A program made the translations under genes and the position numbers. From positions 44,594,734-44,658,733 of the forward strand of contig OY720350.1 of NCBI GenBank assembly GCA_963082975.1: 64,000 bases of DNA, read 5' to 3'. Shown here piece by piece: positions 1 to 64,000 of this stretch. This stretch comes from Labia minor (Eukaryota; Arthropoda; Insecta; Dermaptera; Spongiphoridae). Below the pieces are notes generated by a model that searched no databases, had not been told where the DNA came from, and saw nothing but the letters and a program-made list of their open reading frames with translations. Each line of letters begins with the position of its first letter. Position 1 is the stretch's first letter.

Positions 1-78
1 ATTAATTGAAATAATTAAATAATTTTAACGTTTTTTTATGTTCAAATATTGATCTATATTGAATTTTAATCTCAACAG

Positions 79-141
79 ATGTCCGGATCCATTACAACTT
101 ATTTAGTAATTCTATTTCAATTTCATAATTTAAAAGAATAA
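79..141 (+). CDS. Gr-0, 3' terminal exon of a gustatory receptor (partial)
   Basis: This is the last exon of a receptor whose earlier exons lie left of the window. A pyrimidine-poor but usable acceptor (ctcaacag) precedes a phase-0 exon reading MSGSITTYLVILFQF, followed by six residues and a TAA stop. TTYLVILFQF is a full match to the insect gustatory-receptor C-terminal signature TYhhhhhQF, which lies in transmembrane segment 7. It is closest to exon 7 of Gr-1 (TTYLVILFQF) and differs from the TSYLIILYQF version in the rest of the array, so Gr-0 and Gr-1 form a separate, more diverged pair. Bases 1-78 read as intron; no exon 6 is visible. Confidence 0.75.
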   Translation: MSGSITTYLVILFQFHNLKE

Positions 142-360
142 AAATATTTATAAGTATTTTTTTTTTCTATTTTGAAAAATACAGAATAATAAAAGAAGAG
201 ATGAATATTATATGAATGAATATTTTTTGGTTATTTATTTAATAAAATTAAAATTAATTTAATGCCAGAACTGTGGCTGATCTTAAGACAAAATGGAGCC
301 CCTCTTACTTCCTTTGTATTAGATATATTAAAAAAAATGTGTATTACAGGATCAAATAAT

Positions 361-455
361 AATCTTTAATGGATATTTAACGTTTATTCATGTTAATTTA
401 TTGATCTACTTATATAGTATTTTAATTTCAGCAGATTTCAAGATTGATTAAATAA
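361..455 (+). other. Decayed duplicate of the last intron/exon-7 acceptor region
   Basis: The stretch ttaacgttta...ttgatcta...attttaatttcagcag resembles the intron end just before the Gr-0 last exon (bases 25-78). It is followed by a short reading that stops after a few codons and lacks TYhhhhhQF. It is probably the relic of a duplicated 3' exon. The rest of 142-1626, apart from the MITE at 781-1024, is AT-rich sequence with nothing I recognise. Confidence 0.3.
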
Positions 456-780
456 AAGCTTTGAAGTTTATATATAATTTTAAAACACATGAAAGAGAAA
501 TCACAAAATAGTTCAATATTTTACTTATAAATATAAATATTCAATTATTGTATGAAATTTTAAATAAATATTTTTATAATGTAATAAACTATAAACAATA
601 ATAAAATCTCACTGTATGTGCTTTAAACTCAGAAAATTTTCTTGTAATTGTATTAAAATTGTAAACGTTCTTTATTTCTAATTCGACTCCAAATATCGAG
701 CCACCACATGCAACGTCCATGCCACGGTTTGGTTCAAATACGTTATCAAATCTTTTACAGTAGAGATATATTCTTCTTAA

Positions 781-1024
781 CACACTATGAGCGGGGCGGG
801 TATTTGTACCCGTTGCGGGGACTGCTACTTATAAGCGGGGCGGGTATTTATACCCGTTGCCACTTATATAATATATATTTTCCCTTGTGTCACTTAAAAT
901 TACTTATTTTAAACGATAACTAATATATATCCCTCATATAAGTGACAACGGGTATAAATACCCGCCCCGCTTATAAGTGGCAGTCCCCGCAACGGCTACA
1001 AATACCCGCCCCGCTCATAGTGTG
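781..1024. mobile_element. Palindromic GC-rich MITE, copy A (TTAA target)
   Basis: A near-perfect foldback. It opens with CACACTATGAGCGGGGCGGG and closes with the inverted copy ending CTCATAGTGTG. Both arms contain paired blocks reading GGGTATTTGTACCCG and GGGTATTTATACCCG. An AT-rich core of about 80 bp separates the arms. TTAA directly precedes the left end; the right TTAA has decayed to ATAG. There is no coding capacity. The GC-rich arms stand out against the surrounding AT-rich DNA. Two further copies lie at 10458-10696 and 12475-12674. Confidence 0.85.
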
Positions 1025-1626
1025 ATAGGATAAAATTAAGAACTACTAGAGTGGGTAGTATAGCCTCGCTCTTATAAGAATATTTAATTCCTTTCTTCTT
1101 TTACATATGAAGACATTCTGCCTTTATTTTCATTTTCATTAGTCATAACTTATAATTTATTAAATTTTATTCTAGTGTATTATTAGTTATATTTAATTAT
1201 GGTAATCTTTTTGAAATTCAATAAATCTAATAGAATGATTATATTTTATGTATTTATATTGATTTAAACGAAATCAATTTCAATTATTGGATTAATACAA
1301 GATTTTAATAATTAAAATTATAATTAATAATTAATAAATCGAGATATTTTAGATTTTAATTAAGGATCGAAACATTATAGAGATGATTTTTAATTTAAAG
1401 GAAATATATTAGTACTATTTAATCATTGATTAATAAATAAATAACATAATACACATGTCATAATAAAAATATTTACAAATGATTGAGATGACATTCTAAT
1501 AAAATTAATTGTTCTATATAAAACTCTTCCAATACTCCCTTATCTAATCAATAGTTATAACAAAATTAAAAAACTGGCAAAGCTCTCTTTATTATATTTA
1601 GTATTATGTATTAAGATTTATTAAGA

Positions 1627-4600
1627 ATGGACTTTTGTGAATTAACGAAAGTATCTTATTATTTAGGTAAAATTTTTAATGTTAATCATATAATAATAGA
1701 AGGAAAGCCATTTGAACGTAATTTTAAATTATCATTAAAATCGAGTCTTCTTAATACTGTAATTATATTAGTCATTTTGTTTATCATTTGTTATTACACA
1801 AATATGTTTAAACTCCCTGAAGATCCGATAACCTACACGAATACCATATTGGTCATGTTTGATCGCGTATGTATTTTTTTTTTTCTAAATTATGAAAAAA
1901 TAATTAATATTAACTGACTTCGTTTTTTTTTTCAAGTGTCTTGATCCTTTTATGGGCATAACATTTATTTTTATCAATTTTTTTATGCGCCACAGAGAAT
2001 TGCAATGTCTCTACTTAATAAATCAATTAGAAGTGACGGCAACGTTTAAAAACAAAATTTTTATACGTTTTTCATTTCTTCTTTTGATATTTATCATTTA
2101 TTTAACAGGAATTTTTTTTGAATTTATCAAAATATATTACAATATGTATTATTTAACAATGTATAAACAGGTAAATGTCAAAGTCAATATCTACTAGTAA
2201 TTTTATATTAAAATCAATAAATAAATTGATTTGAGAAGTTATAATTGATTTTTTAAATATTTTTTTACCGATTATTTGGAAACAGTTTCTCATATTAATT
2301 CCTTTGCAAATATATTTGTCGGTATTACAATAATTACCTAGATATTCCTATATAAGGTAAAACCGAGGGATATGGCGTGTATTCTATATTTGGAAAACTA
2401 AACCTTTTGGTGTGGGAGAGGCATTGTGTGGAACGATAGTAGTCACCTACGACACCAGGTGTTTTAGTTATAAACGAGTAAAGAGGATTTGTTTCGTTTG
2501 CCATCTTGAAGATCATCACAAATGAAATTGCATCATATTTATTTCAAAGACTATTAATTTGTTTTCTTTTGCTTTTTTCGTAAGTGTAGTGTATTCTTTA
2601 TTACGTTTTTGCATAATCTTTAAAATTAATTTTAAGACTTATTTATTCATATATCTCTATTGTTTACTATTAGTCTTTATGTAAAATTATGTTGGAGTGA
2701 TATGACGCATTGTTTGCCGAGGGATATGGCGCGTGTTTTATCTTTGCTTAACAGTGAAAAATTGTACCCTTCAAACAATTTAGTAGTCTTATGGGTTTTC
2801 TGAAACAGTGATTTTACACACACACACACTCGCACACTCACACACAATATGAAATTGCATAAATTTGTCAGTTTATGTGTTTAATAAAACTATTATTACA
2901 ACAATTTGACTTGATTGTTCATATAAATAAATAAAACTAAATGCGCCCAGCGTTTTTCGTTGAATATGAAGCAATTCACCCATAAACTTTGTCAAGCTAA
3001 TAGAAAAATTATTTTATTCTTTTTTAGTCCATTGGAAAAACGTTATTTTATAAACTTTTTTTTATATTTATATTTTTTTATTAAGTTTTAAAGTATTGAG
3101 TAATTATTTTTAGTCAAACACTTCTATTATTTTTTTTCAAATAATATGTAATTCTATTGTTTTTATTGATAACAATATATTTTTTGAGAAAGTACTTTTT
3201 CTTGGTTGGCATTTCAAATATCTCAACAATAATTTAAAAAATAATATTCATCTTCATCAAATTAAACCTGTAAGTAAAATTATATTTAATAATAATAATA
3301 ATAATAATTTTTAATAATATTTTATGATTATGATAATTTTGATTTATGTTAGATGCAAATGGCGAAACATTATAGTTCTTTGATTAAATTGTCAAAAAAA
3401 GTCAACAATGATTATAGCATCAAATTGATTCTTTGTGCAGCTGCAACATTTTGCAATGTGCTTTATTCCCTATATTCTATGATTGTTTACAAACAAATAT
3501 TTATAATTGCAATAAATTTTTTCTTTTGGATGTTGTTAAACATTGCTCGTTTAATTGCCTTAGTTAGCGTTTGCCAATGGTGCAAAAATAAAGTAAGTAA
3601 TTTTCTTTTGAATACTATAATTTTATGCAATAATTAATAATTAATGTTTGAATATCTTTTATTCTTTTTTGCACATTTTTTTTTTTAGGCAAATGCTACT
3701 CTTTTTTTAGTAGATGATTTGAAATTATCTGCAAAAGGAATATTTCTTGACGAGGTAAGTTAGACATTTTGTTTCTAAAGAAAATATAATTGTTTAAGAT
3801 ATAAAAAAATTGAAAATAAAAAGCTTATCAAGTTGATTACTATCTGGGCAGGATAGAGGTTTAGTCATGATCAGTACAGTGATTCCTCTCAACCTTTATT
3901 TTATTTTCCCAATCAAAAACCATTATTCGCAATTTTGTCAATGAATGTTACATGTTATATATCCCAATAAAAAAAAATACCTTGCAAGACACACTACAAA
4001 CCTAAAACACGAGGATCCTAATTATTTTATTATTATTTGCGTTTTTACCATCTGGGATCACGCAAAGCTCGCACTTTGTGGTTGCTTATTTTTTGAAGTA
4101 ATCCTGCTGTTGCAGGGTTATTTAGAACCAGGCTTGTCAGTTCCGGGACTGGGAGGCAGATGATGTTAAATTGAATTTATTAGAAAATTTTTGTTCTTAG
4201 TTGGAATCGAACGCCGACTTCATGTGTAGAAAATTGCCACTATACACACACGGCTAAGCTGCCTCCTCCTAATTATTTATTATATTTGTTATAAATTAAT
4301 ATATAATACATAATTTAAGTTTTGATATTAATGATAAGTTTTTTAAAACTACTATATTTATTGTTTTTGTTTTGTTTTGTTTTAGTTGAAAAACTTTTCT
4401 GATATTCTCACACATCATTTTAATTTTGGATTTTCAGCTGGTAATTTATTCCCTTTTGATTTAAGTTTATTGTATGCGGTAAGTTACTGGAAATCAATTT
4501 TGTTTTAATTACTTACCTTTCTTTATTAATTTGATTATTTTTCTTCGGTGTTTTTATATTATTGCTAATAATTTTGGGAATAAAATTTTTTATATAAATA

Positions 4601-4690
4601 AACTAAAACGATAACATTATGAAATTAATTATTCAGATGACAGGATCCATTACTACATATTTAGTAATTTTATTTCAATTTCGTAATTAA
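1627..4690 (+). CDS. Gr-1, gustatory receptor, 7 exons, 360 aa, intact but divergent
   Basis: Exons: 1627-1866, 1937-2170, 3114-3269, 3353-3592, 3689-3754, 4386-4478, 4637-4690. All junctions are GT/AG and phase 0, and the joined frame is open. The start codon aligns with the start of the other genes (MDFCELTKVSYYLGK against MDFHxNFKxSHYFxK). The family pattern is kept but diverged: exon 2 lacks the INIWKRNEY motif, exon 4 ends VCQWCKNK instead of NCQxCINE, and exon 5 reads VDDLKLSAKGIFLDE. The last exon, TTYLVILFQF, fits the insect Gr signature TYhhhhhQF perfectly. The expected product is a seven-helix taste-type receptor channel in sensory-neuron membranes, a role assigned only by family. 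Intron 2 holds a 430-bp interspersed repeat, and intron 5 a reversed SINE. Exons 2 and 3 are the least certain because they are the most diverged. Confidence 0.8.
2342..2770 (+). repeat. Interspersed repeat family R1, copy 1 (intron 2 of Gr-1)
   Basis: A block of about 430 bp beginning near aaaaccgagggatatggcg and ending with a second gccgagggatatggcgcgtg. It contains the landmarks tttggtgtgggagaggcattg and gccatcttgaagatc. It is diverged from, but clearly homologous to, 15843-16640 (same strand, with a LINE fragment inserted) and 22276-22640 (opposite strand). I see no coding potential. Confidence 0.65.
2818..2848. repeat. (AC)n microsatellite
   Basis: A run of CA/AC dinucleotides interrupted by ctcg and actc. 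Confidence 0.8.
4120..4270 (-). repeat. tRNA-derived SINE head (intron 5 of Gr-1)
   Basis: Read on the - strand it starts ggaggcagcttagccgtg, with an A-box-like tagccgtgtgtg, and about 45 bases later a B-box-like gcgttcgattcc. The same sequence occurs on the + strand at 18133 in intron 2 of Gr-4, so it is a dispersed element and not a functional tRNA. No cloverleaf acceptor stem can be formed. Confidence 0.6.
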
Positions 4691-5513
4691 AACGAATAAT
4701 ATTTAAAAAATATTTGAATAATAGAAAAGAAAAGAATTTGATTTAATATATATATATACCTAGTAAGTATATTTATTTAAAAAAAGAAATTTATAAAAAA
4801 ATATAAATGTATTCTATATTTGTATTAATAAAATATTTAAAGTTCTAGTATAAAAATATATACTTAATATTTTTAACTTAACTGTGTACAATTTAAATTT
4901 CTCCTTTCGCCTTCCCCATTTCCTTGAAATATACATCATTTATTTTTTCAGATTTATTTTAAGAATGTTTTATTAAATTGTGTGTGTCAATTATTCTAGT
5001 TTACTAATTTCTTATATATTTTAATAAAATTGCTGTTTAGATAAAAAAATAACACCATCAAATACATAATTGAATCGTAAAAAATATAAATTATTCAATT
5101 TTCATTTTAATTTTTTTATTTTTATGATTTTGTATTAAAAAGCAGTGAATTGGTTAAAATTTTAAACTTGTACATACAACTTTGTGAAGACTTAAAACAT
5201 AAATAGAAAAATTTTTTAATTTTTATTTTTCAATCGAAAAAATTCTTTGAGTAGATATTGTAATCCCGATTCACTACCGATATTTTTGACTACCGATTGT
5301 TTTGACAGATTTTCACGTTTCAAGTCATTCTGAACTCAAAAAAGTACCTTTGGAGGCAAAAATCTTGTTAACAAAATTCCGAGCTAATGTTAAAATTGAT
5401 CATAATAAAATTATATATTAAGGCTTCTATTGGTTTACTAACGAACATTTTTGCTTAAATACAAATATTTAAATATCAAAACAGTAAAAATTAAAACTAT
5501 AATAAATTTAAAA

Positions 5514-6455
5514 AATCTGGAGTGTCTCCACTCGACTATCTCGTAAATTTGAATTGGATTAAATAACATATATTAATTTAAAATAAATTAGATTAATTCA
5601 ATTATAAATTGAAATTAATAAATAATATTTATTAAACCAGTGCATGTTTGGATCTTTTTTGAAGGCACCACGTCACATGTTGGCGCGTGAGATTTGCAGT
5701 GTTAAAAAATTAATTCTGGTACTTTCAGTGATTGAATCAAGCTGAAATTCTATATATAGCAGTTTTATACAATTTTTAATCATGTGAAAAATTATCAAAC
5801 ATATATCGTTATTTTTACGGTCACTTTAGAGGAAAAAAAATAAAAACGTTACGAGATAGTAAAAATTAACAAATTCTTTTATTTTTATATTTAGTCAAAA
5901 AAGCTGGTCAAAAAATCAAACAAACTATGATTAATTCCTAATTTATTCTTGATTATTTTACAATTCAAATGAAATGATAATAAAACAAATTATCTATTAT
6001 GTTTGGATCTTTTTTGAAGGCACCACGTCACGTGTTGGTGCGTGAGATTTGCAGTGTTAAAAAATTAATTCTGGTACTTTCAGCAAATAAATCAAGCTGA
6101 AATTCTATATAAAGCAGTTTTATACAATTATTAATCATGTGAAAAATTATCAAACATATATCTTTATTTTTACGGTCACTTTAGAAGAAAAAAAATCAAA
6201 ACGTTGTAGGTAATGACCCTCTTCCGGTTGAGCTACATTTCTAAAGTTGATAGAAAACTATGAATTTTGAATAATGCCCGTATACCAAATTTCATCATTC
6301 TAGCTCAAACCGTTTTTGCGTAATCTTGGTTACCTACATACACACACACAGAGAGAGACATTTATCTCAACCTTAGTGAAAATGATTCAGGAACCTTCAA
6401 AACGTATAAAAACATCAAAATCTCAACATCGAAAATTTTCTGACGAGATAGTAAA
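5514..6455 (+). repeat. Interspersed repeat family R3, two tandem copies
   Basis: Copy one (about 5514-5870) starts ctggagtgtctccactcgac. Copy two (about 5998-6455) repeats its middle part (gtttggatcttttttgaagg, ggcaccacgtcac, ttctggtactttcag) and then carries the 3' portion (gtaggtaatgaccctcttcc, aaccttcaaaacgtataaaa). Related copies lie at 34188-34735 and 46571-47372. Ends near ctatctcg are inverted relative to each other, suggesting a non-autonomous DNA element. There is no open frame. Confidence 0.65.
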
Positions 6456-6699
6456 AATTTGATATGGAACAATATATAGATAATTTTATTTTACAAATTT
6501 CATTTCTTATGGAAAGTTTTGTTAGAATTTAATTAACAAAGAAAATGAGCATGGAACAAATCGAAAATATACTTAGAATTGTTAGAATTTAATTTTAACC
6601 AAAAATTTAGTTACATCACATCTGTCTTGGTCATTGTTGATTTTAACTCTTATTCATTTTTTATCTTTTGCATTTTAAATAATCTATATAATAGAATCA

Positions 6700-7430
6700 T
6701 CTATTGAATTCACAGTTATAAATCTATGCGCACGGCAGTGCGCCGGCCAAGTTCCAGCAAGCCGTAAGTATATTTACACGAATGGTTTGGAGTCACTTTT
6801 GACCCCCCTGTATCTCAGTGCCTATTGCAAGTACAGAGATAAAATTTTATCTACGTAGTCATATACTAGAACTAAAGCAGTATGCCAAATTTCATAGTTA
6901 TAGCTTCAGTAGATCCTGAAATATGACCCTGTGAAAATAGCTTATTTTGGAACTGATTCACTGATTGGTCAACAAAATTCTTAGGGTATTTCCAATTGTC
7001 CTAGCCCTATGAAATTTGGCATACAGGTCGTGTGTTATAAGTAGGTTAACAAAAAATTATGAAATTTAGGAAATCGGTCAAGCTTGAGTTGTTATAATCG
7101 AATATCAATGCGATTTTAACGAATTCAAACGAATTCATTGGTTTTGTCAGAAACTAATCAAGCTAGGACTTCGAAATTTGGTACACCGATATTATTCACA
7201 GTTTGTAGATTTCTTTTAAAATTTCGTCAAAATCGGTCAACCGGAAGTGGTACTTTACCTACACTGGTTGCGTTTACCTTTCAAGTAAAGTACCAGTTTG
7301 CTTCGAGATATTTGCTTCATATTTTGTATATAGATTTAAAAATATGAAAAAAATTCAGATACCAAATTTCATCATGATCTGACTACCGGAAGTGACATTT
7401 TACCTATACAAGCAGCGTTAGGTGTAAATT
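6700..7430. other. Unclassified non-host-like insert in the Gr-1/Gr-2 spacer
   Basis: This stretch is less AT-rich than its surroundings and contains repeated phrases such as ccaaatttcat and ccggaagtg, which recur in inserted repeats elsewhere in the window. No transposase or reverse-transcriptase motif is visible in any frame. It is probably mobile-element 3' or non-coding sequence. The remainder of 4691-9176 is AT-rich spacer without a gene. Confidence 0.35.
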
Positions 7431-7762
7431 ATACATATATATAATAGTGTTAAACCATTTTACTTTATAATTTAAATTAATTAGTTTGTTTATTTTTATT
7501 GTTATAACTTAACAGTTTCTATATAATTTTCAATTAATATTAATAGTTCTAATTATTTATTATTCAATACAAGTTGGAAATTCAGAACTATAAAATAAAA
7601 GAACAAATAAAATTATTATATTTAATATATAAACAAATATAATTTTAATTTAAAAAAATTTGCAATTTTTTTAAACGCAAAATTACTTCAAAGGCTAAGA
7701 ATGGACGCGGGCGCGGCACAAAAAGGAAAAAATAGAAAGCTTTCTTAAAAAAAAGTATTGAA

Positions 7763-8752
7763 ATCTAATCAAAAACATACCTGTTAAAAAGAGGGCCAAG
7801 TTCCTATCGGCTATTTGTTTGCCTAAAAAAGGGTTCAAATCCATCCCAATGCCAAGTTTAGATGCACTTCAAAATCATTCATAATCATTTTTATCAACAG
7901 CCTGATCCACTGGTAAACATTTGGCATTCCAAAGAATCGCCACCACACCCAGTCCTCCGCCTCCTGCATCCAGGCACGCCACTTTATTCACGTCAACGGT
8001 CCATCTGGCCGAAATTCACTTTACCATACACCCAACTTAAAATATGGTATAGTTGTTAAAATACGTAGGTACATCGTTTAAAATATCTAAAATTATAATA
8101 CTTAGAAATTTGAACTTGGCAGGTTTTCGTACTGTACGTAACACTAGATTAATTGTATAATTATATTTTTATTATTTAAATATATAAATTAACCTGCTAA
8201 TTCTAAATTGTCGATATTTTAAACCAAGTACCTACGTATTTTAACAACTATACCATATTTTAAGTTGGGTATATGGTAAAGTGAATTTCGGCCAGATGAA
8301 CCGTTGACGTGAATAAAGTGGCGTGTAGTGTGCCTGGATGCAGGAGGCGGAGGACTTGGTGTGGGACTGAGTGTTTTGTACAGCACGAAAACCTGCCAAG
8401 TTCAAATTTCTAAGTATTATAATTTTAGATATTTTAAACCATGTACCTACGTATTTTAACAACTATACCATATTTTAAGTTGGGTGTATGGTAAAGTGAA
8501 TTTCGGCCAGATGGACCGTTGACGTGAATAAAGTGGCGTGCCTGGATGCAGGAGGCGGAGGACTGGGTGTGGTGGCGATTCTTTGGAATGCCAAATGTTT
8601 ACCAGTGGATCAGGCTGTTGATAAAAATGATTATGAATGATTTTGAAGTGCATCTAAACTTGGCATTGGGATGGATTTGAACCCTTTTTTAGGCAAACAA
8701 ATAGCCGATAGGAACTTGGCCCTCTTTTTAACAGGTATGTTTTTGATTAGAT
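7763..8752. repeat. Large foldback (inverted repeat) element
   Basis: The left arm, about 7763-8128, is matched in inverted orientation by the right arm, about 8384-8752. The arms start and end with tctaatcaaaaacatacctg and its complement. The middle holds an additional partial copy (about 8214-8370) in the same direction as the right arm, so the segment between acctacgtattttaac and ggaggcggagga occurs three times. Short frames in the two arms translate identically only because the arms are inverted copies. I see no transposase. Confidence 0.8.
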
Positions 8753-9176
8753 ATAATCTAATAGAAAATTTAAAATTTCTATACTCTTTGCCCTTCATAT
8801 TTATCAAAGACTTCAATTTATCTAAATATTACCAACAAAAAACAAATTTACTTTTCACTTAAAAGTCATATCGCGGTTTATTTTCATTTATTGAATAAAA
8901 ACTCAAAAGTAATATAAATATTCCGTTTATTTTTCATTTTAAGTATCTGTTAAATAATAAATATATTCAATATATTTTTCTTTTTGTAAATTATTGATTT
9001 TTTTTTAATTTTTCTTTGAAATTTGAAGAGGTCCTTATATACAATAAATACTTTAATATACAATTTTCAAATATAATACATTAATTTTTTTTTTTTTTTT
9101 TAATTTTAATAAGAAAATTAATTTATAAAATGTATAAATAGTATTAACAAGTCTTTTAAGACTTGAAAAATTAAGA

Positions 9177-11122
9177 ATGACACCTGATCAATGTAGTAAA
9201 GAAAACATAGATTTTCATGAAAATTTTAAATTCATACATTATTTTAATAAAATCATTGGTTTAAATCATATTATAATTGTTGGTGCACCATTTCAAAGAA
9301 ATATCCGTTTAAATATAAAATATAGTATTATCCCTTTGATATGCTTCTTCTTTATTGAAATAATTAATTTTGCATTATTTCAATTTATGAAAGATTTTTA
9401 TGGTAACATTGGGACAAATTTTATAGTCGGCTTATTTGGATGGGTAGTTGTTAACTTTTTACTATTTATTTAAATTATAAGTTAAATTCAATTTTTCTTT
9501 TCAGTTAATTGATCCAATAATCTGTGTACTATTTGTTTTAATAAATATCCATCAAAGAAAAGACCATCTGGAAATTATTATTGATATGAATAAAATTGGT
9601 ATGCCAAAAAACTGGAATAAACATAAACTACTACCAAAATTATTATTTTATTTTAAAATTTTATTCACAATATCTGAAATTTGTTATCATATTACACAGT
9701 TTGTTCTTAAATTTCATGGAAATTGTTATAAAATGATGGTAATGATATGATTAAGTCTTTTAAATTCATTATTATCTTTTTTATAATTTTATAATAATTT
9801 TAATGACGTCATAGCTCCTTTACAGTCACCTGACCATTTTATTATTTTAATTAATATGAGACCTTATAAGAGCTACAATAAGTCTTTTATTAATAATTTA
9901 TTTAATAATAAAAAAATTTATATTTCCAGAAGAATGATTATTTTTGGGTGAATGTTTTTTCACAAATATTCAATTGGATTATTTTTGGAGAATTAAATAG
10001 TTTTTATTTTAAGATTTATTATTTACGAATGCATTTTGAGGACATTAATGACAAATTAAAAAATAGCAAGTATTTATTAAAAACCATTGATCCGGTACAA
10101 AACAAATAATCTATATTAAGATATTGAAATTATAAATTATAATTCTTAATATAACTATATTATAATATTTATTTTTAGATTGAATACAATTGTTTTAATT
10201 TAAGACTTTGGCAACTAGGTACAAAAATAAATGCTTATATGGGTATCAAATTAATTCTATTCACCGGCGAGACATTTGTTATTTTAATATTTTGTTTCTA
10301 TGCTATAATGATTGATGAAATATTAGGTAACATAAATTTAATTAATTTATGGTCATGGATTATTTATATGTCATTCACGTTTATTTTAATGGTTGTAAAC
10401 TGCCAATATTGCACTAATCAGGTAAGAAATTCACTAAATTAATTTCAAGTTTTTTAACACACTATGAGCGGGGCGGATATTTGTACCCGTTGCGGGGACT
10501 GCCACTTATAAGCGGAGTGGGTATTTATACCCGTTGCCACTTATATAATATATATTTTCCATTGTGTCACTTAAAATTACTTATTTTAAACGATAACTAA
10601 TATATATCCCTCATATAAGTGGCAACGGGTATAAATACCCGCCCCGCTTATAAGTGGCAGTCCCCGCAACGGGTACAAATACCCGCCCCGCTCATAATTA
10701 ATATAATTAGAAATGATTTTTTTCTAGGCTAGAAATACGATTAGTATCGTTGATGAAATATCCCTAAATGCAAAAGGAGCCTATTTAGATAAAGTATTAT
10801 TAGTTAAAATAAACCTTACTATTTTTAGAATATTAAACTTATATAATTTTTTTAATTTTTTAGCTAAAATTGTTTTCCAATCACCTTCAACATCGCAATT
10901 TCAATTATAATGCATGGAATTTGTTTCAATTCGATTCTTCATTACTTTTTTTAGTAAATATCAATTCTAAAAAACTAGTATAACACAACCAAATTAATAA
11001 TAATATAATGTTTACAACTGATTTAATGTTATTTTTTGTTTTAGATGTTTGGCACGATTTCAAGTTATTTAATTATTCTTTACCAATTTCACTCTATGAC
11101 TAAAGAAATTAGTATTAAATAA
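9177..11122 (+). CDS. Gr-2, gustatory receptor, 7 exons, 380 aa, intact
   Basis: Exons: 9177-9443, 9505-9738, 9930-10094, 10179-10421, 10728-10793, 10864-10953, 11045-11122; all phase 0 with GT/AG. Residues 11-17 read IDFHENF, where the array-wide start is MDFHxNF. The ancestral ATG has become ATA and translation must use an in-frame ATG ten codons upstream, giving the extra leader MTPDQCSKEN. Exon 2 is longer than usual (78 codons) and reads NIHQRKDHLEIIIDMNKIGMP, a diverged form of the WKRNEY/MNEIGMP block. Exon 4 ends NCQYCTNQ, exon 5 VDEISLNAKGAYLDK, and exon 7 SSYLIILYQF followed by a ten-residue tail. Intron 4 contains MITE copy B. Taste-receptor identity rests on the TYhhhhhQF helix, the seven hydrophobic segments and the three terminal phase-0 introns. 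Confidence 0.85.
10458..10696. mobile_element. Palindromic GC-rich MITE, copy B (intron 4 of Gr-2)
   Basis: Same element as 781-1024, in the same internal orientation. TTAA precedes the left end CACACTATGAGCGGGGCGG. The right end stops at GCTCATA and has lost the terminal GTGTG. The element leaves the splice sites on both sides intact. Confidence 0.85.
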
Positions 11123-11458
11123 TACTTAATTATAATAATAATTAGTTGATATTCATATTTAGATTCCTGCATAAAATTGTTTATCTAAAATGCAGTGTTG
11201 TTAAAAAAATATAGTTTATTTTCATTTCCTACAACTGATTTACCATTATTGCATTTTTGATATTTGCATTTATGGTGGTAGTAGATTTTTAGGTAAATCA
11301 ATTAATTGTAAGATATGAAAATAAATTATGTTGTACTAACAATATTGTATTGGTATCTAACAAGATTATCCCTGTAAATTAATTTAGAAAAATTAAAATA
11401 ATTTAGATTAAAACAATAAGTGATTTATAGAGCTCTACTCCAATACATCTAATAGCCC

Positions 11459-11497
<39 letters not shown>

Positions 11498-11921
11498 GTT
11501 TTTATCGCATTGAATTTATTGAAAAAGAAACAATACTCTTATAGAAAAATAAAAAATAAGAAAAAAATACTTACATAATATTAATTTATACAATTAATCA
11601 AATTCATTGGATTAAGAAAGTTGATATTATAAGGATTGTATAATATTTTCGTGTGGAAGTAATTAAAATAGGTTATAAAAATATTTATCAAAATTATAAA
11701 GGGAATACGTTTCATTAATTAACTTCTATAAACTTTTTATTAAAATCAATAATAATAATTATACACCTCATATAATAAATTATTAATGATTGAGTTAAAC
11801 GTTTAAGAAAATATTACTTTGCGTGTGGCTTAAGACACAATAAAACTTTAATTATTTTCTTATAAATGATAAATAAATTCACTTTTTTTTATTCGTTAAA
11901 TTAAAATTATCAATTAACATT
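11123..11921. other. Gr-2/Gr-3 intergenic spacer
   Basis: AT-rich spacer with an (AT)n run at about 11460-11492. Near its end is the upstream block aatcaataataataattata (about 11749), which recurs before most genes of the array. No gene is seen. Confidence 0.5.
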
Positions 11922-12474
11922 ATGGATTTTCATTCAAATTTTAAATTTTCTCATTATTTTTACAAATTTTTTGGTTTAAATCATATTGTATTTGATGGTG
12001 AACCATCTCAACGAAAAATACGTGTTTCTTTACTCTCTAGTTGTATAGCAATAATTTTAATTATTGGTGTAATAATTGTAACTACATTGGGTTTTATAAT
12101 ATCTGATCATTCGAAAGGAAAAGTTGGTTTTGAGAGTTATCTTATGGAAACATTTGCAAAGGTATTTTTATTTAATTAAATATTCCTTTTCATGTTTATC
12201 AAATACACCATTTATTAAAGTTCATTATTTTATTTTTAGTTCAATGAACCATTAATAAGTTTTCTTTTTGTTATAATAAATATCTGGAAGCGTAATGAAT
12301 ATTTAGAAATTACTATTAAAATGAATGAAATTGGAATGCCTGGAAACTGGAAACATTATCAAATTTATTCACATCTTTTTTTATTTATGAAAATTATATA
12401 CTTTTTTTGTGAAATAATTATTAATATCTATTCAGAACAGATAGGAAATGTATGACAATTTTATGTTTAGTTAA

Positions 12475-12674
12475 CACACTATGAGCGGGGCGGGTATTTG
12501 TACCCGTTGCCACTTATATGAGGGATATATATTAGTAATCGTTAAAAATAAGTAATTTTAAGTGACACAAGCGAAAATATATATTATATAAGTGGCAACG
12601 GGTATAAATACCCGCCCCGCTTATAAGTGGCAGTCCCCGCAACGGGTACAAATACCCGCCCCGCTCATAGTGTG
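12475..12674. mobile_element. Palindromic GC-rich MITE, copy C, with perfect TTAA duplication
   Basis: TTAA flanks both ends (12471-12474 and 12675-12678). The termini are CACACTATGAGC and GCTCATAGTGTG. The AT-rich core is the reverse complement of the core in copies A and B, so this copy sits in the opposite orientation. The left arm lacks one internal GC-rich block, explaining the shorter 200-bp length. It sits in intron 2 of Gr-3. Confidence 0.9.
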
Positions 12675-13820
12675 TTAATATTTATTTTGAATAAATTACA
12701 TCTATAATTTAAAAAATACATTAAACTCTTATTTCAATTCTTTATTAATTTTGCGGTTAGTTACTTATTGGTCAAATGAATGTCTATTAAAATATATAAG
12801 AAATTTATGATTATTTAATATTTATTTAATTTTAATGTTTATATTTAAATCACATCAGTGTAGAGGAAGTGTTTGAAATATTATTTTATTTGCTAAATTT
12901 TAAACAAAAATAGTCACCATATCATTTCAAGGCCACAAGTTTTCTTGTCTAATAAAGACATTAATGTAGCAAGATTTTACAAAAATGTCTAAATTGTTTA
13001 AATGTATCTTTGAACATGTGTGAATAATTTAATAATTTTGGAATCTAAAAATCTATTTATTTTTCTCATAATAGTCAATTAATTAAAAATTTTTCCTTCA
13101 GATCAGATATTTTATAAATAAATATTTAAAATATGTAATAATAATAATAAAATAATTATACTTTTAGATGATCTTTATAACAATTAGTATCATATGGCAT
13201 CTGACAGCATTGGTGATTTTTGCAGAATTAAATAATTTTTATACGAAGGTTTTCTTTTTACATTTGCATTTCAAAGAATTCAATGAAAATTTAGAAAATA
13301 GCAAATATTCATTAAAGCCAATTTATCCGGTAATTCTCCATACAATCCATAAGATTAAATAAAAATAATGTAAAACAGAATATAATAACTAATTTATTTA
13401 TCATTTTAGATGAAATGTAATGATTTTAATTTAAAATTGTGGAAAATAGTTTCAAAATTGAACTGCTTTCAGGGATTGAAACTTGAAATTTTCTGGACTG
13501 ATTTTTATTAATTTAATATTTTGTTTGTACAGTTTATTGATCATTAAAAGCAACATTAGTTCAAATGAAGTTGAATTAATAATTTGGTTTATATATTCCT
13601 TTGTGTCTCTAATTTTGCATATTTCTAATTGTCAACGATGCATAAATGAAGTAAGTGAATTTTTCTTTTATAATAAGTATAATTTAAATAATATATATTT
13701 GTATTTTGTAATAATATAAAAATTATTATTATTCATAATTTTACTTTTAAGTATTACTATATAAGTAAAGTACCTTACTTATTAATTAAATCAAATATAA
13801 AATAACCACTTAGAGAATTA

Positions 13821-13935
13821 ATAAGTTGACCTGTGGCCAGGTCCGAACCGACCGACGGTTTGAAGTAAATTAATTTCCAGCTACAGAAACAATTTCAAAT
13901 AATTTTAATATATCTATTAATGTAATAAACATGTA
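13821..13935 (+). repeat. Repeat family R2, short copy (intron 4 of Gr-3)
   Basis: Begins ataagttgacctgtggccag and continues through ccgaaccgaccgacggtttg to aatatatctattaatgtaat. This is the 5' end of the longer copies at 24211, 43719 and 45751. Confidence 0.7.
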
Positions 13936-14146
13936 AACCAAAGTAGAATTATCTTTTGGTTATTGAACTATGTTCTTTGAGGTCAACATTGTTAATACAA
14001 GAATAAAGGGAATTATTAATTAAAAAATCACCGAATGATAAGATCGATGAAAATTAAATCAAATTAAGCAGTTCATTAACAATGAACATGTGGCGGACAT
14101 GTATATAGGTGTGGTGGATGTAGGATATTGGATGGTGAAAAAGGCT

Positions 14147-14380
14147 CTAGTAATTATTGCCGAAGAATTAAAATCATAACTCGATTTATTTCACACTATT
14201 TCACACTATATACAATATCTCCACTATGTTGATATGGTGCTGGGTTTGCCCACGTTGGCGCGGCTAGTAATTATTGCCGAAGAATTGAAGTCAAAGCTCG
14301 ATTTGTTTCACACTATCTACAATATATACAATATCTCCACTATGTTGTTATCGTACTGGGTTGGCGCACGTTGGCGCGGC
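14147..14380. repeat. Two-unit tandem duplication, period 117 bp
   Basis: Units 14147-14263 and 14264-14380 both start ctagtaattattgccgaaga and end cacgttggcgcgg, with scattered differences between them. A short open frame crosses them (14234-14491), but it has no homologue in the array and is probably chance. A run of 11 or more G follows at about 14513. Confidence 0.75.
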
Positions 14381-15842
14381 GCCATCTATTTGTGGTGTGG
14401 GGCACCACAGTTGGTACGAAGTCGTTGGCCCGTGTTCATTCGTGAACTATATTGTTCTACTATATCGGTTGTAGATACAGAGAATAAATGAAGTACATTA
14501 AATGAACACGGTGGGGGGGGGGGCACCACAAACATAAACAAAACAAAAAAATTAAATCATTTTCTAAAGAACCCGCTCTATGTAGGTATACCAACTTATC
14601 TCTTCTAGTTGATTGGTTGAATTTTATGTTTGTCAATTATATTTTAAATTTTAGTTATTTATAAAAAATAAAAGGAATATATCAATTTCAATACCAAGTA
14701 CATAAATTAATAAACTAACTACAAATTTGATTTCAAGAAATGATTTATAAAATCCTTATTTTATAGCATAAACTTTTTTATTTATTCCTATCATAATTAA
14801 TCCATCTTAGTTACCCTACCAATAACAATAAATGTTTTTATTTTTTAGGCTAAAAGAACAATAATAATCGTTGATGAATTGTCTATAAATGCAAAAGGAG
14901 CTTATCTAGATCAAGTATAATATAAATTAATTAGACATAATAATAAATGAATATTAATATATTTCTAATTTCAGTTTAATTATATTTTTATTTAATATTT
15001 CAGTTGAAATTATTTTCAAATCATTTGCAACACCGTGATTTTAGTTTTGATGCCTGGAATTTATTTCCATTTGATTCCAAATTATTATTTATGGTAAAAT
15101 CCCTATTTTTTTTTTATTAGATATTGAGTTCATCAATTAATATTAGATTGTTTATTTTTTTATAGATGTTTGGAACGATTACAAGTTATTTAATTATTCT
15201 GTATCAATTTAATATGAAGGAAAAGCAGTCAAAATCGCTTTAATTAATAAGTTTTTTGCATGGATATATTTTGCTATATATTATCTAATTGATTTTAATT
15301 GTGATTAGTATAAAAAAATATAAATTCTCTTGGACATAATGTTATATCTCTTTGGAATATTTTCCACTTTATTTATTTTTTTTTATTTGATAAACATAAT
15401 TTTAATAAATATTTTTATTAATCTCAATCATGTATGCCACCGACTAAATAATAGTAAAAAAAAACTTTTATCGACTAATATAATATACCTTTCTATCTAT
15501 TATTGAGTCGAAAATGAACTCAAAAGTTCCTAGCCTCATTCAACACATTTCTCTATCTATCCTTGTCGGTCCTCCATTCAATTCTCTCTCAATTTTTTTT
15601 TTATATTATCAGTTTAAAAGATTATTGGTATAACACTATACTTACCATTTGGTGTTCTTAAAAAAAATAAAGAATCCTAAATTAAATAATTTTAACTAAT
15701 TTATAAATTGATCTTCTAAAAGATTTGTTGAGAATCTATTCAATTAATTTTATTCAATTTTTGAATGAGTAAAATTTTTAATTAGATTGTTTATATAGTA
15801 TAGACAAATCCCCTAGTCCCCTTAACAAATTACTTATATATA

Positions 15843-16640
15843 AGTAAAAACCGAGGGAAATAACGCGTTATTAATATCTCGAAAACTATGCGTTTTGGCG
15901 TGGGAAAGGCATTGGAGAAAGATACTAACCACCTACACGACCAAACGAAGTTTTTCTTAGTTATAAGCGAACCGTCGAGTAAGGAGGATTTGTCCGTCAT
16001 CTTGAAGATCGACAAAAGAGGATTTTCATCATATTTATTTTCAAAGGGTCGTAATTAGTTTTCTTTTGCAATTATTTGTAAGTGTTGCGTATTCTATATT
16101 ACGTTTTTGCACATTCATTAAGATTAATATTAAGACATATATTCACATGTCTCTCACTGATTAATATCTCTAGTTCTAATCGGAGACTGCATAATGAGGA
16201 TTTGCATGACCCCTATGCATCTCCAGATATAGTTAGAATTATAAAATCGAGAAGACTGTGGTGGGCAGGACAAGTGGCTAGAATGGGAGAAGAAAGAATG
16301 GCTAGAATGGGAAAAGTTAGAATGGCGAAAAATATATTGTTAGGGAGACTGAATGGGAAACGTTCGCTTGGAAGTCCAAGAACACGGTGGATGGATAATG
16401 TGCGAAGGGATGTGAGAGAGATGGGAGAGGATAGGGACTGGAGGGTTGTGGCTCAGAATAGGAATACTTGGAGGGGTTTGGTTACTGCGGCCAAGAACTT
16501 TCGAGTTCCGTAGAGCCACAGAGATAAATAGATAATTCTTAATCTAAATTGTGTTGAAGGAGTGATATGAGGTATTGTGTGTGCGAGGGATATGAAGTGC
16601 TTTTTATCTCTATTTAACAGTGAAAAATCAAATCTCCCCG
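15843..16640 (+). repeat. Repeat family R1, copy 2, split by a LINE fragment
   Basis: The left part (about 15843-16180) and right part (about 16532-16640) align with the two halves of 2342-2770: aaaaccgagggaaataacgc on the left, gtgcgagggatatgaagtgc and ttaacagtgaaaaatc on the right. The LINE piece lies between them, so it inserted into an already resident R1 copy. The remainder of the Gr-3/Gr-4 spacer (15244-17426) is AT-rich without a gene. Confidence 0.7.
16181..16531 (+). mobile_element. Non-LTR retrotransposon 3' fragment (C-terminal ORF2 tail)
   Basis: The + frame reads RLWWAGQVARMGEERMARMG, then GSPRTRWMDNVRRDV, WRVVAQNRNTWRGLV and AAKNFRVP. This is the tail typical of insect endonuclease/reverse-transcriptase proteins, matching the WAGHVxRM ... 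RPxxRWxDxVxxD ... DRxxWRxxVxxAK pattern. MARMGKVRMAK looks like a local duplication of MGEERMAR. The fragment ends in the LINE 3' sequence gagccacagagataaatag and lacks the reverse transcriptase, so it is a 5'-truncated dead copy. Homologous tails lie at 61257-61545 (+), 19955-20310 (-) and 33960-34065 (-). Confidence 0.8.
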
Positions 16641-17307
16641 ACAATTAAATAAGAAAAATGAGATATTCAAAGTCCCAGACTTATGTAAATATATTATTTA
16701 AGTTATGTACACTTTTAATTCTTACAACTTGACTTATTCAATATTAAAACATTTTAACTTTATAAGTTTTTATTTTTGTTTTACATTTTTCTCACATATC
16801 CACACTATATTATGCAAAAGTTGACTTTTTCATTTTTGTAAATTTTAATGGTTCTTATTTTAAGAATAGAGCTGTACTATTTGTTATGAATACCCTACCT
16901 AGTACCGTTAACACAAATAATCATGTCATAATCATATAATAATAGATATTACAGTTTGAGATTGGGGTGTCATATCCCTAAGTTTTATCTTATTCAAAGT
17001 TTCAAATAATTTAAAATTTCATTTAATTGTGATGTTTTAATTGGATTAAATAAAAAAAACAAATAATAATTTTGAATTATTTATCCACATTGATTTATTT
17101 ATTTTTATTATTTAATACATTTATTGATTAAATAAAAATTTTATCAATATTTAATATTTTAAGCAAATTCATTTATTGTCATCATTATTTATTTTACTGA
17201 AATCAATAATAAAAATATTAATATTTATAAAAATAATAATTAATATAATTGTAAATACTTAATGAATAAGTTGAGAATTTAACAAACAAATGTTATTTTG
17301 CCCGTTG

Positions 17308-17323
17308 AACAAGACAGATTAAG
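17308..17323 (+). promoter_or_regulatory. Candidate shared upstream element of Gr-4
   Basis: AACAAGACAGATTAAG lies about 104 bp upstream of the ATG. Close matches lie before Gr-7 (aacaaggcagattaag), Gr-8 (aacaagttagattaaa) and Gr-11 (aacataacagattaag). Function is unproven; it could reflect common descent alone. Confidence 0.35.
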
Positions 17324-17426
17324 CGTTAAACAAAAATTCATTATTTAATTATAAATGATAAATATACTGATTTAATGTTTTTTTTTATATTAAAAATAAT
17401 TTTTTAATTATTAGAGTAAAAAAAAA

Positions 17427-20400
17427 ATGGATTTTCATGCAAATTATAAATATTCTCATTTTTTTAATAAATTAATCGGTTTAAATCATCTTGCGATTGA
17501 TGGTAAACCATTTCAACGAAAAATACGATTATCTTTAAAATCCAGTTGTATTCCGTTCATTTTCAATATTATTATACAACTTTTTATTATTTTGGTTTTT
17601 ATAATATTTGATAATTCACAAGGCAAATCAGTTTGGGCAAATTATATTGTAGAAACATTTGCAAGGGTATTTAGTTTTATATAACAATATTTATAATTAT
17701 TATTTATTTTTATGATTTTTATCTCTTTTTTAGTTCAATGAGCCAGTTATAAGAATACTCTTTCTTATTATAAATATATGGAAGAGAAATGAATATTTGG
17801 AAATCATCGTTCGAATGAATGAAATTGGAATGCCACTAAATTGGAATCGACATAAAATTTATTCATATCTTTTTTTAGTTTGTACAATTATATACTTTAT
17901 TTGTGATGCTTGTATTAATATATATTCCAATCATATTCATTTTAAAAATGTATGGTAGTTTTCTATATTTATTATTGTTTATATTTATAATATGAAATAA
18001 TTTAATGAAAATTTTAAATTTTTTTTTTTAAATAATTAGTTGTTCAAATTTACATATATTTCGTTTCTTTGCTAATTATAAATTAATATTACAAAAACAA
18101 ATATTTTATATATTAAGGTTAAATAGATATTAAAGAGGAGGCAGCCTGCCGAGAGTGTAGCATAGTAATTTTCTACACAAGAAGTCGGCGTTCGATTCCA
18201 ACTAAGAACAAATTTTTCTAATAAAATTTAATTTAACATCAGCTGCCTCCGGCTCCAGGAACTATCAGTTCCTGGTTCTATACATGCGGAAGGCAATGGG
18301 AAACCACCCCATTAACATTCACAAGAAAAATCATCATGGCTGGGCAGCTTCTAAGGTTATCCTAGTCATGATGATAGCCAAACTCCGAAAGGGAGACGGC
18401 ACCTTAAGAAGATTCCTTAAGAAATTTTATTATTAATCAAATTGGGGTCGTTAAAATGATATCATGCAAACTATTTCACTTGTAAACTCTCACTTTGTTT
18501 AATTTTTTGGAGACACATGAACTGTCAGTGAAATTTTTTATTTAATGATAAATTTCGTTAAATTAAATATTAAATATATTCAATAAAATAAATTCCAAGT
18601 ATGGTATGCTCTGAATTTGTCCTTTCCATTAATTTTCGTTTGCCGCACAATTTTTCTCTAAATAATATGTTATAATAATGATATTCTCATTTTCTATTTA
18701 AAAATTATATTTTTTAGATCATTTTTATAATATTTAATTTCCTATGGATGCTCACTTTATGGACTGTTTTAGCAGAATTAAATAATTTTTATTCTAAAAT
18801 TTTCTATTTGCGTTTGCATTTTACAGAATTAAATAAAGATTTAGAAAATAGCAAATATTTATTAAAAACAATTGATCCGGTAATCATTCATTTTTTTTTC
18901 TACTATTCAAATTATTAAATATTAATTAATTATTTTATAAAAATCAAATTATTTGAAAAATTATCCTATTTGTATTTTTAGATAAAATATAATAATTATA
19001 ATTTAAAATTATGGAAAATAATTTCAAAATTAAAATCTTATCAGGGATTAAAACTTGTACTCTTTACAGCGCAGATTTTTGTTCGTTTAATATATTTTTT
19101 GTGTGTATTATTAATATATCAGAAAAATAACTTTCTTAGTAATAATATTGGTTTGATACTTTCGTTCAAATATTCTGTTATTGCCATTTTTTTGCATATT
19201 TATAATTGTCAACAATGCATAAATGAAGTAAGTATGTTTTAAATTCAAACTTTTCGTATTATTATCTTAAATAATTAAAATAGCATAACGGGACCATTTT
19301 AAAATAGTTGGTGACTGTGACTTAATAAATATGGTGTACTTTTTAATAACATTTTTTATAAATATAATTCTCAGAATTCAAAAATTTTGCCAAACGAAAA
19401 TTTCAATACATAGATCCAAAATTTTATTTTTGAAAGTTTTTACATGATTGTATTCGTGAGACAGAAAGTATTAATAAATTAAAATTATTAAATAAATCAA
19501 GGATGATTTATATTGAAATCAGAATTCTATCTATATACAAAACACTTATTCTAATATGAAAACAATAAATTATATAAATATTTATTTAAAATTAATTAAT
19601 TATAAGTAATATTTTTATATCTTTCAGGCTAAAAGAACAATTATAATCGTTGATGAATTGTCTATTAATGCAAAAGGACCATATTTAGATCAAGTAAAAT
19701 ATCATATATATATATATACTAGCTGCTCAGAGCTCCTTCGTCGCTCTTCACATCTAGACGGGGGCTCCGCCCCCTGTACCCCCGAGTGGTACATAGTATT
19801 TGGTTGAAAGTAGTAAAAGGTTTTCATCCATTTTGTTTCAAACAATGTATAACATAAAACATTCATTTCTTATTGTGTGATTATTTAAAATATATTTTAA
19901 TTTATTTAGTAAGTTAATTATATATATTATTATTGAATATGTTATATCTATCTACTCGAAAGTTCTTGGCAGCTACAACCACATTTCTCCAAGTGTCCCC
20001 GGTGACCTCATCTTTCTTTGGCCAATAAATGCTGGAAAGAATAATCTGAATCTACTCTCATCTCCCAGGGTCATAGACCATGCGTGGCTCAACGGTACTC
20101 GAAAGTTCTTGGCAGCTTCAACCACATTTCTCCAAGTGTCCTTATCCTGAGCCTCTGTTCCATCTCTCGTACGTCATTCCCTGATGTACTCATCTTTCTT
20201 TGGCCCATAAATGCTGGGGAGAATCCTATTCTCAAATACTCTGAATCCACTCTCATCTCCTAAGATCATAGACCATGTCTCACACTCATATAATACAACA
20301 GACAAAATAATTGTTTTATATATTTTAATTTTCATTCCCTTTTATAATAATTTTGATGAGATAAGCCTCTTTACTGCATGATAACAGGCGTTTCCCGATT

Positions 20401-21720
20401 GCAACTTCGATTTAAATTCTTCTCAAATATTATTATCCTTCGTGATTACATTCAATTTTTCTACATATTCAAATTCTACATTTTGTTTGTTAATACTGCT
20501 CCTGTTTGTTTCTAAATATATTTATTTATCATTATTAATTTCAAACCTCATCTCTTTTCCTACCTCGATTAATTTTTCCTCTCTATCCGTAATTGCAATT
20601 GCCGAATCTCCTATTATATTTAAGTCGTCTGGGTAACCTAATATTTTACAATTGATTTCCACATCTTACTCTTTCTTTACTACCTTCAAGATAAATTTTA
20701 AGATCAACATTTGCAAAAGTTTATCCGGATCTATTGAGTCATGCGTAGGTTTTACTAAAGTCTACAAATAATTAGTGAACAGAGATATTGAATTCGCGGT
20801 TTTTTTAATATCTGTCATAATGAAAATATCTTAATTAATGTTGATCGATTTGGCATGAACCCGCAATGATATCGTCTAATATTTCCTCCGCCTATAGTTT
20901 ATAAGTATTGTATATGTTATAATAGAGTATAATATTTCTTGATCATTTCATTTCGATATTTTAATTTCATTGCTTGATTTTTATTGAATATTTTTAATTA
21001 TAATAAAATTTGAGAAAATGCAAAGTTAGACTTGAGACAATTTATAAAAATTAATTTATAAAAATTAACGGTATAAAAGTATTGATTAAAACTAAAGATA
21101 AATTAATAATATATACATTCATTAAATTAATGGATTTATTTGATTTTTTATTATTAATTTCATTTATTAATTTTTTTAGATCATAGTTAATTCCCTCCCT
21201 TAAAATAAAAGAATTATTCAAATATAGAAAGAATAAATACAAAATAATTTAAGTTAAATATGATTTAAATATTTTATTATATTAATTAAAATGAGAACTT
21301 TTAGAATAAATTATTTAATTGAAATGATATTTGAATATTAGAATTTAAAATAAAAAGTGAAATATTATAATAATTCTTTGATTGGGAATTCTTTTTTTGA
21401 CAGCAAAAAAGTAAACAAATTACATACATACATACATACAAACAGTCTCCTTTATATATATAGATATATATAACTTATAAAATAATTTTTTTTTTTTAAA
21501 TTTCAGTTACAATTATTTTCAAACCATCTTCAACATCGTGATTTTAGTTTTGATGCTTGGAATTTATTTCCTTTTAATTCAAAATTATTATTTATGGTAA
21601 ATTTGGAAAATATTTTTAATATATTAAATTATTGATATGAGAGAAATTTAATTTCCTTTATAGATGTTTGGCACAATTACGAGTTATTTAATTATTATTT
21701 ATCAATTTAACAATGTATGA
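17427..21720 (+). CDS. Gr-4, gustatory receptor, 7 exons, 358 aa, intact
   Basis: Exons: 17427-17666, 17734-17949, 18718-18879, 18982-19227, 19628-19693, 21507-21596, 21664-21720. All introns are GT/AG and phase 0, with no internal stop. Residues 1-15 read MDFHANYKYSHFFNK and 26-35 GKPFQRKIRL. Exon 2 carries INIWKRNEYLEIIVRMNEIG. Exon 4 has KLVLFTAQIFVRLIYFL (hydrophobic segment 5) and ends NCQQCINE. Exon 7 is TSYLIIIYQF with a very short tail (NNV), giving the shortest complete product of the array. Intron 2 holds a SINE-like insert. Intron 5 (1.8 kb) is almost entirely a Helitron in reverse orientation that itself carries LINE sequence. The exons on both sides are unaffected, so splicing across the insert is presumably still possible. 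Confidence 0.87.
18130..18440 (+). repeat. tRNA-head SINE-like element (intron 2 of Gr-4)
   Basis: Starts gaggaggcagcctgccgaga and carries the B-box-like gcgttcgattcc about 60 bases in. A body follows with gcggaaggcaatgggaaacc and ccaaactccgaaagggagac. The first 130 bases match the reversed copy at 4120-4270. The body differs further 3', as expected of related SINE subfamilies or a composite. Confidence 0.6.
19719..21464 (-). mobile_element. Helitron (non-autonomous), reverse orientation, intron 5 of Gr-4
   Basis: Read on the - strand it begins at 21464 with TCTATATATATAAAGGAGAC, a typical Helitron 5' end (TC). It finishes at 19719 with ...GAGCAGCTAG (CTRR type) next to a T. The terminal 120 bases (gatgaaaaccttttactact, ggggctccgccccc, gcagctag) match the 3' ends at 41334 and about 61760 on the other strand. 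No Rep/helicase reading frame is seen. The interior contains a non-LTR retrotransposon piece (19955-20760). Confidence 0.7.
19955..20760 (-). mobile_element. Non-LTR retrotransposon relic (reverse transcriptase palm to C-terminus) inside the Helitron
   Basis: On the - strand, around 20640, the frame reads GYPDDLNIIGDSAIAI, corresponding to the reverse-transcriptase YxDD box with A changed to P. ITDREEKLIEVGKEMRFEIN follows, then an ECETWSMILGDES segment and the C-terminal tail DTWRNVVEAAKNFRVP. The tail is duplicated: two copies of gaaagttcttggcagct lie at about 19960 and 20100. Frameshifts and stops are frequent, so this is a dead copy. Confidence 0.65.
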
Positions 21721-22068
21721 CAAACTTCATCATAGTCTAAAATGAAGAATGAAAAAAAAATTGTGTAAAATGGTTTCTACTAAATTATAAGAAAAAAATA
21801 GATAAAGATATATGTAAAAATTTATATACAATAAACACTTAATGAATGAAGATTCAATTATTGTGTAATATAATCTAATATTAATTTTATTTTTGATCAA
21901 AATGAAAACTATTTCAAATTTAAGGAATTTTATTGTATTCAAATTTATCAATTTGTATTTTTGTCTAAATTCTATTCATTAACCATTGATGCTATCAATA
22001 TTTATTATTATTTTTTTTTTTTTGGCTTTTTTCGGAATATATCTCCATTTAGCCAGCTTTCTCAAATT

Positions 22069-22200
22069 TGTTTATTATTATTTTTATTTATATTTATATT
22101 TATATTTATATTTTTATATTGATGCACTCGGCGAGGTTTGAACCCTCGAACTCGAGTCGGCGGACCGGTCACTATAACCTCGCGGCTAAGCTCCCGGTCA
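22069..22200 (-). repeat. tRNA-derived SINE with (ATATAA)n tail
   Basis: On the - strand: gaccgggagcttagccgcga at the head (A box tagccgcgagg), ggtccgccgactcgagttcg, then a perfect B box gggttcaaacc. A tail of repeated tatataaa/atataaat units follows to about 22069. The acceptor ends do not pair, so it is not a functional tRNA. It is a different tRNA lineage from the SINE at 4120 and 18130. Confidence 0.6.
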
Positions 22201-22275
22201 ATATTTATTATTAATTTAAAAAAAAAAGTCTTTATTAAAATCAATAATAATTATAAATATAATAATACTTATTTT

Positions 22276-22640
22276 AAATATTGTTGAATTACCAGTCGTT
22301 TTATAATTATAAAACACGCGTCTTATTCCTCGCACATCACTCTTTCGACACAATTTTAGATAAAAATATGTGAATAAATAAGTTTTAATACTAATTTTAA
22401 AGAATGTGCAAAATCTTAATTTAGAATACAGTATACTCACAAAAACAAATATAAATAAATAATTGTAAGTGTGATGAAATTATATATGTTATCCTCAAGA
22501 TGGCGGACAAACTCCTTACAAGACGTTTTCTTTATAACTAAGATAGAAATGCTTTGTCTGGTCGCGTCCCCCAATACCTTTCCTACGCCAAAAAGGTTAG
22601 TTTTCGAGATATAGAAAATGCGTCATCTCACTCGGTTTTT
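22276..22640 (-). repeat. Repeat family R1, copy 3 (reverse strand)
   Basis: The reverse complement carries the same landmarks as copies 1 and 2: aaaaccgagtgagatgacgc, ggcgtaggaaaggtattggg, gccatcttgagg and gtgcgaggaataagacgcgt. It lies in the Gr-4/Gr-5 spacer (21721-23484). The rest of the spacer is AT-rich with no gene. A copy of the upstream block tattaaaatcaataataatta at about 22233 may be a promoter relic. Confidence 0.6.
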
Positions 22641-23484
22641 AGCCTTTTCCAATTTTTAAACAATATTAGTATTAAAATCTTTTTAGATTAATAAATGTTC
22701 AGTATAGGTCTCATTTACATAAAGATCATTCTAATTAAAAAATGTGTCAATAAATATACAAATAACAATAATTAAAGTATCTTTTAGATAAGATTAATAT
22801 TATTATAAGCATTATTAACATAATATATTCTAAATATTTGAAAACTATTTCTTTTTGAAACGATAATTAAGGAAATTCTTATTTCAACTAAAATATTCGA
22901 TAAATATAAATAATTCTAATAATATTATTAAATTAATTAAAGTGAAATAAGAAATTTAAAATGAAGGGTATTAAATTTCTTAAATGAATTTGCCCAAATC
23001 ATAAAGAATAATTTTTTAAAATTCTGTGGGTCAGTTTTTAATAAAGAATCAATCGGCTTCTTAAATGACTATAAAAGTGGCTTATTAGGGTAGTTCGACT
23101 GATTAATGGGCTATGTAGTTCTTAATTTAAATATCCTCAGAGACTAGAATTTTTTTTAAATATGCAACAGAAATATAAATTAAAAAAACGTTTTGCAAAT
23201 ATTTTATAAATAATATTTATATAAAAATGGAAACATTGTTGACTATTCTAAACAGAAAATTAATAAATACCTTCATTAATTAAAAAAATTATTATCGTAA
23301 TTATATTTATTAATATTTTTTTTTAATTTTGTCAATTTATTTGAGTATTTATCTAGAAATCAATAATAATTAAAAAAACCTTATTATTGATTAATAATGT
23401 TCAATGAGTGAGTCAATTCCTAAAGAAAATGTTTTTTTTTTAGTATAGAATCGAAGAAAAATTATATCAAATAATTGATAAAAA

Positions 23485-26400
23485 ATGGATTTTCATTCAA
23501 ATTTTAAATTTTCTCATTATTTTAACAAACTCCTGGGTTTAAATCATGTTGTGATTGATGGTGAACCATTTCAACGTAAAATACGAGTTTCACTAAAATC
23601 CAGTTGTATATCAATAATTTATATTTTTGTTATACATATCTGCACGTTTTATTTTTTTATTATTTATAATAACCTAGAAAATAAAGTTTGGGCGAATTAT
23701 ATTATGGAAAGCTTTGCAAAGGTATATGGATTCAAATATTTTCTTAATTTATTCATATTTGGTTTGAAATTATTATTTTTTTTTTTTTTTAGTACAATGA
23801 AGCAGTAATAAGTTTACTTTTTGTTATAATAAATATATGGAAGAGAAATGAATATTTGGAAATCATCGTTCGAATGAATGAAATTGGAATGCCTAGAATT
23901 TGGAAACAGTATAAATGCTATCCATATCTTTATTTCTATGCTAAAATGTTATTCACTATTCATGAAATGACATTTCTTATCATAGAATATTCCTTTAAAA
24001 ATGTAATTTTTTAAATTATATATAGGATTTAAATATTTTAAATAATTATTAATTGGTTTCCCTTAAATATATAATATTATTTTTAATATTCTTTATAATA
24101 AATAATATTAATAATATTCTTAATCTCACTCGCCTATCATAATTGATTTAAGTAATATATCAAACTAGTATAAGATTTATAACTGATATTTTGTATTAAT
24201 ATTAAATAGAATAAGTTGACCTGTGGCCAGGTCCGAACCGACCGACGGTTTGAAAAATTAATTTCCAGCTACAGAAACAATTTCAAATAATTTTAATATA
24301 TCTATTAATGTAATAAAAAACAGATATGAATATAACATAAATATTTTTAATTTTATTTTATTTATAATATATATATAAAACCAGGCTGTGACGTCATGAA
24401 TGGCTGAATGACGTCATATAATTTTAAATCAAGTAAAAACTAATAAATATGATTTTTCTCGAGGATAAAACCAATACAAAGTGCATGATTCGTGGTGATA
24501 TGTAAAAAATCTCATCATGTGAAATTTGGTGTGAAAATAACCCTTTCCTTCCTATCGTCGATCGCTAATACTACCACTTCCGGTTTCCGGATATACACCA
24601 AAAGTTGATCAATTCATCCCACTGATGCATTAAGTAAATATACCAAATTTCATCAAAATCGGTTGAGCCGTTCAGGCTATACACATCTATACGGACGGAC
24701 AGACGGGCGGACAGACGGACGGTCAGACATCATGCTAAAAATACTTTTTTCTGTTTAGAAAATGCATGATTCGTGGAGATATGTAAAAATCTCCACATGT
24801 GAAATTTGGTGTGAAAACAATACTCCCTTACTATCGTCGGTCGGTAAAAATTGACTTTTATTGTATATACGGGCAAAATTTCAAAATGGAGATTCTATTG
24901 AATAGCTAGGTATGGTATTTATATTAGTCCTAGGACACCTAGACCTCCTAAACTCTATTGTTCTCCATGAAACAAAGTTTTTGGCGCCATCTGGTAATGC
25001 TGGCATTCGAAAATATAATAAAAAATCGGGCTTGTGTGTGTGTTGTGTGTTTGGTCTTTTTTTTCAATTAGTTACTGCCAGCATTCGCATGGTGGCGCCA
25101 AAAATATATATATATTATTAATTAGCATACTTACTCATTGAAATTTATTTTTTAGAAAGGTTGAGTCAAGAGAAATAAGATAATTTTGTTAATTTTTACT
25201 ATGAAAATTTCATTTTTCTTAATAAGAGATCCATACATTTTATTTTATTTATAAAAAAACATTTTTTAGAAGGCACCAGGCACCCTCATTATTTTTTTTA
25301 GAATAACATCTAGTAGCTATTATATAATTGTCTTCATAGAATGTTTTATCATTATATATAATTTTTTATAGAATGTATAAGAAGAAAGTATTAAGTAATA
25401 TTCAAATTTCAGAAAATAGATTGAATTACTTCCATTTACTTATTTATTCTTGAATGTATTTCCCACTCGGTATCTCGATACAATCATCACCCAGCAAATT
25501 CTCTTCATACACCTTAAACTAGCGTTTCTCAAACTTTTTGGACGAAACGCCCAGTTCGTAAGGCCGGCTTCATAATTCGCCCCCCCCCCCCTATAAGTTT
25601 TAACAGATAAAAATTGAATGATAATCCCTAAGTACACTTGGTGATACTTAGAACCATATGGAAAAATCGAGTTTCAGAACCTGATCGCAAAATCATCTTT
25701 TTTTTATAACCAAATTGAAAAAAAAGCGGAAATGTTTAAAAGCCTGATCGTAAAATCATCTTAACTTTTTTTTAGAGTTGAAAATGATTTCGCCCCCCAA
25801 AAATAACTATCGCCCCCCAAAAGCTTATAGTCAAATAATCGCCTCCTTTCAGGCACGGCCCGAGCTCTTATGGCGCCCTAGGCCAAGGGCCTAAAGTTCG
25901 CCCCATATGTTTTAACAAGCAAAAAAAAAAGAATCAACTAAAAAATTTTTGTTTGTTATTAAAAAAATATTTTTATATTTGAAAATATATTTTATTTTAG
26001 TTGGATCCACATATTGATTGATCTTCCTAAAAAGGAGATATCTTGGTAAAATAAAATATATTTTCAAACATTATATTTTTAAAAATGTAATAATTTACTA
26101 CTTATTTTAAATAAACGCAATTTTTTTATTGCGTACCATAATTTCTTATTTACTATTAAGTCTTATAAGCTCTGATATCTTGCGAAGGATTAATTTTTTT
26201 TTCATAATGGCGCCCCTGACAGCCAAGCGCCCCGAGCCATGGCCTTACTGGCTCGGCTCTAGGGCCGGCCCTGCCTCCTTTAAGATGTCGTTCGACCAGG
26301 TTGAGAATCACTACCTTAAACCAAACCATCATTGCACCAACACCCAAACGCCATTTTTTCGATTTTTCAATATGGCTCTACCACCAACAACAACAAGGAA

Positions 26401-28915
26401 ACCACGTCACCACACCCACAGCCCTCCCCCCCCCACACACCCAAAGCCCGCATCCCACAAAGCAATCCCACATGCCCAAACCCAAACACCCAGACAAAGG
26501 ACAAACCACGGGACAGGCCCCAAAGAGCACGACACAACCCATCAACACACCAAGACAAAATAGATTGAATTGAAGAAGGCTAAAAATTATCGGAATTGAA
26601 AATTTCTCAAATCATTTTCAAATATAATTATTAAAAATAAGTAAAACTTATTAAATAATAACTTTGAAAAATAATTGAAACTATTAATACCAAAGATATC
26701 ATTCTATATAATTATATTTAGATAATTATATTTTCAGATTTCCAATGTAATATTCGATATAACATGGCAGGTAACAGAATGGATCAATTTTGCAGAAATA
26801 AATGATATTTATACTAAGATTTTCTATTTACATTTACATTTCAAAGAATTAAATGCAAATTTAGAAAATAACAAATATTTATTAAATACAATTGAACCGG
26901 TAATAATTCATTTAATTAATATATATATATATATTAATATAAACTATATTTTTAATCGGCATCTTTAAAATATAATAGATTTTATAAAAATAATTATATT
27001 TTTCTTTTTAGATGAAGTATAATAATCTTAATCTAAAATTATGGAAAATTATTTCAAAATTGAACTCCTATTCGGGGCTAAAATTTGTACTTTTTTCTGG
27101 TAAAATTTTTATTAATTTAATATTTTGTTTATATATTATATTAATCAATTCAAAAAGTGAGATAAATATCAATATTAATGGAATAATAATTAGCTTCTTC
27201 TATTATGTAATTGTCATAGTTCTACATATTTCCAACTGTCAACGGTGCATCAATGAAGTAAGATAATTTTTATTTTATCTTTTATGAGCTAATAATCTAT
27301 AAAATCACTTCTTTTAAATCAATGATTGAATATTTAGAGCTAAAATTAATTATGTAGTCGGAAACAGATTTATCATTATGTACTATCATTGGATATTCAA
27401 CTACAAGAGGTTTATATATTTATACATTTACTCTTATAACCAAGGCCGTTCTTTTCAATTTTAGCGCACTCGGCACCAATTAACCACTTAAAGCATTCAA
27501 AATCTTAAATATGAATTTTTAATATTTGATTGCTGTTATAAATAAAATTATTTTGTTAAATGAAGTTCCCGTTAACCTACATTTCATTATTAGTTTAAGC
27601 ATATTTACAATTTTTTTTATTTTCGTGGCGCCCCTTAACTTACGGCGCCCCAGAGTTTTAGTCCAAACAGGGTTAGTATACCTGTTTATAATACTATAAG
27701 TATATAGACGATAACAAAACTAATGAGGGATGTTAATAAGAGAAAGCAGAGAGGCCCCAGGGCCCAAAAATTATCTAATAATAATAATAAAGCCCTTGAT
27801 TCGGTCAACAGATACAATTCGTTTGCTTTACATACTACTGCATTGTTTTTTTTCTACATATATACATATTAAGATTTCTTTTTGTTTTGTTCATATATTT
27901 GGGGCTTCTTACATTTTATTAAGTATTTTGTTTATCACATTATTTGAAAAATATAAATTTTATAATATATTCATAGTAATTAAACAATTTTTTTCATTAA
28001 AATTTTTAATTTGATTTTTTTTTTTAAATTAATAAACATGAAATAATGTAGAAAAATCTTAAAATAATAATAAATTCCAAACCGTACCGCCAGAGACCAT
28101 TTTAGGCCAAATTTGAGAAATGATAATCTTTAATAACTTTTTGACTGTTTAATTATGGAATTTTAAAACTAAAAGTTTATTTGTTTGCTCTTTCTGTTTA
28201 AATAATTGAAAAAATGAGTATTTAGGTAAAAATTTAGACTGACCTAAAGGGAAAATTTGTAAACGAATAAAGTATAGGAATAAACCTAAAAGTTTAAAAT
28301 TTCATAAAGATTCAATAAACGCTTAAAAAATTATTAAGTTATTATTGGAGAATTTAACTGCTGACACGTTGGATTATCTATTTAGATTAAAGACACACAT
28401 AATAGTTGCAAGTACTTTCGTACAATATATATAATAAAATAAGACAAATAAAAATAAATGTGCATTTTAATTTAATTCTTAATTCTAAATTACTAAATGT
28501 CTTTTTATTAAACATTTTCTTTTTAAAATCTCGTTTATATTTATTTAGGCTAAAAGAACAATTATAATCGTTGATGAATTGTCTATTGAAGCAAATGGAC
28601 CATATTTAGATCAAGTATAATACAATATTTATTTAAAATTTATAATTTTTACAAAATTTATTTAAAGTATCTAATTATTTGTTTATAATTTCAGTTAAAA
28701 ATCTTTTCAAATCATCTTCAACATCGTAATTTTAGTTTTGATGCTTGGAATTTATTTCCTTTTGATACAAAATTATTATTTATGGTAATTTACAATAAAT
28801 CTAGATTTAATTTATTTTATTTTAAATTCTTTTCATTTTTTTAAAGATGTTCGGAACGATTTCAAGTTATTTAATAATTCTCTATCAATTTAACAATGTA
28901 GGACAATCATCATAA
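23485..28915 (+). CDS. Gr-5, gustatory receptor, 7 exons, 359 aa, intact, long intron 2
   Basis: Exons: 23485-23721, 23793-24002, 26738-26899, 27012-27257, 28549-28614, 28695-28784, 28847-28915; GT/AG, phase 0. Residues 1-15 read MDFHSNFKFSHYFNK and the GEPFQRKIRVSLKSS block is perfect. Exon 2 reads INIWKRNEYLEIIVRMNEIG. Exon 3 has INFAEINDIYTKIFYLHLHF. Exon 4 ends NCQRCINE. Exon 5 has ELSIEANGPYLDQ, in which AKG has become ANG. Exon 7 is SSYLIILYQF with the tail NNVGQSS. It most resembles Gr-9 and Gr-14 in exons 1-2 (CISIIYIFVI in hydrophobic segment 1). The 2.7-kb intron 2 is filled with an R2 repeat and GC-rich inserts, and intron 4 with unclassified repeat DNA. Confidence 0.86.
24211..24870 (+). 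repeat. Repeat family R2, long copy (intron 2 of Gr-5)
   Basis: Begins ataagttgacctgtggccag and ends near ctatcgtcggtcggtaaaaa. It contains gaatggctgaatgacgtcat, gtgcatgattcgtggtgata, ccaaatttcatcaaaatcgg, a (GGACGGACAGAC)n tract at about 24690-24725 and a second gcatgattcgtgg. The start (accgaccgacggt) and end (atcgtcggtcggt) contain a short inverted match, pointing to a DNA-type element. Confidence 0.7.
25250..26570. other. Composite GC-rich inserts in intron 2 of Gr-5
   Basis: Three segments differ from the AT-rich host: 25500-25600 (with a run of ten C), 25790-25900 and 26210-26290 (both repeating phrases such as cgccccccaa and ggcgcccctgacagccaagc), and 26330-26560, almost devoid of G on the + strand. 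Several open frames overlap in the last segment only because stop codons are rare in such skewed sequence. No protein family is recognised. Confidence 0.5.
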
Positions 28916-29469
28916 GTAGTTTAACAAATTGTTTTCAACAATAATAATTTTGTAAAAGGTATTATAATAATTAAATAAAAAAAAATTTTATATTTTCAAT
29001 CTACAATTCTTTTTGAAATATATTATATATTATATATATATAATATATATTCTAGTAATGTGAAAGCTAATAAAAAATCTGATATTTAATTTTAATTTAA
29101 ATTTTGAATTTAAATTTTATAATGTAATACTGTATATTATTCGAATTGATTTTTATTGTATTTTTATAATCAATTAATACATATATTGATTAAATAAAAT
29201 TTTTATCAATAATAATTTAATAATTAAAATCTTTTGTTTTATTGTCATCACTTAGTAACCTTATATTATTTAAATCAATAACAATAATGATATTAGTAAT
29301 ACAAGTAATAATACTTATTATAATTATTGTATGAATAAGAAAAAAAAGTTAAAGCTTTAATATGGATGTTACTTTAGTTATATGATAGAATAAGGCAAAT
29401 GAAGTCTTTTTATACTTAATTTTTCGAAATATTTAAATATTATTTAATTTTGGTATAATAAATATTTTA

Positions 29470-32400
29470 ATGGATTTTTATGCGAATTTTAAATATTCTC
29501 ATTATTTTTATAAATTGATGGGCTTAAATCATATCGTGATTAATGGTGAACCATTTCATCGAAAAATTCGAGTTTCTTTAAAATCCAGTTTAATACCATT
29601 ATTGATTATATTTATCCCTACTATAGTAATTTTTATAATATTAGATGAATATTCTAGGAAAAAAAATACTGTTTTGGCAAATTATATTCTAGAAACCTTT
29701 TCAAATGTAGTTATTTTTAAATCTTATTGTAATACATATATATATATTTTTTTTTTCTAAAATTTATTTTTGTTTCAGTTCAATGAAGTATTTATTAGTT
29801 TAGGTTTTGTTTTAATAAATATTTGGAAACGTAATGAATATAGGGAAATTATTGTTGGAATGAATGAAATTGGAATACCTCAATCTTGGAAACAAAATAG
29901 AATTTATTCATATTATTTTTTATTTTTGACAATTATATACTTCATTTGTGGAACAACTTTCATGTTATATGCAGAATATTATTATCCTCAAAGTGTATGA
30001 ACTTTATTATTAAATAAATATTAATATTATTGTTTTCATTTAGTGTTTATTATTATATTGTAAAATGTAATTTAAATTAAACGACATTTTGTTTAATTAA
30101 AAAGACCTTTCTGAATTACGAGAGTGGTCTGAAAAGTTTCCGACCTGACCAAGAAAAACGAAGTTTTCAATTTTTTTTTTTTGCTTTATTTTTCAACATA
30201 ATCTCCATTAACACTGATACATTTCTCATAACGGTGTTCTAATTAATTTTATTAATTAATAAATTATTTAATTAATTAATTGAATTTGATTTAATTTAAT
30301 TTAAGTCTCATCAACAGTTATGAATCGACGCAAAAATTCGTTTGGATTACGCCTACAGCGCCAAATTGTCGTTAGAAATTGTTTTTCGAAGCAATTTTTG
30401 GTCTAACGTTAAGAAATGCGGCACCCACGTTGCACACAGCTTTGCATATTCAAATGGTTTTGCAAAATATTTTGCACACGTTCAGCTGACATCGTACAGG
30501 TCTCCATCATCTTGAATTTTGAAAAATAAAACAAAAAAAATTGAAAAACATCGTTTTTCTTGGTCACAGGTCGGAAACTTTTCAGACCAGTTTTCAGACC
30601 AGTTTATAATTACGAGGGTCATTCAAGTTCAAAAACGGTTTATTTGATTTTTTCAAAATTTAGGCCATTTTTCAACATAATTACCCCAGACAATTATGCA
30701 CTTGCCCTAACTTTCTTGTAGCTTCCTAAGCTGACCCGTGATAAGCTTCAAAAATTGGTTTGGGAGGTCTTACCTCATCCTGATTACAGTCCCTTACTCG
30801 CGCCATCTTATTTTTACCTATTTGGACCCAAAGACGCCCTGGAAAAAGATTTACTAACAATGAGGAAGTTAAAGAAGCGGTGCAAAAGTGGGTTCGAGGT
30901 CAATCGAAAGAATTCTCAGCCAAAGGAATTAGGAAGTTGCAAGAAAGTAAGGACAAGTGCATAACTGTAGAGGCGGAGGGAGTGATTATATTGAAAAATA
31001 GTCTGAATTTTGTAAGAATCAAATAAACCGTTTTTGAGATATAGCCATTTGTCTATAACTTATTAAATGATCCTCGTAATATGATGTAATCACTTAAATT
31101 ATTTTTTATTCTAATATAATATATTTTTAAAATTACATTTTTAGAACACCGCCATAATATTCAATCTAACATGGCAGGTAATAGAATTGATAATTTTTAC
31201 AGAATTAAATAATTTTTATACTAAGGTTTTCTATTTGCGTTTGCATTACAAAGAATTAAATGAAAAGTTAGAAAATAGCAAAATATTATTGAAGACAATT
31301 GATCCGGTAAAAATTATTTAATTCTTGATCATTTATTTATACGAGTATAAAATAATAATACATCAAATTTATTGATTTTTTAGGTGAAATATAATAATCA
31401 AAACTTAAAATTGTGGAAAATAGTAACGAAATTGAACTCCTTTCAGGGACTTAAACTGGTCCTGTTTTCAGGACAGGTTTTTATTCGTTTAATATTTTCT
31501 TTATATATTATTTTTATCAAGTCAAAAGGTAGCCTTAAAACACATATTTTTATTGGTATATTTATTTGGTCTTCATATTCTTTTTGCGGTATATTTCTGA
31601 ATATATATAATTGTCAGCAGTGCATTAATGAAGTAAGACAATTTTATTTTTTTATATTATCATAAATATAATGTACTATATATATGTAATTTATGTAGAA
31701 GTATTTTGATCACGGACTAATGTAGACTGTGGAGGGAATGGTTATGGTGTCTAGCCTCAATTCCCAAAGCAATCTCTTTCGGCATAGCATTCTCGACTAC
31801 CATTCTATCTGTTTGGTGTCCCCACTCCTATTTATATATCTATCCCGTCCTTATTGAACATTAATTGTGGTAGGAGAAGAGTCGGGAGACTTTCCCCTGG
31901 ACGTCACCAAAGGCTTTGTGCCAAGCATTATTGAGGATGGGAAAATCCGCGGCATTTCCGCTGTCGTGGGTTACTGGGAGTAGAGAAACATTTAACAACC
32001 TAGGGGTAGTCAATGGCCCTTCCTAGGGTGAGTGGAGTTAATAGGTCGCGACACCCCCGTCTCCGATTGTCCCTCGGCCACAACTTTTATTTCTCTAGGA
32101 GTTCCCAATATTTTTCTACTTTATCGGGATTTCTTTTGTTGTCTTCGTTGATGGGTGCATGATTGTTAATTAACGCGTAATTCTTATTCCCATATTTTAA
32201 TGTCAAAAAGGATAATCGGTCTGAGGGTAAATAAAAGGTTTTTACTGATTCTGTTATGTTTCTGTTAACTACGAAAGCAGTTCTTAGGTGGGGCATGTTT
32301 TTCATTATTCTTTTCCCTATATATCCTATATTTATCCGAGTCTATTGTATTGTCGTCGATATATCTTGTTTCCTGCAATGCCAATATTAAAATTTGTTGG

Positions 32401-33631
32401 TCGTCCATAGTTTTAGTAAGTTCCTTCAGTTTACCTACTTTGAGCATCGAATTAATATTGAGAGTGCCGAAGTCTTAGTTTTCTTGTTGGGTTTCCAGTA
32501 GAATGCTTCGATTCCTTTCCGCATGTTAGTCTGGGCTCTCCAGAATCCGTAGGCCTAATTGCACGGTTTCTCACCGTGGTAGATTCTCGTTTCCGTTTAC
32601 CACCTGGGGTATTTATTCCTGAAGTTTGCAACATGCATATAAGTTACTTGAAGTTTTTGGGGAGTAGCTTTTTGGGCCTCTCCAGGGTCAAAACTACAGT
32701 TGTGAGTCGTAGAGTTTTCGATTTTCAGCCGCACCTTACCTAGTGTACAGACGGTGACCACACCACCGCCCGCTACGGGATCCGACATGGGTGGATATAA
32801 AAACAGATGTCGAATCTAGTCTTCCGCCTCTTCTGTCGTTGGGGTGAATCTAATCACCCTCTTCCGCCGTCGGAACCGTTGCCTTCTTCTTCGCTAGTTT
32901 TGGTCCGCCTCGGGTATTATATTTCCCCGATACCCACCATATCTGGTGAGCGTTCCCCTATCCGCCGCCTGGGAGGCGCCCGATGGGAGATTAGCAACTC
33001 CACAAATATTTTATTAGATTAAAAAAACTTTTAATTTTAAATTATTTATGTATTATTATATTTTTATTTAAAAAGAAAGATAAATCATATACACTAATAT
33101 TTATATATTGTATCTAACTTATCTTACATTTATCTCAATAATTATTCTAACTTGCATGATTAATATATAAAATTAATTCATACATTTTTAAATGTAATAT
33201 TTATTTATCAATTATATTATATTAATTTTTTATTATAATTTTTTTTATATTTCAGGCTAAACGAACAATTAAAATCGTTGATGAATTGTCTCTTAATGCA
33301 GAAGGTCCTTTGCTAGATCAAGTAATACCTACGTATATTTATATAATAAAATATTCAAATATATATATATATTATTTTAATTTTTTTAAACATTATTTTA
33401 AATTTCAGTTGAAATTATTTTCATTTCATCTACAACATCGTGATTTTAATTTTCATGCTTGGAATTTATTTCCATTTGATACCAAGTTATTATTTATGGT
33501 AAACATAACAAATAATTAAACCCAACAATTTCCATTTCTATATTAAATTCATTTTATTTTTTCATTTGTAGATGTTAAGTACTATAACAAGTTATTTAAT
33601 AATTCTATATCAATTTAACAATGTAAAGTAA
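29470..33631 (+). CDS. Gr-6, gustatory receptor, 7 exons, 359 aa, intact
   Basis: Exons: 29470-29706, 29779-29994, 31145-31306, 31384-31632, 33256-33321, 33409-33498, 33572-33631; GT/AG, phase 0. Residues 1-15 read MDFYANFKYSHYFYK; the shared GLNHIVI block follows. Exon 2 reads INIWKRNEYREIIVGMNEIG. Exon 3 keeps TELNNFYTKVFYLRLHYKEL. Exon 4 starts with Val (GTG) where most copies have Met, and ends NCQQCINE. Exon 5 reads VDELSLNAEGPLLDQ. Exon 7 is TSYLIILYQF plus NNVK. It is closest to Gr-7, sharing the PLLIIFIP hydrophobic segment 1. Intron 2 carries two mariner relics, and intron 4 the 5' half of a reversed LINE; both leave splice sites untouched. Confidence 0.87.
30126..30610. mobile_element. 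mariner-like deletion derivative (intron 2 of Gr-6)
   Basis: Inverted ends: tggtctgaaaagtttccgac at the left and gtcggaaacttttcagacca at the right, each followed inward by accaagaaaaacgatg/aagtttt-type sequence. The right-arm interior (ttgaattttgaaaaataaaac, catcttg) and short patches such as gcgacgcaaaaattcg-like text suggest a mariner carrier. The transposase is almost entirely gone. Confidence 0.65.
30613..31082 (+). mobile_element. mariner transposase C-terminal relic (intron 2 of Gr-6)
   Basis: The + frame at 30755 reads WEVLPHPDYSPLLAPSYFYL, then FGPKDALEKD. This is the conserved HPxYSPDLAPSDYHLFxxLKxxL catalytic block of mariner transposases. Both acidic positions (SPD and SD) are replaced, so the third catalytic Asp is lost. 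The ends ttacgagggtcattcaagtt and ttaaatgatcctcgtaata are inverted. The N-terminal two thirds are deleted. Confidence 0.75.
31690..33015 (-). mobile_element. 5' half of a non-LTR retrotransposon (5'UTR and AP endonuclease) in intron 4 of Gr-6
   Basis: On the - strand the segment 32447-32265 reads LKELTKTMDDQQILILALQE followed by TRYIDDNTID, which matches the N-terminal LALQET motif of LINE AP-endonucleases. From 32305 to 32087 it reads FVVNRNITESVKTFYLPSDR and NYALINNHAPINEDN, where the NxHAPxN motif marks the endonuclease core. The two pieces overlap in different frames, so the copy is frameshifted. The GC-rich leader near 32800-33010 (ggcgcctcccaggcggcgga) is 5'UTR-like. No reverse transcriptase follows. 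The fragment is opposite in direction to the host gene. Confidence 0.75.
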
Positions 33632-33959
33632 TCGTCTTAATAGTTTAGAAAAATGTTAGCACAAAAATTTTTGAACAAAGGTTCTAATAACATTGTAATT
33701 AAATATGTGGCTCTATATATTTATTATATTTGCATTAACTAAATTTAATTAATGTATATATAGACATATTTTTAAATTAAAATGGATCCGAATATTATAA
33801 ACCATATTAAGTATGTTGTATATATTAATATAAAATTAATAAAGTTTTACTTTCAGTGTAATGTTAAAATTCTAGACTGAAGATTACGGCAAATGAAGAA
33901 CCTAAAAATATTGCATCACTAAAAATGCTATAGTGCGAGCTAATCGTCTGATTAGCGTC

Positions 33960-34070
33960 AAATATTGTCACCTATTATTGTCTATCTATCTCTGTCGCTA
34001 TACGGAACTCCAAAGTTCTTGGCCGCAGCAACCACATTTCTCCTTGTGTCCCCAACCTGAGCCAGACCTA
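33960..34070 (-). mobile_element. LINE 3' tail fragment
   Basis: The - strand contains gaccaagggg-like text followed by ggagaaatgtggttgctgcg, gccaagaactttggagttcc and gacagagatagatagacaat, the same tail as at 16500-16531. It is a short dead fragment in the Gr-6/Gr-7 spacer. Confidence 0.6.
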
Positions 34071-34187
34071 TGTTAAATAAGTGAATTTTTCAATAAAGGA
34101 AATATTCATTTCTTATTGAATAATAACAGATTAAATAATAATAAAATAATTTTTGGCCTTAAACTATGAATAAATAAGAAAAAATTA

Positions 34188-34735
34188 GCTGGAGTGTCTC
34201 CACTTGACTATCTCGCAAATTTGAATTGGATTAAATAACATATATTAATTTAAATTAAATTTAATTAATTAAATTATAAATTAAAATTAATAAATAATAT
34301 TTATTAAACCAGATTGGCTCTTTGTTGATGGCACCATGTCATGTGTTGGCGCGTGAGTTTTGCAGTGTTAAAAATTAATTCTGGTACTTTCAGCGATTTA
34401 ATCAAGCTGAAATTCTATATATAGCAGTTTTATAAAATTATTAATCATGTGAAAAATTATCAAACATATATTTTTATTTTTACGGTCACTTTAGAAGAAA
34501 ACAAATCAAAACGTTGTAGGTAATGACCCTCTTCCGGTTGAGCTACATTTCTCAAAAGTTGCTGGAAAACTATGAATTTTCAATAATTTCATTATTCTAG
34601 CTCAAACCGTATATGTGTAATCTTGGTTACATACATACACACACACACAGACATTTTTCTCAACCTTAGTGAAAATGATTAAGGAACCTTCAAAACGTAT
34701 AAAAACATCAAAATCTCAACATCGAAAATTGGCTT
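34188..34735 (+). repeat. Repeat family R3, full-length-like copy
   Basis: Starts ctggagtgtctccacttgac and ends near atctcaacatcgaaaattgg. It includes the landmarks accatgtcatgtgttggcgc, ttctggtactttcagcgatt, gtaggtaatgaccctcttcc and an (AC)n stretch. It joins in one unit the two parts seen at 5514-6455. Confidence 0.65.
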
Positions 34736-34823
34736 TGATAGTAATTATTATAATTATAGATTATAATTGGAAGTGTTCACATTTAAAGAAAAATGTGAAT
34801 TTGCTTGTAGATAAATTATGTTG

Positions 34824-34935
34824 AATTGAATGAAATTGGAAACAGCATAGAATGTAGCAATATTTTTTTAAATACTATTTTATTAACATTTGTGAAACAT
34901 CATAATTCATTCATATATTAATATCAGATACTAAG
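34824..34935 (+). pseudogene. Relic of a gustatory-receptor exon 2
   Basis: The string gaatgaaattggaaacagca followed by tagaat matches the exon-2 block GAATGAAATTGGAATGCCT...TTGGAAACAGCATAGAATTT of Gr-7, with 16 bases removed between two ttgg copies. Downstream, cattt gtgaaacatc ataattcat loosely matches the exon-2 end of Gr-6 (catttgtggaacaactttcat). No other exon survives nearby. The rest of the spacer 33632-35492 is AT-rich. Confidence 0.45.
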
Positions 34936-35397
34936 AATATTATTAATTTATAGATTTTGAGACACAGTTGACAAAATTCAGATAGAATCGCAAAATCACA
35001 TAAAATTAATTCCATACGTTATTCAATAAATGCTACTTATAAATAATATATAAATTTATTTAAATTGTCATATTTATTAATATAATAATATTTAATCAAT
35101 AAATAAATAAATATTGTACGAATTAAAAGATATTATGAAATAGTAAACATTTTAAGAGAGAAATGAATTTAAGTAAATACAAAAGGATCGATTTAAATAT
35201 TTAAATAAATAATAATTACTTAATTAATTTTAATGAATTAATCCATAAATATGTTTCATTACTTATTGAATATAACAGATCTAAAGTAAATAAAATAATT
35301 TAATGGAACTTTTTATTAATTATATTACTTATTTTATATAATTATATTTATAAATAATAAATGAATGAGCTAACCTTTGTTAGTTAGTTTCTTCGTA

Positions 35398-35414
35398 GAA
35401 CAAGGCAGATTAAG
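35398..35414 (+). promoter_or_regulatory. Candidate shared upstream element of Gr-7
   Basis: GAACAAGGCAGATTAAG, about 80 bp before the ATG and closely matching the copy upstream of Gr-4. Gr-6 has a weaker form (gaataaggcaaatgaag) at 29388. Confidence 0.35.
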
Positions 35415-35492
35415 TCTGAAACGATAATTAAATAATTTATTTTAATTAATATATCAATTCATTCTTTGAGATTTTTAAATTATTAATAAAAA

Positions 35493-38400
35493 ATGGATTT
35501 TCATGCAAATTTTAAATATTCTCATTATTTTTACAAATTGATGGGCTTAAATCATATCGTAATTGATGGTGAACCATTTAAACGAAAAATCCGCGTTTCT
35601 TTAAAATCCAGTTTTATACCATTATTAATTATATTTATCCCTGTAATAGTAAATTATATAATATTTGATGATATTAATATGAAAAGTTCTCTTTTAGTAA
35701 ATTATATTTTAGAAACATTTGCAAAAGTATTTATTTTAAAATTTTATTTAAATTTATTTGTTCTTGGATTAAAATTTCTCTTTTTTCAGTTTAACGAACC
35801 AGCCATGAGTTATATTTTTGTTTTACTAAATATTTGGAAGCGTAATGAATATTTGGAAATTATTATTGGAATGAATGAAATTGGAATGCCTAAAAATTGG
35901 AAACAGCATAGAATTTATTCTTATCTTTTTTTATTTTTTACAATTATTTACTATTTTTTTAAAACAACTCTCATTTTTTATTGGGAATATTCTAAAAGTG
36001 TATGAATTTCCTTACTTAAAATGACTACTTATAAATTAATTTTTTTTTATTTATTAAAAATCTATAAATATTTTTATTGATATTCAGAAAGATTGCGTTA
36101 GTTGTACCTCTTAAAAAAATGTACAATAAAATACACTTCTAAACAGATAGAAATTTTTTGCAAAAAATCAAAGCACAATGTTGGTATGCCGTACCTTTTC
36201 TTAAATTGAAAAATACAAGTATTATATATTCTACCAAAAATACAATAAAATGATTCCATTTTCCCGTTACAGATCAATCACTTCAATATATTTTGCGCAA
36301 GTATTAAGCTCGTTTAAACAATTCAAAACTTGTTTATAATCCATTTTCACTAATTTTTTATATTCTATAAAATAGTTATTAAAATGAGGGTTTGTCATTC
36401 ATAATAGAATAATACTATTTATTTCCCATAATTTTCCGAAGAAATTTGATTCCGTCTTACCAGCTACGACTTAGGAACCTGATCCAGTTTTGACTTAGAA
36501 ATTTTTATTTTTCGAGGTATAGAACTTTAAGTTGGCATTATTGTTCAAGATTTAACAGCTGTCAAGTGATTTATTCTCTATTCATCATGAATAGACTCAC
36601 GCCTGAACAAATAGTGCAATTTTATTTCGAAAATAATGGTTATGTGCGAAATACGTATCGTGCACTACGTCCATTTTATCGTCGACAAAATCATCCATCA
36701 GAGCAGTTAATTCGATAAACCATGGAACGTTTTCGCGCCACGTTTACTCTTATTGATAACTCGAATCCCCAGAGACGCCGTAAGGTGCTATTGCTACTGT
36801 AGAGCGTAGCATTGAGGAAGACCCGAATGAGTAGAGAGCCATGATTACTAACTTTTTCTTTCCTGAATTGAACTACCATGATGTCCAGGAGCTGTGGTTC
36901 CAACAAGACGGCGCAACATGTCACACAGCTCGTGCCACAATCGATTTATTGAAAGACCGACGTTTGGTGACCGCCTAATTTCACGTTTTGGACCTGTGAA
37001 TTGGCCTCCAAGATCTTGTGATTTAACACCACTAGACTACTTTCTGTGGGGCTATGTAAAGTCATTGGTCTATGCGGATAAGCCACAAACGCTTGACCAT
37101 TTGGAAGACAACATTCGCCGTGTTATTGCCGATATACGGCCACAAATGTTGGAAAAAGTTATCGAAAATTGGACGTCCAGATTGGACTACATCCGAGCCA
37201 GCCGTGGCGGTCATATGCCAGAAATCATATATAAAATGTCATGCCACAAGATTATCTTTCGTATAAATAAAATTCATGCCAATCGAATAATCCATCGTTG
37301 TTTTATTGCAATTTAAAGTTCTATACCTCTAAAAGAAACACCCTTTACTATACTATCATGACATTAGATGCCATTTTTTGAATTGTTTTTTGTTATGTCA
37401 GTTGTATATCTTAGGATAACATTCGGGTGACGCAAATTTTCTCTAATAATGAAACATTTTTATAGTCGAAAATTAAATAAGTTATTTCTTTAGTGATCTA
37501 ATATTATAAATTCCTATACAAAGAAACAATTAATTTATGTTTTAATCTTAAACCTGGTAGTTTAAAATTAATATGAAGTATACATTCAGATGTATACTTT
37601 TTCAAATTTATTCTTTATAGATACTTGAGTATAATTTTAGGTCTCCAGTGTAATATTCAGCTTAACATGGCAGTTATCAGAATTGATAATTTTTACAGAA
37701 TTTAATAATTTTTATAATAAGGTTTTCTATTTGCGTTTGCATCTCAAAGAATTAAATGAAAATTTAGAAATTAGTAAAAATCTATTAAAATCAATTGATC
37801 TGGTAATATTCTTTATGATTAATAAATCGATATAAATAAACGAAAAGAAAAATTAAATATATGAATCTTTTTAGATGAAATATAATAATCAAAATTTAAA
37901 AATGTGGAAAATTGTTTCAAAATTGAACTCATTCCTTGGACCTAAACTGATTCTCTTTTCTGGGCAGGTTTTTGAACGTTTAATATTTTCTTTATATATT
38001 ATTTTTATCAAGTCAACTGATCACCATAAAACAGATACTATTATTGGTTTATCAATATGGTCATCATATGCTCTAAGTGTTATTGTTCTGCATATATGTA
38101 ACTGTCAACAGTGCATTAATGAAGTAAGAAAATTGTTATTTTATTTTAATAATAATCTCAGAATAACAAATAAACCTATCAAAATTTGAGACAAGGATAA
38201 AAAATGAAATATTTTTATTGATATATTTAAAATTTGAGTTATTGTTATTGATTTTGAATTTAATTTAAAAAAATAATTTAAATAATAATTTTAAATTAAA
38301 ATATTATTAAAATTTGAATATAAAAACAATTATTATTTGAGATATTTCTTTAGACATGTTTTATGGGGTAATTACATTTATTTTCTATGATATTATCAAA

Positions 38401-39178
38401 TTTACAGAATTGTGCTCAAAAACTGTATTCTTAATGTATCTGTTCCAAAAATAAAATTTGAAAATATGTAATCACTTAATTTACCTAGCTCTTGTTAATG
38501 ATATTAATTATACTTATATTTTTTAGACACAATGTAAAAAGAAAATTATTATTTTTTTTTTTTGTAATTTAAAAATATTATTTGTTTTATTTATTTTTAA
38601 ATAAATCTGTAAATTTTTATTTTACATTTTTTATAAATGCAGTATAAAAAAGTAATTAAAAAGTAAGATATAATTTATCTCCTAAAATAGTATATAATAA
38701 TTAAATATTCAAAAGTATGTACATTGATTATTAAAAATAATTTAAATTGTATGATTATTAAAGGAGATTTATTATTCAAAGAAATGTAATACTAATTTAA
38801 TATATATTTCAGGCTAAAAGAACAATAATAATTGTTGATGAATTGTCTATTAATGCAAAGGGGCATTACTTAGATCAAGTAACATATTTATGTATTTAAA
38901 AAAATAGATATTTGAAATTTCACCATAATTGTATAATATTATTCTAAATTTCAGTTGATATTATTTTCAAATCATTTACAAAATCGCGATTTTAGTTTTA
39001 CTGCTTGGAATTTATTTCCATTTGATTCCAAATTATTATTTATGGTAATTAAACATTTTAAACAATTTACCCTATATAATTATAATTCTATTTTTTTCGT
39101 TTCTAGATGTTTAGTGGAATAGCAAGTTATTTAATAATTCTCTACCAATTTAACAATGTTGGGCAATCAACAAAATAA
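35493..39178 (+). CDS. Gr-7, gustatory receptor, 7 exons, 360 aa, intact, with a readable first intron
   Basis: Exons: 35493-35726, 35790-35999, 37641-37802, 37875-38123, 38813-38878, 38955-39044, 39107-39178; GT/AG, phase 0. Predicted hydrophobic segments lie at about residues 41-60, 83-97, 128-146, 150-170, 220-243, 252-274 and 339-352, consistent with an insect Gr/Or channel (inverted seven-helix topology, known for the family). Exon 2 reads LNIWKRNEYLEIIIGMNEIG, exon 4 ends NCQQCINE, exon 5 VDELSINAKGHYLDQ, and exon 7 ASYLIILYQF, where Ala replaces the usual Thr/Ser. Intron 1 is 63 nt and has no stop in frame, so unspliced RNA would add 21 hydrophobic residues. I treat it as an intron because its length and sites match intron 1 in all relatives. 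An AATAAATAAA signal follows 83 bp after the stop. Intron 2 contains a DNA-transposon relic. Confidence 0.87.
36500..37345 (+). mobile_element. Tc1/mariner-superfamily transposon, internally deleted (intron 2 of Gr-7)
   Basis: The inverted ends share ggtatagaactttaa (about 36516 and 37310-37328, inverted). After the left end the frame from 36588 reads MNRLTPEQIVQFYFENNGYV, a helix-turn-helix leader, broken by stops near 36715 and 36800. From 36894 the catalytic half remains: FQQDGATCHTA, then FGPVNWPPRSCDLTPLDYFL with WGYVKSLVYADKP and RLDYIRASRGGHMPEIIY. These fit the DDE domain of this group, including QDGAxxH and the third Asp in LTPLDYF. A frame change separates TARATIDLLK from FGDRL. The middle of the transposase, including the first catalytic Asp, is missing. 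Confidence 0.8.
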
Positions 39179-40119
39179 TTTAATAAAATGTTTTATGTAT
39201 TGTACAATTAAAAACATGACTATTAAATTTATATTATATTCTATAATAATATTAATATGAAATAAATAAAAAGCTACAAAAATAAATGTTAAACAACCTT
39301 TTCCTTTTATTATTTATTTATTTATGTTGATCATTATTAATTTTCTTTTTGTTTTTACCTGCATTTATTAATACAATGAATTAATATATATATATATTAG
39401 TAATTATTTTTTATTTAAAATTGCTTCGAAAATTTATATATGTATTTAATTCTGATTAAATTATTTTCATAAAGAAGTAAGATATTTCTTAAAATATTAT
39501 TCAATGTAATATTATTTAGATACAGAATTATTAATTATTTAATTAAAATGAATAAACTAACACAAATAAGGATTATTTAAATTTAAAATCATTGATGATT
39601 TCTAAAAATGTTTTTGGTTTTATAAAATACTAAAAAAAATTCCTATTTTTTAAAAACAGAAATTAATTGTATTTAGAAAAAGTTCCGTTACAAATTAAAT
39701 AATATTTCGAATGAATCTTATGTAGGTTTATACATTTCCAACTAGTTTCTATATTTTTATAAATATCTATCTATTCGCTATATATATATATATATATATA
39801 TATATAGGAGGGTTATAGAGGGTTATTGATTATATTTGATCAATTAAGAAATAATTTATTTAATTATTAAATTTTCATTATTTAATATTTTAAGTTTTTT
39901 TTAATTAGTTAATTTATTAGACTTATGGTCTAGAATCGATATAAATATTTAAAAAATGAATGACATAACCATTTAAGGAAAAATGTGTAGAACAAGTTAG
40001 ATTAAATGTTAACTGATAATTACTTATATTATAATGAATGATAAAATAACTTTGTTTTTATAATTATTAAATTTTTGAGATTTATAAATTAAGAATAATT
40101 TTTAATTTATTAATAAAAA
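39179..40119. other. Gr-7/Gr-8 intergenic spacer
   Basis: AT-rich sequence with an (AT)n tract at about 39780-39806 and no gene or recognisable insert. The Gr-8 upstream motif lies near its end at 39990. Confidence 0.5.
39990..40006 (+). promoter_or_regulatory. Candidate shared upstream element of Gr-8
   Basis: gaacaagttagattaaa, about 115 bp before the ATG. It shares the AACAAG..AGATTAA core with the copies before Gr-4, Gr-7 and Gr-11. Confidence 0.3.
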
Positions 40120-43100
40120 ATGGATTTTCATGCTAATTATAAATATTCTCATTATTTTAATAAATTAATCGGTTTAAATCATCTTGTGATTGATGGTGAA
40201 CCATTTCAACGAAAAATACGAGTGTCTTTAAAATTCAGTTTGATACCATTACTTTTTGTTTTTGTTCCTTCGATCGTATTATTTATAAGATTTGATAATT
40301 TTAATATAAAAAAATCTCCTGTTTGGACAAATTATATTGTAGACATATTTTCAACTGTATGTATTTTTAAAATTTATTTTAATTTCTTTGTTCTTGGTTT
40401 AAAATTTCTCTTTTTTTGCAGGTCAACGAACCAATTATAAGTATTTGTTTTATTTTAATAAATATTTGGAAGCGTTATGAATATTCGGAAATCATTGTTG
40501 GAATGAATGAAATTGGAATGCCTAAAAATTGGAAACAGTATAGAATTTATTCTTATCTTTTTTTGTTTTTTACAATTATATTCGCCACTTTGGAAACAAT
40601 TTTCATGCTATATACAGAATATAATTATTTTTCAAGTGTATGAAATTTCTTTATTAATTAATTTTTAATACTAATTATTAATGGTGAAACGTTTTAGTAT
40701 TATAAGTTCATCTATATCTATATATCTATATATATATATAAAAGGCAATGTCTGTGTGTCTGTATGTGTGTCTGTGTGTCTGTCAAATACTCAAAAACTA
40801 CCCGTCCGATTACGGTGAAACTTTCAGGGATTGTTGTGGGCATCCCAGGGAAGGTTTTAATCTATATATATAAAAGGGAATGTCTGTGTGTCTGTCTGTG
40901 TTATTGTTTTGTGTTTTGTACATATATATATGTAAAATAAAGAACAAACAGAAATAAGAAAATAAATTTTAATTAATATAATTTATAAAAAAAAATAATG
41001 TTCATAAACTTAGAATATTAATTATTTAATTAATTAAAATCTACTTAAATAAATGCAAAGAGCTACAAATATATTAGTAAATATATAAATAATAATATGA
41101 AATAGTCAATAAATCTTACTTATTATACTAGGAAAATTTGTTCTTGCTTAAATTAAAATATATTTTCCAAGAAAACAAATATATATCTTATCTACTTATA
41201 CTGATTAAAACAAAATGGATGAAAACCTTTTACATACAGACTTTCAACCAAATACCATGTATCACACGGGGGTACAGGGGGAGGAGCCCCCGTCTAGGTG
41301 TGAAGAGCGCCTGGAAGGCGCTCGGAGCAGCTAGTAAATAATATGAATCAAACATTCAGATTATTTTTTTTCTAATTTAATCTAATTTGGAAATTATAAT
41401 TTTAGTTTTCCATGGTAATATTCAATTTAACATGGCAGTTAACAGAATGGATAATTTTTGCAGAATTAAATAATTTTTATACTAAGGTTTTCTATTTACG
41501 TTTGCATTTCAAAGAATTAAATGAAAATTTAGAAAATAGTAAATATTTATTAGAGAAAATTGATCCGGTAATAATTCATTTAATAATAATGTAATATTGT
41601 ATTTTAAAATAATAATACAAATTTATTTATTTTTTTTTTCAGATGAAATATAATAATATTAATTTAAAATTGTGGAAAATTGTTTCAAAATTGAACTCTT
41701 TTCAGGGACCTAAACTTGTCCTCTTTTCTGGACAGGTTTTTGTACGTATAATATTTTGTTTGTATGATCTTTTAATTAAGACAACTTATCGTCCTACACT
41801 TTTTATTGCTGGCTTATTAATTTGGGCTTCTTATGCCCTTATATCTATTCTCCTGCAAATATATAACTGTCAAAATTGCAAAAATGAAGTAAGACACTTT
41901 TATTCTTTATAATGAAATATTGATACTTTTTGTTTGTTTAGTCACCAAATATATTTCTTCAAAAACATGTTTATCGACAATAATTAATAAATAAATACAT
42001 AATATAACAATGTTCTAATAAGGAAATTAAATATGATCCATATTGAAATTAGTTAAAATTGTAATTAATAAATAAAATGATTACAATATCAGTAAATATA
42101 CCTATAAATAATTTAAATTAATTCGACAAAAAATGAAACATCGTAATTTGTCCAACAAACTCCGATTATGATTATTTTTTAAATTCATTTTGATTTGTTT
42201 ATAAAAATTTATAAAAAATATAAAGTTCGTAATTTTTTGACTGAAACCCAGGTTTTTTGATAAAAAATTAAATTAATATGTATATATTTTTTAGATAATT
42301 ACTATTTTTTAATATTATGTATTATATAATTAGTAATTGTTATAAAATAATACCTCCGAGGTCACCTATGACCTGGGATGAACCTGAATATTGCATTGTC
42401 ATCGGAGTTACATATGTATGCAAAATTTCAGTTCATTCGAACATTGGGAAGGGGGTTAATTTCATCCAGCAAGATTTGACGACAGGACGCGGTGTGAAAC
42501 TGAATAAAATCGTGTAAAAACATTATAGTTTAAGTAAATAAATTAATAATTTAAATTAATTCGACAAAAAAATGAAACATCACTATTTGTCCCACAAACT
42601 CCGATGATGATTGTTTTTTAAATTCATTTTGATTTGTTTATAAAAATTCGAACAATTTTTAATTTAATCTATTTTTTCAGTCTAAAAGAACCATTTTAAT
42701 CGTTGATGAATTGTCTATTACTGCAAAAGGACCTTATTTAGATCAAGTAATATATTTATATAGTTGAAAAAAATAGTTATTTCAAAAATCACCTTTATTG
42801 GATTATTTTACATTTCAGTTGAAATTATTTTCAAATCATTTACAACACCGTGATTTAAGTTTTACTGCTTGGAATTTTTTTCCATTTGATGCCAAGTTAT
42901 TATTTATGGTAAACCCCCAACACATAAATATATAATATTCTACACCATTCATTAAATATATATACATGTATATATATATTTATTTATTTATTTATTTGTA
43001 AAGTAGAATTTATTTACGTATCTTTTGTTTATAATTAAATTTAATCAATATACTAAATAAAATAAACCTCCTTATATATAAATAAGTATTATATTGCATA

Positions 43101-43213
43101 TAAATATATATAATATTAATTATAATTTTTTATGATTGTAGATTTTTAGCACGATTGCTAATTATTTAATCATCCTGTATCAATTTTCTAAAGTAGGACA
43201 ATCATCAGAGTAA
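40120..43213 (+). CDS. Gr-8, gustatory receptor, 7 exons, 362 aa, intact
   Basis: Exons: 40120-40356, 40422-40637, 41406-41567, 41643-41888, 42681-42746, 42819-42908, 43142-43213; GT/AG, phase 0. Residues 1-15 read MDFHANYKYSHYFNK. Exon 2 reads INIWKRYEYSEIIVGMNEIG, exon 3 AELNNFYTKVFYLRLHFKEL. Exon 4 ends NCQNCKNE, where Lys replaces Ile, and this variant is shared only with Gr-11. Exon 5 is SKRTILIVDELSITAKGPYL. Exon 7 reads ANYLIILYQF with tail SKVGQSSE, so the Thr/Ser of the family signature is Asn in this pair. Gr-8 and Gr-11 are nearly identical from exon 3 to about 230 bp past the stop, a recent duplication. Intron 2 holds a Helitron absent from Gr-11. Intron 4 carries a duplicated 100-bp block (42112 and 42541) absent from Gr-11. 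Confidence 0.88.
40711..41334 (+). mobile_element. Helitron (non-autonomous) with two 5' ends, intron 2 of Gr-8
   Basis: Begins tctatatctatatatctata followed by aaaggcaatgtctgtgtg, and a second 5' end follows at 40861 (tctatatatataaaagggaa). It ends with the hairpin gagcgcctggaaggcgctc and then ggagcagCTAG at 41334, directly before T. The corresponding place in Gr-11 (about 52630) is uninterrupted: ataaatttataaataatatg against ataagttca|...|taaataatatg here. This is the A^T insertion preference known for Helitrons. No Rep/helicase frame is present. Confidence 0.85.
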
Positions 43214-43718
43214 TTTAGAAAAATATTTACAATGGCTTTTGAATGACAGTTTAAATTAATTAATTAATATTATTAATTAATTAAACGCATTCGAGCCTTA
43301 TACTAGTAAAATTATAACAAATCTAAGTATATTATTATATATAATATTGTAATGTATATTATTATAACATAAATTAAGCGAATATTAAAATTACAGTTTA
43401 TTATTTATTTATTTTTTAATTTCTTTTCGATTATTATTATCCTTTATTCTTTTTAATTGTACTTCAAGTCAGCTGTTTTCAATTCTTATCAAGATGTGTC
43501 GTGCCTCGCCTCCTCATTTTTTTAACAAATATTATAATATAAACATATTTAAAATAAGTTTTATTTTGAAACTTCTATTCTACTGAATTATTGTACAATA
43601 GTTCTATTAATTTTTTTTCTTGTTAATTGTGGTGGAAGAAATACATTATCTTCATTGTCAATAAATGGATACAGTACTCATAAAAACTTAGAGAAATCAA
43701 AATGTTTGAAATAATTTG

Positions 43719-44090
43719 AATAAGTTGACCTGTGGCCAGGTCCGAACCGACCGACGGTTTGAAGTAAATTAATTTCCAGCTACAGAAACAATTTCAAATA
43801 TAATTTTAATACATCTTTTAATGTAATAAAAAACAGATATAAATTTAACATAAATAGTTTTAATTTTATTTTATTTATAATATCTATGTAGGACCAGACT
43901 TTGACGTCATGAATGGCTGGATGACGTCATATAATTTTAAATTAAGAAAAAACTAATAGAGATGATTTTTCTCGAGGATAAAACCAATACAAAGTGCATG
44001 ATTCGTGGTGAAATTTAAAAAATCTCCTCATGTGAAATTTGGTGTAAAAATAACCCTTCCCTTCCTATCGTCGATCGGTAAAAATGCAGT
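43719..44090 (+). repeat. Repeat family R2 copy (Gr-8/Gr-9 spacer)
   Basis: Begins aataagttgacctgtggcca and runs through gaatggctggatgacgtcat and gtgcatgattcgtggtgaaa to ctatcgtcgatcggtaaaaa. The (GGAC)n part found in the copies at 24211 and 45751 is missing. The remainder of 43214-44539 is AT-rich. Its first 230 bp continue the Gr-8/Gr-11 duplication. Confidence 0.7.
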
Positions 44091-44539
44091 ATTAAAATTA
44101 ATCTATTTATACATAGAATAAAAAAAATGAAGTTCTAATTAAAATTTTTTGGCCACCTTCGTAAGCATTTGTACCGCCCTAAGAAGACATTTTAGAGAAA
44201 TTTAACATTTTCCGAAAAATATTTTTGTCCAATTAATATAGGTATAGCTTAATTAATTATTAAATTTTTCATTATTAGATATTTGAATATATTTTTCTAT
44301 ATGTCAATTCATTTATTTAGAAATCAATAATAATTAAAATACTTTATTATTAATTAATTATGGTCGATAAATTCAAAAAGAAAATATTTCTTTTCTTAAC
44401 GTCTAATTTAGTGTATTAAATGTTTTTATTATATCTTCGATAAAAGCGAATTGTCTTTTAAATTACATATTGAATATAACATAATAATTAAATACAGTGA
44501 TTCTATTTTTATAGTGAAAATTAATTTTTATCAATTACA

Positions 44540-47224
44540 ATGGATTTTCATTCAAATTTTAAATTTTCTCATTATTTTAACAAATTGATTGGATTAAATC
44601 ATATCGTGATTGATGGTGAACCATTTCAACGTAAAATACGAGTTTCTCTAAAATCCAGTTGTATATCAATAATTTATATTTTTGTTATTCAAATCACTAT
44701 AATTTATTTTTTATTTAAATATGATAACCTAGACAAAAAAGTTTGGGCGAATTATCTTATGGAATCCTTTGAAAAGGTATTGAAGTATTTATTTATGATT
44801 ATTTCCTTTATTTATTTTTACTTATTTTTAAATTAATATTTTTTTTTTTGTAGTTTAATGAACCACTAATAAGTTTTGTATTTATTATAATTAATATATG
44901 GAAACGGAATGAATATTTGGAAATAATTATTGGAATGAATGAAATTGGAATGCCTGAAAAATGGAAGCAGTATAAAATTTATCCATATCTTTATTTCTTT
45001 GCTAGAATTATATTCACCATTTATGAATTAATATTTCTTTCATTTACAAAAAACGAGTATTTTAGAAATGTATATTTTTTGTTTATTTATTTAAATAATT
45101 AATATTAATAATTGTAAAAAATTTTCATAGATTGAATAATTCTGAAACCATTATAAATTAAAAAAATCTTCCAATCATTTAAATATTTACAATTTTTAGA
45201 TCTTCTTTATAACAGTCAATTTATCATGGCAGATCACAGAATGGATAATTTTTGCAGAATTAAATAATATTTTTATAAAGATATTCTACTTGCGTTTACA
45301 TTTCAAAGAATTAAATGAAAATTTAGAAAATAGTAAACATTCATCAAAGACAATTGATGTGGTAATAATTCATTTTAATATTTTATATAGATTTTTTTTT
45401 TGAAATCATCATGATTGCTCAAATATAGAAAAAAAATTTCTATTTGTTTTTAGATGAAGTTTAATAATCATAATTTAAAATTGTGGAAAATTGTTTCAAA
45501 ATTAAACTCCTATCTGGGGCTAAAATATGTACTTTTTTCTGGTCAAATTTTTATTAGTTTAATATATTGTTTATATATTTTATTTATCAATCCAAAAAGC
45601 TGGATTAGTACCAATATTTATGGAATAATTCTTGGCCTTGTCTATTATGTTATTGTAATTGTTCTGCATATTTCGAACAGTCAACGGTGCATCAATGAAG
45701 TATGAGAATTTTTATTTTATAACGCTATATTGATATAAAAAATATATATAAATAAGTTGACCTGTGGCCAGGTCTGAACCGACCGACGGTTTGAAATAAA
45801 TTAATTTCCAGCTACAGAAACAATTTCAAATAATTTTAATATACCTATTAATGTAATAAAAAACAGATATGGATACATAAATAATAAATATAAACATTTT
45901 TAATTTTATTTTATTTATAATATATATGTAAGAGACCAGGTTGTGAGGTCATGAATAACTGGATGACGTCATATAATTTTAAATTAAGAAAAAACTAATA
46001 AAGATGATTTTTCTCGAGAATAAAACCAATACAATGTGCATGATTCGTGGTGATATGTTAAAAATCTCCTCATGTGAAATTTGGTGTGAAAATAACTATC
46101 GTCGATCGCTAATATTAAAAATTCCCGTTTCCGGATTTTCACCAAAAGTTGATCAATTCATCGTACTGATGCATTAAGTAAATATACCAAATTTCATCAA
46201 AATCCGTTGAGCCGTTCAGACTGTACATATCTATACGGACGGACGGACAGACATCATTCTAAAAATACTTTTTTCTGTTAAGAAAATGCATGATTCGTAG
46301 AGATATGTAAAAATCTCCACATGTGAAATTTGGTGTGATAACAATACCTCCCTTACTATCGTCGGTCGGTAAAAATAATTGAATTAATTTGAAATCATAA
46401 TTTTATTTATAAAATGAATTATTTAATGCCTTAAATTAATTAAAATAAATCTTAATAGGTAAGTTAGTTTTTACCTATCGACGATAGGAAGGGAAGGTAT
46501 TGTTTTCACACCAAATTTCACAGGTAGAGATTTTTACAATTCTCCATGAATCTTGTATTTTGTTATCAGAAAAAATCTGGAGTGTCACTCCATTCGACTA
46601 TCTAGCAAATTTGGATTGGATTAATTAACATATTATTTAACATATATATTTAAATTAAATTTAATTAATTAAATTATAAATTAAAATTAATAAATAATAT
46701 TTATTAAACCAGTGCGTGTTTGGCTCCACGTAACGTGCTGGTGCGTAATTGCCAAGTGTTAAAACATTAATTCCGGTACTTTCAGCGATACAGTCAAGCT
46801 GAAATTCTATATATAGAAGTTTTATACAATTTTTAATCATGTGAAAAACTATCAAACATATATATTTATTTTTAAGGTCAGTTTAGAGGGAAAATCAGCT
46901 TGAGTGTATCCACTCGACTATCTCGCAAATTTAATTAGAAATTCAAGTTTTTTTCTATATTTGAAAATTAATTAAAATGCTATTCTATCCGATAATTAAT
47001 TTATCATATTTCTTATTCTATACAGTCGGTCCTTTTAGTTCTGAGTTCCGGGATTTTTGCGAAGTGTGCGTTCAATAATAACAGAAATCGATTCCTATTT
47101 ATAAGTACTTTGTGATCATTACTTGCTCAAAAGTTGATAGTTGATAGAAAACTACGAATTTTGAATAATGCCCGTATACCAAATTTCATATTTCTAGCTC
47201 AAACCGTTTTTGCGTAATCTTGTC

Positions 47225-47256
<32 letters not shown>

Positions 47257-48212
47257 CAGACATTTTTCTCAACCATAGGGAAAATGATTCAGGAACCTTT
47301 AAAACGTATAAAAACATCAAAATTTCGACATTGAAAATTTTCGTGATCGCAATACTGGCGAGATAGTAAAAAGTATTTTTAGCATGATGTCTGTCCGTTT
47401 GTCCGTCCGTCCGTCCGTCCGTCCGTTGTGAGTCCGTAAAGACGTGTTCAGCTTGACCGGCTCAACAGATTTTGACAAAATTCGTTATATGTTATTTACT
47501 TAAAAGCATCAGTAGCATGAATTCATCAACTTTTGGTGTATATCCGCAACCGGGAGTGGTAGTATACAAAGTGTTAATTTTATATTCATTGTCAGAAAAA
47601 ATTTCACTTAAAATATAGTAGTAATTAATAATTGAGTAATTAAACTAAAAATAAAAACCAAGATAATATAATTTAGTCATCTTAATTCAACTATTAAAAA
47701 TATTTTTTTTTTACTTTCTATAAGTATATATAGATAATGTTGTTTGGAAATTAATTTATTTCAAATAGGTTTTGTGCCTGGCCACAGCTAATTTCTTAAA
47801 ATTTTATTTCAATATTTTTTCAGGCTAAAACTACAATAACTATCGTTGATGAATTGTCTATCAATGCAAAAGGATCATACCTAGATCAAGTATAATATTT
47901 ATATTTAATTGACCTAAATTATAAAAGTTATATTGGACTAAAATTAAATTTCTCTTATGTTCTTTATATTTTAGTTGAAATTATTTTCGATTCATTTACA
48001 ACATCGTGATTTTAGATTTACAGCTTGTAATATGTTTTCATTTGACTCCAAATTATTATTTATGGTAAACTTAATATAATTCTTCTTTCTACATTCATAT
48101 ATTCTATAAATATTAGTTTAAGTTATTTTAATTACTTTTGTAGATGTTCGGCACAATTTCAAGTTATATAATAATTCTCTATCAATTTAACAATATTGGA
48201 AAACCATCATAG
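44540..48212 (+). CDS. Gr-9, gustatory receptor, 7 exons, 361 aa, intact
   Basis: Exons: 44540-44776, 44854-45069, 45200-45361, 45454-45699, 47824-47889, 47975-48064, 48144-48212; phase 0, with GTATGA as donor of intron 4. Residues 1-15 read MDFHSNFKFSHYFNK. Exon 2 reads INIWKRNEYLEIIIGMNEIG. Exon 3 ends TIDV instead of TIDP. Exon 4 ends NSQRCINE: the first Cys of the NCQxC pair is lost. Exon 6 reads ACNMFSFDSKLLFM, replacing the usual AWNLFPFD, and exon 7 SSYIIILYQF. The odd exon-6 form is shared with Gr-13 as part of an almost identical 370-bp stretch. Intron 4 (2.1 kb) holds repeats R2 and R3. The AATAAATAAATAAA at 48259 is a likely polyadenylation signal. The join across intron 4 is inferred from order and frame. 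Confidence 0.8.
45751..46375 (+). repeat. Repeat family R2, long copy (intron 4 of Gr-9)
   Basis: Starts aataagttgacctgtggcca and ends ctatcgtcggtcggtaaaaa. It contains the ccaaatttcatcaaaatccg and (GGACGGACAGAC) portions. It lies directly after exon 4. Confidence 0.7.
46571..47372 (+). repeat. Repeat family R3, nested or rearranged copies (intron 4 of Gr-9)
   Basis: ctggagtgtcactccattcg at 46575 starts one copy. A second start, cttgagtgtatccactcgac, lies at 46902, and the 3' portion (ttgaataatgcccgtatacc, aacctttaaaacgtataaaa) at 47160-47340. A reversed R2 fragment follows at about 47373-47575 (tgtccgtccgtccgtccgtc, catcaacttttggtgtatat), and a short reversed piece lies at 46478-46560. Confidence 0.6.
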
Positions 48213-48635
48213 ATAAATAATTTAAATTTTTCAGAATTCTTTTTATAAAGTAATATAATAAATAAATAAAAAAGATACAATGAAGCACTATTGAATCAAT
48301 TGTGATTTTAATATTGTGTCATTCTAATTATTAGAAGTTGATTTAAATTTCAATTTTTCTATTATATCCTTTTATATATTTTTTTAATCAATTACTAAAT
48401 AAATAAATATCGATAAAATTATTATAATTTTTTAGTCATTTCTTAATTAATTTTTTATTGTAATCAATAATAATAATAAAATTTATTAAAATTTAAATAA
48501 TAAATGTATAAGTTAACCTTTCGAATAATGTAGAACAAGAATAATTGTTTTGCTGTTAAGTATATAATATTCTTTTAAAAAAATTAAAACAAATTTAGTT
48601 TTTGTGTTTTTTAAATTTAAAATAATCAATAAAAT

Positions 48636-49164
48636 ATGGATTTTCATGCAAATTTTAAATATTCTCATTATTTTAGCAAATTATTGGTATTAAATCATCT
48701 TGTGATTGACGGGGAACCTTTTCATCGGAAAATTCGAGTTTCTTTAAAATCAAGTTTCATACCATTACTTTTTATTTTGTATACTAATCCCTATTCTTAT
48801 CATTTTTATTATACTTGATTATATAGATATTAAATCTACTGTTTTGGCAAATTATATCATAGAAACATTTGCAAGAGTATTTATATTTTTGGTAAATATA
48901 TTAGTTTTTGGTTTGAATTTCATTTTGTTTTCAGTTCAACGAACCAGTTATAAGTTTGGGTTTTGTTTTATCAATATTTGGAAGCGTAATGAGTACAAAG
49001 AAATTATTATTGGAATGAATGAAATTGGAATGCTTGAAATTTGGGAAAAGTTTAAAATTTATTCATATCATTTGTTAATTTTTATAATTATCTACTCCAT
49101 TTCTGAAACACCTTTCATGTTATATTCAAGATTATTAATTATTATTCAATCTTTATTAATTTAA
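48636..49164 (+). pseudogene. Gr-10, truncated gustatory-receptor pseudogene (exons 1-2 only)
   Basis: Exon 1 (48636-48876) starts MDFHANFKYSHYFSKLLVLN, identical to Gr-13. At 241 nt it carries one extra base near 48785, which leads to a stop after FYYT. Exon 2 begins at 48935 (FNEPVISLGFVL) and has lost one base at about 48968, within LINIWKRNEY. The two shifts would cancel, but only after the stop has already been met. The exon-2 donor present in Gr-13 (gtacga) is gone, and exons 3-7 are absent from the following 2.9 kb. The upstream 100 bp (aatgtagaacaagaat) is also duplicated before Gr-13. Confidence 0.85.
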
Positions 49165-49224
49165 TTTATTATAAATTAATGTTTATTTATATTAAACTTA
49201 TTGATTTATCAAATTTTACATTAT

Positions 49225-49560
49225 TTAGCAATTGCATATTTTAAAGGGTCGACCACCTAGCTGTTAATTCTTACTAACCAATAGAGTTCAGGAAAAGGCG
49301 AGACAAGTGTTGATCCTCCAGGTGGCGTTCTCTGGGGTTCCTTCCAGGCATTCAATTATACATCTTCTCTGGACAGCAACCTCGATACATGATCCTGGCA
49401 CTGTCGTATCACTTAGAGATGATGATCTCTCTGTTCTCTCCATCCCGAAGAATGATCTTACAAACTTCTTTCCATTTAGCAGAATGCTTCTCTACCCCTT
49501 CCTGGGAGCCCTTGGCTACTCTTCCAATATCTAACCTTCTTCCTGCAATCAGGTGAGCAA
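49225..49560. other. Unclassified GC-richer insert after Gr-10
   Basis: Balanced base composition and long open frames on both strands (for example 49307-49534 +) distinguish this from the host DNA. On the - strand a reading with AGRRLDIGRVAKGSQEGVEK suggests a mobile-element protein, but I cannot assign a family. It directly abuts the hAT element. Confidence 0.35.
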
Positions 49561-49564
49561 TAGT

Positions 49565-51003
49565 TAGGGTGACCATATTTTGAAAACACCAAACCGGGAC
49601 ATATTGCCTTTTTTATCACGTTTTACTTAACTTGTATTCTTGTCTGTGTGTATGCGTCAAATCTTGCAATCGATTTTTCGACGACTTCCAATCATCGGAT
49701 TTTCTTGAAACTTCACCAACAGCTTTGCTCTCGATGACAATACAATATTATCATTTCTATGAGCTTCTAATTGCTACAATTTGAATGAAATAATCCAAAA
49801 TTATTCCTATATATAAAAATTCAAAATGTCGGATGTAAACAAAAAAAATGTAAACAAAAAAATAAAATCCCCAACTTTATAAATATAAATATTTAGTACA
49901 CATTCATTTCTTAAATTATACTTCATAAATTTAATTAATATGAGTAAACTAAAATCGATTGCAAAATTTGAAGACTAAAAAGTAGAAAATAATACTTTAT
50001 AAAAAAAAAATTTTAAAAAACCACGTTTTACTAACGGACTAAAAAGGAGAAAATAATTTTTTTCTGAAAATCCATACTGACATTACATACAAGAGATCTG
50101 ATTGGAATCAAACTGTCCATAACGTAAAACGTGGGGCGCAAATATGTCTAAAATATCCTGTTTCTAATAAAAATATAGAAAATATATAAATCTCAAAATA
50201 AACATTAAAACCACGCATAATATAATTTGACGAAAGAATATTGATCTTTATTAAAAATATTAAATTTAATGCTCGAAAGAATTTAAATTAAAATCTATTG
50301 GACTACTAATATTATTCCCTTTTACAAGTGGTCTGATAAAAAATTTGATATTTGAAAAGTTTGATAGTATATGTTAGTATCTTAAACAATTTTTAAATAT
50401 ATTAAATATACGATAAATTTTCTAATGATTAACTAATAATATTCCCTTTTACAAAAAGTCTGTTAAATACTTAATAGGTAATATTTATAAAAATTATATC
50501 ACGAAACTTATCCTATCGCGTATTACTAATAATATTCCCTTCTACAAGAATGTTGGTGAAAACTTAAGCCTTAAAAAATACAACGATTGATGCTAAATAC
50601 AAATTAATAAAGGAAATCATATTTGAATAGAAAAATTATAATATGTTGCGCCCCACGTTTTACGTTATGGACAGTTTGATTCCAATCAGATCTCTTGTAT
50701 GTAATGTCAGTATGGATTTTCAGAAAAAAATTATTTTCTCCTTTTTAGTCCGTTAGTAAAACGTGGTTTTTTAAAATTTTTTTTTTATAAATTTAGAACC
50801 AAATTGAGAAAAATTTAGAAAAAAATTCGGAAATGTTTAAGAGCTTAGTCCAGAAAACGTTTTACCATTTTTTTTTAAAAAAAATTTTGAAAAAAAAACG
50901 AAATGTCCTAAATGTTTAAAAAAAACGGGACAATAGGCTGTCCTGAAGACATTTTTCGGGACTCCGGGACAATCTCGAAAAAACGCGACGTTTGGTCACC
51001 CTA
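49565..51003. mobile_element. hAT-like non-autonomous element with 8-bp target duplication
   Basis: Terminal inverted repeats TAGGGTGACCA at the left and TGGTCACCCTA at the right, flanked by gcaatagt (49557-49564) and gcaatcgt (51004-51011), an 8-bp duplication with one mismatch as expected for hAT. Inside, an almost perfect inverted repeat of about 125 bp (about 50020-50145 and 50648-50775) flanks about 500 bp. That spacer contains three degenerate copies of aataatattcccttttacaa. There is no transposase frame. Confidence 0.85.
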
Positions 51004-52051
51004 GCAATCGTCTGTTTTCAGTAATTTTAAAAAACATATGTGTAATTTAAGAGCATTTGAAATGGTTGAATACGTGATACAATGTCATCCTATTTCATGT
51101 ACATTGTCCGCATTTTATGTATTTGTCCAAAAATGTGAGAGAATGTTAAGATGTCAATATTTATTTCAAATGTTTATTTATAGAATCTTAATGAGATTTC
51201 ATTGCTCATTTTCATGCTTATATATTATAATACCTATTATTTATATATTTTACATATATATAAAGAATTATTTTAAAAACACTGGCACTAAATTTAAAAT
51301 ATATTTTCCAGAAATCAATTTTAATAAAAATAAAAATTATTTTTTTGTTATTTCGGACTATTTGGCGCCCCTTTGAGAATATCGCCCGGCATTAGGACCC
51401 CCTTGCCCCCTCCCCCATGCTACGCGTCTGAAAGTATGAATAACTACTCTTCTTCTTCATCAGTTAAACATTACTTACATAGATATTTTAATTATTATTA
51501 ATATTTGCGGATGGACCCTGAGGATCACACAAACTTTCAATTTTTTCAATTTTTTTGCTTTTTTCCATTTTTTTTTATTTCTTAATTCGTTAGTAGTGTT
51601 ATTTGTTAATACCGAATGCCGGGTTTGATGGCCGGTGGATTGCTTACCACCTGGGGTAACATAATGTCATAATTTCTCCCACGTTTCACGAGGATATTTA
51701 AAAACAACAACTTCTATTTGTTATATATCTATATAAATATATACTATACCTTATCCCCTTATTCAAATGTATAAATAAATATGTTTGAATAAATATATTG
51801 ATTACTTTTTGAAAATAAATAAATTCCTTAAAAAATCATTAAGTTTTCATAATTTATAATTTAAAATAATTTTTATTTATTTTTATTTTCAATTTATTTA
51901 AGTGATAATAATTAATAATAATCAATAATAATAATTTTAAAATATAATTAATATTCAATATTATTCTATGAGTCTTACTAAAATAAAAATGTTTCATATT
52001 ATTGAACATAACAGATTAAGACTTAAATAATTTATTTTTTTAACAATTAAA
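51004..52051. other. Spacer before Gr-11
   Basis: Contains a short, unrecognised open frame (51038-51376), a cgcccc-rich patch at about 51360-51425, and an element-like patch (gaatgccgggtttgatggcc) at about 51615. The last 330 bp (from about 51735, tatactataccttatcccct) closely match the sequence upstream of Gr-14 (from about 61762), a duplicated 5' flank. Confidence 0.45.
52005..52020 (+). promoter_or_regulatory. Candidate shared upstream element of Gr-11
   Basis: aacataacagattaag, 32 bp before the ATG and thus closer to the start than in Gr-4, Gr-7 and Gr-8. Confidence 0.3.
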
Positions 52052-54109
52052 ATGGATTTTCACTCAAATTTCAAATTTTCACATTATTTAAACAAAGTCC
52101 TAGGTCTAAATCATCTTGTGATTAATGGTGAACCATTTCAACGTAAAATACGAGTCTCTTTGAAATCCAGTTTGATACCATTACTTTTTATTTTTCTTAC
52201 TACTATCGTATTATTTATAAGATTTGATAATTTTAATATAATAAAATCTACTGTTTGGACAAATTATATTTTGGACATATTTTCAACAGTATTTATTTTT
52301 AAATTTTATTTTCATTTATTTGTTCTTTAAAATTTCTCTTTTTTTCAGGTAAACGAACCATTTATAAGTATTTGTTTTATTTTAATAAATATTTGGAAAC
52401 GTAATGAATATTTGGAAATTATTGTTGGAATGAATGAAATTGGAATGCCTAAAAATTGGATTCAGCATAGAATTTATTCTTATCTGTTTTTATTTTTTAC
52501 AATTATATACATGACATTTGAATTAATTTTCACTCCATATACAGAATATATTGATTTTAAAAGTGTACGAAATTTCTTTATTAATTAATATTAATACTAA
52601 TTATTAATGGTGAAACGTTTTAGTATTATAAATTTATAAATAATATGAATCAATATGATTTTGTTTTCTAATTTAATCTAGATTGAAAATTATAATTTTA
52701 GGTCTCCAGTGTAATAATCAATTTCACATGGCAGTTAACAGAATGGATAATTTTTGCAGAATTAAATAATTTTTATACTAAGGTTTTCTACTTACGTTTA
52801 CATTTCAAAGAATTAAATGAAAATTTAGAAAATAGTAAATATTTATTAAACAAAATTGATCCGGTAATAATTCATTTAATTATAATGTAATATTGTATTT
52901 TAAAATAATACAAATTGATTTATTTTTTTAGATGAAATATAATAATATTAATTTAAAATTGTGGAAAATTGTTTCAAAATTGAACTCTTATCAGGGACCT
53001 AAACTTGTCCTCTTTTCTGGACAGGTTTTTGTACGTTTAATATTTTGTTTGTATGATCTATTAATCAATCCAACTTATCCCTCTAGAACAATTTTTTTTG
53101 TTGACTTATTAATTTGGGGTTCATATGCCCTTATTTCTGTTTTCCTGCAAATATATAATTGTCAAAATTGCAAAAATGAAGTAAGTAGGTTTTTTTATAA
53201 TGTAATATTTATTGTATACAATCCCAAATCATATAAAAAACCTACATATACAGATAATAGTTATTTTTTGTTTAATCACCAAATATATTTCTTCAAAAAC
53301 ATGTTTATCGACAATAATTAATAAATAAATACATAATATAACAATGTTCTAATAAGGAAATTAAATATGATCCATATTGAAATTAGTTAAAATTAAAATT
53401 AATAAATAAAATGATTACAATATCAGTAAATATACCTATAAATAATTTAAATTAATTCGACAAAAAATGAAACATCACAATTTGTCCAACAAACTCCGAT
53501 GATGATTATTTTTTAAATTCATTTTGATTTGTTTATAAAAATTCGAACAATTTTTAATTTAATATATTTTTTCAGTTTAAAAGAACCATTTTAATCGTTG
53601 ATGAATTGTCTATTACTGCAAAAGGACCTTATTTAGATCAAGTAATATATTTATATAGTTGAAAAAATAGATATTTCAAAATACATCTTTATTGGACTAT
53701 TTTACATTTCAGTTGATATTATTTTCAAATCATTTACAACACCGTGATTTAAATTTTACTGCTTGGAATTTTTTTCCATTTGATGCCAAGTTATTATTTA
53801 TGGTAAACTCAACACATAAGTATATCATATTCTACACTTTTCATTAAATATATATACATGTATATATATATTTATTTATTTATTTATTTATTTGTAAAGT
53901 AGAATTTATTTACGTATCTTTTGTTTATAATTAAATTTAATCAATACACTAAATAAAATAAACAACCTTATATATAAATAAGTATATATTGCATATAAAT
54001 ATATATAATATTAATTATAATTTTTTTATGATTGTAGATTTTTAGCACGATTGCTAATTATTTAATCATCCTGTATCAATTTTCTAAAGTAGGACAATCA
54101 TCAGAGTAA
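52052..54109 (+). CDS. Gr-11, gustatory receptor, 7 exons, 363 aa, intact and compact
   Basis: Exons: 52052-52288, 52349-52564, 52702-52863, 52932-53180, 53576-53641, 53713-53802, 54038-54109; GT/AG, phase 0. It is the shortest complete locus (2.06 kb) because its introns carry no mobile DNA, and it serves as the empty-site reference for Gr-8. Residues 1-15 read MDFHSNFKFSHYLNK. Exon 2 starts VNEPFISICFILINIWKRNE. Exon 4 ends NCQNCKNE, and exon 5 reads FKRTILIVDELSITAKGPYL (Phe for the usual Ala/Ser). Exon 6 is NHLQHRDLNFTAWNFFPFDA, and exon 7 ANYLIILYQF with tail SKVGQSSE. Against Gr-8 the differences concentrate in exons 1-2. Exons 5-7 and the 3' flank are almost identical. Confidence 0.9.
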
Positions 54110-54337
54110 TTTAAAAAAAATATTTACAATGGCTTTTGAATGACAGTTTAAATTAATTAATTAATATTATTAATTAATTAAACGCATTCGAGCCTTATAC
54201 TAGTAAAATTATAACAAATCTAAGTATATTATTATATATAATATTGTATATTATTATAACATAAATAAAGCGAATGTTAAAATTATTATCTCTACAGTTT
54301 ATTATTTATTTTTTAATTTCCTTTCGATTATTATTAT

Positions 54338-55390
54338 TCATCTTGTGATAAATGGTGAACCATTTCAAGGTATAATAAAAATCTCTTTAAAATACAGTTA
54401 TATACCAATAATTTCTATGTTTGCTATTCAAATCAGAATAATTTATTTTTTATTTAAATATGATAACCTAGACAAAAAAGTTTGGCGAATTATCTTATGG
54501 AAACCTTTGAAAGAGCATTGAAGTATTTATTTATGATTATTTATTTGATTTATTTTTACTTATTTTGAAATTAATATTTTTTTTAGTAGTTTAATAAACC
54601 ACTAATAAGTTTTGTATTTATTATAATTAATATATGGAAACGGAATGAATATTTGGAAATAATTATTGGAATGAATGAAATTGGAATGCCTGAAAAATGG
54701 AAGCAGTATAAAATTTATCCATATCTTTATTTCTTTGCTAGAATTATAGTCACCATTTATGAATTAATATTTCTTTCATCTACAAAAAACGAGTATTTTA
54801 GAAATGTATATTTTTTGTTTAATTATTTAAATAATTCATATTAATAATTGTAAAAAAATTTAATTGATTGAATATATATATAATTCTGAAACCATTATAA
54901 ATTAAAAAAAATATTCCAATCATTTAAATATTTACAATTTTTAGATCTTCTTTATAACAGTCAATTTATCATGGCAGATCACAGAATGGATAATTTTTGC
55001 AGAATTAAATAATATTTATATAAAGATATTTCTATTTGTTTTTAGATGAAGTATAATAATCATAATTTAAAATTTTGGAAAATTGTTTCAAAATTAAACT
55101 ACTATCTGGGGCTAAAATTTCTACTTTTTTCTGGTCAAATTTATATTTATTTAATATATTCTTTATATATTATATTTATCAATCCAAAAAGCTGGATTAG
55201 TATCAATATTTATGGAATAATTCTTGACCTTTAATGTTCCGTAATTGTTCTGCATATTTCGAACAGTCAACGGTGCATCAATGAAGTATGAGAATTTTTT
55301 TTTAAATTCTTTTAATTACTTATGTAGATGTTCGGCACAATTACAAGTCATATAATAATTCTCTATCAATTTAACAATATTGGAAAATAA
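54338..55390 (+). pseudogene. Gr-12psi, gustatory-receptor pseudogene, duplicate of Gr-9
   Basis: Exon 1 remains only from HLVINGEPFQ onward (54338-54519). A deletion joined the 3' flank of Gr-11 directly to the middle of the exon. One base is lost in gtttggcgaatt, and the donor GT has become GC. Exon 2 (54590-54805) is intact and almost identical to Gr-9. Exon 3 starts at 54945 but is fused by deletion to the end of intron 3 at about 55030. Exon 4 (55046-55289) has a 6-bp deletion creating a stop (DLstop). Exons 5 and 6 are deleted, and exon 7 (55328-55390, TSHIIILYQF) follows directly. It cannot encode a receptor. Confidence 0.88.
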
Positions 55391-55836
55391 TCATAGATAA
55401 ATAATTTAAATATTTCCGAATTCTTTTTGTAAATTAATATAATAAATAAATAAAAAAGATATTAATACAATGAAGGACTATTGAATCAATTGTGATATTA
55501 ATATTGTGAAATATTAATTATTAGTAATTGATTTTAATTGAAATTTCTCTATTATGACCTTTTATCCAAATATTTATATATATTTTTAATCAATTACTAA
55601 ATAAATAAATATCGATAAAATTATTATAATTTTTTAGTCATTTATTAATGAATTTACATTGTAATCAATAATAATAATAATAAAATTTTATTAAAATAAT
55701 AAATAATAAATGTATGAGTTAACCTTTCGAATAATGTAGAACAAGAATAGTTGTTTTGCTGTTAACTAATATCCTTTTATAGAAATAAAAATAAATTTAT
55801 TTTTTAGTTTTTTAAATTTAAAATAATCAATAAAAA
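55391..55836. other. Gr-12psi/Gr-13 spacer, duplicate of the Gr-9/Gr-10 spacer
   Basis: aataaataaataaaaaagat, gaatcaattgtgat, gtaatcaataataataataa and aatgtagaacaagaatagtt all occur in the same order at 48240-48560. No gene is seen. Confidence 0.6.
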
Positions 55837-58800
55837 ATGGATTTTCATGCAAATTTTAAATATTCTCATTATTTTAGCAAATTATTGGTATTAAATCATC
55901 TTGTGATTGACGGGGAACCTTTTCATCGGAAAATTCGAGTTTCTTTAAAATCAAGTTTCATACCATTACTTTATTTTTTTTGTATACAAATCCCTATTAT
56001 CATCATTTTTGTTATATTTGATAGTAAACATAATAGTTCTTCTCTTTTGGCAAATTATATCGTAGAAACATTTGCAAGAGTATTTATATTTCTCTATTTT
56101 TTGTAAATATATTAGTTTTTGGTCTGAATTTCATTTTGTTTTCAGTTCAACGAACCAGTTATATGTTTGGGTTTTGTTTTAATCAATATTTGGAAGCGTA
56201 ATGAGTACAAAGAACTTATTATTGATATGAATGAAATTGGAATGCCTAAAAATTGGAAAAAGTTTAAAATTTATTCATATCATTTTTTAATTTTTATAAT
56301 TATATACTACATTTCTGAAACATCTTTCATGTTATATTCAAGATATTCTCAATCACAAAATGTACGAAATTTCATGTTTATTTAATATTAATCTTTATTA
56401 ATTTTATTTATTTAATTAAGTATCTTCAAATTTGTTCATTCAACAATTAAAACATTATTATTGATTTAATTTGTTTCCCTCAAATATATAATAATATAAT
56501 TTTTAATCTTACTTACAATATTAATAATATTCGTATCTCACGCACCTATTATAGTAATTAATATATCAAACTAGTATAGTATTTATAACTGACATTTTAT
56601 AATATCATTTAATAAATTATTTGACTTTTAGTGAATTTACCCGAAAAATTCCAAAAACCGGCATTTTATTAAATAGATAAATAAGTATGGTATAAGGGCA
56701 GGTCAATAAGTTAAGGCTTTTGGATAAAAATTTTTTTTTCAACTCAATCTTCTTTGAACTCTATAACTCGTTCAATGTTTCTCCAAATTTAATATCACTT
56801 CCAAAAAATAAAATTTGTCGAGGACATCAAAATATGTATATTTGTTTCTTAGATGTTTTCATCGTTGGAGTCAAATCTTTTTCCCCAGAGCCATTTTTTC
56901 AGGTTTGAAAACAAGAAATAGTCACTCGAGCCTAAATCCGGAGAATAGGATGGATGATGGAGCAAGCCGTATCCCAATTAATGGATTGTGTTCACCCTTG
57001 CTTTGTCCTGATGGAAAAGACCCCTTTTTGGCAAATTTTGTTTGGTCTCTGGTGTGTTGTGGTCCACGTTTCATCCAGGGTTACAAAACGGCATCAAAAC
57101 ATGTCCATATTGCAGTTAATCAACGCCAAACAATTTGGCATGCGATTGTGTTAGTGGTCGATTCTTAGCAAACGCGGAACCTATCTTGTGGAAAGCTTTC
57201 TCAGCCCAAGTAATCATATAAAATGGAAACCACTGAACCATGTGTTATGCCTATGGCTTCTACAATCTCCCTCACTTTCAATCTCCGATCGGCCATCACT
57301 ATATCGTGAATTTTGTTTCGGGTGTAGAGACCTCAATTGGACACCCAGAACGTGCAGCATCTTCCGTGCTTGTATGGCCTCAACGAAATTTGGTAAATCA
57401 CTTCTTGACCATTGAAATTTCTGGTATTGTATTGTAGGCATAACACATGGTTCAGTGGTTTCCATTTTATATGATTACTTGGGCTGAGAAAGCTTTCCAC
57501 AAGATAGGTTCCGCGTTTGCTAAGAATCGACCACTAACACAATCGCGTGCCAAATTGTTTGACGTTGATTAACTGCAATATGGTATGGTATGATCCTATA
57601 GTATTTATCAAGCTTAGCTTTGGTTTCAGTCACGAAATTCACATTTTTCCAGTTTCTTCTCAAATCACGAGGTAGTCTGCAATTAATGGATTTAAAACAA
57701 AAACGATATGACCCAGCTTGATAAAATTTCTACAGGTTCAGCTGTTAGTTTCCTGCTGACAGGAATGTTATACTTATAGTATAATCATTTCATTTAAGAG
57801 ACGGGAATTTCAAAAAGTCACGGACTTATTGACCTGGGTTAAAAAGTTATTACTTTAACTATTCACAATTGAATTTAATTAATTTATTAATTTTAAGAAT
57901 ATATTTTAATGTATCCTTTTAAAAAAGGATTCATTGCAAAATGATGCATCATTAATTTTTTACTTTCTCTTTATTTTACAAACTATTAATCATTATAATA
58001 TTTATTATTCTTAATTTAAAATGTGATAATTTGAAAAGAAATAGAAATAAAATTATTAATTTTGACAATTCTAGGTCTATTTTAGAACTGTGTGAATTTT
58101 TAAAAAAGATACATGCCATTTGATATTATCCGTGTTTATTTATTTTTAATTTTTTATTTCAATTTTAATCTTTTTTAAAAAAATTATCTTTTTAGATATT
58201 CAATATAATATTCTATATTTCATGGCAATTAGCAGAATGGATAATTTTTATTGAATTATCAAATTTTTACTCTAAAGTTTTCTATTTATGTTTACATTTC
58301 AAAGAATTAAATGATAATTTAGAAATTAACAAACTTTTATTAAACACAATTGATACGGTAATAACTCATTTAATTATAATGTAATATTGTATTTTAAAAT
58401 AATACAAATTTATTTATTTTTTCAGATGGAATATAATAATTATAATTTGAAATTGTGGAAAATTGTTTCAAAATTGAACTCTTTTCAGGGACCTAAACTT
58501 GTCCTCTTTTCTGGACAGGTTTTTATTCGTTTAATTTATTCTTTTTTTCTCCTATTAATAATCAATCCAATGTCTAATTTAAAAATAGACTATCTTTTTG
58601 GTATAACAATGTGGTCTTTATATGCTATTATTTCTATTATTCTGCAAATATATAATTGTCAAAAATGCATAAATGAAGTAAGAAAATTTTTATTTTATGA
58701 TTCAATATTAATAATTAATAATTTAATAAACATTTTATATGCTCTACATATACAATATCCTAAAAAAAACATATAAATACAAATAATAAATAATTTTCAT

Positions 58801-60703
58801 ATTTTATTTTTAATCTTTTTAATTCAAAAGAGTATCATAGTTAGGTATATATTATATACCCCATTTACATAGATTAGTAACACAATTTCTAATATTAATA
58901 TGATTTATATAAATAGTGTGATCATAGGTACCTTTTTTAAATTGACCCTACTATCGTTGTAGTAAAAATATCAATTTTATTTCACTTTTAACAATCTATA
59001 GTTAATATGGATTATGACAAGTTTTATGATAAAGAATTGAAAGATCGAAATTTGCTGTGTAAAAATACCTCATTGTTAAAAACAGTTGATATCTCTGTAG
59101 AATTAGTAAGTTTATATAATAAATGTTTTTATCATCTTACTTTTTTATGAATGCACAATATTTAAAGAATATATAGTATTAGAAGAGGTCTATGAACCAT
59201 TTTTTGTATTTTTTTGACTTCTTGTAATATTATGTTAAAATGTAAATTATTTATATTTTAACATGGAACAGAAAATAAATTATTTAAGGGATTAAAGAAT
59301 AAAAATTGAAAGTAAATGATTGAACATTTTAAAAATAAATAAAAATGTGGAAGTTTAAATAACTAAGGAATGAGAGGTGGAGGGGATAAGCAAGAGAGGT
59401 GTGTGGAGAGCGGGGTGGAGCGGCAGACAGATTGCTGAATGATGAGATGGTTAGGCTTTAAGCGATTAATGAATTATATAAAATAAAGGGTGAAATATTA
59501 AAACTGGATTAATCCGGAATTTGTAATAATAGTAAGTGATACTGATCACTTAGAATTGATTATCATATCTTTTGTAAATACCTTTATATGTAATATTAAT
59601 TTTGTTTCTCTTTTTCTTTCTTTGATGAAAATATCCTATTTTATTTTTTTTAACTCTATTTTTTTTGTAATTATATAAATATTATCAATAATATAATATA
59701 TATATATATATATATTTATATTGTTAAATTACTTATTTTGTTTTGTTGTTGATGAAGATATCATATTTTTTTGTTTTCTATTTTTGTAAATATATAAATC
59801 TTTAAAAATAAAGAATAATAATATATTTTAATTAGTTTTTTTTTTTTGTTGATTGTTTAATTATTTTTTTTTATAAAAGCAGTATCTTAGGTGTATGTCC
59901 ACCTCCATTCTCTTTCAGACACTCAGGCCCTTGGACCATAACTGTCGGTATTAAAAGGGGGGGGGGGGAACGCGATATTACACTTATAATTCTCAATTCT
60001 TCATTTTACAACACTAATCTATTTTATAATTATAACGTTTTTCTTAACTTCACTTGGCGTCTGTCCCTCTGTCTGTTCGCTCTTTTGAAAAATTGAAATC
60101 GATTTTTCATCGATTTTTTATTGAAACTTTTAAAAATTTTTATAGATATTTCAATGGATCCCTAGAAGGTATAGAAGAAATATAATTGAATTATAATTTC
60201 CCCACCCAGTATCATACTTAATATAAGTATATTAATTTATAAGATATAATTCCTTAAATTAAATCCTAATAGACAATATTTTTTTAAAATATAATTTCTA
60301 TATTTTTTCAGGCTAAAACTACAATAACTATCGTTGATGAATTGTCTATCAATGCAAAAGGATCATACCTAGATCAAGTATAATATTTATATTTAATTGA
60401 CCTAAATTATAAAAGTTATATTGGACTAAAATTAAATTTCTCTTATGTTCTTTATATTTTAGTTGAAATTATTTTCGATTCATTTACAACATCGTGATTT
60501 TAGATTTACAGCTTGTAATATGTTTTCATTTGACTCCAAATTATTATTTATGGTAAACTTAATATAATTCTTCTTTCTACATTCATATATTCTATAAATA
60601 TTAGTTTAAATTATTTTAATTACTTTTGTAGATGTTCGGCACAATTACAAGTTATATAATAATTCTCTATCAATTTAACAATACAGGAAAAACGTCATCA
60701 TAG
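55837..60703 (+). CDS. Gr-13, gustatory receptor, 7 exons, 366 aa, intact
   Basis: Exons: 55837-56079, 56146-56361, 58196-58357, 58426-58677, 60312-60377, 60463-60552, 60632-60703; GT/AG, phase 0. Residues 1-20 are MDFHANFKYSHYFSKLLVLN. Gr-10 is its broken duplicate. Exon 2 reads INIWKRNEYKELIIDMNEIG. Exon 3 is diverged (FIELSNFYSKVFYLCLHFKE). Exon 4 begins MEYNNYNLKLWKIVSKLNSF and ends NCQKCINE. Exons 5-7 (TTITIVDELSINAKGSYLDQ; ACNMFSFDSK; TSYIIILYQF) are nearly identical to Gr-9 including the introns, while exon 4 is closer to the Gr-8/Gr-11 type. This makes Gr-13 a mosaic. Intron 2 carries a mariner relic; intron 4 (1.6 kb) carries unclassified sequence with a 12-base G run at about 59957. 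Confidence 0.85.
56698..57835 (-). mobile_element. mariner element relic with an internal inverted duplication (intron 2 of Gr-13)
   Basis: The inverted ends are caggtcaataagt (56699) and acttattgacctg (57835). On the - strand near 56880-56980 the frame reads HHPSYSPDLGSSDYFLFSNL followed by KKWL, the conserved mariner block with the third catalytic Asp present. Near 57300-57420 the N-terminal half shows FTKFR and GHTSTEDAARSGCPIEVSTP, typical of mariner helix-turn-helix regions. Segments of about 150 bp at 57103-57250 and 57434-57583 are inverted copies of each other, so the element has been rearranged. Stops and frame changes make it inactive. Confidence 0.8.
58680..60300. other. Intron 4 of Gr-13, unclassified content
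   Basis: AT-rich sequence with an (AT)n tract at about 59696-59715, a purine-rich patch at 59365-59430 (gagaggtggaggggataagc), a 12-base G run near 59957 and a ctgtccctctgtctgttcgc patch at about 60060. No transposase or receptor exon is seen. Confidence 0.45.
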
Positions 60704-61256
60704 TGTAAAATGTTTTCAAAATTACTAAAAAAATGAAAAGTAAATAAAGGATGTGTAAACAATCAACAATTAACGAATTAAATTATTAATTTTATGAAAT
60801 CTAATTGTGATTTCAATTGAAAATTTTCGAAAATTTGAAAAATAAAAAAATTGGTATTCATATTTATTTATTAGGCTTTTATCAAATAAAACTTAAATGC
60901 CTAATGATTAAATATCAATTTTATAATATCAATATTATATTCATTATTTAATGAACATTTTTACTAAAGTCAATAATAATAACAAATATAATAAGAATTA
61001 TATTAATTTAATCGGTAATTAAGTTAAAAAAAATGATTCATTATTATTGGGTTTGGCTGGTAATATTAAGTACCGGGACCCCGACCCTCGCCTCGGTAAT
61101 TAAGTTTAAAAAAACTTTCTATTGATTTTATCCTCGGGAAAAATCATCTTCATTAGGTTTTTCGTAATTTAAAATAATATGACGTCATCCGAACCCTTCA
61201 TGGCGTCATGAAACGCAAATATATGCAAAAATTCTTAAATTCTGAGCAATGTGCAG

Positions 61257-61545
61257 ACAAAAATGGCGGAGACGGCATAACGAGGAATTGCATGACCTCT
61301 ATGCATCTTCAGAAATAGTTATGGTTATAAAAGCAAAAAGGCTGCGATAGACAGGCTAGAATGGGTGAGGAAAAAGATATTGGTGCTGAGACCGATTGGA
61401 AAACGTCCGCTTGGAAGACCAAGGACGCGTAGGAAGGGACGTAAGAGAGATGGGACAAGGGCTCAGGAATGGACACTTGGAGAATGTAGTTGTTGCGGCC
61501 AAGAACTTTCGAGTATCGTTGAGCCACATAGATAAATAGATATAA
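61257..61545 (+). mobile_element. Non-LTR retrotransposon 3' tail fragment
   Basis: It follows the same path as 16181-16531: tgcatgacctctatgcatct, the attggaaaacgtccgcttgg block, gagatgggacaaggg, gttgcggccaagaactttcg and gagccacatagataaataga. It has several deletions and stops. It lies in the Gr-13/Gr-14 spacer (60704-62076), which otherwise holds AT-rich DNA. Confidence 0.7.
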
Positions 61546-61634
61546 CATATTCAATAATAATATATATAATTAATTTACTGATTAAATTAAAATATATTTT
61601 AAATAAGAACACAAAAAGAAATGAATTTTTATGT

Positions 61635-61760
61635 AATATACTGATTGAAACAAAATGGATGAAAACCTTTTACTACTTTCAACCAAATAATATGTACCAC
61701 TCGGGGGTTCAGGGGGCTGGAGCCCCCGTCTAGGTGTGAAGAGTGCTCTGAGCAGCTAGT
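61635..61760 (+). mobile_element. Helitron 3' end fragment
   Basis: tgaaacaaaatggatgaaaac, ccactcgggggttcaggggg, gagcccccgtctaggtgtga and agcagctagt match the 3' terminus of the Helitrons at 40711-41334 and 19719-21464. No 5' end is seen nearby. Confidence 0.65.
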
Positions 61761-62076
61761 ATCTATATAAATATACACTATACCTTATTCCTTTATTCAA
61801 ATGTATAATTAAATATGTTTGTAATATATTGATTACTCTTTGAAAATTAATAAATTCTTTAAAAATAATGATTAAGTTTTCATATTATAATTTTTTTTTT
61901 ATTTTTATTTTCAATTTATTTAAGTACTTAATTAATAATCAATAACAATAATTTAAAAATATAATTAATATTCAATAATATTCAATGAGTGTTACCATAA
62001 TAAAAATGTTTCATTATTTATTGAACCGTTGAATAATTTATTTATTAACTTTAAAATTTCTATTTTATCAATTAAA

Positions 62077-63231
62077 ATGGATTTTCATTCAAATTTTATA
62101 TTTTCCCATTATTTAAACAAATTCCTAGGTTTAAACCATATTGTGATTGATGGTGAACCATTTCAACGTAAAATTCGTGTGTCTTTAATATTCAGTTTGA
62201 TACCAATAATTTATATGTTTGTTATACATATCACCATATTTTATTTTTTTATTAGTACTGATTATCTAGAAAAAAAGGTTTTGGCGAATTATCTCATGGA
62301 AACCTTTGCAAGGGTATTCAAGTATTTGTTTATGTATATTTGCTTAATTTAATGTATTAATATTAATTTAGAAATGAAATATTTTGTAGTTCAATGTACC
62401 AGTAATAAGTTTTCTTTTTCTTATAATAAATATATGGAAACGTAATGAATATTTGGAAATTATCGTTCGAATGAATGAAATTGGAATGCCTGAAAAATGG
62501 AAACAGTATAAAATATATTCATATCTTTTTCTCTTTGTTGGAATTATATACAATATTTATGAAATAATTATTGTATTTTTCATAAATAACAACATTAATG
62601 TTTAGTATATGTTTTGCTTAATCCCACAATTATTAATAGTTTTAAAATAAATATTATAATGGACTGAAATATTAAAGGAAAATTTCCAAAATATATTAAA
62701 TAATAACATTTATAATTACCATTTTTAGATATGGTCAACAACACTGAGTTTATCATGGCAGGTTACAGAATTGATCAATTTTGCAGAATTAAATAATATT
62801 TATATAAAGATATTCTACTTGCGTTTACATTTCAAAGAATTAAATGAAAATTTAGAAAATAGTAAATATAAATTAAAGGCAATTGATCCGGTAAAAATTT
62901 ATTTAAACAATTTAATATCAATTATTTTCAAATCAATATAAACACACGAATATAGATAATAAAATTTCATTTTCTTTTTTAGATGCAATATAATAATCAT
63001 AATATCAAATTGTGGAAAATTGTTTCAAAATTGAACTCCTATCTGGGACTAAAATTTGTACTTTATTCTGGTCAGATTTTTATTATTTTAATATTTTATT
63101 TTTATATTACATTAGTCAATCCGAAAAGTCGGATTAATACTTCCAATGTTTATGCAGTAATACCTGGTTTTTTATACTATGTTATTATTATTCTTCTGCA
63201 TATTTCTAACTGTCAACAGTGCATCAATGAG
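62077..63231 (+). CDS. Gr-14, gustatory receptor, exons 1-4 (3' end beyond the window)
   Basis: Exons: 62077-62313, 62390-62599, 62729-62890, 62983-63231, all phase 0. The donor after exon 2 is GTTTAG, weaker than in relatives. I chose the ATG at 62077 because MDFHSNFIFSHYLNK aligns with every other start. An in-frame ATG at 62029 would add 16 residues. GEPFQRKIRV is followed by SLIFSLIPIIYMFVIHI, INIWKRNEYLEIIVRMNEIG, AELNNIYIKIFYLRLHFKEL and an exon 4 ending NCQQCINE with a GTATGA donor. Exons 5-7 do not appear in the remaining 770 bp; with intron 4 often above 1 kb they probably lie to the right, but truncation cannot be excluded. Confidence 0.82.
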
Positions 63232-63800
63232 GTATGAAAAATTTTTATTAAAATATTATGTGTGTTTATCATATTTAAAAAATAATAATTCCATTTAGGC
63301 ATAAACTAATAGTTAATGTATAAAATAACATATAAGTAAAAATAATATCTCAGGCTCGATTTCCGATCCTAGTTAGAAAATTTTCTTTCCTTCCTAATCG
63401 AAATTAGTAATTTACATGAAATAGCATAGCCCAATCAAGAAAAGGAAGGTAAAGATTAGTTGGCTTTTTCAACATCTTATGAAAGGACAGAGACTATCAA
63501 GTCACTTGCAGTTTATACGAAGTATATCTGTTGTATGTTCAGTACAACATGGTTCCTCTTAATTTTTATTTTGATATTTTTGGTTGGATGCCGCAACTTA
63601 TTTCATGTAGCTATAGAATTTTGATCACGTCGGCTGGAAATACATCGTTTTCGTAAACCCTATCAAGAGAAAAACTTCCTTACAAGGTTCGGAACTTGAA
63701 CCACTGTCCACAAGTTTGAAAGAATAGCTGTTGCCTCAGACTTCAATTTTTACTAAAAAATCTCAATCTAGAATTGTCTTGATATTCGGATTTTCATCAA

Positions 63801-63855
<55 letters not shown>

Positions 63856-64000
63856 AAATAATAATACAGGGTGGGGCAACTTAACTTGCTGATTTGATTG
63901 CTGATTAGCCACCATTAGATGAACGGTAGACTGTGTGGATAGTATTATTCAAAAGAGGGCTTCGGGAAATTTCTAACCGTTATTCTTTAGTTACGATGTC
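63232..64000. other. Right-edge sequence, presumed intron 4 of Gr-14
   Basis: No receptor exon is found. The balanced-composition stretch 63350-63740 (gctcgatttccgatcctagt, ccaatcaagaaaaggaaggt) looks like an insert of unknown type. An (AT)n tract of about 50 bp lies at 63802-63852. A segment starting acagggtggggcaacttaac at 63868 looks like the terminus of another DNA element. Confidence 0.45.

Follow-up and report, generated by a model that had tools for sequence, protein, structure and literature searches.

The window, a stretch of 64,000 nucleotides from chromosome 6 of Labia minor, an earwig, covers one portion of an extended series of taste-receptor genes that all run in the same direction and share a seven-exon plan; the gene family is genuine, though of a kind that is ordinary for insects. 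We are confident that it belongs to a tandem array of insect gustatory receptor (Gr) genes, putatively encoding channel subunits, that has grown in tandem, lost members and undergone conversion of exons 5-7. Computation shows the seven-exon structure, membership of the family at sequence level, tandem order on a single strand, the pseudogenes, the regional constraint and the near-identical 3′ cassettes. The earwigs (Dermaptera) have been little sampled compared with other insect orders, and a literature search on gustatory receptors in Dermaptera or earwigs found no paper on earwig Grs, judged by titles and abstract openings. The array supplies hand-checked models for Gr annotation in other earwig genomes, of which Forficula, Euborellia and Anisolabis are reported to have assemblies at scaffold level (PMC11829193).

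Layout and extent of the array

To locate the genes, all seven exons of the hand-spliced gene at 40120-43213 served as translated queries, which recovered the same ordered exon set again and again on the + strand. Exon profiles were then made from the ten complete window genes, whose own matches are built in, unlike those of the other loci; E-values reach about 1e-40. Within the window lie 15 Gr loci, all on the + strand, of which ten are complete, three are broken and two are cut by the window edges (Table 1). Exon searches and junction reading thus returned the very counts of the initial annotation. The model at 9207 reads ATA in place of the ATG with which the others begin, and is complete only if translation starts at the in-frame ATG at 9177.

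The array extends past both window edges. It comprises 33 exon-1-bearing loci over 163 kb of one strand (window coordinates -9316 to 153586), and in the roughly 20 kb beyond either end none of the seven exon profiles has a hit at E < 0.05. Intact seven-exon models were obtained for 28 of the 33 loci. The proposed plan of seven exons with every intron in phase 0 is true of each intact window model, and of 168/168 introns array-wide. GC intron starts occur in four of the 168, none of them inside the window, and the intron-2 donor of gene 62077, GTTTAG, is unusual. The locus at window coordinate 78026, called 'OK' by the automatic modelling, had a 4-base intron and became a pseudogene on junction reading.

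Table 1. Gr loci and near-identical 3′ tracts, in window coordinates
Feature	Position	Strand	Exons or remarks	7tm_7 (bits)
Exon 7 of intact seven-exon gene	79..141	+	exons 1-6 upstream of window, -3590 to -20	
Intact Gr gene, 360 aa	1627..4690	+	1627-1866, 1937-2170, 3114-3269, 3353-3592, 3689-3754, 4386-4478, 4637-4690	68.5
Intact Gr gene if ATG 9177 used	9177..11122	+	9177-9443, 9505-9738, 9930-10094, 10179-10421, 10728-10793, 10864-10953, 11045-11122	73.9
Pseudogene	11922..15243	+	seven exons recognisable, exon 4 frameshifted (13410-13650)	
Intact Gr gene	17427..21720	+	17427-17666, 17734-17949, 18718-18879, 18982-19227, 19628-19693, 21507-21596, 21664-21720	45.1
Intact Gr gene	23485..28915	+	23485-23721, 23793-24002, 26738-26899, 27012-27257, 28549-28614, 28695-28784, 28847-28915	77.2
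Intact Gr gene	29470..33631	+	29470-29706, 29779-29994, 31145-31306, 31384-31632, 33256-33321, 33409-33498, 33572-33631	110.2
Intact Gr gene	35493..39178	+	35493-35726, 35790-35999, 37641-37802, 37875-38123, 38813-38878, 38955-39044, 39107-39178	76.2
Intact Gr gene	40120..43213	+	40120-40356, 40422-40637, 41406-41567, 41643-41888, 42681-42746, 42819-42908, 43142-43213	98.5
Intact Gr gene	44540..48212	+	44540-44776, 44854-45069, 45200-45361, 45454-45699, 47824-47889, 47975-48064, 48144-48212	91.3
Pseudogene	48636..49128	+	exons 1 and 2 frameshifted; exons 3-7 searched for, not found	
Intact Gr gene	52052..54109	+	52052-52288, 52349-52564, 52702-52863, 52932-53180, 53576-53641, 53713-53802, 54038-54109	90.7
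Pseudogene	54306..55390	+	exon 1 without its start, exon 3 shortened, stop in exon 4, exons 5-6 missing, exon 7 kept	
Intact Gr gene	55837..60703	+	55837-56079, 56146-56361, 58196-58357, 58426-58677, 60312-60377, 60463-60552, 60632-60703	86.6
Gr gene cut by window edge	62077..64000	+	62077-62313, 62390-62599, 62729-62890, 62983-63231; exons 5-7 beyond edge at 64850-65241	
3′ cassette, exons 5-7 with introns 5-6	47789..48210	+	97.4% to 60277-60698, 97.2% to 64815-65236; 100% over exon 5-intron 5-exon 6	
Longer common tract	60195..61008	+	99.0% to 64732-65547, both ends abrupt	
3′ part of gene 40120	42515..43440	+	93% to 53407-54337; exons 5-7 dS 0 versus gene 52052	

Could the genes have been overcounted, several 5′ units being alternatively spliced into common final exons? 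The arrangement is known in the family, both in some cockroach Grs (PMC6175461) and at the Drosophila Gr39a locus (PMC2204066), and here neighbours resemble each other most in their last three exons. The published cases, however, have one long first exon where the earwig 5′ part is four exons, and 28 of 33 loci each have a full set of exons 1-7 whose splice sites could be used, so we consider such overcounting very unlikely.

Physical and protein distances between array genes are correlated (Mantel r 0.53, p 0.0001), and the array contains duplicated blocks of neighbouring loci. It would have grown by tandem duplication and lost members by frameshift and deletion. Of the recent lineage-specific expansion first proposed, the word 'recent' fits some pairs only, because divergence spans young to old: the lowest pairwise dS values are 0.06 and 0.15, but protein identity among intact members, all 28 of which entered the protein tree, falls to 26%. 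An Rfam scan of the window at gathering thresholds gave no matches, and a transposon check with Pfam on five unspliced window ORFs gave none above cut-off and one sub-threshold DUF5373.

Membership in the gustatory receptor family

The HMM search of the spliced products against Pfam PF08395 (7tm_7), in which a lack of matches had been named beforehand as refuting Gr identity, matched all ten intact window proteins over nearly their full length (45-110 bits against a curated cut-off of 26.6). The last intron lies six codons upstream of a TYhhhhhQF-type motif in 28/28 intact array genes (26 by script, 2 by eye), a position published as a Gr hallmark (PMC2680840). With these two results the assignment to insect Grs holds. 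The claimed hallmarks need some qualification: introns 4-6 are in phase 0 in all 28 genes, with homology to the Gr hallmark introns, by position, for the last one only, and the motif is present throughout but in relaxed form (first residue T in 6, S in 15, N in 5 and G in 2; Q in 28; final residue F in 26 and T in 2).

When eight members were combined into a profile, it hit five different sequences with solved structures, each of them named as a gustatory receptor, at E-values of 4.5e-14 to 1.7e-10. These are fructose or sugar receptors such as BmGr9 and Gr43a (PDB 8vc1, 8zdz, 8uvt, 8jm9, 8x82); the C-terminal 145-150 profile positions align with them, whereas the N-terminal half of the earwig profile aligns weakly. 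The match gives no evidence of sugar sensing by the earwig genes. PF06151 (Trehalose_recp) is matched by one of the ten intact window proteins, gene 1627, at 26.1 bits (cut-off 21) versus 68.5 for 7tm_7; the other nine lack a match, and we do not assign the genes to the sugar-receptor subfamily. Analogy with further large clades of Grs suggests contact ('bitter'-type) tastants as the probable ligands. None of the ten matches the odorant receptor family PF02949 (7tm_6), which has 83 matches elsewhere in the Labia minor genome. Among 3272 candidate protein homologues outside this genome, none reached E <= 0.001.

Compared with the large tandem 'bitter'-type Gr clades (PF08395), the earwig genes differ in that six phase-0 introns split the usually long first exon into four, and in that S or N usually replaces the motif's first T. 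Gr429/430 of Blattella germanica, also a polyneopteran insect, are described with six introns of which the last three are in phase 0 (PMC6175461), but their phases are 1-0-1-0-0-0 rather than 0-0-0-0-0-0. Relatives in the same genome lie on chromosome 2 (C2:40586401-40616400, - strand), where four exon-1 matches carry the N-terminal motif and further exon matches follow in the same order. In the three copies read, unlike the array genes, exons 4 and 5 form one open frame, so intron 4 is absent.

That searches without splicing would yield only scraps was borne out. A six-frame unspliced 7tm_7 scan of the genome gave at least 58 matches, one of them, among the matches listed, in this array. When exons were tested singly against 7tm_7, exon 4 fell just under the cut-off and exons 1 and 6 gave nothing.

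Predicted topology and regional constraint

Seven hydropathy peaks give seven predicted helices with the N-terminus inside, K and R standing at 4.9-9.3 on inner segments versus 0.7-1.5 on outer ones. Conservation extends to each of the four segments predicted to be cytoplasmic, with 70-79% identity, against 21-38% for the outward loops. Overall identity is 0.75 for inner and 0.32 for outer residues, a difference reached by 0/361 label rotations, the outer class totalling only 34 residues against 181 inner. Regional dN/dS was tabulated for 15 of the 28 intact genes, chosen as closer relatives. The pooled ratio in these genes ranges over 0.19-0.27 for the N-terminus, for exon 4a and for exons 5-7, and stands at a middling 0.51 for exon 3b, which forms part of an inner loop.

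The initial annotation had singled out the N-terminus as strikingly conserved, possibly by constraint on assembly or trafficking. Its 40 residues are indeed constrained (78.6% identity, pooled dN/dS 0.26, versus 0.90 for the remainder of exon 1), but they are not special, exon 4a and exons 5-7 being equally constrained. Rather than a dedicated trafficking signal, their conservation most likely reflects the part of the Gr fold made up of the S0 helix and the S0-S1 hairpin. On these predictions, each gene would encode one subunit of a seven-helix cation channel. Purifying selection would hold the pore helix together with a cytoplasmic anchor formed by the N-terminus and the inner loops, and divergence of the outer loops and several helices may change the ligand.

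The constraint bears on whether the array is mostly a graveyard, decaying and with few loci in use. Broken loci make up 3/13 of the whole loci in the window and 5/33 in the array, and one start codon (9207) and one donor (62077 intron 2) are doubtful. With 28/33 loci open over seven exons and pooled dN/dS as low as that of the N-terminus, exon 4a and exons 5-7, we give this reading very little credence.

Near-identical 3′ cassettes

A pattern newly found here is the apparent homogenisation, among paralogues, of exons 5-7 together with the introns between them. Three genes (44540, 55837 and 62077) are identical across exon 5-intron 5-exon 6, with dS 0 in exons 5 and 6, and their exons 1-4 have dS of 0.16-0.82. 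The tract is 422 bases long for 44540 and 816 bases for 55837 and 62077; on its 3′ side the 44540 tract fades gradually over about 150 bases, with no immediate end. Trees of exons 1-4 and of exons 5-7 conflict, as built from 17 of the 28 intact genes, closer relatives, with test groups named once the dS table had been seen.

Near-identical neighbours are difficult to assemble, and the cassettes might be collapsed or mis-joined repeats. Tract ends, however, vary by pair, identity across whole tracts is 97-99% and not 100%, and the consensus QV stated in the genome note is 57.7 (PMC11937785); assembly error is accordingly a most improbable source. A more serious alternative, though still an unlikely one, is a few unequal crossovers within genes, leaving chimaeras. 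Same-strand tandem copies favour such events, and blocks of neighbouring loci are duplicated, but the tracts are bounded at either end and only a few hundred bases long (422; 816), which argues against one crossover, since that would bring the downstream flank along. From the pattern of identity and the conflicting trees we read the homogenisation as ectopic gene conversion. Conversion among neighbours would have overwritten exons 5-7, which encode the last inner loop and the pore helix, and left exons 1-4 untouched.

More speculatively, exons 5-7 might act as an exchanged pore cassette, repeated conversion keeping neighbours similar in their pore and last inner loop, perhaps for subunit co-assembly, and leaving exons 1-4 free to change ligand. 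We hold this idea to be doubtful; if true, the array evolves at the DNA level as a modular system with a variable front and a shared back, without alternative splicing. A Drosophila study reports that its estimates of turnover were only negligibly affected by gene conversion (PMC4122928). Whether conversion shapes Gr pores could be tested cleanly on the exon 5-7 tracts.

Extent of the array and its gene models

The gene at 40120 (loci are named by the exon-1 start in window coordinates, negative upstream of the window and above 64000 downstream) was spliced by hand and its seven exon peptides were used as queries against the window, where the ordered seven-exon set is repeated along the + strand. 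Reading the junctions gave 10 complete, 3 broken and 2 edge loci, which bears out the initial annotation of 15 same-strand, seven-exon, phase-0 gustatory receptor (Gr) loci between 79 and 63231. Direct repeats, called free of any gene model, have copies at the same places as the loci (among the 20 of 48 repeat families listed). The model at 9207 depends on an upstream ATG and that at 62077 on a weak donor.

The window lies at C9:44594734-44658733 (chromosome 6, OY720350.1) within the 604-Mb assembly, which an excerpt of the Labia minor genome note says 'will be annotated' (PMC11937785). The sequence C4 ends on either side in (TTCGG)n or the complementary repeat, a motif reported for this earwig in part of another source (PMC11829193). 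One exon 1 compared with the genome gave at least 30 matches, at least 29 of them on C9 at 44.585-44.744 Mb, all +, and at least one on C2. Scanning the flanks of the window with exon profiles extended the array to 33 exon-1-bearing loci (E < 0.001); in about 20 kb past either array end there was no match at E < 0.05 to any of the seven exon profiles.

All seven exons are open in 28 of the 33 loci, the broken ones being 11922, 48636, 54306, 78026 and a fragment at 120000. The 28 models contain 168 introns (164 GT-AG, four GC-AG), every one in phase 0, although models were selected as phase 0 and the uniform phase is thus partly a search condition; a GC donor was permitted in four models, and in three a diverged exon 5 was found by separate search. 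The finding proper is that each of the 28 models has open frames and splice sites. The decayed exon 6-7 relics downstream of the window belong to the duplicated unit of loci 68142, 72859 and 78026.

Features of the array and its surroundings (window coordinates unless a sequence is named)
Feature	Location	Remarks
Array	-9316 to 153586 (C9:44585417-44748319)	33 exon-1-bearing loci
GC-start introns	beginning at -6012, 99677, 123663, 152133	GCAAGT; 4 of 168; all outside window
Decayed exon 6-7 relics	~67525-67666, 72205-72408, 77324-77533	stop in pore motif of each; just upstream of three similar loci, 68142, 72859, 78026
Dispersed repeat	24197-24850, 43719-44081, 45740-46379	~0.36-0.65 kb, 88-94% alike; more copies in and around array
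Intron 2 of gene 40120	~41241-41338	G+C-rich, hairpin, CTAG end; presumably resembles a Helitron 3' end
ORF	36894-37316	taken by us to resemble the end of a mariner transposase; no match in Pfam search
ORF	16082-16513	presumably resembles a retrotransposon reverse-transcriptase tail; no match in Pfam search
Further dense 7tm_7 runs	C9:49.55-49.74 Mb, C9:54.63-54.74 Mb	two, on same chromosome
Chromosome 2 Gr relatives	C2:40586401-40616400, - strand	four exon-1 matches

Family membership and exon plan

The proposed Gr identity was upheld by profile search: 7tm_7 (PF08395) matches above cut-off in all 10 intact window proteins. Gene 1627-4690, alone of the ten, also scores above threshold against PF06151, the sugar-receptor profile (26.1 bits vs 21), well under its own 7tm_7 score of 68.5. 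Eight members, five of them in the window and three downstream, were combined in a profile, which matches five distinct solved sequences, every one named gustatory receptor. The position of the last intron relative to the helix-7 pore motif TYhhhhhQF is described as a Gr hallmark in an excerpt of PMC2680840; here the motif lies six codons after that intron in 28/28 genes. Its Q is retained in all 28, and its first T is kept in 6 genes, 15 having S there, 5 N and 2 G. A search for protein homologues outside the Labia minor genome (3272 candidates) gave none at E <= 0.001, and the putative ligand class of the array Grs we infer by analogy.

Six phase-0 introns are a variant Gr plan. Cockroach Gr429/430 have six introns like the earwig array, but in phases 1-0-1-0-0-0, according to the part of PMC6175461 that describes them. 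In each of three copies read from the chromosome 2 relatives, exons 4 and 5 form one open frame; intron 4 is missing there, which makes one intron fewer than in the array.

Constraint along the protein

In exon 1, pooled dN/dS (15 of the 28 intact genes, from 17427 to 92389) rises from 0.26 in residues 1-40 to 0.90 in residues 41-79. Exon 2 stands at 0.58; exon 3, taken in two parts, gives 0.79 and 0.51, and exon 4, likewise divided, 0.19 and 0.57. Values in exons 5-7 are 0.25-0.27. Seven helices are predicted from hydropathy. The predicted inner segments have mean identities of 0.70-0.79 and the bulk of K and R, the outer ones 0.21-0.38; overall, identity is 0.75 inner (181 residues) vs 0.32 outer (34 residues), a difference attained by 0/361 label rotations. 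Conservation thus extends to all four predicted cytoplasmic segments, of which the N-terminus is one. The anchor of BmGr9 is built from the inner portions of S2, S4-S6 and S7a, and S7b lines its pore; the same source, seen in excerpt, suggests conservation of the S0-S1 hairpin in GRs (PMC11100771). By analogy, MDFH...SLKSS probably corresponds to S0 plus this hairpin.

Shared 3' cassettes and duplication

For genes 44540, 55837 and 62077, dS in all three pairs is 0 in exons 5 and 6 and 0.07-0.24 in exon 7; in exons 1-4 it is 0.16 to 0.82. The tract that 44540 shares with 55837 and 62077 (97.4 and 97.2% over 422 bases) runs from 35 bases upstream of exon 5 to the stop codon, with exon 5, intron 5 and exon 6 100% identical; upstream, identity drops to about 40% inside 100 bases, and downstream it fades gradually over about 150 bases. 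The 55837/62077 tract is longer (816 bases, 99.0%) and both its ends are abrupt. The identical intron 5 speaks against protein-level selection alone.

Trees were built for each half of the gene from 17 of the 28 loci. In the exon 1-4 tree, 23485 groups with 44540 and 62077, apart from 55837; in the exon 5-7 tree (225 columns), 44540, 55837 and 62077 come together. AU tests rejected each grouping on the opposite half, with p values of 8.4e-71 and 6.0e-5; the groups were chosen once the dS table was known. Because the tracts end on both sides, their sequences favour conversion over a single crossover. The pair 40120/52052 is a milder case, which ordinary variation could partly explain; dS is 0 across exons 5-7 and 0.11-0.32 across exons 1-4.

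Judged by sequence divergence, the array contains both old and young duplicates: protein identities between intact members lie anywhere from 26% to 91%, and the two closest pairs have dS of 0.06 and 0.15. Genes that lie farther apart in the array tend to have more divergent proteins (Mantel r 0.53, p 0.0001, 9999 permutations).
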